Positions 1-64,000 of a stretch of 64,000 nucleotides of DNA are shown one piece after another. Every line of letters starts with the position of its first letter. Within the stretch, counting starts at the first letter, position 1. Origin of the DNA: Rugalucina vietnamica (lineage: Eukaryota > Mollusca > Bivalvia > Lucinida > Lucinidae); contig OZ024871.1 of assembly GCA_964017185.1 (NCBI GenBank), positions 62,671,226 to 62,735,225 on the forward strand. The letters are read 5' to 3'. The translations under genes and the position numbers were made by a program. Below the pieces are notes generated by a model. The model was not told where the DNA came from, did no database searches, and worked only from the letters and a program-made list of their open reading frames with translations.

Positions 1-234
1 TCAACAGCTATGGTCATGACAGAACGTAAGATGTTGAAAGGGTCGTAAAGCAATTCATCGAACAAACACGAATCCCTTTTCGAAATATAACGCATTGCTA
101 CGCAAGTCTATGTCGAGGGATTTTTGCTTATGTGTGACGAGGCTTTAAAACACGATATTGACGGACATGTATTGACGCACACAAAGGCGTGTCAAGACTA
201 GGTCTGCAATATAAAACAGGTAACTGCATGAAAA
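1..234. other. Gene-free left edge
   Basis: No open frame of note. Around 133-185 the plus strand reads as a weak Cys/His fragment (a C followed by an H-x3-H pair), which may be a stray zinc-finger piece, but it is too short to call. Confidence 0.3.
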
Positions 235-870
235 TCACACACAAAGACTAATTGTGCTCGTGAAACAAAATGAAATTCTCGGAACGCGTAAGCACGTTAA
301 CATATTGTGGAATGGACTAACTAATCTGTGGCATGCACATGTCTCTTGTGATATGATAGTGAACTGCGCCACTTTAATATTTTTCCACAATCGCATCTGA
401 AGATCTGGTTTTCGTGCTGACCTTTTCGATGATCTGTCAAGTTTTTTTTTTCCGTCTTTGAATACTTCATTGCAGAGAGAGCATTTGTGCTCACTCTCAC
501 TCAATAATGGTCGGGCAGTGAACTTGCACCTTTTCTGATGTGTTTTTAAGTTGTTCTGGTAGATGAAGGTCTTACCACAAGAGTCACATTTACATCTCAA
601 AGCTTTATCGTTGGTGGCCAAATGGCCCCTAAATGCCCAAAGGTGCACATACCCCTAATTGCACCGTGCGCAAACGAAGCGGTAATTTTTGGTATGCTTT
701 ATCTTCATGTGTGCGCTAAGTGAACTGTTTTCCACAAAAATCGCAAACAAAAGGTGCACTTCTATTTAGTTTGATTTGATCATGATTGTCAAGTCCTTTT
801 ACATGTGTTTTGGGTGTCTGGTAATGTTCCCGGCCCACTTTGATGTGTAATCACAATTCTTACATTTGTA
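235..870 (-). pseudogene. Decayed C2H2 zinc-finger gene fragment
   Basis: Read on the minus strand from about 870 down to 235 this stretch encodes several C2H2-type finger modules that no longer share one frame. The first (about 802-870) has C-x2-C, a hydrophobic core and an H-x3-H pair (starts YKCKNCDYTS). A second (about 720-760) keeps only CDFCGKQF before a stop. The third (about 530-600) reads CDSCGKTFIYQNNLKTHQ and ends in H-x4-C rather than H-x3-H. A fourth begins CSLCNEVF and loses its histidines. The longest open part is 137 codons (235-648). Zinc fingers of this spacing bind DNA in nuclear transcription factors, but with frame breaks and missing histidines this copy is best read as a pseudogene or a decayed exon. 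No promoter or partner gene is visible. Confidence 0.6.
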
Positions 871-2059
871 GGTTTTTACTACTGGCTATAGAACCATACT
901 TTCAACAAAGCCTTCCATATCCATTTCTTTTAAGCTCAGAAAGAAAGAACAAAAACATATGTTCTGTATTGGTCACCTGAAACGTTTTAGTGATCAACTG
1001 ATGTCATTTAAGGACCCAACTCGGTCTAAAGGGAAATAAAAGTCACAGGCATTGATATATACCGTGGATTAAATATCCCAACCCAGATATAGGCGGGAAA
1101 GAAAATACATCAGAAACATCACAAAAATGATACAACCTGTACGAAGAGCGTGATGACTAGCTCTTTCCCAACTGTAAAAGAGAATCCGGGTTCCAAAATT
1201 ATAGGCTGCAAATGAGTATTTATGCCAAAATGTTTGAACGCATCGCAAGCATGTTTGCACAGAGACTATATGAGCGCGGATCTGACAAAAGGGGTCTTCG
1301 GGCATTCAAGTACATATAAATTAATTTTTTTTTAAATATTTGGCATGCTCTGATATTTATTTCATACAGCTTTAATATTGTAACACAATCTAAGACATAT
1401 ACTTTTCTTATGAAACAAAGTCTTTTTATATCGTGTATGTTGCCATGGCAACCGTTACGCCTCAAACGTTTTATCAAACGGTGTGTGAATTCATGACTAT
1501 TGCATAGTTTGTACAGAAGTATAGATGTCAAACTTCAAGAAACACATATAATTTCGAAAATTTTAATCTTACCTTCTTTTCACTACAGTGATATAAATAC
1601 GTTAATGTCATAAATGTCCAAACTCAACAACAATTTTCAATACGTCATGTTTAGATTGCATCAACTGCACACCTTTCAACGCTCATATTTGTGCTATTTG
1701 TGAAGGTAATCTCTTCAAATGTTCAGGAATTACTCAGAGAAACAAGGCCTTTCGTGTTATTAATATCTTAATTTTGAATTTTCTGCCATACGATCCCTTT
1801 TGTCTTACACACTTTCCTATTGCCACCATATATTCGTCTGACTTCCTGAACAGTTTGACAACTTTCGGCTGAACAAATAGGTCACTATCAGGGCTGTTTT
1901 AAGTAAACCCCTCACCTGGTAAGGTTCATGTGTGGAGTTCGACCTCCAATAAAGTTTTGGGAAAGAGCTAATCATACTTGCTCTACATGTTGATTACATA
2001 AACAGAAGTATCAAACCCCTGATGCAGCATTGGTACATATACTATGCATTGAATCATAA
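871..2059. other. Intergenic stretch with short dispersed repeats
   Basis: No convincing gene. Two copies of a short dispersed repeat containing AGAGC...TGACTAGCTCTTTCC lie at about 1140-1170 (plus) and 1962-1986 (minus); a third is at 33134-33160. The open frames at 1069-1531 overlap each other on the same strand, lack recognisable motifs and are probably chance. Confidence 0.4.
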
Positions 2060-3664
2060 ATGAATAGTAGGCCTACAACTAAAGAATTATCGTTTTGTCA
2101 CATAAACGCTCGCAGCATATTAGCTTATAATATAAATGAGTCAAAAAGCAATCAAGAAAAGATGGATGAAATAAGACAAATTTTATGTAGACAGTATGAA
2201 TATTCTGTAATTGCTGTTACTGAGACATGGTTGACACCCGATACCTTGAGTAATGATGCCGATCTAATCATGGAAAATTACACATTTTACCGTAAAGACC
2301 GCAACAATGGTAGGGGTGGGGGCGTAGGTTTCTATGTGACATGTAGTGTGCGCTCTGATCTTTCGCCTAACGATGCAGAGCTTCTTTGGCTTGAAATCAA
2401 GACGAATCATAAACGTATACTCGCGGGTGTTTGCTATAGGCCACCACGCCAGCTGAGAGATGAACAAAATGCATTTTTCACGTCTCTCGAAAATCCGATT
2501 GAAAGTGTGAAACTTACACAGCCAGACATTATCATGTTATTTGGAGATTTTAATGATCGGTGTCTTGATAGGAACATGCCCCACACACAGAGCGAAATTG
2601 GCGATAAACTCCTTAACTTCATATCACAAAGTAACTTATTTCAAATAATTAATGAGCCCACACGTTATTTTAGTAATCAACCGGCGCTATTAGATCTTAT
2701 TATAACAGACTATCCCCATCTCTTGTTAAGCTCAGGAGTAAGTCCTCCTATAGCAAACCTTGACCATTGTACGGTCTTTTGTAAATCAAATGTTCAGACA
2801 TATCGTACTAGATCCTATAAACGCACGGTTTGGGATTATAAGACGGCTAATATTGATGCTTTAAACGAAACAATGACTGCAGCACCATGGCACATACCTT
2901 ATACGCTCTTTGACGATTTGGATGATATAGTAAACTTTAATAACTTGATCATACTTAGCAACTGTAAAGAAAACATACATTGTAAAACTGTAACAATACG
3001 AACTAATGATCGACCATGGATGTGCAACGAAGTTAGGTTATTCTTAAGGAAACGAGACCGTCTTTTCAAACGTTACAAAAGAACGCGTACAGCACAAGAC
3101 AAATTTAATTTTTACTTGGCTAGACGAGAAGCAAACAGGGCTATTCGGAATGCGAACCAGCGATATGAAACTAAGGTAGTTGAAACACTCAGTGATCCGA
3201 ACTTGACCATTAGAAATTTTTGGAAAATATCCAAACGCGTCATGGATGGAAAGTCCGAGCGCACAATACCACCCTTATTAGTAAATAATAGTTTGATAAC
3301 GGAAGACGACAGAAAGGCAGACATATTTAATAATTATTTCGCCTCCATAGCTTCTCTTGGTCATTCGGAACCCCTCCCTAACTTACCCAATTTTCAGTTT
3401 TTGACAGATTCTCGAATCGAAAATATTCAAACTTCTGAGGCCGAAGTCCAACGTCTGCTGTCACAACTAAATGCAAATAAATCGACCGGACCAGATGGTA
3501 TTGGAAACTGGATTCTTAAACACTGTTCTAGTTCTCTAAGTATACCTCTAACTATATTATTTAATAAGTCTTTAAGAGATGGCATATTCCCATCGGTATG
3601 GAAACAAGCCAATGTCTGCCCAGTATTCAAGAAGGGGGACAAGTCAAATATCAAACATGTCTAA
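2060..3664 (+). CDS. LINE ORF2, endonuclease and first part of reverse transcriptase
   Basis: A 534-codon open frame. Residues 1-240 match the apurinic-like endonuclease domain (EEP fold) of non-LTR retrotransposons: an N-terminal FCHINARSIL block, a TETWL block near residue 55, a CYRPP block near 128, GDFND near 161 and an LDHC block near 235, the catalytic landmarks in order. A basic linker (KKRDRLFKRYKRTRT style) follows. From about residue 470 the reverse transcriptase begins with NKSTGPDGIGNWILKHC and VCPVFKKGDKSN. The frame stops at 3664 because of a small shift; the domain continues in another frame from about 3658. The enzyme would nick genomic DNA and prime cDNA synthesis. Upstream there is no visible ORF1. 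Inactive as it stands. Confidence 0.85.
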   Translation: MNSRPTTKELSFCHINARSILAYNINESKSNQEKMDEIRQILCRQYEYSVIAVTETWLTPDTLSNDADLIMENYTFYRKDRNNGRGGGVGFYVTCSVRSDLSPNDAELLWLEIKTNHKRILAGVCYRPPRQLRDEQNAFFTSLENPIESVKLTQPDIIMLFGDFNDRCLDRNMPHTQSEIGDKLLNFISQSNLFQIINEPTRYFSNQPALLDLIITDYPHLLLSSGVSPPIANLDHCTVFCKSNVQTYRTRSYKRTVWDYKTANIDALNETMTAAPWHIPYTLFDDLDDIVNFNNLIILSNCKENIHCKTVTIRTNDRPWMCNEVRLFLRKRDRLFKRYKRTRTAQDKFNFYLARREANRAIRNANQRYETKVVETLSDPNLTIRNFWKISKRVMDGKSERTIPPLLVNNSLITEDDRKADIFNNYFASIASLGHSEPLPNLPNFQFLTDSRIENIQTSEAEVQRLLSQLNANKSTGPDGIGNWILKHCSSSLSIPLTILFNKSLRDGIFPSVWKQANVCPVFKKGDKSNIKHV

Positions 3665-4380
3665 AATTCTCGAAAAAATAGTATACAGACGTCTCTATGA
3701 GTATCTAATGGATAATAATCTGCTTACACAGCATAACTCTGGCTTCAAGAAAAATGATTCCACAATAAACCAGTTACTTAAAATAATTCACCAGATTTAT
3801 CAGGATGTAAATGATGGTAACGATACGTGCTTGGTTTTCCTAGACGTATCTAAGGCCTTCGATAAGGTTTGGCATGAGGGGTTACTGTTTAAGATCAATC
3901 AAATGGGTATCACCGGTTCTTTACTTGACTGGCTTCAAAGCTATATCTCTGAGCGTCATCAGAAAGTTGTGCTAAACGGTATGGAATCAAACGGCATGGT
4001 GTTATTCCGGGGTCCCCCAAGGATCGATATTAGGACCGCTGTTTTTTTAATATTTGTTTATGACATCGTTGATGAAATGGAATGTATTGTAAATCTTTTT
4101 GCAGACGACACTTCTGTGCAACAAAAAATTATTGATATAACCTCTTTTGATGCAGTCAATAGGGATCTTTTGCGTCTGTCTTTTGCGTCTGTCTAGATTT
4201 GGAAAACAATGGTTAATCATATTTAATGCAATTAAAACAGAATACATGATAATTACAAGAAGGCGAAACCGGCTCAATCACCCTGAATTAAATCTAAATG
4301 GTGATGTAATATCAGAGGTTGATCAACATACACACCTAGGCGTGACTATTAGTAATGCACTCGGTTGGTCATTCCATATA
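3658..4380 (+). pseudogene. LINE ORF2, central reverse transcriptase palm (frameshifted)
   Basis: This continues the reverse transcriptase in a new frame: MSKILEKIVYRRLYEYL, a GF-x-KNDSTINQLL block, the FLDVSKAFDKVWHEGLL motif (first catalytic aspartate) and NLFADDTSVQQ, the FADD catalytic box. A second shift near 4190 moves the coding into a third frame (TEYMIITRRR...HLGVTISNALGW up to 4380), where the nested element cuts it. Blocks between the two aspartate motifs are shortened and altered (GPPRIDIRT where PQGSVLGP is expected), so the copy is dead. Family membership is clear, exact clade not. Confidence 0.8.
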
Positions 4381-5376
4381 TGGTGGCTCACCCGTTAACC
4401 GTTAACCGGTGTAAAACGTTAATGGGCTATATTTTATACGTCTCTCTGTTCACGGTTGTAATTTTTTCAGGCAATAGACACGGAGCGTTGTTGCGTGTTA
4501 ACATACTATTACTTACCATCTTTGTCATGAAGTCTTCTCACAATCACGTGCTTTCTCGAAATGTGTGCATTTTCATGGTTTTGACACTCTTAGAAACCAC
4601 AAACTATCATTGCATTGCCATTGTAAGAATGGTAACAAACATAGTGTATTTCAATTTGAAATATATATTTTCGGATGTTCGTGTTTAATTATTTATATTC
4701 GTCTTGCTCGTCAAGTGATTTGTGTGCATTTATTAATCACTAACATTTACTACATTATTATCATCATAATTTTCAAATGCGAGAAAAAGATAAATTGTGT
4801 AGGAGCTTCTTATTCAAAATAAAATAATGAAAGCGAATGCAGGGCGGGTCGTGAATGTGTTTGATAAAACCAAGGATGAGTAGTAAGTATTTTAGGATTT
4901 TATTATAGCTTTAGGAGAAAAAGAGTAACGTGTGGCTGACCCATATTCTCCTCTACCCCCTCTTTTTTCTGGTGAAGACAGAAAAACGCGGGAAAATGCA
5001 ACATACCACTTACTTTGAAGCAGAACTCCATTTTATTTATAAGAGAGGGAACATTCACTTTTTTCATAATTTCTGGCTATCTTTTCTTTTCCTTTTGTGG
5101 TTTTTATTTATACAAAATGTACATCGCTAAGAAAATTACCCAAGCATATATAAATACACCGGTTAACGTTAGGTTTTCATTTCTATGAAACAAAATGGAC
5201 GAGACATACTCTACTTGACCAAAATCACTAGCAATCCGACATCAGTTACTTTTCTATTGTTTTACATGCCTTATGTTGACTTCATGATTTTGAAGACACA
5301 TATAGATCAAATGATTAAACTCTGTGTCTTAGCAGTGCCAAAAGCATTTAGTACCCCGGTTATAGGGTGAACCAGC
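4381..5376. mobile_element. ~996 bp MITE-like element nested in the LINE
   Basis: The LINE codons for ...GWSFHI end at 4380 and resume with NAAIAKADKRL at 5380, so the boundaries are sharp. ATA is present on both sides (4378-4380 and 5377-5379), consistent with a 3 bp target duplication. The ends form imperfect terminal inverted repeats (left TGGCTCACCCGTTAACCG; the right end in reverse complement TGGTTCACCCTATAACCG). A further inverted pair containing GTTAACCGGTGTA lies at about 4400-4412 and 5155-5168. No transposase is visible; the small frames inside have no motifs. The short duplication and lack of coding fit a non-autonomous DNA transposon. Confidence 0.75.
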
Positions 5377-5997
5377 ATAAATGCAGCAATTGCAAAAGCA
5401 GATAAACGGCTATCTGTCATTCGTAGATGTCAAACCATCCTACCAAGAAGTTGTAAAGAAATGTTATATAAAACAACCATCCGTCCAGTCTTAGACTACG
5501 GAGACATTATATATGACCCTTGTTTAAAATTAGAATCTGAAGCTATTGAAAAATTCCAATGCAAAGCTGCCTTAGTATGTACAGGTGCCTTCCGTATCAC
5601 TAGCAGTGAGCGTCTCTTAAACGAACTAGGCTGGGAGGAAGTGGAAACTCGTCGAACAGTTCACAGACAAACATTATTCTATAAGATTGTAAACTCTCTT
5701 TCGCCCCCGTATTTAAAGCAAATATGTAACCTCATACCTCATAGTCATCTCCGAGGCCAACTTTTTAATTACAAACTTATTGGCATGCCGTTCTGTGAAA
5801 ATGAAACCGTGACCACGTAGTCGAAACGCCGTCCCATTATTTATTAATTGTCCTAGATATGCTGATGTACGACGCACAATATTATCTTCTATATCAGAAA
5901 TTGTGTTTTCAGGTGTCAACCAAAATACAATCGTTAACCTTAAGCCTGATTATCTTTGCGGTGTTCTGATGAAAGGATCAGAAACACAGAAATACTA
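5377..5997 (+). pseudogene. LINE ORF2, C-terminal thumb region
   Basis: Coding resumes after the nested element with NAAIAKADKRLSVIRRCQ, then LYKTTIRPVLDYGDIIYD, a block diagnostic of the C-terminal part of CR1/Jockey-like reverse transcriptases, and ELGWEEVETRR. After a stop near 5820 another frame reads INCPRYADVRRTILSSI, which resembles the C-terminal H/C-P-x-Y segment in the same enzymes. The rest to 6733 is 3' UTR. Non-functional remnant. Confidence 0.75.
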
Positions 5998-6166
5998 AGT
6001 CTGGAAACAAATAAAGACACATTTAAGCATGTTTTTCGGTTTATTGACGAATCTGGGCGTTTCAATCAAAACGTTGATACCGCTGCACACGACTAGTATA
6101 CATATACAGAAATATTTATACTTCATATCTAGTTTGAACACTTACAATCACATGAGTACAGATATT

Positions 6167-6167
<1 letters not shown>

Positions 6168-6203
<36 letters not shown>
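6168..6203. repeat. (CT)n microsatellite
   Basis: Uninterrupted CT dinucleotides for about 36 bp inside the LINE 3' UTR. Confidence 0.95.
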
Positions 6204-6207
<4 letters not shown>

Positions 6208-6741
6208 CATCCCACCGGACCTGTACAAATGTAAATGTTCGTTGTTCCTTTGTGTATTTATGTTTTTTTTCTGTTTGTATTTGTGTATATGTTTTTTTCC
6301 TTAAGTTTATTCTATATGTAACATTTTTCTAATGAATCATATAAATATGCAACCTGTTGCTGCTTGTACGTTATTTGAGATGTTTCAAAGGAGAAAACGT
6401 GTAATATAATCTTTTTAATAAAAATATACAATTTTAGCATAACTATTTTATCATTAAATATCTTAGGATATTTTACATCATTCCATTTGAGATCTTAATG
6501 TTAACGAAATTTATCTCTGTGCTTGGTGTAACATACAAACAACAGTACTGTACATATTATGTGTTTTTGTTGTTTTTTTTTTTTTTGTTTGTTTTACCTG
6601 TATAACATGTACATATATACGTTGCATTTTAAACATGCGTGTCTCGTAAGCTGGTAACCCATATTTTTATGCTTATAGACATGTGACACGAAAATAAAAT
6701 AAACTACTACTAATACTTCTACTACTACTGTAACACTAGCA

Positions 6742-6999
6742 GGGGCCAGTTGTTCAAAACTTTGTTAGCTTAACGTCATCGTAAAGACTTCAACTTGTTA
6801 AGTTAATGCCGACTACATAAGCAAATATATCATTAATTTTTGTTGATAAAATGTGAGAATCCTTTGCATGGCAAGTACAGTATTCTTGTAATATTGCCAT
6901 TTGAAATTAACGAATCGTTAACTAACGACATTGTTAGGGCCATTGCAATGAAAATGTCGTTATATAAAAGGACATTGTTAATTTTGAACAACTGGCCCC
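6742..6999. mobile_element. 258 bp MITE
   Basis: Perfect 18 bp terminal inverted repeats (GGGGCCAGTTGTTCAAAA at 6742-6759 and its complement at 6982-6999). CAG at both edges may be a 3 bp target duplication overlapping the outermost G. It sits immediately beyond the LINE tail. The two mirrored 94-codon frames inside are a by-product of the inverted structure. Confidence 0.8.
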
Positions 7000-7299
7000 A
7001 GGTATCTGTATCAAAGGGACATTTCTGCTTGTATAATGTCAAAATTTTCAAGATTAATTCTGTTTTGACTGAAGTTTTCAAATCGCGATTTTGCGGACAG
7101 TCCAAAAATGCAAACAATCAGTAATGCAAACAGCACTTATCAAGGGGTCTACATCTATTTTCATCGCTTAATAAGGGAAACCCGATTCACTTAGCAAAAA
7201 ATGGTAGCATTATATACTAATATTTACAATTTTTATTGCAATCGCCCTAAATGAAAGTATTTCTTGGTGTTCTTCATTTCCCAATGAAAAACATGAAGT

Positions 7300-7850
7300 C
7301 ACGTGATCTAAAGGCCACGCCTATGGGCGGGGCGACGTCCAAACCAACCAGTGACGTCGTTTGTTTACTCTTGTTGACGTGACGTCAATCGCGTATTGCC
7401 ATGACGTTAAGCGCGAAAATTTGACGTTTTGGCTGTTCTAAGATTACGTTAATTAAGAAATGAATTTCATTTTTCTGGTGTTCATGGAGCTATGAACCGC
7501 AGTGGGTCGCGTGCAAAGTGAATGAACCCCGAAGGGGTTCATGTAAGCTTTGCTAGCGACCAACTGCGGTTCATAGCTCCATGAACAACAGAAAAATTAA
7601 ACTCATTGCTTATATTTACATTCATTTCTCTCTATCGCTTGTTAAAAATCACCAAGGCGGTCACATTTACCAGCAAACAGAGAATCTACACACAGTGTGA
7701 GTTCAAACAGCGGAACGGCGTCGACCTTTACAACGTCCAATCAGATTGGCGAGATTCATGTTTTTTGACGTCAAGTTTGGATTACGTCACGTCGCGTGAC
7801 ACAATGTTGTTCATGGAAGTATGAACACAGATGAACATCTAATGGTTCAT
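7300..7850. mobile_element. Hairpin element P1 with ACGTC-rich flanks
   Basis: The centre (7461-7605) is a near-perfect palindrome with ~70 bp arms around a 3 bp loop (arm core TTCATGGAGCTATGAACCGC, centre ACCCC-GAA-GGGGT). Both sides (7300-7430 and 7690-7805) are rich in ACGTC/GACGTCA motifs and CCAATCAGA. A third, diverged single copy of the arm (TTCATGGAAGTATGAAC) lies at about 7812-7830. No coding. The same layout with different arm sequence recurs at 35379-35760. Exact element borders are uncertain. Confidence 0.6.
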
Positions 7851-7954
7851 CAAAGGAGGTTTTAGAAAAATGTAAATATTGTCAAATAACATGAAAATGA
7901 GCGATGATATGCGCAACTGAAAATCTGATACTTGATTGATAATATAGTATTGAA

Positions 7955-8094
7955 ATTCAGATTTTAGCTTTCACTGGATGATGAAAAACATTAGTTGTTT
8001 TAATGTCTCCGAGAAGCCCTTCGGGCTTCACAGACATTAAAACAGCCTAATGTTTTTCATCATCCAGTGAAAGCTTAAATCTGAATTTCAATCC
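7955..8094. repeat. Long hairpin P2
   Basis: Two ~68 bp arms, about 90 percent complementary by eye (arm core CACTGGATGATGAAAAACAT), meet at a GAAGCCC-TTC-GGGCTTC centre. No third arm was found nearby. No coding. Confidence 0.75.
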
Positions 8095-8735
8095 TTAAAT
8101 AGATAAACAAACATTGAGAATGCCCGATTTGTGTTTATAAAGTTCCTTTAAACGATTATTTTTTGTAATTATTTTGTCTGATTTTGTCAACATAGACGTG
8201 ATAGAGTGGAAGAGTTATCCGTTTGTATTTACAGTGGAGACGATTTGGGTGCATTCTTTTGGCATGGAGGACAAGGAGATATACTGGAAACAACGTAAAA
8301 GCTTTGTTTTGCGTACAGGACACGAAAAGGATTTAAAGATATGTGAAAATGTAGCGAGCACTTACCTTATGTTTTGATATCAATAATGCGATTCACGTTA
8401 TAATTTGGCCGGACAGGGTTAACCCCTTCCGTTTTCGACGACTGTCCGCAGTCACGTGATTATCTACTGTGTATATGTTACTAAATTTAGAACTCTCTCT
8501 GTCATTGGAAATGTACATTGATTACTGTCAAGCAGTAATGCCGATAAAGTACAAATGATGTTTATTACTGTTTAGTTTATATGAATTTAGACTTAATGTC
8601 CCAATGAACAGTTTTCAGTCATGCTGGGACTACATGGAAACTGTATGTACACACTAATTCATTTACAGATAAAAATAGTTATCTTAAAATTATTTTTATC
8701 ATGTTTGTATAAAAAGTGTGTTATATAATAAAACA

Positions 8736-8855
8736 AGTGTTGACTATTGAGTCATTGAATATGATGTGATATCCAACAGAGACTTCGCCTAGGTCAATAT
8801 TGATATTCTCTGTTAGATATCACATCATATTCAATGACTCAATAGTCAATAATTG
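8736..8855. repeat. Long hairpin P3
   Basis: Arms of ~46 bp (core GACTATTGAGTCATTGAATA) at 8736-8781 and 8807-8855 around a ~25 bp loop. About 340 bp upstream of the first receptor gene. Role unknown. Confidence 0.75.
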
Positions 8856-9133
8856 TATAATATCAGCTCTGTTACAGGCCTCCGTTTCCACAATTTGGTC
8901 TCAAGTTCGCAGCATTAAATGTCGTAATGCCAATTAAGCATATAATGACTTTCCTAAAGAGATAAACTATTCCCTTGCTGTCTTAAGCAGGTAATTTGAG
9001 TTGATATACGTCTTTTCTTAGACTATAACACTAATATCATTGAATACAAACATATATATCTAAACAGTTTTGAAACATTTCATTTATAATATCTGTCTTT
9101 AAAGGAAGGGAAACAATTTATTGAGAAGGTTGT

Positions 9134-9140
9134 TATAAAA
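9134..9140 (+). promoter_or_regulatory. Candidate TATA box of receptor gene 1
   Basis: TATAAAA lies 51 bp before the ATG at 9191, a distance that leaves room for a short 5' UTR. Supported by position only. Confidence 0.4.
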
Positions 9141-9190
9141 ACAAATAAACGAATTCATAGGAAGTGCAATGAGCTAGGAACAATATCAGG

Positions 9191-10420
9191 ATGAGCGTGT
9201 TAATAATTCTTTTAGCTTTGTTTACACCAGCTTTGTTTATGGACAATTTTACTCGGAGGGAATGGAAACTTCATCAGACGCTGTTCGAGGACTACAATCC
9301 AGATGTTATACCCATCAATGGTTTATCAGACACGGTAAATGTCTCGGTAGATGTCTTCATTATGAGCATTCACAGTATTGATGAAAAGGACCAAACGTTT
9401 ACACTTCGTGGTTTTCTGGAGGTAAAGTGGACGGACCAATTTCTTAAATGGAGTCCGCAGGACTTTGGAGACGTTACGAAAATAAATGTGAAGAACGAAC
9501 ACATATGGTTACCAGATTTAGCTTTGATGAATGCTTATGACAGTCCAACAGAAATGGGACAACGAGATGGAAGAACATCTATAGACAATTACGGCACGTG
9601 TGTAACGTGGCCGTACAAAGCGTTTAAAGTCGGATGTAAAATTAGAATTCGGAAATTTCCTTTCGATGTCCAAGTCTGCGAGTTGGATTTTCTTTCATGG
9701 TCAAATCCATCATCTGTTCTGAAGCTGAAAACAACATCGGACACACTCAGCTTTCAGTATTATAAAGAGAGTTCAGAATGGGCGATAACATCAATTCGGA
9801 TCCGAGAGTATTTTAACCCCTACGGTGATGACGGTTGGGACCATGTCGAGTTCAAATTCACACTTCAGAGAAAATGGTTGTTTTACGTTCTAAATATGAT
9901 TGTTCCAATCATGTGTATTTCGTTCTTAAACATCACATGTTTTATCATTCCTTCAGAATCCGGAGAGAGAGTAACATTATGTATATCATCATTTCTAACT
10001 TTAGCCGTGTTTCTTACAATCATGAGCAGCTTTCTACCCGAATCATCAGATGAAGTGTGTTTATTTGGCATTTATGTCGGGCTACAGCTTTTATGTAGTG
10101 GTCTAACAATACTTGGGACGGTCATATCACTACACTTCTATCACAAAGGCCAGGCAGATACTGTACCGTACTACTGTCGTCTACTTGCCAGATTGGTTTG
10201 CCTGGAAACGACCTCCAGCGGACACACATCTCACAGACATACAAACGGACACATGACGACTGACGAAGGACTGTCTTCAAAGAAACGGACAGGATTGGCC
10301 GAGGATGTTTGTTTAACTTGGGTTGCTGTATCACGAGCCTTTGACCGCATGTGCTTTTGGCTGTCTATCATCTGGAATATAGCTTTGATTACGGGCCTTG
10401 TGATCGCATTTCGGAATTAG
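9191..10420 (+). CDS. Cys-loop ligand-gated ion channel subunit, nicotinic type, intronless (copy 1)
   Basis: A single 409-codon exon encoding a complete pentameric channel subunit for the plasma membrane. Residues 1-16 are a hydrophobic signal peptide. The extracellular domain has WLPDLAL (residues 106-112), the loop-B segment LSWSNP and the defining Cys-loop CKIRIRKFPFDVQVC (149-163, exactly 13 residues between cysteines, with the FPFD core). Four membrane segments follow: M1 about 229-253, M2 about 261-283, M3 about 291-316, M4 about 386-407. M2 is preceded by SGER, the Gly-Glu-basic pattern of cation-selective nicotinic channels. Loop C (about 190-200, YYKESSEWAI) lacks the vicinal cysteines of acetylcholine-binding alpha subunits, so it is non-alpha or binds another ligand. 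The M3-M4 loop is short (~65 residues). Closest relative in view is copy 2 at 15832. Lack of introns suggests an origin by retroposition followed by tandem duplication; this is inference. Ligand unknown. Confidence 0.93.
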   Translation: MSVLIILLALFTPALFMDNFTRREWKLHQTLFEDYNPDVIPINGLSDTVNVSVDVFIMSIHSIDEKDQTFTLRGFLEVKWTDQFLKWSPQDFGDVTKINVKNEHIWLPDLALMNAYDSPTEMGQRDGRTSIDNYGTCVTWPYKAFKVGCKIRIRKFPFDVQVCELDFLSWSNPSSVLKLKTTSDTLSFQYYKESSEWAITSIRIREYFNPYGDDGWDHVEFKFTLQRKWLFYVLNMIVPIMCISFLNITCFIIPSESGERVTLCISSFLTLAVFLTIMSSFLPESSDEVCLFGIYVGLQLLCSGLTILGTVISLHFYHKGQADTVPYYCRLLARLVCLETTSSGHTSHRHTNGHMTTDEGLSSKKRTGLAEDVCLTWVAVSRAFDRMCFWLSIIWNIALITGLVIAFRN

Positions 10421-10940
10421 AAGATTTTACATGCGCACTGTATGACTGTTATATCCAGTTTTATAAACTTTTAATTGTTTCTTTACTAGAACAAATCTTC
10501 AAACCATAGAAATCGACACCGATGATGCTCTAGAAAACAAATTTGTCATTATTGATAGCAGTTTGAATCAGAAGAAGCCGAAGTCGAAAATTGCCAGTAA
10601 TGGCTAAAAGGTGTGGAATGACCTATCGATCTGTAAAATATCTAATTTCATATAATCGGGCAAATAGGTTCATCAGTCATAGTGCATATTGCATTTTCCT
10701 TTTGGTCCTTTGAGATCAGCGAGGGTATTCTGAGAAATCAGTTAAGGATATCTCAGTTTTATTTTTATTCGTATTACATTCTTATTCTCTAACGGAAACA
10801 TGTGAGTTGAATCTTTCAACGGTACACCTTTAGTTTTTACCTACGTCAAAGGTACATGTTGACCATACCCAATAACGTATCCATGATGTAACGCCCATAC
10901 AGTGACCTATTTGCCGAATTATACCCGCTGTAAATAAACA
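10421..10940. other. 3' flank of receptor gene 1
   Basis: AT-rich, presumably the 3' UTR and spacer. No canonical AATAAA is obvious within 200 bp of the stop and no repeat is recognised. Confidence 0.3.
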
Positions 10941-11185
10941 TATATGAGCCGCATCGTGAGAAAACGGGATTATTGCCTATGCGAAAACAAAGGCGCAGAC
11001 CAGCTTCGCGGTAACCGCGAAGCTGATCAGCGCCTTTGTTTTCGCTACTCGGATAGTACAATTCCTCTTCTACTTAAATCCGAAATTTCAAGCGTCTAGC
11101 TCTTTTCTGAGCTTGTACAGGTCGGTTTGTGTCGGACCTGGTCGGAAACCCCGAAGACCGGTTTTCTCACGTCACGGCTCATATA
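10941..11185. mobile_element. MITE family F copy 1 with internal hairpin
   Basis: Terminal inverted repeats of ~25 bp (TATATGAGCCGCATCGTGAG at the left; its near complement at 11161-11185). Inside, 10981-11046 is a hairpin built from GCGAAAACAAAGGCGC and AGCTTCGCGG arms around TAA. Other family copies lie at 11954-12170, 12353-12529 and 34589-34745, with a degraded one near 31310-31450. Confidence 0.75.
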
Positions 11186-11953
11186 ATAGCTTTGTTTGTG
11201 AATGAATATCCATTATGACCTGTAACGTAACTGTCGAGCATATTGATAACAATAGGTAATATATACTACTGAAAGTTTGATAAGGATAACGTTTTCAGTA
11301 TTATCACGGGGTTTATTCTCTAAGCCTCTATAATCTGGTGTCGTCCAGGTATAAGCAGGTTCCGGTAGTGGTTTTGTGAAATTGAATGTAAACAAAGAAA
11401 TGGAGTAGACAGGTGAACAGGTAAGATGCATTATTTCTGTTTTATCTTTTGATTTTGAATAAAATCCTGATGTGCAGTCTCAAGAGAATTTACAAACGCT
11501 AGTAGAAATCAAAACTAGAGTGGCGAAGATGCAATAGGAAACTAGATTTTGGTGTTCAAAGTTTCGATACGTGGCTGTTTTGATGTAACAGTTTCGGCCA
11601 GATTCACAAGTTTGCCCTACATTTTGAATATTTATGCACCGGACATTGTCCGATTCGACCCACAAACAAATATAACCAGTACGTACATTCCTGGGAATCG
11701 AAATAGCTCCATGAAAGCGAGTCCAAAATAAAAAAAAATCTTGGTATAAGCACATTTTTCAGATGGTCGTGAATGTTAAGACGCTTTAGTACGGTAGACG
11801 TGCAATCTGACTGACACCGTACCAGGTACTCAAATTTCTCATGCAATCACAAGCACTCTCAAATTTGAAATGATTGAGCTTGTTTATAGTGGCTGAGAGA
11901 CATTTTCGCTCAAAAGCTTAACAAGGATCTTATCCCATCCCAAAACATAAAAT
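11186..11953. other. Spacer without a gene
   Basis: Only short overlapping chance frames. Segment 11290-11380 contains, in reverse, a diverged repeat (CCCCGTGATAATA) also seen at 13411-13490. Confidence 0.3.
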
Positions 11954-12170
11954 AAGCCTGTGCATGAGAAAACCAACAATTTGGGTTGGGACCAGGTCAG
12001 ACAAAACCCAGCCTGTACAGTCACAGAAGCAGGCTAGAAGCTTGGAATTTCTAATTTAAGAAGAAGAGGGACTGTACTATCCGTGTAGCGAAAACAAAAG
12101 CGCTGATCAACTGATCTGCGCCTTTGTTTTCGCCCAAGCATTTTGTTGGTTTTCTCATGCTGTGGCTCAA
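11954..12170. mobile_element. MITE family F copy 2
   Basis: Ends carry CATGAGAAAACCAACAA in inverted orientation (about 11963-11979 and 12142-12158). The interior holds the family core GCGAAAACAAAAGCGCTGAT. Inverted relative to copy 1 for the asymmetric part. Confidence 0.7.
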
Positions 12171-12352
12171 ATGGTTCCTCATAATTCTAGCGGGAGTTGC
12201 ATAACGCGAACCCTTGAGATATTGATGACGCCATTTGATCTTCCTTAAATTCCTTAGCAACGGCGGGTTGCTTTCAAAAAGGCAGCTCCTGGGAACGTTA
12301 TGTAGCGCTGGCGAACACTTTTTTTGTAACATACCGTTGCATAGGAAATCGT

Positions 12353-12529
12353 TGCGAAGCTGATCAGCGCCTTTGTTTTCGCTACTCAGCTAGTACAATT
12401 CATCTACGTTCTTAATCCAAAATTTTCATCCTCTATCCGTCTTCTGTGTTTGTACAGCTCGGTTTGGGTCGAACCTGTTCGAACCTGTTCGGAAACCACA
12501 TTGTTGGTTTTCTCATGACGCGGCTCAAA
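12353..12529. mobile_element. MITE family F copy 3 (partial)
   Basis: Starts at the family's internal core (GCGAAGCTGATCAGCGCC) and runs to an intact right end with TTGTTGGTTTTCTCATGACG then CGGCTCA. The left half is missing. Confidence 0.7.
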
Positions 12530-13900
12530 TGTTGTTTAGCAAATATACTGTTGCATTTGTATACGTTACCATATATCTGGTTCTACACAAGGAGCTTTGA
12601 ATCCCTCCCGACATCACTCAACCATTGTCGACTGGGATGTATAAGTGACATACATTGAACGTTAAAAGATCTACTTTGAAAAGTTTGTTTGTTTGAATTG
12701 ATGCTTTACGTCCCAGTCAACAGATAAGCGGAGTCAAAAACCTTATTTTGTAATGATTGATTCAATCATGGTTGATTCAATCACGTGCTTCCCCGGTGTT
12801 TGAAATGGGACTTTTAACCTTGGTCTTGCCTCCGTTCGACCTAAATTATCTAGTGGACGTAATACCCAACTCATCCTCACATCAATGACTACTATGACTA
12901 ATGCACATATTAATTATGGTATTGCCTGTTTAAAGAAACCATATCACGAACGAATCTCAATAATAACGAAAACTTAACAGTTTCATGTTTTTGGAAATAT
13001 CTCACCACCCATGATTTTGTGCTTTGCATTCACACCACCCCTACATTTTATTCTTATACGTTACATGTTAACATGCTGTTATTCCTCAAAAGCAAAATGA
13101 CATGTTATTTCTTGAATATATAAATCATTGAAGACCAACAAGTGTACTCACCTTCAGCAATCTGCTCAAAATCACAAGTGTGTCGACAAATCAACCAAAA
13201 TGTACCGCTAGTTTATCTTCTCGCGGATGAGGCACGTGATTTTATGAGCTTTGAACATTTCCGCTCAACGCTTCTCAAATTTTTGCAAAGATTTGTTAAT
13301 GTTAATTCGATGTTTTAAAATGTATCTAGAGACTGCACTTCAAAAAATGTACATTGCTGACCTAAGTTCTTGTATTTTTTTCATTCTTTGAAGAAAGCAA
13401 AGAAACACCAGACTAAACTGACCTTAACCAGCACAACTCCCGAGCATACTGGCTTGAAGAATAGACCCCGTGATTATGCCAGGGTGTCTAAAACCAAAAT
13501 ATTTTCACAATTTTACATATATGTGAAGAACATTTATCCATGTAAAGAAAATTGAAAGTTTTCAACACATGGGTCCGAACACATGTATCCCTGACAAAAC
13601 CAAGTGTATGAGCCTAAGGGGTACACATTTTCCCTTAATGATTCTATCACGAAAAAGTTTCTTGATATCCAAGTGATGATTATAGAGATTTATTAAAAAT
13701 ACTCAGAATTTGTGATTTTTTTTTTCAAACATGCGTTTTTACACATGTTGCAGCATGGGAATAATGATACATGTTCGAGTTCCAGGGCCGGGTAACCCCG
13801 TCTCCCAAGTGAATTAAGGTCAGCGCGTTTCCGGCCTTGTCTATACCCCTATGCCGAAAGTGGGTGATTGATAAATGGGATTGTAAGTAAAAACTAATGA
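12530..13900. other. Spacer without a gene
   Basis: No recognisable coding region. The 61-codon frame at 13370 overlaps the dispersed repeat at 13411-13490 and has no motif. Confidence 0.3.
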
Positions 13901-13908
13901 CATGAACG

Positions 13909-15400
13909 TTTTGCTAGAGTCTTCAAACGGGTGAAAACATCAGGAAAACATGTCCGTGTAAAGTATACCCCCTCAAACCCCACTTTTATTAGCTCACCTG
14001 AGCCGAAGGCTCAGAAGGTGAGCTTATAGGATGGCCATGATCCGGCGTCCGTCCGTCCGTCGTCCGTCGTCCACAATTTCAAAGATCTTCTTCTCTGAAA
14101 CCGCTTGGCCAATCAAAGTGAAATTTTATGTGGAGCATCCATGGGTAGGGGGAATTGAAGTTTGATCGCGAGTTTCAGGTCACATGACCAAGATGGCCGC
14201 CACGCCCATGGTAAAAACCACTAAAAAATCTTCTTCTCCAGAACCGGTGGGCCGATTTCCACGAAACTTAGTATGTTGCATCAAGGACTTCAGCCCATCA
14301 TAGTTTGATAAAATGATGACCCTTGGATGACCTTGACCTATTTTACGGCATGGTCAAATTTGGAAACATCGGCTTTTACATGGGAAAAAGTGAAAACTAT
14401 GGATTTTTTGAAAACTATTGCAGCCTGAGGTCTGAAAAAAGGTAGATGCAAACAACTAATGGAGTAGATGAAGGTATGTGATTAATTTAGGTCAAGGTCA
14501 TCTCTTGACCTTGGCCAGTCTGTCGTCCATACACACTTTTCAAAGATCTTCTTCTCTAAAACTGCTTGGCCAATCAAAGTGAAATTTTATGTGGAGCATC
14601 CATGAGTAGGGGAGATGAAAGTTTGATTGCGAAATCCAGGTCCCATTACCAAGATGGCCGCCACGCAAATATATGGTAAAAACCACTAAAAGATCTTCTC
14701 CAGCACTGGCATGCGGATTTTCATGAAACTTGGTATGTAGCATTTGGAACATCAGCCCATCATAGTTTGATCAAATGATGACCATACTAGGATGACCTTG
14801 ACCTATTTTACGACAAGGTCAATTTTGGAAACATAGGCTTTTACATGGGAAAAGGCGAAAACAGTGGATATTTTGGAAACTGGTGCAGCCTGAGACCTGA
14901 AAATTGCTAGATGCAGACAACTAATGGAGTCAATGAAGGTAAGTTATTAATGAAGGCCAAGGTCATTTCTTGACCTTGACCCAAGGTCATTTAAATATCA
15001 AAATTAAAATTATGGTTTCTTAGAAATCACTGGGTTTTGAAACTATTGCAGCCTGAGACCTGAAACTTTGCAGATGCAGACAACTTGTAAAGTCAATAAA
15101 GGTGTGTAAGTAATCAAGGTCGCGGTCATTTCATGATGAATCAGGCTTCAGGTGAGCGTTCTCAGGACCAATGGTCCTCTGGTTTAGTAAAGCTGGGGTA
15201 TGCAGGGGTTTACCTATTTTTTCTTATTTTTGCTTCAAAACACTGATTGTGGGTACTCGTTAGAACCGCCTCGGCGAGGCGGTTCTAACGTGTACCCACA
15301 ATCTATGTTTTGAGCAAAAATAAGAAAAATATCAGAAAAATTCTAATGAGATTTTTCATTTTTTTACAACCAAAAAAATTTCTGTATATTGCATGGGCAT
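13909..15400 (+). mobile_element. Hairpin P5-bearing element, split by a family A insertion
   Basis: The sequence before 13991 (GTAAAGTATACCCCCT...CCCACTTTTA) and after 15184 (GGGGTATGCAGGGG...) matches a continuous relic read on the minus strand at about 46680-46830, which lacks the family A element. The hairpin itself (15219-15330) has ~55 bp arms around CCTCG-CGAGG with core GTTAGAACCGCC. Outer borders are uncertain. Confidence 0.55.
13992..15183 (+). mobile_element. Family A element A1 (stem-loop, GTCC microsatellite, ~455-465 bp units)
   Basis: Flanked by TTA on both sides (13989-13991 and 15184-15186). The left end is a stem-loop (GCTCACCTGAGCC with its complement), followed by a GTCC-rich microsatellite (about 14046-14072). 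The body repeats a ~465 bp unit (starts near 14079 and 14544) with CCGCTTGGCCAATCAAAG and TGACCTTGACCTATTTTAC. The right end has CAGGTGAGCG (a single stem arm) and the palindrome GGACCAATGGTCC then CTCTGGT. No protein coding. The design resembles pearl/Helentron-associated non-autonomous elements. Confidence 0.8.
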
Positions 15401-15831
15401 GTTTTCATAATGATATGAAAAAAGCGCCTGTGGTCAAAGGCGTGATACCACTTTCGTAATATCAATTACATTTCATGAATATTAGATCAATCCTTCTGTT
15501 GACATTTCCTCGAATGTCCTGCTCAATCGATTGCATAAACTCATCAATTAATTTATATTCAAATATAACTATCCCCAAAGTTTGCTCAGAATAAAGTCTC
15601 TAATTACTTTCTCTGAATGCGTCTGTTCACTAAATGGAATTAAATTTGATCAAAGCCTTTTTCTAGCATTAAGCCTTGTAGTGGAAATTATTAATAACAA
15701 ATCGCAATAAAATATTAAAATTACTATTGATTTTTTTGGAGAAAAAATACGAGTTCTGGCATTAGATAGAACAACTAGTCCCAAAAAAGACAATAAATAC
15801 ACTCGTTAACTTCAAACTGCCGTCGAAAAAA
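15401..15831. other. 5' flank of receptor gene 2
   Basis: AT-rich, no gene. No convincing TATAAAA; the sequence just before the ATG is A-rich (CGTCGAAAAAA). Confidence 0.3.
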
Positions 15832-17184
15832 ATGTCCAGACTACTTTATTTTTTGTTATTTCTCGGAGGTACTGCTTCAGCGGAAAATAAAACGGTGACG
15901 GAGTTCGAACTGCATAAAAAACTTTTTGAATTTTACAACCCGGATATAATGCCAGTTCTTAATAAATCTGAACCGATCGAGATTACTATAGATATTTATG
16001 TGATGAATATAGATAACATAGATGAAAAGAGTCAAACTTTTACGATTCGAGCATTCCTAGAAAACAGGTGGACGGATCAGTTTCTGACGTGGAAACCGGA
16101 GGATTACGGTGGTATTAAGAGGATAAATGTGCGGAACGAGAACATCTGGCTACCAGACCTGGCACTGAACAATGTGTATGACAGTCCCACTAAGCTAGGA
16201 CAGCAGGACGGGCGGACAATAGTGGACTTTACCGGGCGAACAATAACATGGCCATATAAGATGTACCAAGTCGGGTGTAAAATAAACATCCGTCATTTCC
16301 CGTTTGACGTACAGGTTTGTGAGCTGGACTTTCTTTCTTGGACTAATCCTTACTCGGTACTGAAACTTACGACCTCGGATAAACTAAGTCTTTTCTATTA
16401 CAAAGAAAGTGCTGAATGGTCTCTGGATTCCTACGAAATAGATCATTATCAGAACCCCTACGGAGAGTATGACTCCTGGGACCACATTGCATTCCGCTTC
16501 ACCCTGAGACGAAAGTGGCTATTCCAAGTCCTGAACATGATAGCCCCGATTGTTTGTATTTCGTTCCTCAATCTTACTTGTTTTCTCATTCCCTCTGACT
16601 GTGGGGAGAAAATAACATTGTGTATCTCGATTTTCCTGACTTTGGCGGTGTTCCTCACGATAATAACTAGTTCGCTGCCGGAATCATCCGATGACACATC
16701 GTTGTTCGGCGTGTATGTTGGGTTACAGCTGCTGTGTAGCGGGCTAACTATTCTCGCTACCGTTATTTCATTACATCTCTACCACAAAGAGAAGACAAAT
16801 AAAGTTCCGCTCATGTGGCGGGCTCTGTCAGCCATGTGCTGCTTCGCCTCGTCGCCATCGTCAAATGATGCTGTTGGTCGACATCAGTGTTGCTCAAATG
16901 GACAGGTAACGACAGGGGAACAGCCATATTCAAATGGGCATGTATTCTCACCGGAACAGCCAAAAACATGCGGGCATGTAACGACGATGGAACAGCCATA
17001 TACAAATGGATACGTCCCGACCGTAGAGAAACCATCAATGTCAAAGAAACTTAAACGTTATTTCATGGACAATGACGTATCTTGGATCACCGTTTCACGG
17101 GCGTTTGACCGTCTTTGTCTTTGGCTTTCTATCATTTGGAATGTGTTACTTATTGTAGGTCTTGTTATTGCGTTCCAGAAATGA
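15832..17184 (+). CDS. Cys-loop ligand-gated ion channel subunit, nicotinic type, intronless (copy 2)
   Basis: A single 450-codon exon, clearly paralogous to copy 1 over its whole length. Signal peptide 1-17 (cut after ...GGTASA). Extracellular domain with WLPDLAL (106-112), LSWTNP and the Cys-loop CKINIRHFPFDVQVC (149-163). M1 about 229-253, M2 about 261-283 preceded by CGEK (cation-channel pattern), M3 about 291-316, M4 about 427-448. Loop C (YYKESAEWSL) again lacks the paired cysteines of alpha subunits. The M3-M4 cytoplasmic loop is longer than in copy 1 because residues 355-402 are four tandem 12-residue repeats of the type S/T-N-G-x-V-x-x-x-E-Q-P-Y; copy 1 has one related segment (TNGHMTTDE). 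Same strand as copy 1, 5.4 kb downstream, consistent with tandem duplication. A family A element begins 62 bp after the stop. Ligand and partner subunits unknown. Confidence 0.94.
   Translation: MSRLLYFLLFLGGTASAENKTVTEFELHKKLFEFYNPDIMPVLNKSEPIEITIDIYVMNIDNIDEKSQTFTIRAFLENRWTDQFLTWKPEDYGGIKRINVRNENIWLPDLALNNVYDSPTKLGQQDGRTIVDFTGRTITWPYKMYQVGCKINIRHFPFDVQVCELDFLSWTNPYSVLKLTTSDKLSLFYYKESAEWSLDSYEIDHYQNPYGEYDSWDHIAFRFTLRRKWLFQVLNMIAPIVCISFLNLTCFLIPSDCGEKITLCISIFLTLAVFLTIITSSLPESSDDTSLFGVYVGLQLLCSGLTILATVISLHLYHKEKTNKVPLMWRALSAMCCFASSPSSNDAVGRHQCCSNGQVTTGEQPYSNGHVFSPEQPKTCGHVTTMEQPYTNGYVPTVEKPSMSKKLKRYFMDNDVSWITVSRAFDRLCLWLSIIWNVLLIVGLVIAFQK
16894..17037 (+). repeat. 36 bp in-frame tandem repeat x4 in receptor gene 2
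   Basis: Four consecutive 36 bp units (16894, 16930, 16966, 17002) encode SNGQVTTGEQPY, SNGHVFSPEQPK, TCGHVTTMEQPY and TNGYVPTVEKPS in the cytoplasmic M3-M4 loop. Confidence 0.9.
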
Positions 17185-17246
17185 ATACCAGTTTTCATTA
17201 ATTTGTGAAGAAAATGACTTGGTGACAATGAACCTTGGTGTTTTTA

Positions 17247-18766
17247 GCTCACCTGAGCCGAAGGCTCACAGGTGAGCTTATAGTATACCCATGCTCCGGC
17301 GTCCGTCCGTCGTCTGTCGTCCGTCCGTCCAATTTCAAAGATCTTCTCCTCTGAAACCGCTTGGCCAATCAAAGCCAAACTTCATGTGGAGCATCCTTAG
17401 GAAGGGGGAACGAAAGTTTATATAAATGGTCCAGGTCACATGACCAAGATGGCCGCCATGGCTATAAATAGCAAAAACCTTTAAAAATCTTCTTCTCCAG
17501 AACCAGTGGGCCGATTTCCAAGAAACTTGGTATGTAGCATCAGGGACTAGGGCCCATCATAGTTTATATAAATCATGACCCTAGGATGACCTTGACCTAT
17601 TTTACGGCAAGGTCAACTTAGGTCGCCAATGCAATTGAATGGGAAAAAATGGTAAAATGCTATTTAATGGATAAAACTTACTGGGAATAGGCAAAATACA
17701 GAATATTAATGTTTATGGAAAATTTTTGCCCCTGGGGGGTTGTCTGCCCCTGCCCCGGGGCTATATATATGTATATTTCCTTAATAATGAAACATCTTCT
17801 CCCCTGAAACCGCTTGGCCAATCAAAGCCAAACTTCATATGGAGCATTCTTGGGAAAGGGGAAAGAAAGTTTATATAAATGGTCAAGGTCACATGACCAA
17901 GATGGCCGCCTTGGCTATAAACAGAAAAAAAAAACCTTTAAAAATCTTCTTCTCTAGAACCAGAAGACTAATGATTTTGAAACTTGGTGTGAAGCATCAG
18001 TGACTGGAGCTCTACAAAGTTTATATAAATCATGACCCTGGGATGACCTTGACCTAATTTACGGCAAGGTCAACATAGGTCGCTCATGCATTTGAATGGG
18101 GAAAAGTGTTAAAATGTCGTTTGTAGGGAAAAACTTGCAGGAAATGGGCAAATGGACTTAAGATTGATGATTCTGAAAAAATTTGGACACCAGGGGTCTG
18201 TCTGCCCCCACCCTGGGGCAATATAATGTATATTACAGTGATATTCAAAGATCTTCTTCTCTGAAACTGCTTGGCCAATCAAAGCCAAACTTTATGAGCA
18301 TTGTTAGGAAGTGGGAATGAAAGTATATATAAATGGTCAAGGTCACATGACCAAGATGGTTGCCATGGCTATAAATAGCAAAAACCTTTAAAAATCTTTT
18401 CCTCAAGAACCAGAAGGCCTTTGATTTTGAAACTTGACATGAAGCATCAGGCAATGGAGCTCTACAAAGTTTATATAAATCGTGACCCTTGCATGACCTT
18501 GACCTATTTCACGGCAAGGTCAACTTAGGTTGCCCATGCATTTGAATGGGGAAAATTGTTAAAATGTCATTTGAAGGGCAAAACTTGCAGCAAATTGGCA
18601 AATGGACTGAAGTTTTATGTTTTCGAATAGAAATTTGGACTCCAGGGGTTGCTCTGACCCGGCCCTGGGGTTATATACATGTATATGACCATTCTAGTGA
18701 AACAAGTTTATTGGTATATATCTCGGGTTTCATGTGAGCGTTTACAGGACCATTGATCCTCTGGTA
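17247..18766 (+). mobile_element. Family A element A2
   Basis: TTA at both edges (17244-17246, 18767-18769). Left stem-loop GCTCACCTGAGCC/GGCTCACAGGTGAGC, a GTCCGTCC microsatellite (about 17298-17330), then three ~455 bp units starting near 17336, 17793 and 18247. The right end carries ATGTGAGCG, a GGACCATTGATCC palindrome and CTCTGGT. Probably supplies the 3' UTR or polyadenylation environment of the receptor just upstream, which is inference. Confidence 0.8.
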
Positions 18767-18880
18767 TTAATACGCCACTGTCGGACTGTTCTAAGGATCA
18801 TACATGCTTTTTCATGAATCAACATATGTCGAGGCTCAGTGGTGTTGTTTGTAATACAAGGATAATGCTCCCAAAGCATC

Positions 18881-21056
18881 ATCACGGGGGTGATTCAATT
18901 GATACCACCTGTGCTGTCGTCCGAGACGTTACTGCATATATTGCTGTCGTCCGAGTATTCCGGTTTCCGTCCGAGTACTACGGCTGTCGTTACACAACCA
19001 GTACACACGTAAAAATGGATCGCAATCGAATCTGAAAGTATTATTTATATTTTTTCTGCTAGAATGTGATGTTAGATATTTGTCTATCGTGCAATATGTT
19101 TGTACGGGCTTTTGGGTCGCTACTTTTCATACAAACATGTGTTTAATCGTAAAATAGCAAAAATCACATAAATATGCAAATACTGTATAAATCAGCATCT
19201 CTCATTTCTGACCATTTATTGAACAACGTGGAAAACATAACTGCAAAGATAAAACCTTTTACAGTTTTAAAAACATCCAAAGCAGAAAGGTTTTGATGGG
19301 GCGTTTAACTTTTGGTGTTACTGCTGTCGATCAGTTGTAAATGTGTGATACGGCTGCCGGTTAAACTAGTTACGGATGTCAACAATTTAGAACTGGTGGT
19401 AGATCAAAATATACGGGTAAAACTAAGTTTAAGGCCTCCTAGATTTCAGAGATATGAATGAAACAACATCTGCTTCACTCTGTTCATAATTCTAACGATA
19501 AACCAGTGGGTTGTATCTACACGAACGGTTAGATATTTACATGGCACACCGCCGCCCTGATCAAACCAAGTTATGAATATTGAAGGTCGTATATATGTAG
19601 TGACCGATTGCCTTACTTTCTCAATCATTTTCGCATGCATTATCCAAATAAGAAAGTGTAGTATATATAACTTAAACTTTGATGAGCGTCACAAAAGAAG
19701 ACAAACTGTGGCGAAAGTGACTGATTGATCCTTTGTGTAATGCACTAGTCATTTGTGACCACGCCCGTCCCCCATCCCCGGGGCGGGCGGGGGATAGCCG
19801 TGGAAATGAGCGCAAGTTTTCTGTTACACTTCAGTTGCCCGCACAGTAAGTATTTGTACTGTTACAGTCTGAATATCCTTTCACGTGCTACTAAGTAGAC
19901 TCGTCGATCTTTTGACGCACCTGAGGTCAAATTCGAGCTATATATATAATTTATGTCGTTTGAACAGAGTGAATTAGACATAAATTTCCTTTCTCTTGTG
20001 GTCGCTTTAAGCAACTTTACATATAAAGTAGGGACAGCCTGTTTAATCGGTAGTAGCACATGCTTTACATATAAAGTAGGGACAGCCTGTTTAATCGGTA
20101 GTAGCACGTGCTATTTAACATACTCGTAGTTATAGCGGTAAAATACTGCATGTGTCATTCAAGCTGATACGACAGTTCAGTAGACACCTAAATTTTAATT
20201 TTGCCATTATTGGGGACGATAGCGCTTTAACCGATGTCGAGTCGTCATCTGAGGCACTAGTTTCAGAGGGGCTGTGAGGAGCCACTGCAGATGGGAGCAA
20301 GTAATGAACACGGGTGTCACTGAAAGCTGTCCTACCACGCTTAACGCATGCTTTAATAAATGGTGAAACTTCGAATTTAATAAATGATACAGTTTTCTTG
20401 CGTGTGTGGTGTTTATATGTAAAGTTGCTTGGTTTGAAGCAAGAGAATAGACAGTCTATACAGTCCTTTTATCAGTTGCAAATGAAAACTATTCAGAAAC
20501 TACAAAAAAAATGCATAAAATGCGTTGAATTTGATTTCAATGGGCAATATGCTATCTCAAAATACTATCGACAGCCGTATCGTACTGATCAATAAACAAC
20601 CGCCAGCCGTATCAGGGGTCAACGACAGCCGTATCACGCTTTTTAAAAACGGCAAATAAAATTTGAAGGACGCAACGGGTTGGGGAAATGATTATAGTTT
20701 TCAAAGGCTAAATGGAAAACGAAATAGTCCAGCTACTTTCGCTTATGAGGAATGTTTGCATATGTTGAAAGTAAGAAAAACACGCGAGAAAACAATGTTT
20801 TGTACTCAAAATAAGTTCTTGTGATTATCTATATGTTAAAAAAGTTGGAAACACGTTGGAAATAACGATAAATACCTTCTTGACAATTTTCCGTGATAAT
20901 TGCGCTGAATAGCGACGAAATTTTGGCCCTGGGGGCACTGATGGTAACGACAGCCGTAGTACTCGGACGGAAATCGGAAAACTCGGACGACAGCAATATA
21001 TGCAGTAACGTCTCGGACGACAGCACAGGTGGTATCAATTGAATCACACCCGTGAT
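18881..21056. mobile_element. 2.2 kb DNA transposon with 113 bp terminal inverted repeats
   Basis: Left arm 18881-18993 and right arm 20944-21056 match in inverted orientation over ~113 bp with few differences (shared block TTCAATTGATACCACCTGTG). The arms and subterminal zones repeat a CTGTCGTCCGAG motif and CGACAGCCGTATC (about 19322-19360, 20565-20640, 20951), likely transposase-binding iterons. No transposase is recognised, so the copy is non-autonomous or decayed. No clear target duplication. A 93-codon frame at 20314-20595 has no known motif. Confidence 0.75.
20015..20110. repeat. 48 bp direct repeat x2
   Basis: Two adjacent near-identical copies (CTTTACATATAAAGTAGGGA...), inside the 18881-21056 transposon. 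Confidence 0.85.
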
Positions 21057-21690
21057 TATATACCGAGAGGACAACTTTGACATAGATTTTAATAATATCC
21101 TCCTGCTTAACTTAGTTGCCACCCCGGGCTTTATTAAATTTGCAAAGCCAGCTTCTTTCTTATTTTGAAAAGAAATTCCACCAGTTGTCCATTTCGACAG
21201 AATTATTGGCCTTTTTGGTAAAACATCATTTTTGTAATGATAAAATCGGCGCACTGTAAAAAATGTGTTGACAAAATAAACACTTTCTGATACGCCATTC
21301 TTGTCCCGTTTTTTTATGCGTTTAATGTCATTACACGTATCAAAGCTAAACACGTCTCACAAACTGCTTAGTTATTAAACATGTTTAGCACAGTTACATG
21401 TTGAGAACCTAAACATGTATTTTACTAAACATGTTTATTCTCTAAACATGTATAAGCTTATCCATGCCTAGGACAAAAAGTGGGTAAAACAAGAGAAGAA
21501 CACAGTATATAATGTCTTTTGCCATATATATTGATTATATGTTTCCAAAATTGCCAGCATGAGTAAAAATATAACTCGGTCAACATAGTAATGTACTCAA
21601 GTTCTTCTACATGAATCATGCCCTGAAAACCCTTTCTTTCAGGCAGACAGATGTTATCAATAACAGACCTAAATGTTATAAAACATTTTA
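21057..21690. other. Spacer with AAACATGTTT-type palindromes
   Basis: A 174-codon minus frame (20829-21353) straddles the transposon arm and is probably chance. From 21377 to 21450 four or five palindromes of AAACATGTTT/AAACATGTA type occur in ~75 bp; similar clusters lie at 29399-29460 and 30240-30340. Confidence 0.4.
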
Positions 21691-21692
21691 CA

Positions 21693-21897
21693 TGCTCAAC
21701 TCAACTGAGCATGGAATTTATCCTGCTAATAAATGTTAAAATGCCAGCAATTGTTGGCATTTTAACATTTATATGCAGGATAAAAAAATGGGCTTTGCTG
21801 ATATATTGATGAAACTTCATCCAATTTTGACAATTTCAGCCATTACAAGCAGTTAAAATTTCATGCTCATATGAGTTGAGCATGAAAAGACTTTTAT
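21693..21897. repeat. Hairpin P7 and flanking small inverted repeats
   Basis: 21717-21785 is a hairpin (arm ATGTTAAAATGCCAGCAA, centre AATT) with arms of ~33 bp. It lies between CATGCTCAACTCAACTGAGCATG-like palindromes at 21691-21713 and 21870-21894. Confidence 0.65.
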
Positions 21898-22029
21898 AAC
21901 CTCAAGACCTGGTCCTGGATCCTTTTTGAATGACTTGCTTATATACATGTACATACTCCTACTAAATACAAGGCCACCCAGTTATATATACTGTAAGACA
22001 TGTTCCCATTGTGTACGCTTAAACAATCT

Positions 22030-22085
22030 TATGTGGTTGTGTTACGTGGTACCTTAACCACTCGACCATGGGGTCCGCTCAAAAA
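22030..22085 (-). mobile_element. tRNA-like SINE head fragment
   Basis: On the minus strand this reads ATGGTCGAGTGGTTAAGGT, an A-box-like Pol III promoter segment as in tRNA-derived SINEs. No B box or body follows, so it is at most a fragment. Confidence 0.35.
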
Positions 22086-22272
22086 CTGTTCTGAATTCCA
22101 TTTCGCGCCACTACATCCTGGTCAGAGGGTGTACTGGACCTAAATGTTATTGTGTCCACTTCAGTGGCAAGCAGATGGCAGATTTTTCCCTTTGTTCTGA
22201 TCTTGTTTGGAAGCATAGCTTTAAGATCTTCCTCCTTGAGATGTTTGAGACTATACCAGTCTACTTCATTAT

Positions 22273-23270
22273 TATCGCACCTGCTTATAGCAGGGTGCGA
22301 TATGGGAGTCCAAATTTCTGTCCGTCCGTCAGTCCGTCCGTTCGTTCATTCGTTCGTCCGTCCGTCAACATTTACGTCGAAGTTGGGTTTTCTCTACATC
22401 AGTGAGAGCTAGGAGTGTGAAACCTTGCATAGTAATTGTCCTTGACATACCCTTAAAGCACGCACCTTGACCCGGTGCCCTTGACCTATATTTCACGGTC
22501 CATTGACTTTGTTAATTTTTACGTCGAAGTTTCTTTTTCTCTGTATCAGTGATAGCTGTGAGTGTGAAACCTTGCATAGTTATTGTCCTTGACATACCCT
22601 TCAAGCACGCACCCTGACCTGGCTGACTTTGACTTTTATTTCACGGTCCATTGACTTTGTTAATTTTTACGTCAAAGTTTTGTTTTCTCTGCACTAGTGG
22701 TAGCTGCGAGTGTGAAACCTTGCATAGTAATTGTCCTTGACATACCTATCAAACACGCACCTTGACCCGGTGCCCTTGACCTATATTTCACGGTCCATTG
22801 ACTTTGTTAATTTTTTACGTTGAAGTTTCTTTTTCTCTGTATTAGTGATAGCTGTGAGTGTGAAACCTTGCATAGTTATTGTCCTTGACATACCCTTCAA
22901 GCATGCACCTTGACCCGCTGACCTTGGCCTTTATTTGACGGTCCATTGACTTTGTTAATTTTTACGTCAAAGTTTTGTTCTCTCTGCACTAGTGATAGCT
23001 GTGAGTGTGAAACCTTGCATAGTAATTGTCCTTGACATACCCTTCAAGCACGCACCTTGACCCGCTGACCTTGACCTATATTTCACGGTCCATTGACTTT
23101 GTTAATTTTTATGTCGAAGTTTGGTTTTCTCTGCATCAGTGATAGCTGCGAGTGTGAAACCTTGCATAGTAAATGTCCTTCACATACCCTTTCAGAACAC
23201 ACCTTAACCTGGTGCCCTCGACCTATATTTCATGTTTTTAGTTATTTTGCCCGATGCAGGTGCGATATCG
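22273..23270 (+). mobile_element. Family E element (stem-loop, GTCC microsatellite, 148 bp units)
   Basis: Left stem-loop CGCACCTGC-TTATA-GCAGGGTGCG (about 22276-22299), then a GTCC/GTTC microsatellite (22320-22370), then about six units of 147-148 bp (anchor CGGTCCATTGACTTTGTTAA at 22496, 22644, 22791, 22939, 23086). The right end carries a single arm GCAGGTGCGATATCG. Alternating units resemble each other more than neighbours. No coding. Confidence 0.8.
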
Positions 23271-23306
23271 ACCTCCGCGGAGTTCTTGTCTATTTTAAAA
23301 AGGTAC

Positions 23307-23709
23307 ACTGAGGGTGTGTTCACACTACAGACTTTATTCCGCAATAGCTTAGTCCGGATTGACTCGTGCACACTAGTCCGCGTCAACTTATTCCGGAATA
23401 ACGCGGAATAACTTTGCATTCAAACTAGACAAAATGTGATTCCGCATTAACTTATTCTGGAATAACTTGATCCGCAATACATTTGCGTTCACACTTGGAG
23501 GACAAAAGTTAAATTTATTCCAGAACAAGTTATTGCGGAATAACTCTTGGTCTAATGTGAACGCAAATTTATTCCAGAATAACTTATTCCGGATTAAGTT
23601 AATGCAGAATATAGTTTTAGTAAGTGTGAACGCAAATTTATTCCGGAATAAGTTATTCTGGACTAAGTTATTGCGGAATAAAGTCTGTAGTGTGAACGCA
23701 CCCTAAGTG
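23307..23709. mobile_element. ~400 bp MITE filled with TTATTCCGGAATAA iterons
   Basis: Terminal inverted repeats of ~40 bp (AGGGTGTGTTCACACTACAG at the left, its complement at the right). The interior is a run of degenerate TTATTCCGGAATAA and GTGAACGCAAATTTATTCC blocks in both orientations. A detached right-end fragment identical over 36 bp occurs at 24801-24836. Confidence 0.8.
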
Positions 23710-23884
23710 AAGTCTGTATTCTATATCACTTTCCAAAAATCATGCACATGCTATATAGTCAAGTTAATGTTACTCTGAACTGAATATAACATTCTTCTTC
23801 TAAATCACTAGTCTTGATTATCTCAGTGCTCTACCATCTTATGTTTTTCCACAATAACATGGCCCATTTCATGCTCTAGAATAT

Positions 23885-24187
23885 TCAGGCCTTCTCATAC
23901 TCCTTAAGGAATTTAATATAGTTTCCTGACATAAAAAAGGTGCTTTCCCTATCTTCAAGGACATATGTTTGCAGAAATCCCAGGATCTGGTAATGTTTCG
24001 GATATGCCAGACCCCAAACATAATAACACAGCATCAGCATAATCAGGGCCCAGGGTAGTTCATCTCCTGCTTCAACCACAACTCCGTCAGCGACAATGAA
24101 AATGTTTGAAATTTCATTGTTATCTTTCATAATCACAACCAGCCTAGGGGCACATTTATTTTTCATAGCTAACGAAACATCCCCAGC
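23885..24187 (-). CDS. Probable terminal exon of an uncharacterised protein
   Basis: On the minus strand a pyrimidine tract and CAG (acceptor, CTCTTTCAG) precede an exon that starts at 24187 and stays open for 100 codons to a stop at 23885. It begins AGDVSLAMKNKCAPRL and contains VVIMKDNNEISNIFIVADG and YYVWGLAYPKHYQILGFLQ, then YVLEDREST. From memory this layout, an aromatic-rich helix followed by YP and an LxFLQ segment, recurs at the C terminus of large families of unnamed animal proteins whose function is unknown. Codon pattern and splice signal look genuine, but no upstream exon can be joined confidently. It may belong to an active gene or a repeat-derived one. Confidence 0.45.
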   Translation of the reverse strand, partial: AGDVSLAMKNKCAPRLVVIMKDNNEISNIFIVADGVVVEAGDELPWALIMLMLCYYVWGLAYPKHYQILGFLQTYVLEDRESTFFMSGNYIKFLKEYEKA

Positions 24188-24829
24188 CTGAAAGAGTGGT
24201 AAAAGTCATGGGTAAAAATAAAGAGAACACAAAAAATTAAGCCTGCACTATTTTGAAAAACATTAATTATTGCCAAAATAGTGACTTGTCGTAGAATAAC
24301 GTGAAAATTTAACATTGCTGTTATAGGCTGGTAGTGTTAGAATCAGTGTTTAGGGACGATCTGAACACAAAACATGTCAAGGACAAAAAATCCTGCCTTA
24401 CACCCAGCTGGCTTTTGGGTAGCCAATATGGATTTACTCTTTATGTCATTCTGATTGTAAATTCAAACTGAAAGCAGTTAAATTCTGAAAATTCAAGTTA
24501 CGTTTATTTATTTAGCAGTGGACGTCTTAATTCCTATTATAGAATTATTGACAATTTCCTTGTTTTTGAATGACTTCTCAGATGATGTTTGTTTTGTAAT
24601 GTGATTGTAGTACTGTATATGTATATCAGTTATTTTTTATACGGCAAAATAACTCTTTACTGTTTCCTTTTTAGAATCAATGGTTTACTCACTTACCGAA
24701 CAGTATGATATGAGCGGTTGTCCCGTTTTTTTGACACAGTACGAGAACACAAAAAATTATTCTTGTGGGTTGCCAGTATGCCACTCTTGTGGGTTGCCAG
24801 TAAAGTCTGTAGTGTGAACGCACCCTAAG

Positions 24830-24908
24830 TGAAGTGAAGGAGTAGTACTTCAATTTGTTGAAGAGGTAGTCCAACAGCTTAATAAGATCAGCTGTAGAGA
24901 TGGTGTCA
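24830..24908 (-). CDS. Possible internal exon, same unnamed gene
   Basis: On the minus strand an acceptor-like TTTTGCAG (24909-24916) precedes codons reading VDTISTADLIKLLDYLFNKL. The open frame then runs into a detached MITE end (24801-24836). The donor is weak and its phase does not join cleanly with the exon at 24187, so the link between the two is only a suggestion from strand and spacing. Confidence 0.25.
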
Positions 24909-25146
24909 ACCTGCAAAACATTAATAATAAAAAGTAACAGTTACCCTAAACTTTGCTGGTTTTATAAAATTTGGCTTGTCCATAACTGTTCTTTTCATGA
25001 CTAAAAACAACCTGTATAGGATTCTATGATGTGGGTCATTGCCAAAGAAAAAAGCTGTTTTTCACAAAAACACATATCAAAACAGCTCACTCTTAAGTCA
25101 AATCATTATCAGTTCCTTTTGTGTGTGTCGCTTAGATAAAGTTTTG

Positions 25147-25240
25147 CACTAGCCCGACCTATAGAGGTACTAGGGAAAACTGAAAAAAAAATGCTAGCCC
25201 GACAACCCATTGGCTAGTGTCGGGCTATAGGGCTAGTGCT
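25147..25240. mobile_element. ~94 bp mini-MITE
   Basis: Ends GCACTAGCCC and GGGCTAGTGC are inverted copies, with further inner complementarity (TAGCCCGAC/GTCGGGCTA). Confidence 0.6.
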
Positions 25241-25624
25241 AATTTCGATCACTGTTTGTTTAAACCATAGATCTACGTCTAACAGTTTTATTTGCCAAAC
25301 TCCATATAAACGCTGGTCATATGATCAGCTGAATCCGCTATTAAACAAGAGTGGCATACTGGCAACCCACTGACATACGACAGTTTGTAGTGAAACGAAT
25401 GCAGCCTGGGGGTTTGTGTCTGAATTGTTGGTCTCACTTGCAATTTATGATGCTGCTTCCTTTTGTAAAAATTGATGATCTTACATTACAGTTTATGAAC
25501 CATTCTTGATGGCAGTAGGCACTATAATTAAGATGTAGGCTGCTAGTGCTAGGTCACTATTATAGTTGAGATCTTGATTTTGAAAAACTGATTTATAATT
25601 AAAACAATGTTTTCTGAGGAAAAC

Positions 25625-27843
25625 TATGTCCCCCCAACCGTTTAGTAATTGAAGTGTAGTTACCTTGTGATATGAAGTTTTTCTAGGGAAGACACCATGT
25701 AAGGTGTGATAGTTTAAACTTGTTTTGGACCCTGTCTAAAATTGGGTCACAATCACCAAATTCTTATAAACTCTGAACCTCCTCACAACAATGCTTCTGA
25801 GCAAGTTTGGTCAAAATCCATCAATTAGTTTACAAGATATCGTATCAGAAAAACTAATTTCAACAGTTTTTATGGACCCGTGACCTTGGAAATTAGGTCA
25901 AGGTCATCAAAATCTAATCAACTTTGAGCCTCCTCCAAACAATGCTTCTGTGCAAGTTTGGTCAAAATCCATCAACTGGTTTACAAGATATTGCAGTGAA
26001 AAGACTAATTTCAACATTTTTTTATGGACTCGTGACCTTGAAAATTAGGTCAAGGTCACCGAAATCTAATCAACTCTGAGCCTTCTCGCAACAATGCTTC
26101 TGTGCAAGTTTGGTCAAAATCCATCAATTGGTTTACAAGTTATCGAGTTGGAAAGATTAATTTCAACATTTTTTATGGACTCGTGACCTTGAAAATTAGG
26201 TCAAGATCACCAAAATCTAATCAACTCTGAGCCTCCTCCCAACAATGCTTCTGTGCAAGTTTGGTCAAAATCTGTCAATTGATTTACAAGATACTGCGTT
26301 GGAAAGACTAATTTCAACATTTTTTATGGACTTGTGACCTTGAAAATTAGGTCAAGGTCACCAAAATCTAGCCGACTCTGCGCCTTCTCGCAACAATGCT
26401 TCTGTACAAGTTTGGTCAAAATCCATCCATTCGTTTACAAGTTATCGCGTTGGAAAGACTAATTTTAACATTTTTTATGGACTCGTGACCTTGATTATTA
26501 GGTCAAGGTCACCAAAATATAATCAACTCTGAGCCTCCTCCCAACAATGCTTCTGTGCAAGTTTGGTCAAAATCCATCGATTGGTTTACAAGATACTGCA
26601 TTGGAAAGACTAATTTCAACATTTTTTATGGACTCGTGACCTTGAAAATTAGATCAAGGTCACCAAAATCTAATCAACTCTGAGCCTTCTTGCAACAATG
26701 CTTCTGTGCAAGTTTGGTCAAAATCCATCTATTGGTTTTCAAGATATTGAGTTGGAAAGACTAATTTCAACAGTTTTTATGGACTCGTGACCTTGAAAAT
26801 TCTGTCAAGGTCACCAAAATCTAATCAACTCTGAGCCTCCTCCCAACAATGCTTCTGTGCAAGTTTGGTCAAAAACCATCATTTGGTTCACAAGATATTG
26901 CATTGGAAAGACTAATTTCAACAGTTTTTATGGACTCGTGACCTTGAAAATTAGGTCAAGGTCACCAAAATCTAATCAACTCTGAGCCTCCTCCCAACAA
27001 TGCTTTTGTGCAAGTTTGGTCAAAGTCCATCAATTAGTTTACAAGATATCGTATCGGAAAAACTAATTTCAACAGTTTTATAGACTCGTGACCTTCAGAA
27101 TTAGGTCAAGGTCATCAAAATCTAACCAACTCTGAGCCTTCTCCCAACAATGCTTCTGTGCAAGTTTGGTCAAAATCCATCAATTGGTTTATAAGATATT
27201 GCGTTGGAAAGACTAATTTCAACATTTTTTATGGACTCGTGACCTTGAAAATTAGGTCAAGGTCACCAAAATCTAATCAACTCTGAGCCTTCTCGCAACA
27301 ATGCTTCTGTGCAAGTTTAGTCAAAATCCATCAATCGGTTTACAAGATATTGCATTGGAAAGACTAATTTCAACATTCTTTATGGACTTGTGACCTTGAA
27401 AATTAGGTCAAGGTCACCAAAATCTTATCAACTCTGAGCCTCCTCCCAACAATGCTTCTGTGCAAGTTTGGTCAAAATCCATCAATTGGTTTTCAAGATA
27501 TTGAGTTGGAAAGACTAATTTCAACAGTTTTTATGGACTCGTGACCTTGAAAATTAGGTCAAGGTCACCAAAATCTAATCAACTCTGAGCCTCCTCCCAA
27601 CAATGCTCTTGTGCAAGTTTGCTCAAAATCCATTCATTTGTTCAGAAGATATCGCGTCAGAAAACCTAATTTGATCAGTTTTCATGGGCTGGTGACCTTG
27701 AAAATGAGGTCAAGGTCACCAAAATCTAATCAACTCTTTCCCCCCTCCCAACCATGTATCTATGCAAGTTTGGTCAAAATCCATCCACTGGTTCAAAAGA
27801 TATCGCGTAAGAAAGAAGCTACGCGGACGCGGACGCCGACGCG

Positions 27844-27891
<48 letters not shown>

Positions 27892-27939
27892 AACCGCACC
27901 AAAAACAATATGTCCCCCACCTTCGGTTGGGGGGACATA
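25625..27939 (+). mobile_element. Family B element (fourteen 151 bp units, GGACGC microsatellite, stem-loop)
   Basis: Left end starts TATGTCCCCCC; right end is a stem-loop TGTCCCCCACC-TTC-GGTTGGGGGGACA at 27911-27937. Between them lie about 14 units with a nearly constant 151 bp period (anchor AACAATGCTTCTGTGCAAG at 25790, 25941, 26093, 26244 ... 27602). Most units carry GTGACCTTGA and TCAAGGTCAC as an inverted pair 8 bp apart. A (GACGCC)n tract fills 27821-27890. The element shows no real coding; the RTRTPTPTP-type frames arise from the hexanucleotide tract. Confidence 0.85.
27821..27890. repeat. (GACGCC)n tract
   Basis: Imperfect at the start, then regular hexanucleotides; part of family B. 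Confidence 0.9.
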
Positions 27940-27949
27940 ATTAAAACAT

Positions 27950-28476
27950 TTAATGATGTAAAGTGTGCATTTTGAACAGCATGATTATTGATTATATGTA
28001 TAGATGTATTTTGTTAAATGCCTCACCTCGCCATAAATGCAGGGTTAGAGGATTGTACTGAAAACAGAACTCACCTCTCCACAACAAATAAGCATGAGGA
28101 TTGACATGTATGCTTTTGGAAAACTGATAATTAAATGATGCAATTTGTGCATTTTGAACAGCATGATTATATGTATAGATGTATTTTTGTTAAATGCCTC
28201 ACCTCGCCATAAATGCAGGGTTAGAGGATTGTACTGAAAACAGAACTCACCTCTCCACAACAAATAAGCATGAGGATTGTCATGTATGCGTTTGGAAAAC
28301 TGATAATTAAATGATGCAATTTGTGCATTTTGAACAGCATGATTATATGTATAGATGTATTTTTGTTAAATGCCTCACCTCGCCATAAATGCAGGGTTAG
28401 AGGATTGTACTGAAAACAGAACTCACCTCTCCACAACAAATAAGCATGAGGATTGACATGTATGCTTTACATTAAA
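27950..28476. repeat. 176 bp tandem repeat, three copies
   Basis: Three copies with 176 bp spacing (anchor CCTCACCTCGCCATAAATGC). The minus strand of each copy carries TTCTGTTTTCAG, a 31 nt segment and GAGGTGAGG, and separately GGAGAGGTGAGT, which look like splice acceptor and donor signals. Could be a multiplied exon or chance. Confidence 0.8.
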
Positions 28477-29398
28477 CAGGTTAAAAAGTATCACCAGACC
28501 AGACAATTTATTACTACATGCAATGCAATTTTTATTTCTATGACATGCATATAAGACAACCGAGGGTGCACCCGGATCCAGGTCAGGAGTAGTTAAGACA
28601 AATTATCTGCATGAAGTACATATAATTTCTAAATATTTTCTTCAGATTTTAGTATAATTCTTGCATTGTTGACTGTCACCTCCCCGTGACCAACTTTATC
28701 CCGTTTACCTGTTAAGTTAACGGAACACGAAACCAACGTGACCTTTGCCACGACATGTTTACATAATGGGATTATAAAGAGGTATATTTCCTGAATTATT
28801 GTATGTTTTCCCATTTCATTTTTTATCATTTTGTTTTTGTTATTAAAATTTTGTGTTTGAATTCGTTATGCAAATGTATGATTATTAAATGCTACAGCAA
28901 TGCTAGTTCGCTACCTAATATGAAAGCCATTAACGAAATGAATCCTGTCCACAGTAGGACTCACACGTATTAATGAATATTTCCCCCGTGCTGCCAAATG
29001 GTTCAATATTTTGATGGTTTTAACCTCATTAAATATATAATTACTACTAAAAATCTGCTTATGTACAGATTTCAAATATATACCATGCATGTGTGCATGG
29101 CATAAGGAATACGGCAATTTGAGGCAAGAAATTACTCCCGACCCGGTCCCGGGTTGAATATTTACAATTCCATAAGATTAAATACTAATATTTACATATT
29201 TTTCTGAAGTCAGACATGTTTTCAAATAATAGTGCATAAAATTACTTTGGTGGTCGTCCGAGATTGGTTGTAATTTACAAAAGCTTCACATCGTCAATAC
29301 GCAAAAATTACTCCTGACTCGTAGTCGTATAATGGCTCCCGACCTTTATTCCCAGCTTTTATTCTTTCCCACCGAGCAAAAGAGTCATGTCGACCTTT
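28477..29398. other. Spacer without a recognised gene
   Basis: Two minus frames of 66-68 codons (28629, 28911) have no motifs. Confidence 0.3.
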
Positions 29399-29460
29399 TA
29401 CACATGTTTTGAGTTAAACATGTTTTGCGCTAAACATGTTTTGCGCTAAACATGTTTAGC
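29399..29460. promoter_or_regulatory. Cluster of AAACATGTTT palindromes
   Basis: Four adjacent palindromic decamers (ACACATGTTT, AAACATGTTT x3) with a TTGCGCT spacer repeated between the last ones. They fit the RRRCWWGYYY form of p53-family half-sites. Could equally be subterminal repeats of a decayed transposon. Confidence 0.35.
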
Positions 29461-29639
29461 TCATGTGACACTGGGACAAGAATTTCCCACCATTTTTTCA
29501 CATCTGCTGAAGTTGTGCATTTTACAAGCTTTAAATATTACAGTTGTCGAAAGCTTTTAAACCGACACCAACAGCGTCACAAATCAACTCAAAAGACGCC
29601 TTCATAAACACGACTTAAAGTCACTCAACAAAAATGAGT

Positions 29640-29975
29640 GAAGCGAGATAGCCGAGTGGTTAGCGCACTGGCTTCTTGTGCTAGAGGTCCCGGGTTCGAT
29701 CCCCGCCGGCGGCGAGGAAAATTTGTTGGTCCGAACTTGCTTCCCTTCGTGTCATTTGCAGGAATGACATGATACAGTGCGCCGTCCTTCGGATCGGGAC
29801 GTTAACTGGAGGCCCCCTGTGCAGGGACAGTCATCCCCTGTGCAGGTTAAAGATCCCTACACAGGTTCTATCCTCATGCATGTAGGCTCATCCTGCAAAC
29901 ACACCGGAGTGTACAATGTACACCTCCCAAGAATAATCAGAAATTGATTGATGGGAGTAACAGGAAAACAAAAAC
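29640..29975 (+). mobile_element. tRNA-derived SINE, complete-looking
   Basis: Bounded by an 8 bp target duplication AAATGAGT (29632-29639, 29976-29983). The head has an A box (TAGCCGAGTGGTTAGCGC) and a B box (GGTTCGATCCCC) from a tRNA-Ser/Leu-like ancestor. The body contains CCTTCGGATCGGGACGTTAA and two short CCCTGTGCAGG copies; the tail is A-rich. It is transcribed by RNA polymerase III and mobilised by a LINE in other SINEs. Not a functional tRNA: the acceptor stem does not pair. Confidence 0.8.
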
Positions 29976-30345
29976 AAATGAGTCGCGAAAACTAATTACA
30001 TTAAAAATACTTTTCAAATATCAAGCTTACCACCGGAAGAAATTCATCAATAAAGGATGAATAATACTTTATGTTATTCAATCACGAAATATAACACAGT
30101 ATTAGGAGGAGATTATTGCAAAACAACAACATATTTACCTCTTTTTTCTTGCTCGAGTTCTCTTTGTTTCTTTGTTTGTTCGTCCACGCGCGAAAAGGAA
30201 CGTATCGATTTCGGCCTTTTCCTGTTTAGAGACGCGTTTAGCTTCATGACATGTTTAGATAAATGATATGTGCAATACGGCAAAACCAGGTACGCGTTTA
30301 GAAATATGACACTATTCTATACATGTTTAGGCTTAAACGTGTATT

Positions 30346-30886
30346 CACCCTGGTCCGTCATTACGTACAGGAAATTAAAGCAACGTATATAGGTTACTAA
30401 AGCGCAACGTATAGTTTCTTAAAAAAAATGGCGGATTTTGGTGGACACGAATCGGTGAGTAAGATTTGTTTATTGATTCTGATGTTCCTTTTTTGTTTAT
30501 CTTAATCAAACACACCTTACGGACCAGCAAAACTATTGTGTTATTTGCCTCGATCGGTACATTCTGCAGGAAATCACCCATTTAAGTATAATGTTCGACA
30601 CCCTTAGACAGCTGATTGCCAAATCGTGTGTTTTGAACTTCTCCGAGAAGAAAACCTTATATTGTGGTCAAAGTTCGATTGTAAATAGGTTGATTTTTGA
30701 TGTCGAACATAGATACTGACCTAATAAGACGATCTGGCCAAAAAAATTTTCAAATGTCCTTTGATAGCGAAATTATAAATGATTTCTCATTACAACGCAT
30801 TCGACACCTAAAACGGTACAACGAAAAAACAACTAAAGCGTTCTAATTTGGGTAAAATAAACCTTATTACGATACTATGGACTCAG
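30346..30886 (+). repeat. Left arm of 4.2 kb inverted repeat IR-A
   Basis: About 541 bp, inverted and highly similar to 33988-34517. Contains a short ATG exon (30428-30454). Confidence 0.85.
30428..30454 (+). CDS. Possible first exon MADFGGHES followed by a splice donor
   Basis: ATG is followed by eight codons (MADFGGHES) and then GTGAGTAAG, a near-ideal 5' splice site. The same exon and donor are preserved in the opposite arm of IR-A (34412-34438, minus). No downstream exon was identified, so this is a candidate exon only. Confidence 0.35.
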
Positions 30887-31299
30887 TTAGATCCTCTTAA
30901 TGTCTGCCCACAATCTATTTCTTGTGCAAAATTTAAAAAATATCAGAATTATAACTGAAAATCATTGTTTTACAGGCGAGAAAAAGACTTTACAATTGCA
31001 TAGGCATGAATAATAATATGATAATAATAATAATAATAATACATGGGTTCCGAGTCACCTCGATCCAAATTTTCTTGTCCAAGAAAGTCTCGGCTATGTC
31101 AGCTCGACCCATTTTTTCAATCAGAAACTACCGGACCATCCCCCTTAATTTATGGATTTTGACCCTGAATGTTCTGGTTCACTACATGGCATACCTTTTA
31201 TGTATGTGAATAAGATAACTACCTGTACATTGTCTTTTGTCATTGACTTTTAGTGGTTTACCTTATATGGTCATGCATGTAGAGAACACTTTTAGAGGT

Positions 31300-31640
31300 G
31301 GTCAAAACTGACTTCCACATTCTGTCTTCGGGGTTCTCGACCAGATCAAATACAAACGTGTTGTACAATTAGAGAACTCGCATATTTTATTTGGAGAAAA
31401 TAAGGGATTCCTCTCTCTATAAATTAAAAAAAACGGAGCTGATCAGCTTCTAAAACCGGTTTAAGCCCGCCAGTAACTTTGTGTTACTGATCGTTCCAAG
31501 GCGATACTTCTGTGGTGGTTATTTTTGTTTTATGTCTTGGTGTTTAAATTTTTTGTGCTGTTGGCGCCTTATGTATGTTTTCATATTTTGAATTAAGTTA
31601 AGGTAACTGAGTGGCCACCTATTGGGAAAATAGCTGCTCA
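31300..31640. repeat. Degraded MITE F relic and dispersed repeat
   Basis: 31310-31450 resembles MITE family F in decayed form. 31455-31600 (ACCGGTTTAAGCCC, CGTTCCAAGGCGAT) recurs inverted at about 33240-33320, and its CGCCTTGGAACGGTC block again at 43794. Confidence 0.5.
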
Positions 31641-31666
31641 TTCGGCTTAGGATATGTTTCATGGTA

Positions 31667-32727
31667 CACTGAAAAAAAGTTATAAGAGGCCACTTTTCAA
31701 ACTCATTTTTAATTTATAAGCCATGTTCAAAATTAAATGATTTTTTGCCTAAAGACGTGTCTTTCAAGTAAGAATAGTTACAAAGTGCTCAGAAATAATT
31801 TTCTTTCACTAAACGCGTTTTTCGTGTAAAAGTGCTAAAATCAATGTTTTTGTATAAAAATTGGTTTAAGCGCAAAATTTATTAAAATAAGGAACGGGTG
31901 TCATCAAAGGAGCCATTCCAGGTTAGAAAAACATCAAACATTCGAATTTTCTCAACTTATAAATTTTTTACGCATTTTTAAAAAATCGCTCTTTTCGAGA
32001 TTTTTTGAAAAATCAACAATGTACCTCTCAAACATGTTAATCCCTATAAATTCACTTTTTGAGGCCTGGAAATGAGAAATATACCCCGAAAGAGCTGTAT
32101 TATACGATTTTCGAGGACAAACAGGTCACGACTGCCTCACACTTCCGGTTTCAATTCCAAATTTTAACGACCAAAATAACAAAATCTGTGGACGATTTTT
32201 AAAATTTTCATGATCTATCAGAGTCAAGTATTAAACATAAATAATCGCTGAAAATTTCAATGCCGTGCTGCTGCTAATAATGCAACCAGAGAAGAACAAA
32301 GTTTGTATGCAAATTATAATTGCATACAAAAAGCTGAATTCCTGTTATTCATGTTGCTGTCTTCTTGCATTTACAAAACTGAAACGAAAATTCTTATTGC
32401 AGCAACACATATAACATGATTTTGTCATACATCGTAGCAGTCAATAACACTTTCAAATAAATTAAAATATAAAACAAAAACGTCGTAATATGACATGTAA
32501 TTTGATGTTTTTAAAGTGTGACTTTTTGAATTGCGAGCAATTGAGGGTACCTTTACTCATGCTTCGTCTGTGTGAAAAGTATAACATAGATTGGAATGCA
32601 GCAACTCACAGAGCCACTGTTAGACATTGGTCTATTCATATGACCATGAATTGTAATTGATCGTATTTTACTTTCTGAACTAGAAAGAAAAAAATATAAG
32701 GCGGCCTCTTATAACTTTTTTTCAGTG
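31667..32727. mobile_element. 1.06 kb Tc1/mariner-like non-autonomous element
   Basis: Terminal inverted repeats CACTGAAAAAAAGTTATAAG (extending into AGGCC) at 31667-31691 and 32703-32727, each bordered by TA, the target dinucleotide of the IS630/Tc1/mariner group. No transposase frame. Confidence 0.75.
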
Positions 32728-32908
32728 TATAAAAGCCTGATTGTTAGTTTGTTTTTTTCCCACCTCGGTTTTTGGAGTGGGAATCTCTTTCTGATTGCGC
32801 CTTTTCCTGATCTTTGCCTACTTGTACCTTTTTCTAAGATCTGTTGATCGGCGCCTTTGAACTTCTCAGTTTATGCACAAATGATCTGCGCCTTTGAGCT
32901 TTGCATAA

Positions 32909-32909
<1 letters not shown>

Positions 32910-32944
<35 letters not shown>
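32910..32944. repeat. (A)n tract
   Basis: Thirty-five consecutive A. May be a retroposon tail. Confidence 0.95.
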
Positions 32945-32945
<1 letters not shown>

Positions 32946-33059
32946 CATCTCGGATTGTGTTCTGGAAAATGAGTGATGCATGCAAAATTGCAAATTGCAA
33001 TTTCACGTTTCATGGCTTCATTCATATTTCAGAAAAAAACCAAGCGGGAAAGATATAGA

Positions 33060-33325
33060 CTTAACAAGAACAAACATAATAGATCAACAGAAGGTTCAGG
33101 ATGCCTGAACATGAAAATGTGACAACACACATGAAGAGCAAGATGACTAGCTCTTTCCAAGGAAGGTAGCCATCCGGCTTCCTTCAACTAAATACAAATT
33201 AAGCGTATACAACAGAAGCTGACATGCCAAACATACAACATAAAGAATCACAGTAGAATCGCCTTGGAATGGTCAGCAAAAGAAATTTTACTGGAGGGCT
33301 TAAACCGGTTTTACTGGCGCCAAAC
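33060..33325 (-). repeat. Dispersed repeat, longer copy
   Basis: In reverse complement it starts GGCGCCAGTAAAACCGG, matches 31455-31600 in its first part, and ends with the AGCTAGTCATCTTGCTC block also found near 1140 and 1970. Family not recognised. Confidence 0.5.
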
Positions 33326-33987
33326 CTCGCCCTTAGTCTACTGTGATTCAATAACAAACAATGTTCGGTTCTCATAGAAGCGTCCTAGCTCGTCAATGAA
33401 GCATCACAGAAAACAAATGAAAACACTGTGATGAAACAAAAACGAGGACTCAACAGTAACGCCGACACTGAAAAACCGCCGGGAGCAAAAAAAAAACAAC
33501 TATTTCAACCTTGGTGGACCCGACCAGAGACATATGTTTATCCCGTAACCTTAACTTGTTGTCAGGTCCCTCCCATCTGTAAGACAGCTTTAGTTCTGTA
33601 CCGTCATTGAGTCTGAGGGCCCATGCACCCACCGGCGTGCACTTAAAGAGGAAAGTAGTTTTTTACCGTATCTGGATTAAAAACTAAGCATGCAGTATAT
33701 TGCATTAAATTCAACCGATTCTTCGATATCGATTGACTATCTTTTTTTAAATTTAACAGTAAAATGATCAGATTTTGTCTTTTCATTACTCTCATCCAAA
33801 ATTTTCTTAAATTTAAACATTAAGTCGCCATAAACCTCGAGTTTGGCTTCATATGATGGTTTTGATGCCTATTTTAATGTTTTAGGGTTTAACCTGTGAG
33901 CTATATCAGCAAATCGTGAGATAAAAGTATACAAATGAAAACTTTGGATGAAATAAAACGCTATAGTAACAAAGAATGTTACATACA

Positions 33988-34517
33988 GTATCGTAATAAG
34001 GTTTATTTTACCCAAATTAGAACGTTTTAGTTGTTTTTTCGTTGTACCGTTTTAGGTGTCGAATGCGTTGTAATGAAAAATCATTAATAATTTCGCTATC
34101 AAAGGACATTTGAAAATTTTTTTTGGCCAGATCGTCTTATTAGGCCAGTATCTATGTTCGACATCAAAAATCAACCCATTTACCATCGAACTTTGACCAC
34201 AATATAAGGTTTTCTTCTCGGAGAAGTTCAAAACACACGATTTGGCAATCAGCTGTCTAAGGGTGTCGAACATTATATACTTAAATGGGTGATTTCCTGC
34301 AGGATGTACCGATCGAGGCAAATAACACAATAGTTTTGCTGGTCCGTAAGGTGTGTTTGATTAAGATAAACAAAAAAGGAACATCAGAATCAATAAACAA
34401 ATCTTACTCACCGATTCGTGTCCACCAAAATCCGCCATTTTTTTAAGAAACTATACGTTGCGCTTTAGTAACCTATACGTTGCTTTAATTTCCTGTACGT
34501 AATGACGGACCAGGGTG
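33988..34517 (-). repeat. Right arm of inverted repeat IR-A
   Basis: Inverted copy of 30346-30886; carries the minus-strand copy of the MADFGGHES exon and donor at 34412-34438. Confidence 0.85.
34412..34438 (-). CDS. Possible first exon MADFGGHES, inverted copy
   Basis: Same nine codons and the same GTGAGTAAG donor as at 30428, on the opposite strand, facing it across 4 kb. The sequence upstream (AAAGCAACGTATAGGTTAC) is also conserved between the two arms. Confidence 0.35.
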
Positions 34518-34588
34518 GTATTAAACACGTTTAATTTCGATACACAATCTTTCCGTAATTATCTCCATTTGTCTGAACAACATCTAAT

Positions 34589-34745
34589 GAGACGCGACGC
34601 GAGAAAACCGGTCTTTCGGGGTTTCCGACCAGGTCAGACACGAATCGGCCTGTACAGTCATAGAAGCAGGCTAGAAGCTTAAAATTTCGGATTAAAGAAG
34701 AAAATGGATTGTACTAGCGAAAACAAAGGCGCTGATCAGCTGTGC
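34589..34745. mobile_element. MITE family F copy 4 (partial)
   Basis: Left end GACGCGAGAAAACCGG, then GGTTTCCGACCAGGTCAGAC and the core GCGAAAACAAAGGCGCTGAT, ending near the hairpin centre. Confidence 0.7.
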
Positions 34746-35040
34746 AGTTATTGATTTCCAAATCCGCTAAATTTTGAGCAAACTATACTAGAGGACTTTG
34801 AAAACGCCTCACTGTACATCAGTTATCATTTACTTAAAAACTTCCTTAAAGTTAAGCGGATGTACAAAATAATTATAGTATCGGGTACGTCAACTCGATA
34901 AGCAATATCTTTCCATAAAGATCCATAAAATTTTGCTACAGCTGTTTTCACAGACGTCATCGAGACGTAAGAAACCCGTAATACGGCTACAAAAAGGGAT
35001 TTTAGACAAATCGTCTCCGGTGACAGCTAACAACCTTAAG

Positions 35041-35053
35041 CACAAAAAAAAAA

Positions 35054-35084
<31 letters not shown>
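35041..35084. repeat. (AAAT)n microsatellite
   Basis: AATA tetranucleotides after a short A run. Confidence 0.95.
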
Positions 35085-35104
35085 CAAGCAAATTCAGAGA
35101 ATTT

Positions 35105-36597
35105 ATGTCCCCCACCTTAATTGTTTAGTTACACAAATATATCTGACAATAATGTACATCCAAATCACATGCATTTACTTCATGTCACAGTGTCAAACAT
35201 TAATCTGAGGATTATATTCAAACCACATGCAAATCTTCAAATCATGGTCAGGACATCTGTACAGTTTAAAAAGAATCAGAATAAAACTGAGGGAGGAGTT
35301 TGCACACAAGGTACACAATATCCATTCACTTTCATTGTATAAATGCCTGAAAAACGACTAAGTTCAAATTGCGAAAAATTAGGGGATAACTGTATTCAAA
35401 TTTTTCATTTGGGGCGGTATATCGTCGGATATACGGTCGGAAATTTTGTTTTACGGCGACGCGTTAGCGGAGCCGTAAAACATGATTTCCGACCGTATAT
35501 GCGACGATATACCACACCAAATGAAAAATTTGAATATTGTTATCCCCATTCTAATGTACTTTTTAACTATAAACATCGAAAAATGCTTTGTTTTTCACGA
35601 AATGTGAGCGTGACGAGCGACGTATAACCACGACGTTAACCAATCAGAAGCGACGTTGCTCATGACGTTAGGTTTCCGACGGTACATCGCAGAATATACT
35701 GTCGCAAATTTTTGACGTTATCCAATAAGACGTCGCGTAACATTCTCGAGTGCATTAGAAGTGTCAAAAATTAACCTGAGGATTATATCCAAAGCACATG
35801 CATATCTTAAAAGCATCATCAAGACATCTGTAAAGTTTCAAAAGAATCTGAATTAAAAACTGAAGGAGGAGTTGCGCACACAAGGCACCCACTGTCCATT
35901 CACTTTCATTGTCAAAATACCGAAAAACGACTAAGTTCAATTTGCCAAAAAAAGTGTCAAAAATTAATCTGAGGATTATATCCAAACCACATGCACATCT
36001 TCAAAGTATGATGAAGACATCTGTAAAGTTTCAAAATAATCGGAATAAAACTGTAGGAGGAGTGGCGCACACAAGGTACCCTTTGTCTATTCACTTTCAT
36101 TATCAAAATGCCCGAAAAATGACTAAGTTCAAATTGCAAAAAAAGTGTCAAAAATTAATCTGAGGATTATATCCAAACCACATGCACATCTTCAAAGCAT
36201 GATAAAGACATCTGTAAAGTTTCAAAAGAATTGGAATAAAACTGTAGGAGGAGTTGCGCACACAAGGTACCCACTGTCTATTCACTTTTATTATCAAAAT
36301 GCCCGAAAAATGATGACTAAGTCCAAATTGCGAAAAAAGTGTCAAAAATTAATCTGAGGATTATATCCAAACCACATGCACATCTTCAAAGCATGATGAA
36401 GACATCTGTAAAGTTTCAAAAGAATCGGAATAAAACTGTAGGAGGAGTTGCGCACACAAGGTACATACTCCTATAGGGGGACGGAAGGACGCAAGGACGG
36501 GCGGAAGGACGGACGGACTGACGGACGGAAGAACGGACGGAAGGACGGAAAGCCAAAAACTATGTCCCTCCGCTTTTCTTCGAAAAGGCGGGGGACA
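35105..36597 (+). mobile_element. Family C element (192 bp units, GGAC microsatellite, stem-loop), split by hairpin P6
   Basis: Left end TGTCCCCCACC; right end stem-loop at 36563-36597 with a TTC centre (TGTCCCTCCGC and GCGGGGGACA). Units anchored by GTGTCAAAAATTAATCTGAG start at 35191, 35761, 35954, 36145 and 36339 (191-194 bp apart once the insertion is removed). A GGAC-rich microsatellite (about 36478-36550) precedes the stem-loop. Confidence 0.8.
35379..35760. mobile_element. Hairpin element P6 inserted in family C
   Basis: Arms of ~80 bp (35379-35458 and 35472-35554; core GACCGTATAT and CAAATTTTTCATTT) around GACGCGTTAGCG. It is followed by an ACGTC-rich region with CCAATCAGAAGCGACG, then a third diverged single arm copy (CGACGGTACATCGCAGAATA) near 35680-35710. 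Removing 35379-35760 restores the ~192 bp period of the host array. Confidence 0.7.
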
Positions 36598-38132
36598 AAA
36601 ATGGGGGACTCCTTTCAATGTCATTTGAGGCGCTAACGTTATTTGATGACGTCAAGCGTAAGTGTTCAAAATAGCTCTAGACATTCGATTGCAGCGTCAA
36701 AAGTAATTGTAATTTTTAAGTAAGTCTGTGCTTATTTATTGTGCACAAAAACTTTTGAATTCGATTCATTTTAATCGAAATAAATTACGTTTTCCTAAAA
36801 AACGTAAAAGTGATGTAACTACCGCGGTTTTAGTGCAAATGAAAGCAAACCAACAGCATTTGCTTGGCTTTTGGTGTTTCTTTCCAGAAATTATGTTGTT
36901 TCTGATGAATATTCGCCGTCCCCAAACTTTGGTTTTGTTGAATTCTGGGTAACGCGTCAATTCATTGTGTATGCCGTTAATAACAGGCGTTGGCGTTTCG
37001 GTTTTGGTATCGATGTTAAAGGAGAACGCAATATTCAACAACATAACCTTTTAAACTAAAGAACTGGTCAAAACAAACATTTTGGCACAAATTTTGTTCA
37101 AATCGGTCAAGGAATAAGTGAGATATTGACTTTTGAAATTTTGGAACGAAATGACTTTTGGCGGCCATTTTGAATATTTAATAAGAAAACTGTAAAATCT
37201 GAAACTTTGAATAAAATTCATATTTCAAAACTTACATGGTGAAATATGGCTAGAAGTGATAGTAAATCAATAGTAGAAAACATTAAAACAAATATTAACA
37301 GAAAAATATTAATAATATTTCATTTATATTGATTATGCATATTTAATTAGAGCTTTATGACGTCATAAAGCCTCATGAATATCCAAGATGGTCGCCGCCA
37401 TAAACAAACATTGATGAATATTCAAACAAACATAACTTACTTATTTTAAATCCGATTTTAATAAAACATGTACCATATTGTTAAGCAAGGCGAGTTTTTT
37501 CATTTAAGATGCATTGTTTTTCAACCTTGCCTTTCCCTATTAAGCAGGCTAGCCGTACTTTTGAGCTCAAAAATATTTTTGCCGATATATCCTGTATTCT
37601 GAGAGTAAGAAGCAATTAAACAAGTGAGGCGTTTTCAAAGTCCTTGAGTATATGATACGATCAGAAATCATTACATTTTCTACTTCTGCAATGATATCAA
37701 ACTTCCAAATGCAAGAAACAGATTTTCATTTAAATGAGTATTTCCGGAGTTATTCGATGACGACCACAGGAATGCAGAAAGTAGTAAATATACAGTGCGC
37801 ATGCGCAGGCATCAAAAAAATGGTATGATTTAAAATTGGCTACAAATATAGGCTTTAACAAAAAGCTTGGTCTACGCTTCGCATATATAACTCCCATTTC
37901 ATCGTGGTTCATTTGACTGAACAGAAATAAAACGCTGCGCGGCCAAAGCATTCATACCTGACAATCGATCGTCACAATACTGTCGGTTCATTTCATTCCG
38001 TTGGGGCTTGGATAGAATGTAATTGGCTACACGGCAGGTGGGGCGTGGTCAAAGCTTTCATACCTGACCATATAGCGTCACATTTTTTTTTATTACCGTC
38101 GGTTCATTTCATTCCGTTGTTGCTTAGATATA
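36598..38132. other. Spacer with possible regulatory sites
   Basis: No recognised gene. A ~110 bp direct duplication (TTCATACCTGAC...CGGTTCATTTCATTCCGTTG) occurs at about 37951-38022 and 38061-38132. TGCGCATGCGCA, the NRF-1 type palindrome, is at about 37797 and again near 38640. Confidence 0.4.
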
Positions 38133-38363
38133 ATGCAATCATGCACCAGTTCCACGAATTTAACAATTTGCCCCATTTTTGGTACCTACTGCACCATTGG
38201 TACAAATGTTACCAACCAAAGGGAGGCTTGCATGGGTGTTTTTGGGTGTTTACACGGTCCTTGGCGAAACGACCCGGAATCCTACTATTACGTTGGTCAA
38301 GCCACTAGAATCAAACGTGCAGTTGCAGTTGTAGAGAGGTGTATGAGTTGTCTTGTAATTTAA
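38133..38363 (+). CDS. Small cysteine-rich open frame, unrecognised
   Basis: A 76-codon frame (starts MQSCTSSTNLTICPIFGTYC) with eight cysteines and a basic IKR near residue 60. No signal peptide at its start, so if real it would need an upstream exon. The overlapping frame in another phase is equally long, so coding status is doubtful. It lies just after a duplicated segment that might be a promoter. Confidence 0.2.
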   Translation: MQSCTSSTNLTICPIFGTYCTIGTNVTNQREACMGVFGCLHGPWRNDPESYYYVGQATRIKRAVAVVERCMSCLVI

Positions 38364-38965
38364 TTATGTAAGTAGGTCAGTCTCAAACTTTTTAGAGTAG
38401 TCTACGCGCTGGCGCGTACACAATATCACCATGTACCGCTCACCTCAGCAGGTAACTCGCACGTTAAAGAAATAAAATGAATATTATATATAAATTAAAC
38501 GTATCCCCCTTTCAATTAAACATTTATGTTTATGATGGTTTTAATTACGAGCTTGTTTGCCGTGGAACTTTATTTCTTTTTCATGAATTTTAGAGAGGGG
38601 GCAGCTGACATTGTTTCTTGATAAGGTGGTTAAAAAGTGTGCGCATGCGCAGAGCAAATCTTTCCCGATCTGCATTATTTAAGACGACGAAAATTTCTCA
38701 TTCAACTTTAATCGAAATGAAAATCAGTTTTTAGCATGTAATACCCTAATATCCCATAAATAGGAATCATACAGCAACAAACCTGAAATTATCATCGTTT
38801 TACCCCATTTTAAACTCGAAAATCCCCGGTGACCTATTGTTGCATCAGGTTATTTTTTTATTTTATTTTTATTTATTTATTCATTTTTTTGTTCAGTGTT
38901 TAATGCATGTATAACCAGAGGACCAATGGTCCTGTAAACGCTCACCTGAGACCTAGTTAAGCTAG

Positions 38966-39669
38966 TATCTCACTGGCATGCGAATTTCTCGCGACTGTTT
39001 TGCGAATTTTGTCGCGGACTTTCGCACGACATTCGTGCGAGTGTCGCGCGAGTGTCGTGAGAATTTTCTTGTGTCGCGAACTGGTCGCGAAGTTTTTCAA
39101 CATGTTGAAAAATTTTATGCGAATTCTTTCTCCAAAATATTTCGCAAGACTGTCGCACGACTGTCGTGCGACGGTCGCGCGACGTTCATGCGAGTGTCGC
39201 GAACTTGTCGCCGCGAAATTTTGGCGAATTTACAATGCGAAATTTTGGCGACACTCGTACGAATGTCGCGCGAGTGTCGCACGACCGTCGCGCGACAGTC
39301 TTGCGAAAACCTCGCGACTATCTGGCGAGAAAATAAAACTAAGCGACATTCGTACGATTGTCGCGCGACACTCGCACGAATGTCGCGCGACTGTCGTACG
39401 AATTTAAATGAAAATAAGTTACATTCGCGGGAAAGTCGTGAGACACTCTCACGAATGTCGCGCGACTGACGTGCGACAGTCGCGCGACTATCGCGCGACA
39501 ATCGCGCGATATATTTTCAAAATTACACCGAAATTCGCGAATTTGTCGCATAAATGTCTATTCAATGAGACTGCAACGTGAAAGTTGTGTTTATATCGTT
39601 TATCTTTGTCGCTAAATAGTCGCGAACTATTCGCAAACTAGTCTCCAGTTGTCGCATTCCAGTGAGATA
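38966..39669. mobile_element. 704 bp MITE made of GTCGCGCGAC iterons
   Basis: Terminal repeats TATCTCACTGGCATGCGA (38966-38983) and its near complement (39652-39669). The interior is almost entirely degenerate ~10 bp copies of TGTCGCGCGA/CGTGCGAC in both orientations, giving CpG density far above its surroundings. Overlapping open frames on both strands are a by-product of the repeats. Confidence 0.8.
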
Positions 39670-40114
39670 GGGGCTTTATCACTTTTTCGATGTAAAAGCC
39701 TATGTTTCCAAAATTAACATTGCAGTAAAATAGATCAAGGTCATCCTAGGTTCATCATATGTACAAGCTATGATTGGCTGAAGTCTTAAATGCTACATAC
39801 TGAGATTCGTGAAAATTGGCCAGCCGGTTCTGGAGAAGAAAATTTTTGAGTGGTTTTTACCAGGTATGGGCATGGCAGCCATCTTGGTGACCCGGGTTTC
39901 ACGATCAAACTTTTTGATTCCCCCTACCCATGGATGCTCCACATAAAATTTCACTTTGATTGGCCAAGGGGTTTCAGAGATGAAAATGTTTGAAAAGTGT
40001 GTATGGACATGGTTAAGAGATGACCTTGATCTAAATTAATCACAAACCTTCATCTACTCCATTAGTTGTTTGCATCTACCACTTTTCAGGTCTCAGGCTG
40101 CAACAGTTTACAAA

Positions 40115-42081
40115 CCAGAGGACCAATGGTCCTGTAAACGCTCACCTGAGACCTGAGATATATACCAATAAACTTGTTTGACTAGAATGGTAATATACAT
40201 GTATATAACCCCAGGGCAGGGTCAGAGCAATGTCTGGAGTCAATTTCTTTTTTAAATCATAAAGATTCATGATCAGTCCATTTGCCAATTTATTGCAAGT
40301 TTTGCCCTTCAAATGACATTGTAACAATTTTCCCCATTTAAATGCATGGGCAACCTAAGTTGACCTTGCCGTAAAAAAGGTCAAGGTCATCTCAGGGTCA
40401 TGATTTAAACAAACTTTGTAGAGCTCCATTGCTTGATGCTTCATGCCAAGTTTCAAAATCATAGGCCTTCTGGTTCTGGAGAAGAAGATTTTTAAAGGTT
40501 TTTGCTATTTATAGCCATGGCGGCCATCTTGGTCACGTGACCTTGACCAACTTGACAAACTTTCATTTACTCTTCCTAAGAATTCTCCTCATAAAGTTTG
40601 GCTTTGATTGGCCAAGCGGTTTCAGAGAAGAAGATGTTTGAACATTATGGTCATACACATGTATAAAGCCCCTGGGCAGGGGCAGACAACCCTCTGGGCC
40701 AAAAACATTTTCATAAACATGAATATTCTGTCCATTTTCTCATTCCTAGCAAGTATTTGCCATTAATTGACATTTTCTTATTTTTTTCCCATTCAGTTGC
40801 ACGGGCGGCCTAAGTTGACTTTGCTGTAAAAAAGGTCAAGGTCATCCCAGGGTCATGATTTATATAAACTTTGTAGAGCTCCATTGCCTGATGCTTCATG
40901 CCAAGTTTCAAAATCATAGGCCTTCTGGTTCTGGAGAAGAAGATTTTTAAAGGTTTTTGCTATTTATAGCCATGGCGGCCATCATGTGACCTTGACCATT
41001 TATATAGACTTTCATTCACTCTTCCTAAGAATGCTCCACATAAAGTTTCGCTTTGATTGGCCAAGCGGTTTCAGAGAAAAAGATGTTTGAATAATTTGGT
41101 CATACACATGTATATTGCCCCAGGGTGGGGGCAGACAGACCCCTGGGGTCCAAATTTTTTCAGAATCATCAATCATAAGTCCATTTGCCCATTTCCTGCA
41201 AGTTTTTCCCTACAAATGACATTTTAACACTTTTCCCCATTCAAATGCATGAGCGACCTATGTTGACCTTGCCGTAAAATAGGTCAAGGTCATCCCAGGG
41301 TCATGATTTATATAAACTTTGTAGAGCTCCAGTCACTGATGCTTCACACCAAGTTTCAAAATCATTGGCCTTCTGGTTCTGGAGAAGAAGATTTTTAAAA
41401 ATTTTTTCTATTTATAGCCATGGCGGCCATCTTGATCATGTGACCTTGACCATTTATACAAAGTTTCTTTCCCCCTTCCCAAGGATGCTCCACATGAAGT
41501 TTGGCTTTGATTGGCCTAGCGGTTTCACGGGAGAAGATGTTTGAATATTATGGTCATATACATGTATATAGCCCCAGGGCAGGGGCAGACAGCCCCCCAG
41601 GGGCTAAAATTTTCCATTAACATTAATCTTCTGTCCATTTGCCTATTCCCAGTAAGTTTTAGCCATTAAATAGCATTTTACCATTTTTTCCCATTCAAAT
41701 GCATTGGCGACCTAAGTTGACCTTGCCATAAAATAGGTCAAGGTCATCCTAGGGTCATGATTTATATAAACTATGATGGGCCCGCGTCCCCGATGCTACA
41801 TACCAAGTTTCGTGGAAATCGGCTCACTGGTTCTGGAGAAGAAGATTTTTAAAGGTTTTTGCTATTTATAGCCATGGCGGCCATCTTGGTCATGTGACCT
41901 GGACCATTTATATAAACTTTCGTTCCCCCTTCCTAAGGATGCTCCACATGAAGTTTGGCTTTGATTGGCCAAGTGGTTTTAGAGGAGAAGCTCTTTGAAA
42001 ATGGTGGACGACGGACGACGGACGGACGCCGGAGCATGGGTATACTATAAGCTCACCTGTGAGCCTTCGGCTCAGGTGAGC
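40115..42081 (-). mobile_element. Family A element A3b, nested in A3a
   Basis: Complete copy: ends CCAGAGGACCAATGGTCC (left) and GCTCACCTGTGAGCC stem-loop (about 42052-42081), with a GGAC microsatellite at 42003-42031. Four units at ~455 bp spacing (GATTGGCCAAGCGGTTTCAG near 40606, 41054, 41512, 41966). It splits the A3a phrase ...CTGCAACAGTTT / AAAAATCCATAG. Confidence 0.8.
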
Positions 42082-42449
42082 TAAAAATCCATAGATTTTA
42101 CTTTTTCCCATGTAAAAGCCTATGTTTCCAAAATTGACCTTGCTGTAAAATAGGTCAAGGTCATCCCAGGGTCATCATTTTATCAAACTGTGATGGGCTG
42201 GAGTCACCGATGCTACATACCAAGTTTTGTTGAAATCGGCCCACCGGTTCTGGACAAGAAAATTTTTGAGTGGTTTTTACCATATAAGTGCGTGGCGGCC
42301 ATCTTGGTCATGTGACCTGGATTTTGCGATCAAACTTGAAATGCCGCTACCCAAGGAGGCTCCACATAAAATTTCAACTTGATCGGCCAAGCGGTTTCAA
42401 AGGAGAAGATCTTTGAAATTGTTGACGATGACGGACGGACGACGGACTC

Positions 42450-43320
42450 AAGGGCACCTAACTCCGCAGTCCATGGTCAAATCTCGTGGAATTCTAAACT
42501 CAACCGAGATCTCATGGCTGTCCTTGTTACATGGAAGAATGAAGAAGATCTGATCAAAAATAACAAAGTTAATGCGTGGACACCATTTTCCCATTATAAG
42601 TCTATGGGGATTTTTTTCAAACGCTCAAGGGCAGATAACTCCACGGCCCCTGGTCGGATCTGGCAGAATTTTGAACTCGTTCGAGCTCTTATGTATGTTG
42701 TTGTTCCTTGTGAGTATGGAAAAGGTCTAATTGAAAATAGCGGAGATAATGCGTGGACAACATTTTCTCCATACGAAGTCTATGGGGATTTTTTCAAACG
42801 CTCAAGGGCAGATAACTCCGCGGCCCGTGGTCGGTTCTGGCTGAATTTCGAACTCGTCCGAGCTCTTTTGTATGTTGTTGTTCCTTGCAAGTATTGAAAA
42901 GATCCAATTGAAAATAGCGAAGATAATGCGTGGACAACATTTTCTCCATACAAAGTCTATGGGGATTTTTTCAAACGCTCAAGGGCAGATAACTCCGCAG
43001 CCCGTGGTCGGATCTGGCTGAATTTCGAACTCAACCGAGATCTTATGTATGTTGTTTGTCCTTGCAAGTATGGAAAAAATCCAAATGAAAATAGGGGAGA
43101 TAATGCGTGGACACCATTTTCCCATTATAAGTCTATGGGAATTTTTTAAACGCTCAAGGGCAGATAACTCCGCGGCCCGAGATCGGATCTGGCTGAATTT
43201 CGAACTCATCCAAGTTCTTATGTAAGTTGTTGTTCCTTTCAAGTATGGAAACGATGCAATTGAAAATAGCGGAGATAATGCGTGTACAACATTTTCTCCA
43301 TACAAAGTCTATGGGAGTTG
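42450..43320 (+). repeat. Five 177 bp tandem units (type G)
   Basis: Anchor AAGGGCAGATAACTCC at 42450, 42627, 42804, 42981 and 43156. Because 177 is a multiple of three, a 172-codon frame (42379-42897) reads through as 59-residue repeats (FKRSRADNSAARGRFWLNFE); probably not a gene. Confidence 0.85.
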
Positions 43321-43571
43321 TCTGTTGCCATAGCAACCAGAGTTCGAATTCGATCTGCTTTAAAACCTAATGCAGGCAATGCCCCACCACAATGATGCTG
43401 CATATAAAGTTTGATTATGATCGGCCAACTGGTCTCAGAGATATTCATCTTTGAAATTGTGGACGACGGACGACGGACGGACGCCGGATCATGGTCATCC
43501 TATAAGCTCACCTTGTGAGCCTCGGACGACGGACGGACGCCGGATCATGGTCATCCTATAAGCTGAGCTAA

Positions 43572-43789
43572 TAATCAATTTGCAGACAAGATACAGTAGA
43601 AATTGTATATCGAGGGAGCAGCTATTTAAAAAAAAAGGTGGCGATTCAACTATCTAAAGCAAACCAAATCCGATATAAAAGTACAAATGTATGCAAGTTT
43701 ACTGTATAAATATTACTCAACATACATGTATATTAGCAATACTTAAACCGAAATCAACATGATAAACATAATGAAACTCAATAACGAAC
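43572..43789. other. Short AT-rich spacer
   Basis: Nothing recognised. Confidence 0.3.
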
Positions 43790-44285
43790 AGTCGCCTTGG
43801 AACGGTCAATATTAGACTAAAGGGTGGGGTAAAATGGTTATCTCACCGACTGACAGTTTAATGCTCCGTCAATTTTATCACAATCCAATCTCTGGTTCCA
43901 TCGACGATTATATCCCCCAGGAACACCCTAATGAAAGCGGGAATCTAACAGCCCGACAGTCAATCTAGTGTCCCTGGGGGCCATCCGGGGCTCCCCCACT
44001 CCACTGCTTGCTCACCCCCACGGGTGAGATAGCGCAGGCCGCTTGGAGCGGGGTCACCCCTTCTGACCTGGCTCGGGAACTCAACCATTATCCGAACACA
44101 AATAGTCCAAGTGGGCAGTAACGTAACAGCCCCGAAGCGGAGAGGGCCCGCAGACCCCCTAGGCCCGACCCCCTAAAAGAGACCGGGCCACGTAGCCTAG
44201 CTGCTATTGACATCGTCAGTCATGGTTTCGAAGTAGCGGCAGTGAGCACAAAACGCCCGATCTAACACCGGACGCTTTTCAGTCT
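43790..44285. other. GC-rich segment of unknown origin
   Basis: Roughly 500 bp clearly richer in GC than its neighbours (GGGGGCCATCCGGGGCTCCC, CACCCCCACGGGTGAG), opening with the dispersed CGCCTTGGAACGGTC block. No long open frame. It may be a 5' UTR of an unrecognised retroelement or part of the dispersed repeat seen at 31.5 and 33.2 kb. Confidence 0.4.
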
Positions 44286-44574
44286 TGTACTGAAGTTAAA
44301 TCAATTTCGGTCCACTTTTATAGTTCACTCTTTATTTGTTGTGGCCTTGTTGCGAAGGTTTTAAGCCCAGCTTATCAATATTATTCGAATGGATTTATCA
44401 AACTGTTAAGAAACCATTCAGCAGTGTCAACGCTTAAAATAGTACATATCTATGCAGGTAAAATTACAATAAAGCATAAAATTTTGCTTTGTCAGGTTTT
44501 TCTTATGTCAGCAAGTTTACCGATGGTATTAACACAAGTTTAAGCTTTTTGAAAAAGCTTGCATATGTTAAACC

Positions 44575-45620
44575 GATATCACACTATTGCGTATCGACTC
44601 ACGTATCTACGGCGTATCAATATACGAAAGATACGTCACGCGTACGTCGTACATACGCGAGCATACGTAGCTCATACTCCTCGATACGTAGCTCATACTC
44701 CTCGATACGTAGCTCATACTCCTCATACGCCGAGGTGCTACGTTTTTTATGTGTGCACTTAAAAATTCGTAGCACGTACTTGGCAGGTCAGATACGCCGT
44801 ACATACGTCACACATACGAAAGCAACGTGGCAGGTACGCCGTAGATACGAAGCTCATAAGTTCTGATACGCCACACGTACGTCGTGGTTAACATGCAACG
44901 TAACCGTGACGTACATGTATGTACAGTGTGCCTCTCGTATCTGCTACGTATGCGTGGCGTATCCTCGACTCTCTTTTCGTATCTACGGCGTATCAGCGAC
45001 GTACGTGTGGCGCATCTCGAGTATCAATGGCGTATGTGCTACGTATGTGCTACGTACGTTTCGTTGCTGTGGAGTATGTTTGACGTATTAGGAGTATTAG
45101 GAATATTTTGTGGCGTTCCAAGAGAATCTTAATGCTTCTATATAAATGTTTTCGTTTTTCCAAAGTCATGGATCAGATGTTTCTCACGGTTTGGGGTGCC
45201 ATGCAGGGTTCTTTCGGGGCTACGCTTGGTGTAGCCTCCGTCTTTGTTCATGTCGTCTTACGGCCAGGATGGGGAGGTTGAAGATTTCCCCCTCCTACCT
45301 CATGTTTTTCTTCGGTGTTAATCTAGATTATCTAGATTTCTCCGATGGCAACAGATACGCCGCAGATAAGAATTGAACGTACTTACATACGCCGTAGATA
45401 CGTCACGTGTACTCTTCATGCGCCACACATACGTCACACGTACGTAGCACATACGCCTTGATACGTCGTACATACGAAAGTGAGTCTATACGAATATAGA
45501 TGCGTCACTGATACGCCACGAGAACGTAGCAGGAACGTCTTGCACGTACGCGGTACATACGTCGCTCGAACAAAAAATACGGCTCAGTCCTCGGCGTATC
45601 GAAATTCTCATAGATACGTG
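44575..45620. repeat. Iteron-rich segment of TACGTCGTA/GATACG motifs
   Basis: Dense degenerate copies of GATACGTCGTACATACG in both orientations at 44590-45110 and 45355-45605, including a 21-22 bp direct repeat x3 (ATACGTAGCTCATACTCCTC). A ~240 bp non-iteron block (45120-45355) lies between. The ends are only weakly complementary. It resembles the GTCGCGCGAC MITE in design. Confidence 0.6.
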
Positions 45621-46300
45621 AATGTGTGTCAGAGCTATAATTTTTTATTTGTAAAATTTCGCTGCAAACTGGTACAAAGCCGAATCGCCCTATGTGATCG
45701 AAATGAATTTACCTGGCTTGGCAAGCGAGGTTCGGCACGACTTCGGCTTTCTTGCACCACCTTGCCGGTGTCCCCAGAAAAATTGAAGATACGCGACACC
45801 GGCCATTTGACTGGATAACGTATATAGTTGTATATATCGCTTTTCTAGATAACCGTTCAGATCTACATATACGAGTAATGGTCGATTAGCCCTGACAATA
45901 GGAGAAAAAAATCAATCAAAATTTTAAAATTGCATAATTCTGTCATTATTTGGCATAAAGCTCAGGTGATCTACTCCTCAGCCCCAATCGGTATATCGAC
46001 TATGATATGCTCTGGAACAAATACGTTTTAGATATCTTGCACACAAGACTTTCAAATTTTGTTTTCAAAAGGGAATAATTCAAAACAGGGCCAGAATTCT
46101 TACCTGAAAAACAATTGGGTCATTTTTTTTTCAATGAATATGTATTTAAAATTTCAAATTCCTAGCATGCACCATTCGTTTAAGAAGTTATTAACCCACA
46201 GACTGACAGACAGACAAGCCCTAAAGCAATATGCCTTTCCAACATATCAAGTTGTTCTTTGCAGAAGTTTTATTTAATTGGACAAACGGATTTATGAAGG
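45621..46300. repeat. Remnant of another microsatellite-ended element
   Basis: 45960-46230 contains CTCAGCCCCAATCGGTATAT, a single copy of an AAATTTCAAATTCCTAGCAT core and then a GACAGACAGACA tract, the same order as the A-E families, without clear ends. Confidence 0.4.
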
Positions 46301-46679
46301 ATAGCATATATACTCAGAGGCAAAAGAATGTATACACTTTCTGATTATCCATATTTTTAATAAATTTTCACCATATTGACTTAATTTTGCACAGCATGTT
46401 TTTCACAATAAAACGATAAATGGCACTTTGAAAGGCTTGAATAGCTCTGTCGAATTTGAATTTGCATACTTTGCACGTGCACCAGATAGGGCTACTGAAT
46501 AAATCTGAAAATCTGCAATTGATTTCTCTGTTGGCATTCACAACAAAACATTATTTTTTTTTAATTTTTGATAACACGATTGAAAACTTGTCCATGCAAT
46601 ATACAGAGATTGTTTTCAGCCGTAAAGATTGAAAATTTAATTAAAACAATAATGATATATTTAACATTTTTCATTTTTG

Positions 46680-46830
46680 CTCAACACATTGATCGAGGCG
46701 GTTCTAACGATATTTTAGAGCAGAAATAAGAAAAAAATAAGTACACCCCTGCATTCCCCAAGTTTTACTATCTAAAAGTGGGTATAAAGGGGGTATACTT
46801 TTCACGGCCATGTTATCCTGGTGGTGCTAC
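46680..46830 (-). mobile_element. Relic of the P5 hairpin element without insertion
   Basis: The minus strand matches the sequences on both sides of A1 (13909-13988 and 15187-15235) continuously, giving an approximate empty site for the A1 insertion. It ends in half of the hairpin (GATCGAGGCGGTTCTAACG). Confidence 0.6.
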
Positions 46831-49147
46831 CATGTGAAGTCAACATTTTTCTAAAATGAACTTAAAAATTATGAAATACCTACATATGTAAAAAGTCCAT
46901 CAAGGGACGTTTGGGATTACAATTCAATGGCATTTAATTGACAACAATCAGCTGCAATGGAGTTCACTGGAAATGATTAACAATCATTTACCTTTTTTAA
47001 AACTTTACAAAGTTTTACCTCATCACCTGGTTTATTTCATTCCTCTAACATGTACACAAATTTTATTGTTTAGACAATGAAATTTGACAATTTCAGGTGG
47101 TTTAAACATCAATTTACCAGACACAAACGCGTTTGATTTTAAAAAGACGCAAAGATCCAGTGGTCTAACTTTAAAGGCCTAGGGAGTTTAAGGTCTGTAT
47201 CATAGTTTGGTAAGAATGTATTTTGGTATTTAGATGAGAAAAGTATTCTTAAAAGCAGCCCTATGACTCCTCTTTTAAAATCCAGAACAATATCTTCGGT
47301 CATCCTATAAGCGTTGCCATGGTTACGTAGGAAGAACCATAGATGGAGCACATTTTGCACTTTTTGGCTCATTTTGGCCATTTCTGATGATAATTTTTAA
47401 TTTACGCAACAATCAAATTAATACCTTGCATACAATGTCTGGATGATACTTCATAATTATTTCATATTAAGAAATTGTTTCTCGCATGGGCAATTGTTAA
47501 TAGTGGAAAATAAAAGTGAAAATAATGTTATTTATATGTTTTTTGAGCGTTGCCATGGCAACATTGATAAGTTGAATGAAAACGTTTCACTAGATCTTAA
47601 AATCTGGGAACATATACCTGTTATTTGTACTTCTTTTCTCATCACAATCCAAAATTCAATTTTTTACGAAAACCATTTTCACTTTCATTGAGGAGTTGTT
47701 GATTTCTCCATGATGGCAGCATATATCATTTGAAATATCACAACCAACCAATTAAATGCCTACTGTTGGTCATTTTCAAAACAAAGTTAAGAGCAAAAGA
47801 AGTATCGTGTATATTTTCTTTTACCTCTCATTAAACCTTTATTTCCCTTAAATATCAAACTTTTGCCCTTGTAATTTGAACTTTAGCGCATCTTATCCGT
47901 AGATGGATTTTTAAACAGGCTATCTCTTCACTGTGGACAGTCTTCCACTATTTATTTAGATGATCAGTGGTCCTGTAAACCTATCTTGATACCTGGTAAC
48001 TTGATACCTGGTATGAAGTTAGATACAAAACAATGTCCTTGTACATAGACCTAGGAGGACAACCCCATGCAGTCAAATACTAGTATACTGCACAGACATC
48101 AATCTTTGTCTATCCTCCTATTTCATGCAATATTTTACCTTATCATGATTCTCTCACAGGTGCCTAGACGACCTATTAAAGTTGACCTTGCCTTTAAATG
48201 GATCAAGGTCATCCAAAGGTCAAGATAATAAAGGAAACTGATGAAATGTTTGTGGCTAGTGTCTTCAAAGAAGGTTACATAGGTTACTAAGTTACATGTA
48301 TATAAAATAAAAAAATGCATCTGCTCATCCCAATAAACACAGAATCTATCTCATGTTAGGAAGTTACATGACATTCTTTCACCTAGCTATTATAAGTTAC
48401 TGGTGAACGGATGAGCATTCAGTAGCAGTAAATCCTCTGAAAAGGTAAAAGTTAGCAATGATCAGGAACCAAGTGCTATCAGAACCAAAATGCAAACCTA
48501 TATACCCAGGTGAGAAAAAACAAAAACAACATTTAGGTACTAGTACAAAGAGCTGAGTGAAAAAACAAGTGGTTACTCAGTTACGGTAACTGTTACCTGA
48601 ACTTAACTAAATATACAATGTATGACTTAAAACACACAAAAGGCACAAACAGCACAAAAAATGACACTAGAACATAACACAAATAGAACCACAACAGAAG
48701 TACATAGGCTGTCCGGAAAGTTTTGAGACTGTAACTATATCTCAGTAGCAGCTTGAGAAAATGAACTGAAATTTTACACATGAACAAGTCAACATACTGT
48801 GAGTTATTGCGGAAAATTTCATTTAATCATTTTAATATCTGCATGTTACTACTCTCAGAGCACTTTGACGTCAACAGTGTAACGTCTGTTAAAATTTTAA
48901 AGAATTTTACTGCCAATCTGATGCCTTTTCCGAGGCTTTCCGTCCCATTGGGCACTAACATTTGATACAAATATGTTACATTTGATTAATCTGAGGACAA
49001 CAGTTTATTCTAATTTAAAGAACACACTCCAGTTCTCATGTAGCCAGCTCCTAATTGCTTTACACCCATTTCAAGATTGCTACTTTTTCTCTCATACATT
49101 AGACTGTCTGTTGCCCTTTCCCCAACTAGAATTGTCAGAGGATCTGA
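46831..49147. other. Spacer without a recognised gene
   Basis: About 47955-48230 holds a decayed family A piece on the minus strand (AGTGGTCCTGTAAAC; TTGACCTTGCCTTTAAATGG). Near 48706 GGCTGTCCGGAAAGTTTTGA resembles a mariner-type end but has no partner. The small frames have no motifs. Confidence 0.35.
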
Positions 49148-50057
49148 CTATAGCCCAGCTTCTGACTTTTTTTCAAGGGTAACAATCCCAATCTAAATCT
49201 TGTTAATTTTGATGCACATAAAAAGATAGATAAGATACTGTCAATTCGTTCTAAAGAAATTGAGCGGAAACATAATTCTGATGTCAATCACGGGCCGAAA
49301 CTCCGTCAAAATTTGGCAAAAAATGACGGGGGCAACAATCCCAAGCTAGATCTTGTCAATGTTGATGTGCATACAAAATTTCATTAGATTCTGTTGATTC
49401 ATACTCAAGACATTGAGTGGAAATGAAATTCTAACGTCAATCAAGGGCCGTAGCTCTGTCAAAATTTTGCGAAAAATGACAGGCAACAATCCCAAGCTAG
49501 ATCTTGACATAATGCTGATGTGCATACAAATTTTGGTTAGATTCTGTCAATTGTTCTCAAGATATTGAGCAGAAATCCCAGCAACAATCCCAAGCTAGAC
49601 CTTGTCAATGTTGATGTGCATACAAAATTTGGTCAGATTCTGTCAATTTGTTCTCAAGATATTGAGTGGAAACGAAATTCTAAATAAATCAAGGGCTGTA
49701 ACTCTGTAAAAGTTTTGCAAAAAACGACGGGTAACAATTCCAAGCTAGGTCTTGTCAATGTTGATGTGCATACAAAATTTGGTCAGATTCTGTCAATTCG
49801 CTCTCAAGATATTGAGCGGAAACGAAATTCTGACGTAAATCAAGGGCTGTAACTCCGTCAAAATTTTGCAAGAAAAATGTGAAATGATCCCAAGCTATGT
49901 CTTGTCAATGCTGAAGTGTTTACAAAATTTGGTAAGATTTTGTCAATTTGTTCTCAAAATATTGAGTGGAAACCAAATATTCACGGAATCACGGAAAGAC
50001 GGAATGACGGAAGGACTGGGTGAATCCAGTATAGCCCCACTCCCAAAGTGGGGCTAT
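49148..50057 (+). mobile_element. Family D element D1 (~150 bp units, GGAA/GACGG microsatellite, stem-loop)
   Basis: Left end CTATAGCCCAGC; right end stem-loop TATAGCCCCAC-TCCCAAA-GTGGGGCTATA (50030-50057). Units of about 96-152 bp are anchored by AAGGGCCGTAACTC and CAATCCCAAGCTAG. A short GGAAAGACGGAATGACGG tract precedes the stem-loop. Confidence 0.8.
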
Positions 50058-50380
50058 AATTAATTTGTGCATACAAAATTTGGTCAGATTCTGTCAATTC
50101 TTTCTCAAGATATTGAGTGGAAAGGAAATTCTGACGTCAATCAAGGGCCGTAACTCAGTGGAAATATTGCCAAAAATAGTGGTTAACAATCCCAAGCCAG
50201 ATATTGTCAATATTGATGTGCATACAAAGTTTGGTCAGATTCTGTCAATTCGTTCTCAAGATATTGAGCAGAAACAAAATTATGACGTCAATCAAGGGCC
50301 GTAACTCCATCTAAATTTGCGAAAAATGACGGGCAACAATCCCAAGCTAGATCTTGTCAGTGTTAAAATGCATACAAAAG

Positions 50381-52929
50381 AAGGACGTGCATTAACGGGG
50401 TTTTCTGGCCCACCCTAAAGCGAAAAAATAAAAGTTGCTGCCCAGCATTTTATCCTACGTGTTTTAATAGATGAATGATCCAAGTGTTTTGATCTAATAT
50501 TACTTTGACTATTATGGTTGCTATGGTAACACAAAATGGCCGCCAATATGGGCAAAAGTAGAAAAATTGCCATTTTAGACCAAAATGTAGAGTTTTAACA
50601 CAGAAGTTTACATAGAGCCCAGCGAAATACCAAAAAGATGTTTTCATAGAAGATTAGTATCACTAAGATGCACAAAATGTTGAAATATCTTTTTGGTATT
50701 TAGCTGGGCTCATACCTAATTCTTAAAAAATTGCTCTGCAGAATACTTGCTTTTCACTCAAAGTAAGAAGCCATTATTATAAGGCCTGGTGACAATTAAT
50801 TCATCCCAGCAACCAAAGACATTTTCTGATGGGTCATAAATTGTTGAATGGGACCCCCTAAATACAAATACAAATTAACCCTTGTGTTATGAAGAAAAAC
50901 ATGGTTTCCATAACAACATGTATTGTATTGTATATTGTATTTCCAGCCCATTTAGTCTCCCCCCACTTTGCTATCAGGCACCAGGTAGAGTACAAGTTCT
51001 GGATACTACACAGCCAATGATCAAAATATCACTACAGCAAAATATCTCCAAAACATGGGGTATGATCATGTAGATTCCAAACTACAGCCCAGTCACGACA
51101 TGCAGTTGTACAAGATCGGCAACCACAAATATGAGTTTTTAATATGGGGGTATACCTACACAATCAAACACAACTTAGTTCCTAATTATTCTAGCTCACT
51201 GAACATGGTATCATGTTTAAGCTTATGCCCAGGTCTTTCACCTAATGACAACTGGTGTAAATTGTCTATCGTCTAATTTACATATTAATCTAATTTGCAT
51301 ATTCATGAATATTGATAGAATCATAATAGAAAATATATAACTAAAAACATTAAACACACTGATTTTAATTACAAACAGCCATTTTTGCATCATGTCGATA
51401 GGCAATACAACTTGACATGTCCTAACATGAAATAAGCCCCTATATAAGAATAAGCTCATTTGCATATTTATGAATATTTATAGAAACATAAAAATAAGAG
51501 AAAAGTCAATGAACTTCTTAGATATACTAATTTCAGTCACAAATCATTGTGGCTTGTTGTTGTCCATTGGTTATACAATTTAACATTTCCTAACCTGCAA
51601 TGGCTCAAAATGAAAATCATCTTATTTGCATATTCATGAATATCAAACTATTGGAAATTGAGGGGGGGGGGATTCAATAAAATCCGTACATATTCTACTC
51701 ACCATCACTGAAGCATGTTGTCATGGACCATTTATACCATTTGACTGTCCTATCATGCAGAATACTGTATGGCACAAATCTAGTTTGCTAACTTTGTATA
51801 TTCACGGTATGAATATTCATGCAAATAATGACACAAAGAAACAAGAAATTGAGATAAAATTTGATACAAGCCTTCAGCTTAAATATTTCAACATACTTAT
51901 TTCAATTTAAAAAAAAAATCTTTGTGGCATGTTGTTGTTGGTCAGTAATATAATTTGACTATCCTTACATACATGGGGCCTGTATGAACTTTACCATATT
52001 TGCATATTCATGAATATTGATCTGAAAATAAGATATTGAAAGAAAATTCAATCAAAACCATAAACATACTTATATTTCGGTCAAACATCAGCATTGTGGA
52101 AAGTTGTCGTTAATCAGTATTGCAATTTGCATGACCTAACATGTAATGATGAATCTATGTGAAAATTTGCATATTCACGAAGCTATTGAACCAAGGCCGT
52201 CAATCAATCTATCTGTCTACCCACATACATGTAAGTCACAGCCAAATGATCTACCCCATGTAATATCTGTCGAGTCCTAGACTTTGCTTCGTTAAAGTTT
52301 GTAATTGTGACTACTTTGGATGGTGAATAATCATAGATAATCATTAATATGCAAATAAGTTTGCATACTCATGATATTCAAATTAGATAATTTGCACAGT
52401 GTGAAAAGTTCTGTTTATAGACATTTGTTTAGTAAATGCATGTTCAATATTCTATAGCACATATGAGCTGAGTTCAGAGTGTGTTGTGGTAAACATAATT
52501 AATTTGGGGATTTTTTCTGTATTTTCTAAAGTTTTCATTAATATTCATGAATATGCAAATTAGAAATCTTGCATAACCAACAATGGCTCAGTATAAAGTT
52601 GACAGAGTATGGTTTTGATGGCATTGGACAAGTGCAATATAGGTACATGTACATCTGTAAGGCACTATACTTTTAATTCTATTCGTCAATTTCTGATGAA
52701 GCGCTTGTGTTTTCATCAATATTCATGAATAAGCGAATTTCATATTTTGCATTTTGAATGCAGATTAGGTTATAAAGCTGAGCCAAAGCATTACTTAATA
52801 GTCTTACTTTGACCATGTTAGTATTTATATAAGACTTATTACTTATTCTTTTTATTCTTTGGAACTGGAGTATGGGTGGCTATGTAAACCATGAACATAT
52901 GCATTATCCACATGCACTTTTGCAGAAAT

Positions 52930-52998
<69 letters not shown>

Positions 52999-53632
52999 CA
53001 TTAAAGAGGTCCCTCTAACCATAATGCTTCAGTAATGTACTTTTGAAAGTATGTAACGAAGATATTAATATCACAAGCCATCCCATAAACGGATATGAGT
53101 TTAGTCTCTTCTTTTTCTTGTTTTTCATTAATATTCATGAATATCGAAATGAGACACTTTTCTTTTATGGCAATTGAATATATTGACTTGTTCAGATGCA
53201 TAATTGATGCCATAGCAACATATCATGATATGGTTTGAACTGAAATTAATTTAGTTATGAAGTTCTAACAGACTTACTTTTTCAAATTGCTTTCAATGTT
53301 TTCATTAATATTTATAAATATGCAAATTAAATATAGTTTGCATAATAACACCAATTAATGCACAACAGGTGTTTAAGCTCTAAATTGATACCAATTTCAG
53401 TGGTCTACAACAAGTAAAATCCGAGATATGATCAATTTTCCCATCAGCTGATATATCTATATTGAAATTGCTTTGAATGGGTCATGACCTTTGACCCAAG
53501 GTCATTCCTATGAGAAAGGTCATACACATTTATTATTATTATTTTCATGAAGAGCAATAGCCAGGCTATATTTCACATCATTGTCACTTAGCTTGGTTGG
53601 GGGCCATTTTTTGCCTCTAATGCACGTCCCCC
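50381..53632. mobile_element. 3.25 kb element with TTCATGAATATGCAAAT repeats, inserted in family D
   Basis: Short terminal inverted repeats (GGACGTGCATTA at 50383, complement at 53619-53630) continuing imperfectly inward (CTGGCCCACCC versus the complement of GGGGGCCA). The interior has about eleven copies of an ATTCATGAATAT core 150-250 bp apart, oriented one way in the left half (51280-52170) and the other in the right half (52340-53320), several extended to ATGCAAAT. No transposase recognised. Confidence 0.6.
52931..52996. repeat. (CT)n microsatellite
   Basis: About 66 bp of uninterrupted TC/CT. Confidence 0.97.
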
Positions 53633-54694
53633 TTTGGTCAGATTCTGTCCATTCATTCCCAAGATATTGAGCGGAAATGAAATTCTGATGTCAATCAAGG
53701 GCCGTAACTCCGTCAAAATTTTGCGAAAAATGACGAGCAACAATCCCAAGTTAAATCATGTCAATGTTGTTGTGCATATAAAATTTGGTCAATTTCTGTC
53801 AATTCCTTCTCAAGATAATGATCGGAAACAAAATTCTGACGTCAATCATGGGCCGTAACTCCATCAAAATTTTGCAAACAAAATGGCGGGCAACAATCCC
53901 AAGCTAGACCTTGTCAATGTTGATGTGTATACAAAATTTGGTCAGATTTTGTCAATTTGTTCTTAAGATATTGAGCGGAAACGAAATTCTTACGTCAATC
54001 AAGGGGCGTAACTCCATCAAAATTTTGCGAAAATTGACAGGCAACGATACCAAGCTAGATCTTGTCAATGTTGATGTGCATACAAAATTTCGTAAGATTC
54101 TGTCAATTCTTTCTCGATATTGAGTCAATCAAAGGCCGAAACTCAGTAAAATATTGCCAAAAATAGTGGTTAACAATCCCAAGCCAGATATTGTCAATAT
54201 TGATGTGCATACAAAGTTTGGTCAGATTCTGTCAATTCGTTCTCAAGATAATGAGCGGAAATGAAATTATGATGTCAATCAAGGGCCGTAACTCCATATT
54301 TTTGCGAAAAATGACGGGCAACAACATTAATCCCCAGCTAGATCTTGTCAATGTTAATATGCATACAAAATTTGGTCAGATTCTGTCAATACATTTTCAA
54401 GATAATTTAAGCGGAAACAAAATTATGACGTCAATAAAGGGCCGTTACTCCATGGGCCGTAACTCCATCTAAATTTTGCGAAAAATGATGGGCAACAATC
54501 CCCAGCTAGATCTTGTCGACGTTAATATGCATACAAAATTTGGTCAGATTCTGTCCATTCATTGTCAAGATATTGAGCGGAAACGAAATTCTGATGTCAA
54601 TCACGGAATCACGGAACCAAGGAAGGACAGGGTGAATCCAGTATAGCCCCACTTTTCCAAAGCAGGGCTATAATTAACCATACCTTTGCTAAAA

Positions 54695-55110
54695 CTTTGC
54701 GGTAAGCGAACAAATAATAAATCATCCTGCTGCAAGGTTTGTGACTGGAAATTATGTTTTTGAAACTGGGAGCATGACTGGCATTCTAGGTCAACTGAAA
54801 TGGGAATCTCTTAAGAAAAGGAGGAAGGATAGTAGGCTTAAGGTCTAAAGGGTAAAGCCAGAATACCTACAGATGAACTTATCCCGAAGAAAAGGTGTTG
54901 TAGAAATCAACACTCTTTGGCTTTTCAGATACCTTCAGCTAGCAAAGAGGCGTACAAAAGTACATGTAGTTTCTTTCCACAGACTATCAGGGACTGGAAT
55001 GACCTCCCTGATTCTTTGATCTCCTTTGCTGAAATGTCTGATGACTGGGTGTCCAAGTTCGCATCTCTTGTGAGAGCCAGGGACTAATTTCCCTCCTGGC
55101 ACACCCCCCT
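54695..55110 (+). pseudogene. LINE ORF2 C-terminal fragment (5' truncated)
   Basis: The plus strand reads AARFVTGNYVFETGSMTG and LGQLKWESLKKRRKDSRLK, then, after frame breaks, PSASKEAYKSTCSFFPQTIR followed by DWNDLPDSLISFAEM and a stop at about 55085. The IRDWNxLP block is the typical C-terminal signature of CR1/Jockey-like LINE reverse transcriptases. All upstream ORF2 is absent. This is a different LINE from the one at 2060 judging by sequence. Non-functional. Confidence 0.75.
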
Positions 55111-55114
55111 GGTG

Positions 55115-55855
55115 CACCCTGTATACCGTTGATGCAACTGAATATGTTACGGCACAGATTGATGCAACATTTCACAAGGTTAGTGAGGAATGTAAAACGG
55201 TAAGCTGACGATTATTTAAATTTTACATGCATTAATGTGACGATGTCGAGTCGTGAATTTTAGGGAAACCACAGTAAGGATGCCTTCATTTTTTGCCATA
55301 AGTAGTTCGTTAAAAAACCTTATCTTGTGACAGAAAATATACATTTTATTGGAGAAATATGCCACCAGAGACACGAAAATTGATTACGTTTGCTAATTGC
55401 TCGAATTCTTCATCATCGTTTGTCATTGTCAAAGTTTCGGTATGTACCGGAATCATTCCTTTTTTCATACCACCAAAAAACAATCATGAACTCAATCCGA
55501 CTTTTGCACAATACGGTGTTAACACACCTAGATTGGAACGTTTGGGAAACAACGTACGTCAATGTGTCCATTGCCTTGATGCAAGCTACGTCTAAGATGT
55601 GTTGTTAAAGAATGAGGCTACGTACGGCGGATTTTAGGACAAAAAATGATATTTCTTACGGCGGACAATTTCGCAGAATGGAACATCTGCTTGAGTGAGC
55701 GGGTCTAGGCAATTTTTGCATGTATTCCTTACATACACGCCCCACGGGCTTTAAAAACATGTTGTTTGATTTGACGATGGCTTCAAACGTCCAAATCAAC
55801 AATTTTTAGACATGTTGGACAGAGCCACCGCGTCCGGGTTGTTAATCAGTGTTCC
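55115..55855 (+). repeat. Left arm of 3.4 kb inverted repeat IR-B
   Basis: About 740 bp, inverted relative to 57775-58490 with visible divergence. It begins inside the LINE 3' UTR (GTATACCGTTGATGCAACTG) and includes an ATG exon candidate at 55359. Confidence 0.8.
55359..55595 (+). CDS. Candidate exon MPPETRKLITF..., conserved in both IR-B arms
   Basis: A 78-codon frame starting MPPETRKLITFANCSNSS. After codon 27 a GTATGT splice-donor-like site follows (TTTCG/GTATGTACC), but the frame stays open beyond it through FIPPKNNHELNPTFAQYGVN and TPRLERL. The inverted copy starting at 58245 (minus) keeps MPPETRKLI, SSSFV, PPKHNHEL, TFAQ and GVNTPRL in the same frame, with one stop. Conservation may simply reflect recent duplication. 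No domain recognised. Confidence 0.35.
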   Translation: MPPETRKLITFANCSNSSSSFVIVKVSVCTGIIPFFIPPKNNHELNPTFAQYGVNTPRLERLGNNVRQCVHCLDASYV

Positions 55856-56393
55856 GAGAAAATAAGTGTCTTTAGCGAGCATACTACAAACTCCTGTCGC
55901 CTCGGTGCCCTTTACCCACGCTCTCAACTTCCAAAAACAACTCATTGTTTTTTTTTCTATGAAATGGTTGTCTGGCATCCGCGACATTTCGTCGAAAATT
56001 ACATTTGTCGAAAATGTCCGCATGCCCAGACCTTTTAGGCCCTCCCAGGGGTTTTGGGGATTCAGGGAGAAGGGCTTTTTATTTTCAGAGATTTGGGGAG
56101 AAGGGTCATTTATTTTAAGGAATTTGGTGAGAAAGCATAACTTTTGGGGGTTTTCGGGAGCAGGGAGCAGGGAGCTGAGGAAAAACATTTTAGGGAGCTG
56201 AGGAGACGGTCATTTTTCTTTCAGGGAGCATGGCGCAGGGGTGGGGGGCTCACCTTTACCCTAACCCTAGTGGTTGGTGGCTCAAAATGTGGACCTATAT
56301 GCTAGACTAGTCTTCTACGGAATAATCTCAAAATTTTGCGGTGAATATTTTTGAAGTTACAACATTTTCGACATTTTAACATGTCATGCATCG

Positions 56394-56511
56394 GGTTGTC
56401 TGTTAGCCCTAGCGTCTGTGTATATGTGTAAACCGTTTCAAGCTTTTAATTACTTTTCTGACGAAAACAGTCATGCTGCATTATAAGACTTATAAGGGCT
56501 AACAGACAACC
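56394..56511. mobile_element. 118 bp MITE
   Basis: Terminal inverted repeats GGTTGTCTGTTAGCCCT and its complement (56495-56511). Confidence 0.7.
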
Positions 56512-56551
56512 ATTTGATGGAAAATCTAATAAGTTCGTTTTTTTGGAAGTG

Positions 56552-56740
56552 GGGAGCGCGATGGCGTAATGGTAGAATAGGGCACCAGAGTGAGAGGTTC
56601 TGGATTTGATACCTACCTTCACCGTGTAGTTTGCTTGAGAAAGACACAATATTCTGCTTCTATAGCCAGGGTGGCCCGGTCTAATCACCTCCAATAAACA
56701 GTCCAGGAGGCATATTGCACATCAAAGGCTTATCTTATCT
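56552..56740 (+). mobile_element. tRNA-derived SINE, 189 bp
   Basis: A box TGGCGTAATGGTAGA and B box-like GGTTCTGGATTTGATACC in correct order, ending in a TTATC-type tail and flanked by AAGTG (56547-56551, 56741-56745). Part of its body (GACACAATATTCTGCTTCTA) recurs alone at 57440. Confidence 0.65.
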
Positions 56741-57774
56741 AAGTGATTATGGGGTCATTAGTCTTTACCTCGAAGGGGCCACTCAAAGGTAACTTTGATA
56801 TAATTGAGAAGTGTTGAATGTGAGACTTGATAAAACATAAAAAAAGGATTTTATTGAATTCGAAACAAAAAAATAAATAAAATAAAACAAAATAAATAAA
56901 AAAATAAATAAATATAAATGATAATTTTGTCAAACCTGGCTGCTTGTTTTGGGCCGATTGTTTTCTTGTTCCAATGCTGAAATAACCAAACTTCTTGATA
57001 TAGTTTCTAAAAAGATTCAACTGGAGAAGTGTTTATGAATATTATTTGAATAATAATAATTATTATTAAATCCTGAGTCTGAATAGAAATAAATGTGCAA
57101 TGTCACAATGCACATATAGGTTCCGTTTTTATCACTTATTTAATAAATGATATCCAAACAATTCTGTCATAAATTTAACAGGGGGACTTGTCACTCTAAT
57201 GGTCTAACAAAATGAAGTGCCATCAAAGTGTATTATTTTGGTGAATGGCCATCTGTTTTTCACACCTTCTGCAAACCATCATGATTTTTTATGCTCAATG
57301 TCTTCCACTAAGTATGTGTTTGTTTTGCATCTGTCAAAATGTGTGAAAATCCTTATTTTAATGTAAATTGGTTTTATGACAGTTTTCCTTAGCAATCACC
57401 CATGCAACATTCATTCATTTAATATGCAAACTGGATTAAAGACACAATATTCTGCTTCTAAACTGTAAAAAGTGCTATTTAACACACAACTAAAGTTTGT
57501 GCATCCTTTAAAAAGAAAATGCTTTGTTTGAAATGAAAAATATTTGAAAAAAGAAGAAGAAACAAAAACAGTTCTTTATTTCTGTATTTGCCACAAAGAG
57601 GCAAATAATGACAATAATCATCTTCTTTAGAGTTCTGTATTTCATTGATTTTAATTCCCCTTTCAGTGGCCCCTACCTGTAAAGCAGCCCATGTCTTACC
57701 TGTGATTTCTTATCAGTTGTCTGCTGAAGGTCGTTAGGGTGTTATGCAATGCAAAATGTGTCTTTAAGTCCCCA

Positions 57775-58490
57775 CAGTGCCGATAAACAACTAGGAAGCG
57801 TTGGCTCTGTCCGACATGACTAAAAATGTTGAATGATTGGGACGTTTGAAGTAAAAAGCCAGCAAAAATATGTAAAAATCACTTAGCCCCGCTCACTCAA
57901 GCTTTAACGGTCACAGGATTTCCCATTCTGCAAAAATGTCCGCCGTAAGAAATATCATTTTTGGCCCAAAGATCCGCCGTATGTAGCATCATTTTTAAAA
58001 AGAACACATTGGACGTACGTTGCATCAAGGCAATGAACTCTTTGACGTACGTTGCTATCCAAACGATCCAACCTAGGTGTGTTAACACCATCTTGTGCGA
58101 AAGTTTGCTTGAGTTCATGATTGTGTTTTGGTGGTATGAAACAAGGAATGATTCCGGTTTATACCGAAACTTTGATATTTACAAACGATGATGAAGGATT
58201 CGAATAATTTGCAAACATAATCAATTTTCGTGTTTCTGGTGGCATATTCCTTCAAAGAAATTTATAATTTCTGACACAAGGTAAGCTTTTGTTACAAACT
58301 ACTTATGGCAAAAACTGAAGGCATCCTTACTTTGTTTTCCCACAAAGTCACGACACAGACATCCTCGCATTAATGCCTATAAAACTGACATGATCATCAT
58401 CTTACCGCTCTCCATTTCCCCCTACCCTCGTGAAATGTTGCATCAATCTGTACCGTAACAAATTCAGTTGCATCAACGGTATACAGGGTG
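57775..58490 (-). repeat. Right arm of inverted repeat IR-B
   Basis: Inverted, diverged copy of 55115-55855, including the LINE 3' UTR piece and a minus-strand copy of the MPPETRK exon starting at 58245. Confidence 0.8.
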
Positions 58491-59035
58491 TGGTGAAATA
58501 TTGTCAATTTGGCATATCACCAGTAAACCATTCAGATTCAGAATTTGATTTAGACAACAAAAATACACTAACTGATGTTCTACTTGTAGACCAATGTCTC
58601 CAATGGTATACATTTTTCGACTAAATTCTTTTCACAGTTTATTCACGAATCCTTTACACCCCCTTTCACTCGAGTTTGCCATTTCAGCATTTAGGTCAAT
58701 AAAGTTTTTGTATAAATCAGGTAATTTTTAGTTTATTTTAGAACTGAAACAGTGTCCCAGATGCCAGGTGTTCTTAATTCTATGCAGCATTTATCTTTAA
58801 GAAAATTATGTCACCTCTTCTGATAAAAACATTGTAATTGTTTGGTTAAAGCACATTTTTATTTCAAAATTCTTTGCACGACATATAAAATGCATATTAA
58901 GAACACAAATTTGAAATAGGATAGGGACAAAAGCAGAATTTTATCAATTTTGTCAGTTATCTATCAGTATCTGCATGGCCTCCACATTTACCCCTCCTCA
59001 AAACAAGTACCCCAAAGGCAACGATCCCTCACCTA
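58491..59035. other. Spacer without a recognised gene
   Basis: No motif or repeat identified. Confidence 0.3.
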
Positions 59036-60605
59036 AGAGTCAAAACAAGCGGTTACAGAGAAGAAGATCTTTGATAAGCATGTATGGACAACAGATGGGC
59101 CAAGGTCAAGAGATGACCTTGACCTACATTAATCATATACCTTCATTTAATCCATATCTACAAATTTTCAGGCCTCAGACTGCAATAGTTTTCAAAAAAT
59201 CCATAGTTTTCGCTTTTTCACATGTAAAAGCCAATGTTTCCAACATTGCCTTGCCGTAAAATAGGTCAAGGTCATTGCAGGGTCATGATTTATAAAAACA
59301 TTGTAGTACTGGAGTCATAGATGCTTCATGCCAAGTTTTGTTGAAATCCGTCCACCGGTTCCAGAGAAGATTTTTGAAGGGTTTTTACCATATATGGGCA
59401 TGGCGGCCATCTTGGTCATGTGACCTGGATTATTTATATACACATTGGTTCCCACTTCCTATAGATGCTTCATATAAAATTTGGCTTTGATTGGCAAAGT
59501 GGTTTCAGAGGAAATCTTTGAAAAGTAAGTATGGATGACAGACCGGCCAAGGTCAAGAGATGACCTTGACCTTAATTAACACCATCTAATCCATTAGTTG
59601 TTTGCATCTACAACTTTTCAGGTCTCAGATGCTTAATGCCAAGTTTCATTGAAATCAGTCCACAGGTTCCAGAGACGAAGATTTTTGAAGGGTTTTACCA
59701 TATATGGGCATGGCGGACATCTTGGTCATGTGACCTGAATTATTTATATATACTTTGGTTCCAACTTCCTATAGATGCTTCATATAAAATTTGGCTTTGA
59801 TTGGCAAAGTGGTTTCGGAGGAAATCTTTGAAAAGTTAGTATGGATGACAGACCGGCCAAGGTCAAGAGATGACCTTGACCTTAATTAACACCATCTAAT
59901 CCATTAGTTGTTTGCATCTACAACTTTTCAGGTCTCAGATGCTTAATGCCAAGTTTCATTGAAATCAGTCCACAGGTTCCAGAGACGAAGATTTTTGAAG
60001 GGTTTTACCATATATGGGCATGGCGGACATCTTGGTCATGTGACCTGAATTATTTATATATACTTTGGTTCCAACTTCCTATTGATGCTTCATATAAAAT
60101 TTGGCTTTGATTGGCCAAGCGGTTTCAGAAAAAAGATCTTTGAAAAGTGTTTTTTTTTTTTTTTGGTTGTTTTTTATTAGGTTTTATGTCCCTTTCAAAA
60201 TTTATTTCAGCTCAAATGAGACGGGCCAATCAGTAGGTGGGCGAGAACGGGAGAACCCCGAGAAAATCCACCTGGCACACCCGCAAGCAAAACTTGGCTT
60301 GTCTCACATGTGGCCAGATCGGGGCTTGCACCAGCATGAGATACAGCAGTGAAATGATCGAGTGATTAAGTAACAGCGCTCTTAACTGCTCGGCCACGGG
60401 GGCTGGATTTTTTTAAAGTGTGTATGGACCACAGACCAGCCAAGGTCAAGAGATGACCTTGATCTACATTATTCATATACCTTCATCTAATCCATATCTA
60501 CCACTTTTCAGGTCTCAGGCTGCAATAGTTTTCAAAAAATCCATAGTTTTCACTTTTTCCCTAAAATCTTGCCCTCAGCTTCTGCAGTGGCTAAAACTGT
60601 TTGTT
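59036..60605 (-). mobile_element. Family A fragment with a recent 310 bp duplication
   Basis: Family A units in reverse orientation (GGTCAAGAGATGACCTTGAC, TTGGCTTTGATTGGCAAAG) without intact ends. 59531-59840 and 59841-60150 are almost identical 310 bp tandem copies. A SINE interrupts it at 60151-60414. Confidence 0.75.
60151..60414 (-). mobile_element. tRNA-derived SINE, 264 bp
   Basis: On the minus strand the head reads AGCCCCCGTGGCCGAGCAGT then TAAGAGCGC (tRNA-Leu/Ser-like A box) and the tail is poly(A) (poly(T) at 60151-60164). A 7 bp target duplication AAAGTGT flanks it (60144-60150, 60415-60421). Confidence 0.75.
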
Positions 60606-60622
60606 TGAGCTCAGGCTTTTAG

Positions 60623-61662
60623 CTCACCTGAGCCGAAGGCTCACAAGGTGAGCTTATAGCCATGATCTGGTGTCCGTCATAATCCATAAATTCAAAGATC
60701 TTCTCTTCTGAAACTGCTTGGCCAATCAAAGCCAAACTTCATGCGGATCATCCTTAGGAAGGAGGAACGAAAGTTTATATAAATGGTTCAGGTCACATGA
60801 CCAAGATAGCCATCATGGCTATAAATAGCAAAAACCTTAAAAAATCTTCTTCTCCAGAACCAGCAGGCCTATGATTTTGAAACTTGGCATGAAGCATCAG
60901 GGAGAGGAGCTCTACATAGTTTATATAAATCATCACCCTGGGATGAACTTTACCTATTTTACAGCAAAGTCAACATAGGTCGCCTATGCATTTGTATTGA
61001 ATGGGGGAAAATTGTCAAAATGTCATTTAAAGGGAAAAACTTAAAGGAAATGGGCAAATGGACTGAAGATTTATGAATCTGAAAAAAATTGGACCCTACG
61101 GGCTAGTGTGCCCCTACCCTGGGGCAATATACATGTATATTACCATAATATTCAAAGATCTTCTTCTCTGAAACCGCTTGGCCAGTCAAAGCCAAACTTC
61201 AATTGGAGCATCCTTAGGAAAGGGGAATGAAAGTTTATACAAATGGTCCAGGCCACATGACCAAGATGGCTGCCATGGCTATAAATAGCAAAAACCTTTA
61301 AAAATCTTCTACAGAACCAGAAGGCCTATGATTTTGAAACTTGGCATGAAGCATCAGGTAGAGGAGCTCTATAAATCATGACCCTGGGATGACCCTGACC
61401 TATTTTATGGCAAGGTCAACATAGATTGCCCATGCATTTAATGGGGGAAATTGTCAAAATGTCATTTGAAGAGAAAATTGTGCATTGTGGACTACAGTAC
61501 TACAATGTGCACATATGACCCTGTGATGACCTTGGCCTATATTATGGCAAAATGAAATTGACCCCAGGGGTTCATCTGTCCCTGCCCTGAATAGTCCAAC
61601 AAGTTTATTGGTATATATCCCAGATCTCATGTGAGCATTTACAGGACCATTGGTCCTCTGGT
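60623..61662 (+). mobile_element. Family A element A4
   Basis: TTA at both edges (60620-60622, 61663-61665). Left stem-loop GCTCACCTGAGCC..., a nearly lost GTCC tract (TGTCCGTC), two units (near 60692 and 61152) and the right end ATGTGAGC, GGACCATTGGTCC, CTCTGGT. Confidence 0.8.
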
Positions 61663-61665
61663 TTA

Positions 61666-63053
61666 TGTTCTGACAATTTTTCAGTCATACCAGGACCTGG
61701 ACAATCAAATACTTTGCCAGACTTGAACAGTAGCAAAGATGGCAATTAAAGGTGTCAGGTTCACAGACACAGCATTTAGCGTTAGGATTTAAACCAAAGA
61801 CTATTCAATCCAGAATCTGAAACTCTACTGCTTGGCTTTAATTTGATGCAAATGGGCTTCGTTCTGGAACAATGTGGTTTGGATATCTGATCATCCAAAC
61901 ATGACTGCAGCTGTTTACCATGAGCATAAACTTAGAAATAAAAGAATCATTTTTTTTTTGAGATTCACATTCATTTCTTAATAACATCTAAGTTAGTGAT
62001 TGTAATAACTGAGATCAATCTGCCTGATTTTAGTAAACTCTTAGCTCGGTTACAAAAACTTGTAAGTGCATATTTTTACAAAAAAAAAAAACAACAAAAA
62101 GAAACACCTAGCAAATAAGGTCAATCAAATGCAACCCATGACAAAACCTTGTACGCTATAGCCAGTGGAAAGTTAACTTTTGAGGTGATTCTGAAACATG
62201 ATACCTGCAATGGTCAAAATAACCAGATCTAAAACCTTGTATGTCAATATTCTGTTTGCTGAAAAAAAGTGGCAAAACCGGTAAGCATTGAAATATTTGT
62301 TACTACAAGGGATGTAAAATGTGCAATCCCATGAATACATGCTTAGATTTGTCTTATGAACTGATTTCTGGCCAATAATTGTTTCACTTTGTAAACATGC
62401 TGCATATACAAGAATTTGTAAATGTGTGTTTTAGCTGAGATTCACAGCTGATGTTGTAGTTACAAGACTTTGGCTCTGCATGTATGAAAATTTTATAAAT
62501 TTAATCTGTTAATGAATTTAAAGTTACAAATGCGACTTCAACTGAATCAATGCATCTTTCTTGATACTTAAGTTAGATTGATGTATTTGCAAAGCCTTTT
62601 ATCTAGTAACATCAAGCATTTACAGAATGTCATAAGTACTCTTTGTGACCAGGTAAAAAAGTGACAAAACCTTGTATTAGTGACAAAGCACCAAAGAAAC
62701 TAAAGCTATCTTAATAGCATGCACTGCACCTATTTAATAAACTTGAAAATTTAATATGATTAAATTTCAAATTTTGTAGGACTAAACCAAAAAGTAAACA
62801 TTTTAGAAAAACTTTTTGTTTCTCCCGAAAAATTTACTGAAGTGCACATACAAGGTTTTGTAACCGAGTTGACAAAATGCTTTAAAGGTGCAATAAGCTC
62901 CATAGTAATCATGCAGCTAATAAGCACTGTTCATTATCACTACAACCCTCTGCTGTCTGAATCCTCTCACCATCTTCTGTGGTTTCACAATCTGACTTGT
63001 GTCAGACCTATTCAGAAACCCCAAGACAGACTTTCTCAAAAATTAGATTTGTG
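61666..63053. other. Probable 3' UTR/flank of the MINPP1 gene
   Basis: No other gene recognised. The phrase ACAAAACCTTGTA or its complement recurs at about 62142, 62232, 62669 and 62850. Confidence 0.35.
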
Positions 63054-63444
63054 TTATAATTCATCATGTTTTGTCAATTTACAGGAGGAATGAAAATCAC
63101 AGTGGTCTACATGATGTTTATAACTGTCTCGCACATCATTATATCTACACACATAGTCATCACACGCAGGTATCACCTGGGGCTGTTCATTAACATACAC
63201 TCGTAACACAAATTTATCTGATGATGGTTCAGAATTCTGAGATCCTACACCATTATTACAGTCATACAGAATCAATGCTATGTTCCCAGAAAAAGGTAGG
63301 ATTTGGCTAGATTTGAACTTTCTATTTTTCATCTGTTCATAGTTTGTAGACAGCAATGGGGTCGAGTCATTAAACAATCCAAGGGCAGCGTACAGTGGGG
63401 CCAGAGTTTCAGCATGACCAAAGTAGAAAGTGGCAACATCACCC
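63054..63444 (-). CDS. MINPP1: Multiple inositol polyphosphate phosphatase, last exon (HDEL terminus)
   Basis: On the minus strand the acceptor TGTCTGTTTCAG precedes an exon starting at 63444. It encodes GDVATFYFGHAETLAPLYAA, LFNDSTPLL, a NYEQMKNRKFKSSQILPFSG block, IALILYDCNNG, VNEQPQVIPACDD and a C terminus ...SCKLTKHDEL then stop. FGHAETL is the HAE-type proton-donor motif of branch-2 histidine phosphatases, and order and spacing match the C-terminal third of MINPP1, the ER-lumenal enzyme that removes phosphates from InsP6/InsP5 and 2,3-bisphosphoglycerate. The HDEL tail is an ER-retrieval signal, parallel to the SDEL of the human enzyme. The exon joins the one at 63844-63965 in phase (2+1). 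The N-terminal RHGxRxP half lies outside the window. Confidence 0.88.
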
Positions 63445-63843
63445 CTGAAACAGACACAATAAGACTAGTATTTGCAAGACAATTTAAGTTTTGCATCTGT
63501 ATGTAGCAAAGCCTCAGATCAACAGAAGGACCTGTGTGAGTAATTGGAATTTTCAAAGTATGCCTGTAGATTGCTGTGCCACTCACTGTACTCCAGTGCT
63601 GGTTTATACAATAAGGTGCTTAAGGTTGGATATTTTAGTCAATTAAATGTTTCTGTAATTGTTTCGAAATGTACATTACATCTACATTGACATGATATTT
63701 ATAAGCAACTTTGTGAAAAAAGAACCATCATGGGCTTAAGAAAAGCAAAAACTTATGAAGCAAAAACTTATTTTAAGAAATATTTTGCTGAATTGGAATA
63801 ATCAATGAAAATAAAATTGATTCATAAATTTCACAGAGGTTAC

Positions 63844-63965
63844 CTTCTCTTCATATTGTTGAGGATACTTTCTATAGTTTTGTCCATGTTTTTGAAGATG
63901 TTTTCTACCAGTGGACATGCCATCTTGCCTATGATTGGGTGTCCATATGCTTTCTTCCAGTATTG
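63844..63965 (-). CDS. MINPP1: Multiple inositol polyphosphate phosphatase, penultimate exon
   Basis: A 122 nt exon between an acceptor (ATAATTTACAG) and a donor (AGAAG/GTAACC) on the minus strand. It encodes QYWKKAYGHPIIGKMACPL, then VENIFKNMDKTIESILNNMK and RR across the junction. QYWK-x2-YGxxI followed by a cysteine and an LxxxIFxxxDK segment is what precedes the HAE-motif exon in animal MINPP1. The intron between the two exons is 399 bp. The gene continues to the right of the window. Confidence 0.85.
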
Positions 63966-64000
63966 CTGTAAATTATATAACAGTTTGGGTAAGAGTATAT

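Follow-up and report, generated by a model that had tools for sequence, protein, structure and literature searches.

We present here five repeat families, A to E, from a 64,000-nucleotide stretch of the genome of the lucinid bivalve Rugalucina vietnamica (GCA_964017185.1, contig OZ024871.1, positions 62,671,226 to 62,735,225; "the window"). They are very probably non-autonomous Helentrons (HINEs, Helitron2 group), i.e., defective rolling-circle transposons. Their Helitron2/Helentron building plan is already published, and the families are further examples of it. What is new is that, judged by sequence, D, E, and A-II are tied to autonomous Helentrons through shared termini and array sequence, short of the 5′ ends, which were not reached. 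A-II is an A subfamily with a hairpin and 3′ arm as in the window's A copies, which are of type A-I. The linked Helentrons are the probable movers of D, E, and this sister of the window's A copies.

Elements in the window and their termini

The families share a common plan, in which one end has a 5′ hairpin with the asymmetric terminal inverted repeat (ATIR) as its outer arm and an inverted 3′ ATIR lies near the far end, with a microsatellite and a satellite-like array between them in most elements (Table 1). The original prediction, made from the letters of the window, gave every copy a terminal stem-loop, a GGAC/GTCC-type microsatellite, an array, and a single stem arm as its other end. The stem-loop and the single far arm were recovered in the five families; the position of the element end, some of the microsatellites, the far arm of D2, and the array of A4 were not. 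The microsatellite is a GACGCC hexamer in B and a degenerate ACGGAA type in D, and there is hardly any in A4. Array units determined by TRF are 454 to 465 bp in A1 to A3, 147 bp in E, 151 bp in B, 191 bp in C, and 150 to 168 bp in D; TRF listed no array inside A4.

Table 1. Positions of the elements and their parts in the window
Element	Position	Strand	Ends	Parts
A1	13992..15183	+	both	5′ hairpin 13992-14023; microsatellite, array; 3′ arm, hairpin, and CTGGT 15149-15183
A2	17247..18765	+	both	5′ hairpin 17247-17277; 3′ end 18731-18765, arm with one mismatch
E	22274..23289	+	both	5′ hairpin 22274-22301; 147-bp array 22371-23232; 3′ arm and terminus CTTGT 23256-23289
B	25604..27938	-	both	5′ hairpin 27910-27938; GACGCC microsatellite 27821-27889; 151-bp array 25738-27816
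B, 3′ arm, hairpin, ATTGT	25604-25639	-		3′ boundary by analogy; known from one full copy
C	35084..36597	-	both	5′ hairpin 36563-36597; microsatellite 36479-36549; 191-bp array 35759-36464, with insert
C, 3′ arm, hairpin, CTTGT	35084-35116	-		3′ boundary by analogy
Older A element	38914..38948	-	3′	Seemingly interrupted by A3
A3	40114..42081	-	both	5′ hairpin 42051-42081; 3′ end 40114-40148; nested in older A array
D1	49125..50058	-	both	5′ hairpin 50030-50058; about 150-bp array; 3′ arm, hairpin, CTAGT 49125-49159
D2	53633..54672	-		5′ hairpin 54642-54672; array 53633-54604
A4	60622..61662	+	both	5′ hairpin 60622-60653; 3′ end 61628-61662

A1 is inserted in a MITE-like repeat. The A3 region comprises two nested A elements; array remains of the older one lie at about 39676-40113 and 42082-42440 (extent read by eye). 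Two scans of the window sequence found no far arm for D2, which is probably truncated. A second C copy with both ends is present outside the window (L081:817-about 1937).

The 5′ stem-loops were confirmed in A1, A2, A3, A4, E, B, C, D1, and D2. Folded as single-stranded DNA, one hairpin per family, they beat 200 of 200 shuffles (z scores of -7.1, -3.9, -6.1, -6.5, and -6.9 for A to E). The single inverted arm word of 8 to 12 letters was found in the remaining body of A1, A3, B, C, D1, and E, and in 0 to 20 of 2000 letter-shuffled bodies; in A2 and A4 the far arm is present with one mismatch. The element does not end at this arm, as had been proposed: the true terminus lies 21 to 26 nt beyond it, so that the inverted repeat is asymmetric, terminal on the 5′ side and internal on the 3′ side. 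In A to D, a second short hairpin, previously missed, lies between the 3′ arm and the terminus, with modest fold z scores (-1.7, -2.3, -2.0, and -1.6, respectively). For a 3′ hairpin in E, folding gave no support (z, +0.4), and none is kept in K4, the Rep clade linked to E below. The terminal motif is CTNGT in A, C, D, and E and ATTGT in B. Several copies served to set the 3′ boundaries of A-II, D, and E; those of B and C were placed by analogy.

The earlier description of the stems as unrelated does not clearly apply to B and C or to A and E. The B and C stems match at 8 positions (reached by 289 of 5000 shuffles) and the A and E stems at 7 (211 of 5000), both counts being uncorrected for the ten pairs compared. 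A C-GAA-G triloop closes the 5′ hairpins of A, B, and C, and the hairpins of D and E have no GAA loop. Family A begins with (T)TA followed by the hairpin.

Genome-wide copies and insertion sites

Intact termini of family A number 15,509 (5′ hairpins) and 23,302 (3′ ends) in the 1.09-Gb genome; the A patterns read backwards, used as a control, gave 0 matches. At up to 3 mismatches, 811 matches were found for B, 3241 for E, and 1116 for C, and the window copy was the sole match to the D hairpin pattern. The A ends pair in fixed polarity: among 100 A 5′ arms on C1, 62 are followed within 6 kb by a 3′ end on the same strand (median, 1.96 kb), 13 have one upstream on the same strand, and 2 and 2 fall into the opposite-strand classes. 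Junction-spanning empty sites, sought for family A, were recovered for three of six testable copies, with T-run targets and no target duplication.

These data bear on whether the repeats are ordinary satellites whose flanks came to resemble one another by chance or by segmental duplication. The arrays do resemble satellite DNA, and in oyster, related repeats occur as satellites (PMC7492417). The fixed polarity of the A ends, the A empty sites, and the sharp 3′ boundaries of A-II, D, and E led us to reject this explanation, which has almost no probability left.

Autonomous Helentrons sharing ends with D, E, and A-II

A search for autonomous Rep-helicase elements with the same ends, proposed with the original prediction, yielded Helentrons for D, E, and A-II (3′ end plus array). 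The likeness to HINE/DINE-1 elements drawn there is correct. In sequence comparisons, the autonomous Helentrons with termini and array sequence in common were of Rep clade K1 for D, K4 for E, and K7 for A-II. For A-II and K7, the identity between copies L070 and L083, 99.6% over 832 bp, breaks off no more than 3 nt from the A-II 3′ terminus. The same terminus is matched by elements L056 (95.9% over 73 bp), L088 (94.5% over 73 bp), and L044 (83.8% over 99 bp). For E and K4, the match is 85% over 437 bp, covering array plus terminus. For D and K1, the array upstream of the K1 open reading frame (ORF) matches D at 78 to 80% over 804 to 864 bp, and the 3′ ends match at 89% over 46 bp. The K4/E and K1/D comparisons, like that of K2 with A, involve one autonomous copy each.

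In Pfam searches of ORF pieces, DUF6570 plus Helitron_like_N was found in K7, K5, K4, and K1, and PIF1 in K7 and K5, with a weak match in K4. The endonuclease domain scored above the cut-off in K5 (1.3e-11) and matched weakly in K7 (0.0016 and 0.0037).

The A-II 3′ end is seen at two of the four Reps treated as K7; at the other two (C9 [L084] and C1:9286323, K7 clade assumed) the A 3′ end is absent at the same offset. In the stretches read, no A, D, or E 5′ hairpin lies upstream of the K2, K1, and K4 ORFs, respectively, and there is likewise no match upstream of K7; the farthest K1 upstream stretch still starts within a D array. An A hairpin near C1:9276549, 9.77 kb upstream, was considered as the K7 5′ end and rejected, as three other places (L089 to L091) have no hairpin at that offset and that copy has no A 3′ end where expected (L092). 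Around single Reps of K1b, K1c, K3, and K5, the stretches read contained no convincing B or C 3′ end. A C hairpin 16.7 kb upstream of a K1b Rep was also rejected as a partner start, as the site where its C 3′ end would be expected (L085) has none. The stretches searched yielded no autonomous partner for A-I, B, or C.

The inverted arms at both ends, short size, and high copy number would also fit elements that a TIR transposase mobilizes, namely, MITEs or fold-back elements. That origin was rejected as extremely improbable: the inverted repeat is asymmetric, three A empty sites have no target duplication, and D, E, and A-II share their ends with Rep-helicase elements.

HINEs with arrays distribute satellite-like repeats across bivalve genomes, and the drivers of those in oyster could not be identified in the study describing them (PMC7492417). 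The autonomous elements found here carry the same array sequence in their flanks, which makes it more likely that the repeats arose in the autonomous element than that the small elements captured them. The arrays probably derive from autonomous elements and have varied in copy number afterwards. As non-autonomous Helentrons, the elements would be mobilized by a nick that the Rep-helicase of the partner places at their T/hairpin 5′ end; one strand would be peeled off by rolling-circle replication up to a stop at the 3′ hairpin-CTNG, and a T run would receive the released strand. The two ATIRs are able to pair with each other, which would open the 5′ hairpin; Bao and Jurka suggested this as an end-point switch (PMC3627910).

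The original prediction went further, proposing that the mobilizing enzyme reads structure and not sequence, so that one common enzyme would move any 5′ hairpin with a matching far arm. The relation among the three arms is indeed kept in all families despite differing arms. Compensatory base changes keep these features in two related elements (PMC3627910), and Helraiser (Helitron1) retained about 90% activity when the stem of its 3′ hairpin was swapped and the loop kept (PMC4778049). In the same Helraiser account, however, changing the loop had the same effect as deleting the hairpin. Here, each arm type is associated with its own Rep clade (K7 for A-II, K1 for D, and K4 for E; few copies each), and the CTNGT-like end they share is itself sequence. 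At A stem pair C6-G2′, the 5′ arm alone is changed in 227 copies, the inverted arm alone in 286, and both in 11, versus 4.4 expected by independence; 4 of these doubles are Watson-Crick and 2 are G-T. For this one pair, counted per copy in family A, the pattern looks like decay, without a compensatory signal. Because the arms differ between Rep clades, one A pair lacks compensation, and the 3′ terminal motif is shared, the proposal is unsupported as stated, and we consider it very unlikely. That the GAA loop and CTNGT end form a constant Rep signal, with arms that need only match each other, is also unlikely, though less so; D and E, having no GAA loop, speak against a universal form of it. 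If it were true, arm sequences could turn over rapidly and still be handled by a single type of enzyme. Such a signal would have a parallel in the 3′ hairpin of Helraiser, in which the stem, but not the loop, can be exchanged. The D/K1, E/K4, and A-II/K7 combinations are matched pairs for testing which terminal features Rep reads.

Relation to known systems

The rule of a hairpin at one end and one arm at the other holds in A to E and has been known since Bao and Jurka (2013), who defined Helitron2 by a 5′ ATIR hairpin and an asymmetric inverted arm (PMC3627910). Like A to E, Helitron2 has a 5′ ATIR forming the 5′ hairpin, and the arm-to-terminus distance of 21 to 26 nt here falls within the range of about 20 to 60 bp from the 3′ end at which the inverted 3′ ATIR of Helitron2/HINE elements lies. 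Helitron-1N1_CRe is inserted between TTTT and T/C and, like A, shows no duplication, whereas CRe-1, 2, and 3 have target duplications (PMC3627910). As given in that source, the Helitron2 definition is apparently without the arrays and microsatellites carried here, and the CTNGT terminus sets our elements apart.

HINE/DINE-1 elements and Helentrons (Thomas et al. 2014, PMC4067079) resemble the present families in their palindromic subTIRs, TT insertion, microsatellites and tandem repeats in some copies, and, for Helentrons, an autonomous Rep/helicase partner; their 3′ palindrome and the endonuclease of the partner have possible counterparts here in the short 3′ hairpin of A to D and the endonuclease matches of K5 and K7. 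Those are other families; here, the flanks of the autonomous partners also carry array sequence. The oyster Cg_HINEs (Vojvoda Zeljko et al. 2020, PMC7492417) follow the same plan: a left flank of subTIR, complementary inverted repeat, and microsatellite (GTCC-like in several), a central array, and a right flank of subTIR and palindrome. Some of these families share it despite mutually unrelated sequences. The likeness was judged by plan, and no link to autonomous Helentrons was achieved there, in contrast to the three links here.

Among the literature matches listed for the A arm letters, none was a transposon paper by title. Pearl elements of bivalves reportedly go back to Gaffney et al. in 2003. 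Likened by description, they carry short arrays of ~160-bp central repeats (via PMC7492417).

Fusarium FoHeli1/2 have an ATIR and a 5′ hairpin with a GAA loop, like A, B, and C; unlike the families here, they are fungal and end in ATTTT, and their account reports no endonuclease domain (PMC5148889). The GAA triloop is common to FoHeli1/2 and A, B, and C, and from family to family the stem varies in step with the far arm. Helraiser, a canonical Helitron1, has a 3′ hairpin, probably shared by A to D, followed by a CTAG-like end, as here (PMC4778049). Helitron1 elements start with 5′-TC, insert between A and T, and have no 5′ hairpin in the descriptions given (PMC3627910, PMC5148889), unlike the present families; membership in Helitron1 was rejected, since ATIRs are present and A starts with the (T)TA-hairpin. 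The CTGG/CTAG ends found here resemble the CTRR of Helitron1.

Element layout and terminal hairpins

The window corresponds to positions 62671226 to 62735225 of contig C3 in a genome of 1.09 Gb and 47 contigs. Read with the stem-loop leading, the repeat families A to E, taken as nonautonomous Helentrons (HINEs), consist of a T-rich flank, a 5′ hairpin, a microsatellite, a tandem array, a single inverted copy of the arm, and a terminus, with an additional short hairpin between inverted arm and terminus in A to D. The original prediction covered the plan through the inverted arm and missed the stretch beyond it (the second hairpin in A to D and the terminus). Arrays were reported by TRF in copies A1 to A3, D1, and D2 and in B, C, and E, and none was listed in the interior of A4. 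Oyster HINEs described by Vojvoda Zeljko et al. 2020 also follow this layout, microsatellites and satellite arrays included; some of their families are mutually unrelated in sequence, and none was linked to an autonomous partner (PMC7492417). The oyster genome paper describes CTAG-ended Helitron-like elements, with subTIRs in 257 of 751 (PMC7992393). Among the literature matches listed, with subscription journals mostly outside coverage, no title tied array-carrying bivalve HINEs to partners or concerned the GAA loop discussed below.

DNA folding of a single 5′ hairpin from each family gave, in all five cases, a structure that 0 of 200 control shuffles equaled. The 3′ ends of A to D fold more weakly than the 5′ ends, and a hairpin at the 3′ end of E is unsupported by folding against shuffles. 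The 5′ hairpins of A, B, and C are closed by C-GAA-G, a closure absent from the 5′ hairpins of D and E. The genome search patterns for A, B, and C included GAA, and their counts are no independent test of the loop. DNA hairpins of the GCGAAGC type are unusually stable. Since B and C could be of common descent, the GAA loop represents at most a few independent cases. Hairpins of FoHeli1/2 from Fusarium carry the identical triplet (PMC5148889).

Family ends: distance from the arm's last base (window arm matches) to the terminus, fold z scores against shuffles, and genome-wide hairpin matches with up to 3 mismatches
Family	Distance (nt)	Terminus	5′ z	3′ z	Matches
A	26	CTGGT (window)	-7.1	-1.7	14,018
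B	22	ATTGT	-3.9	-2.3	811
C	21	CTTGT	-6.1	-2.0	1,116
D	24	CTAGT	-6.5	-1.6	1
E	23	CTTGT	-6.9	+0.4	3,241

Copy number, polarity, and insertion sites

The exact 13-letter A arm has 33,868 genome matches, versus 5 for the reversed pattern. The A 5′ hairpin (intact stem letters, 0- to 6-nt bulge) and 3′ end (arm, hairpin, and CTNGT) occur 15,509 and 23,302 times genome-wide, respectively, with 0 matches to either reversed control. Among 86 A 3′ ends, 67 have G at the N of CTNGT, 13 have A, 5 have T, and 1 has C. For the first 100 A 5′ arms on contig C1, an A 3′ end lies on the same strand within 6 kb downstream in 62 cases (median, 1.96 kb), upstream in 13, and on the opposite strand in 2 and 2. D copies outside the window diverge from the window copy, and D-type 3′ ends were seen in three stretches elsewhere (L058, L005, and L071).

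Ten two-ended A elements were present in the retrieved DNA, 6 of them flanked by 40 or more bases at both ends. Paralogues crossing the junction uninterrupted were obtained for three of these six (A3, L067, and A1); none was found for A2, A4, and L058. A3 is hosted by an older A array with the empty form GGA-TTTTTT-GAAAAC, and L067 by a different A array, with a clean empty site relative to L008 and GGATTTTTCAG in L003. The host of A1 is a MITE-like repeat, with a clean empty site relative to L079; the aligner split the alignments of A1 with L090 and L007, and BLAST crosses the junction. At the A junctions, the targets are T runs, target duplication is absent, and ~2 surplus T's may belong to either element or target. 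Palindromic subTIRs, TT insertion, and autonomous partners are described by Thomas et al. 2014 (PMC4067079).

Autonomous Helentrons

A Helitron_like_N profile search scored 150 of 409 candidates; all 150 listed exceeded the cut-off, and open frames of 2,500 to 3,500 aa are present in many of them. Thirty retrieved Reps, grouped at a 60% identity threshold, formed seven clades (K1 to K7; 32 to 58% mutual identity) and two distant singletons, L009 and L010. The N-terminal K1 piece L078 had no Pfam match.

Rep clades, member loci, and Pfam matches on ORF pieces
Clade	Members	Pfam
K1	L011-15, L017, L019-23	DUF6570, Helitron_like_N
K2	L016, L018	Helitron_like_N only; DUF6570 in separate upstream frame
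K3	L024	
K4	L031-32	DUF6570, Helitron_like_N, PIF1 (weak)
K5	L025-27, L029-30	DUF6570, Helitron_like_N, PIF1, endonuclease (above cut-off)
K6	L028	
K7	L033-38	DUF6570, Helitron_like_N, PIF1, endonuclease (weak)

For one K4 copy, similarity of the 3′ region to E spans array and terminus (85% over 437 bp) and stops after CTTGT. In one K1 copy, the ORF is preceded by a D array (78 to 80% over 804 to 864 bp) and followed by a D terminus (89% over 46 bp); D1, K1, L058, and L005 diverge after TTCTAGTT. The stretches 3′ of two K7 Reps (L070 and L083) share 99.6% identity along 832 bp before diverging within 3 nt of CTCAGGTGAGCTACAGGACCAATGGTCCTCTAGT; an end of this type is absent at the same offset from two more Reps, assumed to be K7 members (L084 and L092). 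The K7 terminus is common to A-II, a sister subfamily with GGATAGGCAGGC after the 5′ hairpin (L056, 95.9%, and L088, 94.5%, over 73 bp each; L044, 83.8% over 99 bp). The window copies (A-I) have the hairpin and 3′ arm of A-II but a different spacer and a CTGGT end, and under the rule that Thomas et al. (PMC4067079) base on 11-bp subTIRs, the two would be separate subfamilies of one family. An A-II array also lies upstream of a K7 ORF (L093). From 81 bp past its hairpin start, L056 matches L093 (97% for 1,450 bases of L056, followed by 98.5% over 206 bp), and beyond the match it holds a 266-aa open frame with weak similarity to Herpes_teg_N (E value, 8.5e-4, below cut-off), a domain type known from Helentrons (PMC9741609); given this match and frame, L056 may represent the 5′ portion of an autonomous element.

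One K2 copy has an A-type 3′ end ~3.8 kb past its Rep (91.7% identity to A1 over 36 bp), and this Rep shares 38.6% identity with the K7 Rep. The end could belong to a nested A element, so the assignment of A ends to two Rep clades, K2 and K7, is provisional.

In L056 and L088, an A-II 3′ end is followed in the same orientation, after ~70 to 95 bp, by the 5′ hairpin of a second A-II element, a pattern suggestive of side-by-side insertion. In L061, a second partial hairpin copy follows the A 5′ hairpin within ~60 bp.

Structure and sequence in end recognition

The original prediction proposed that the mobilizing enzyme reads structure, not sequence. Our compensation test covers one A stem pair, with copies as nonindependent events: genome-wide, the pair is intact in 15,509 copies and changed in the 5′ arm only in 227, in the inverted arm only in 286, and in both in 11, versus 4.4 expected by independence. 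The double changes comprise 4 Watson-Crick, 2 G-T, and 5 unpaired combinations, with no sign of pairing being restored at this pair, and their surplus fits older copies being richer in every type of change. Arms differ among families, and the three linked families pair with three Rep clades. From these counts, the family-specific arms, and the separate Rep clades, we favor an enzyme that would recognize its own arm within a common architecture over a pure shape reader. That pairing matters as well is shown by the compensatory changes between two related elements reported by Bao and Jurka 2013, who describe a 5′ asymmetric inverted repeat (ATIR) pairing with its own downstream nucleotides and a subterminal 3′ ATIR above the 3′ hairpin, and who suggest that ATIR-ATIR pairing destroys the 5′ hairpin and so sets the replication end point (PMC3627910).

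The window also contains an ion channel gene between A1 and A2, matching Neur_chan_LBD (1.7e-47) and Neur_chan_memb (2.3e-20), and further repeats.

Additional features of the window
Position	Strand	Feature
~13930-15340		MITE-like repeat interrupted by A1; perfect hairpin (GTTAGAACCGCCTCG...); relatives L079, L090, L007, L059
14365		Empty form of the A3 site (also in relatives)
15832-17184	+	Uninterrupted 450-codon Cys-loop ligand-gated ion channel gene
~35385-35755		Long-inverted-repeat stretch breaking the C array (by eye)
39148-39509		Clustered degenerate 22-bp palindromic repeats, GTCGCGCGAC type
42447-43580	-	177-bp array; near 43500, an A-like 5′ end that is degenerate and duplicated in part
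43292-43465		Part of the 177-bp array; 78% over 174 bp to K7 upstream stretch L093
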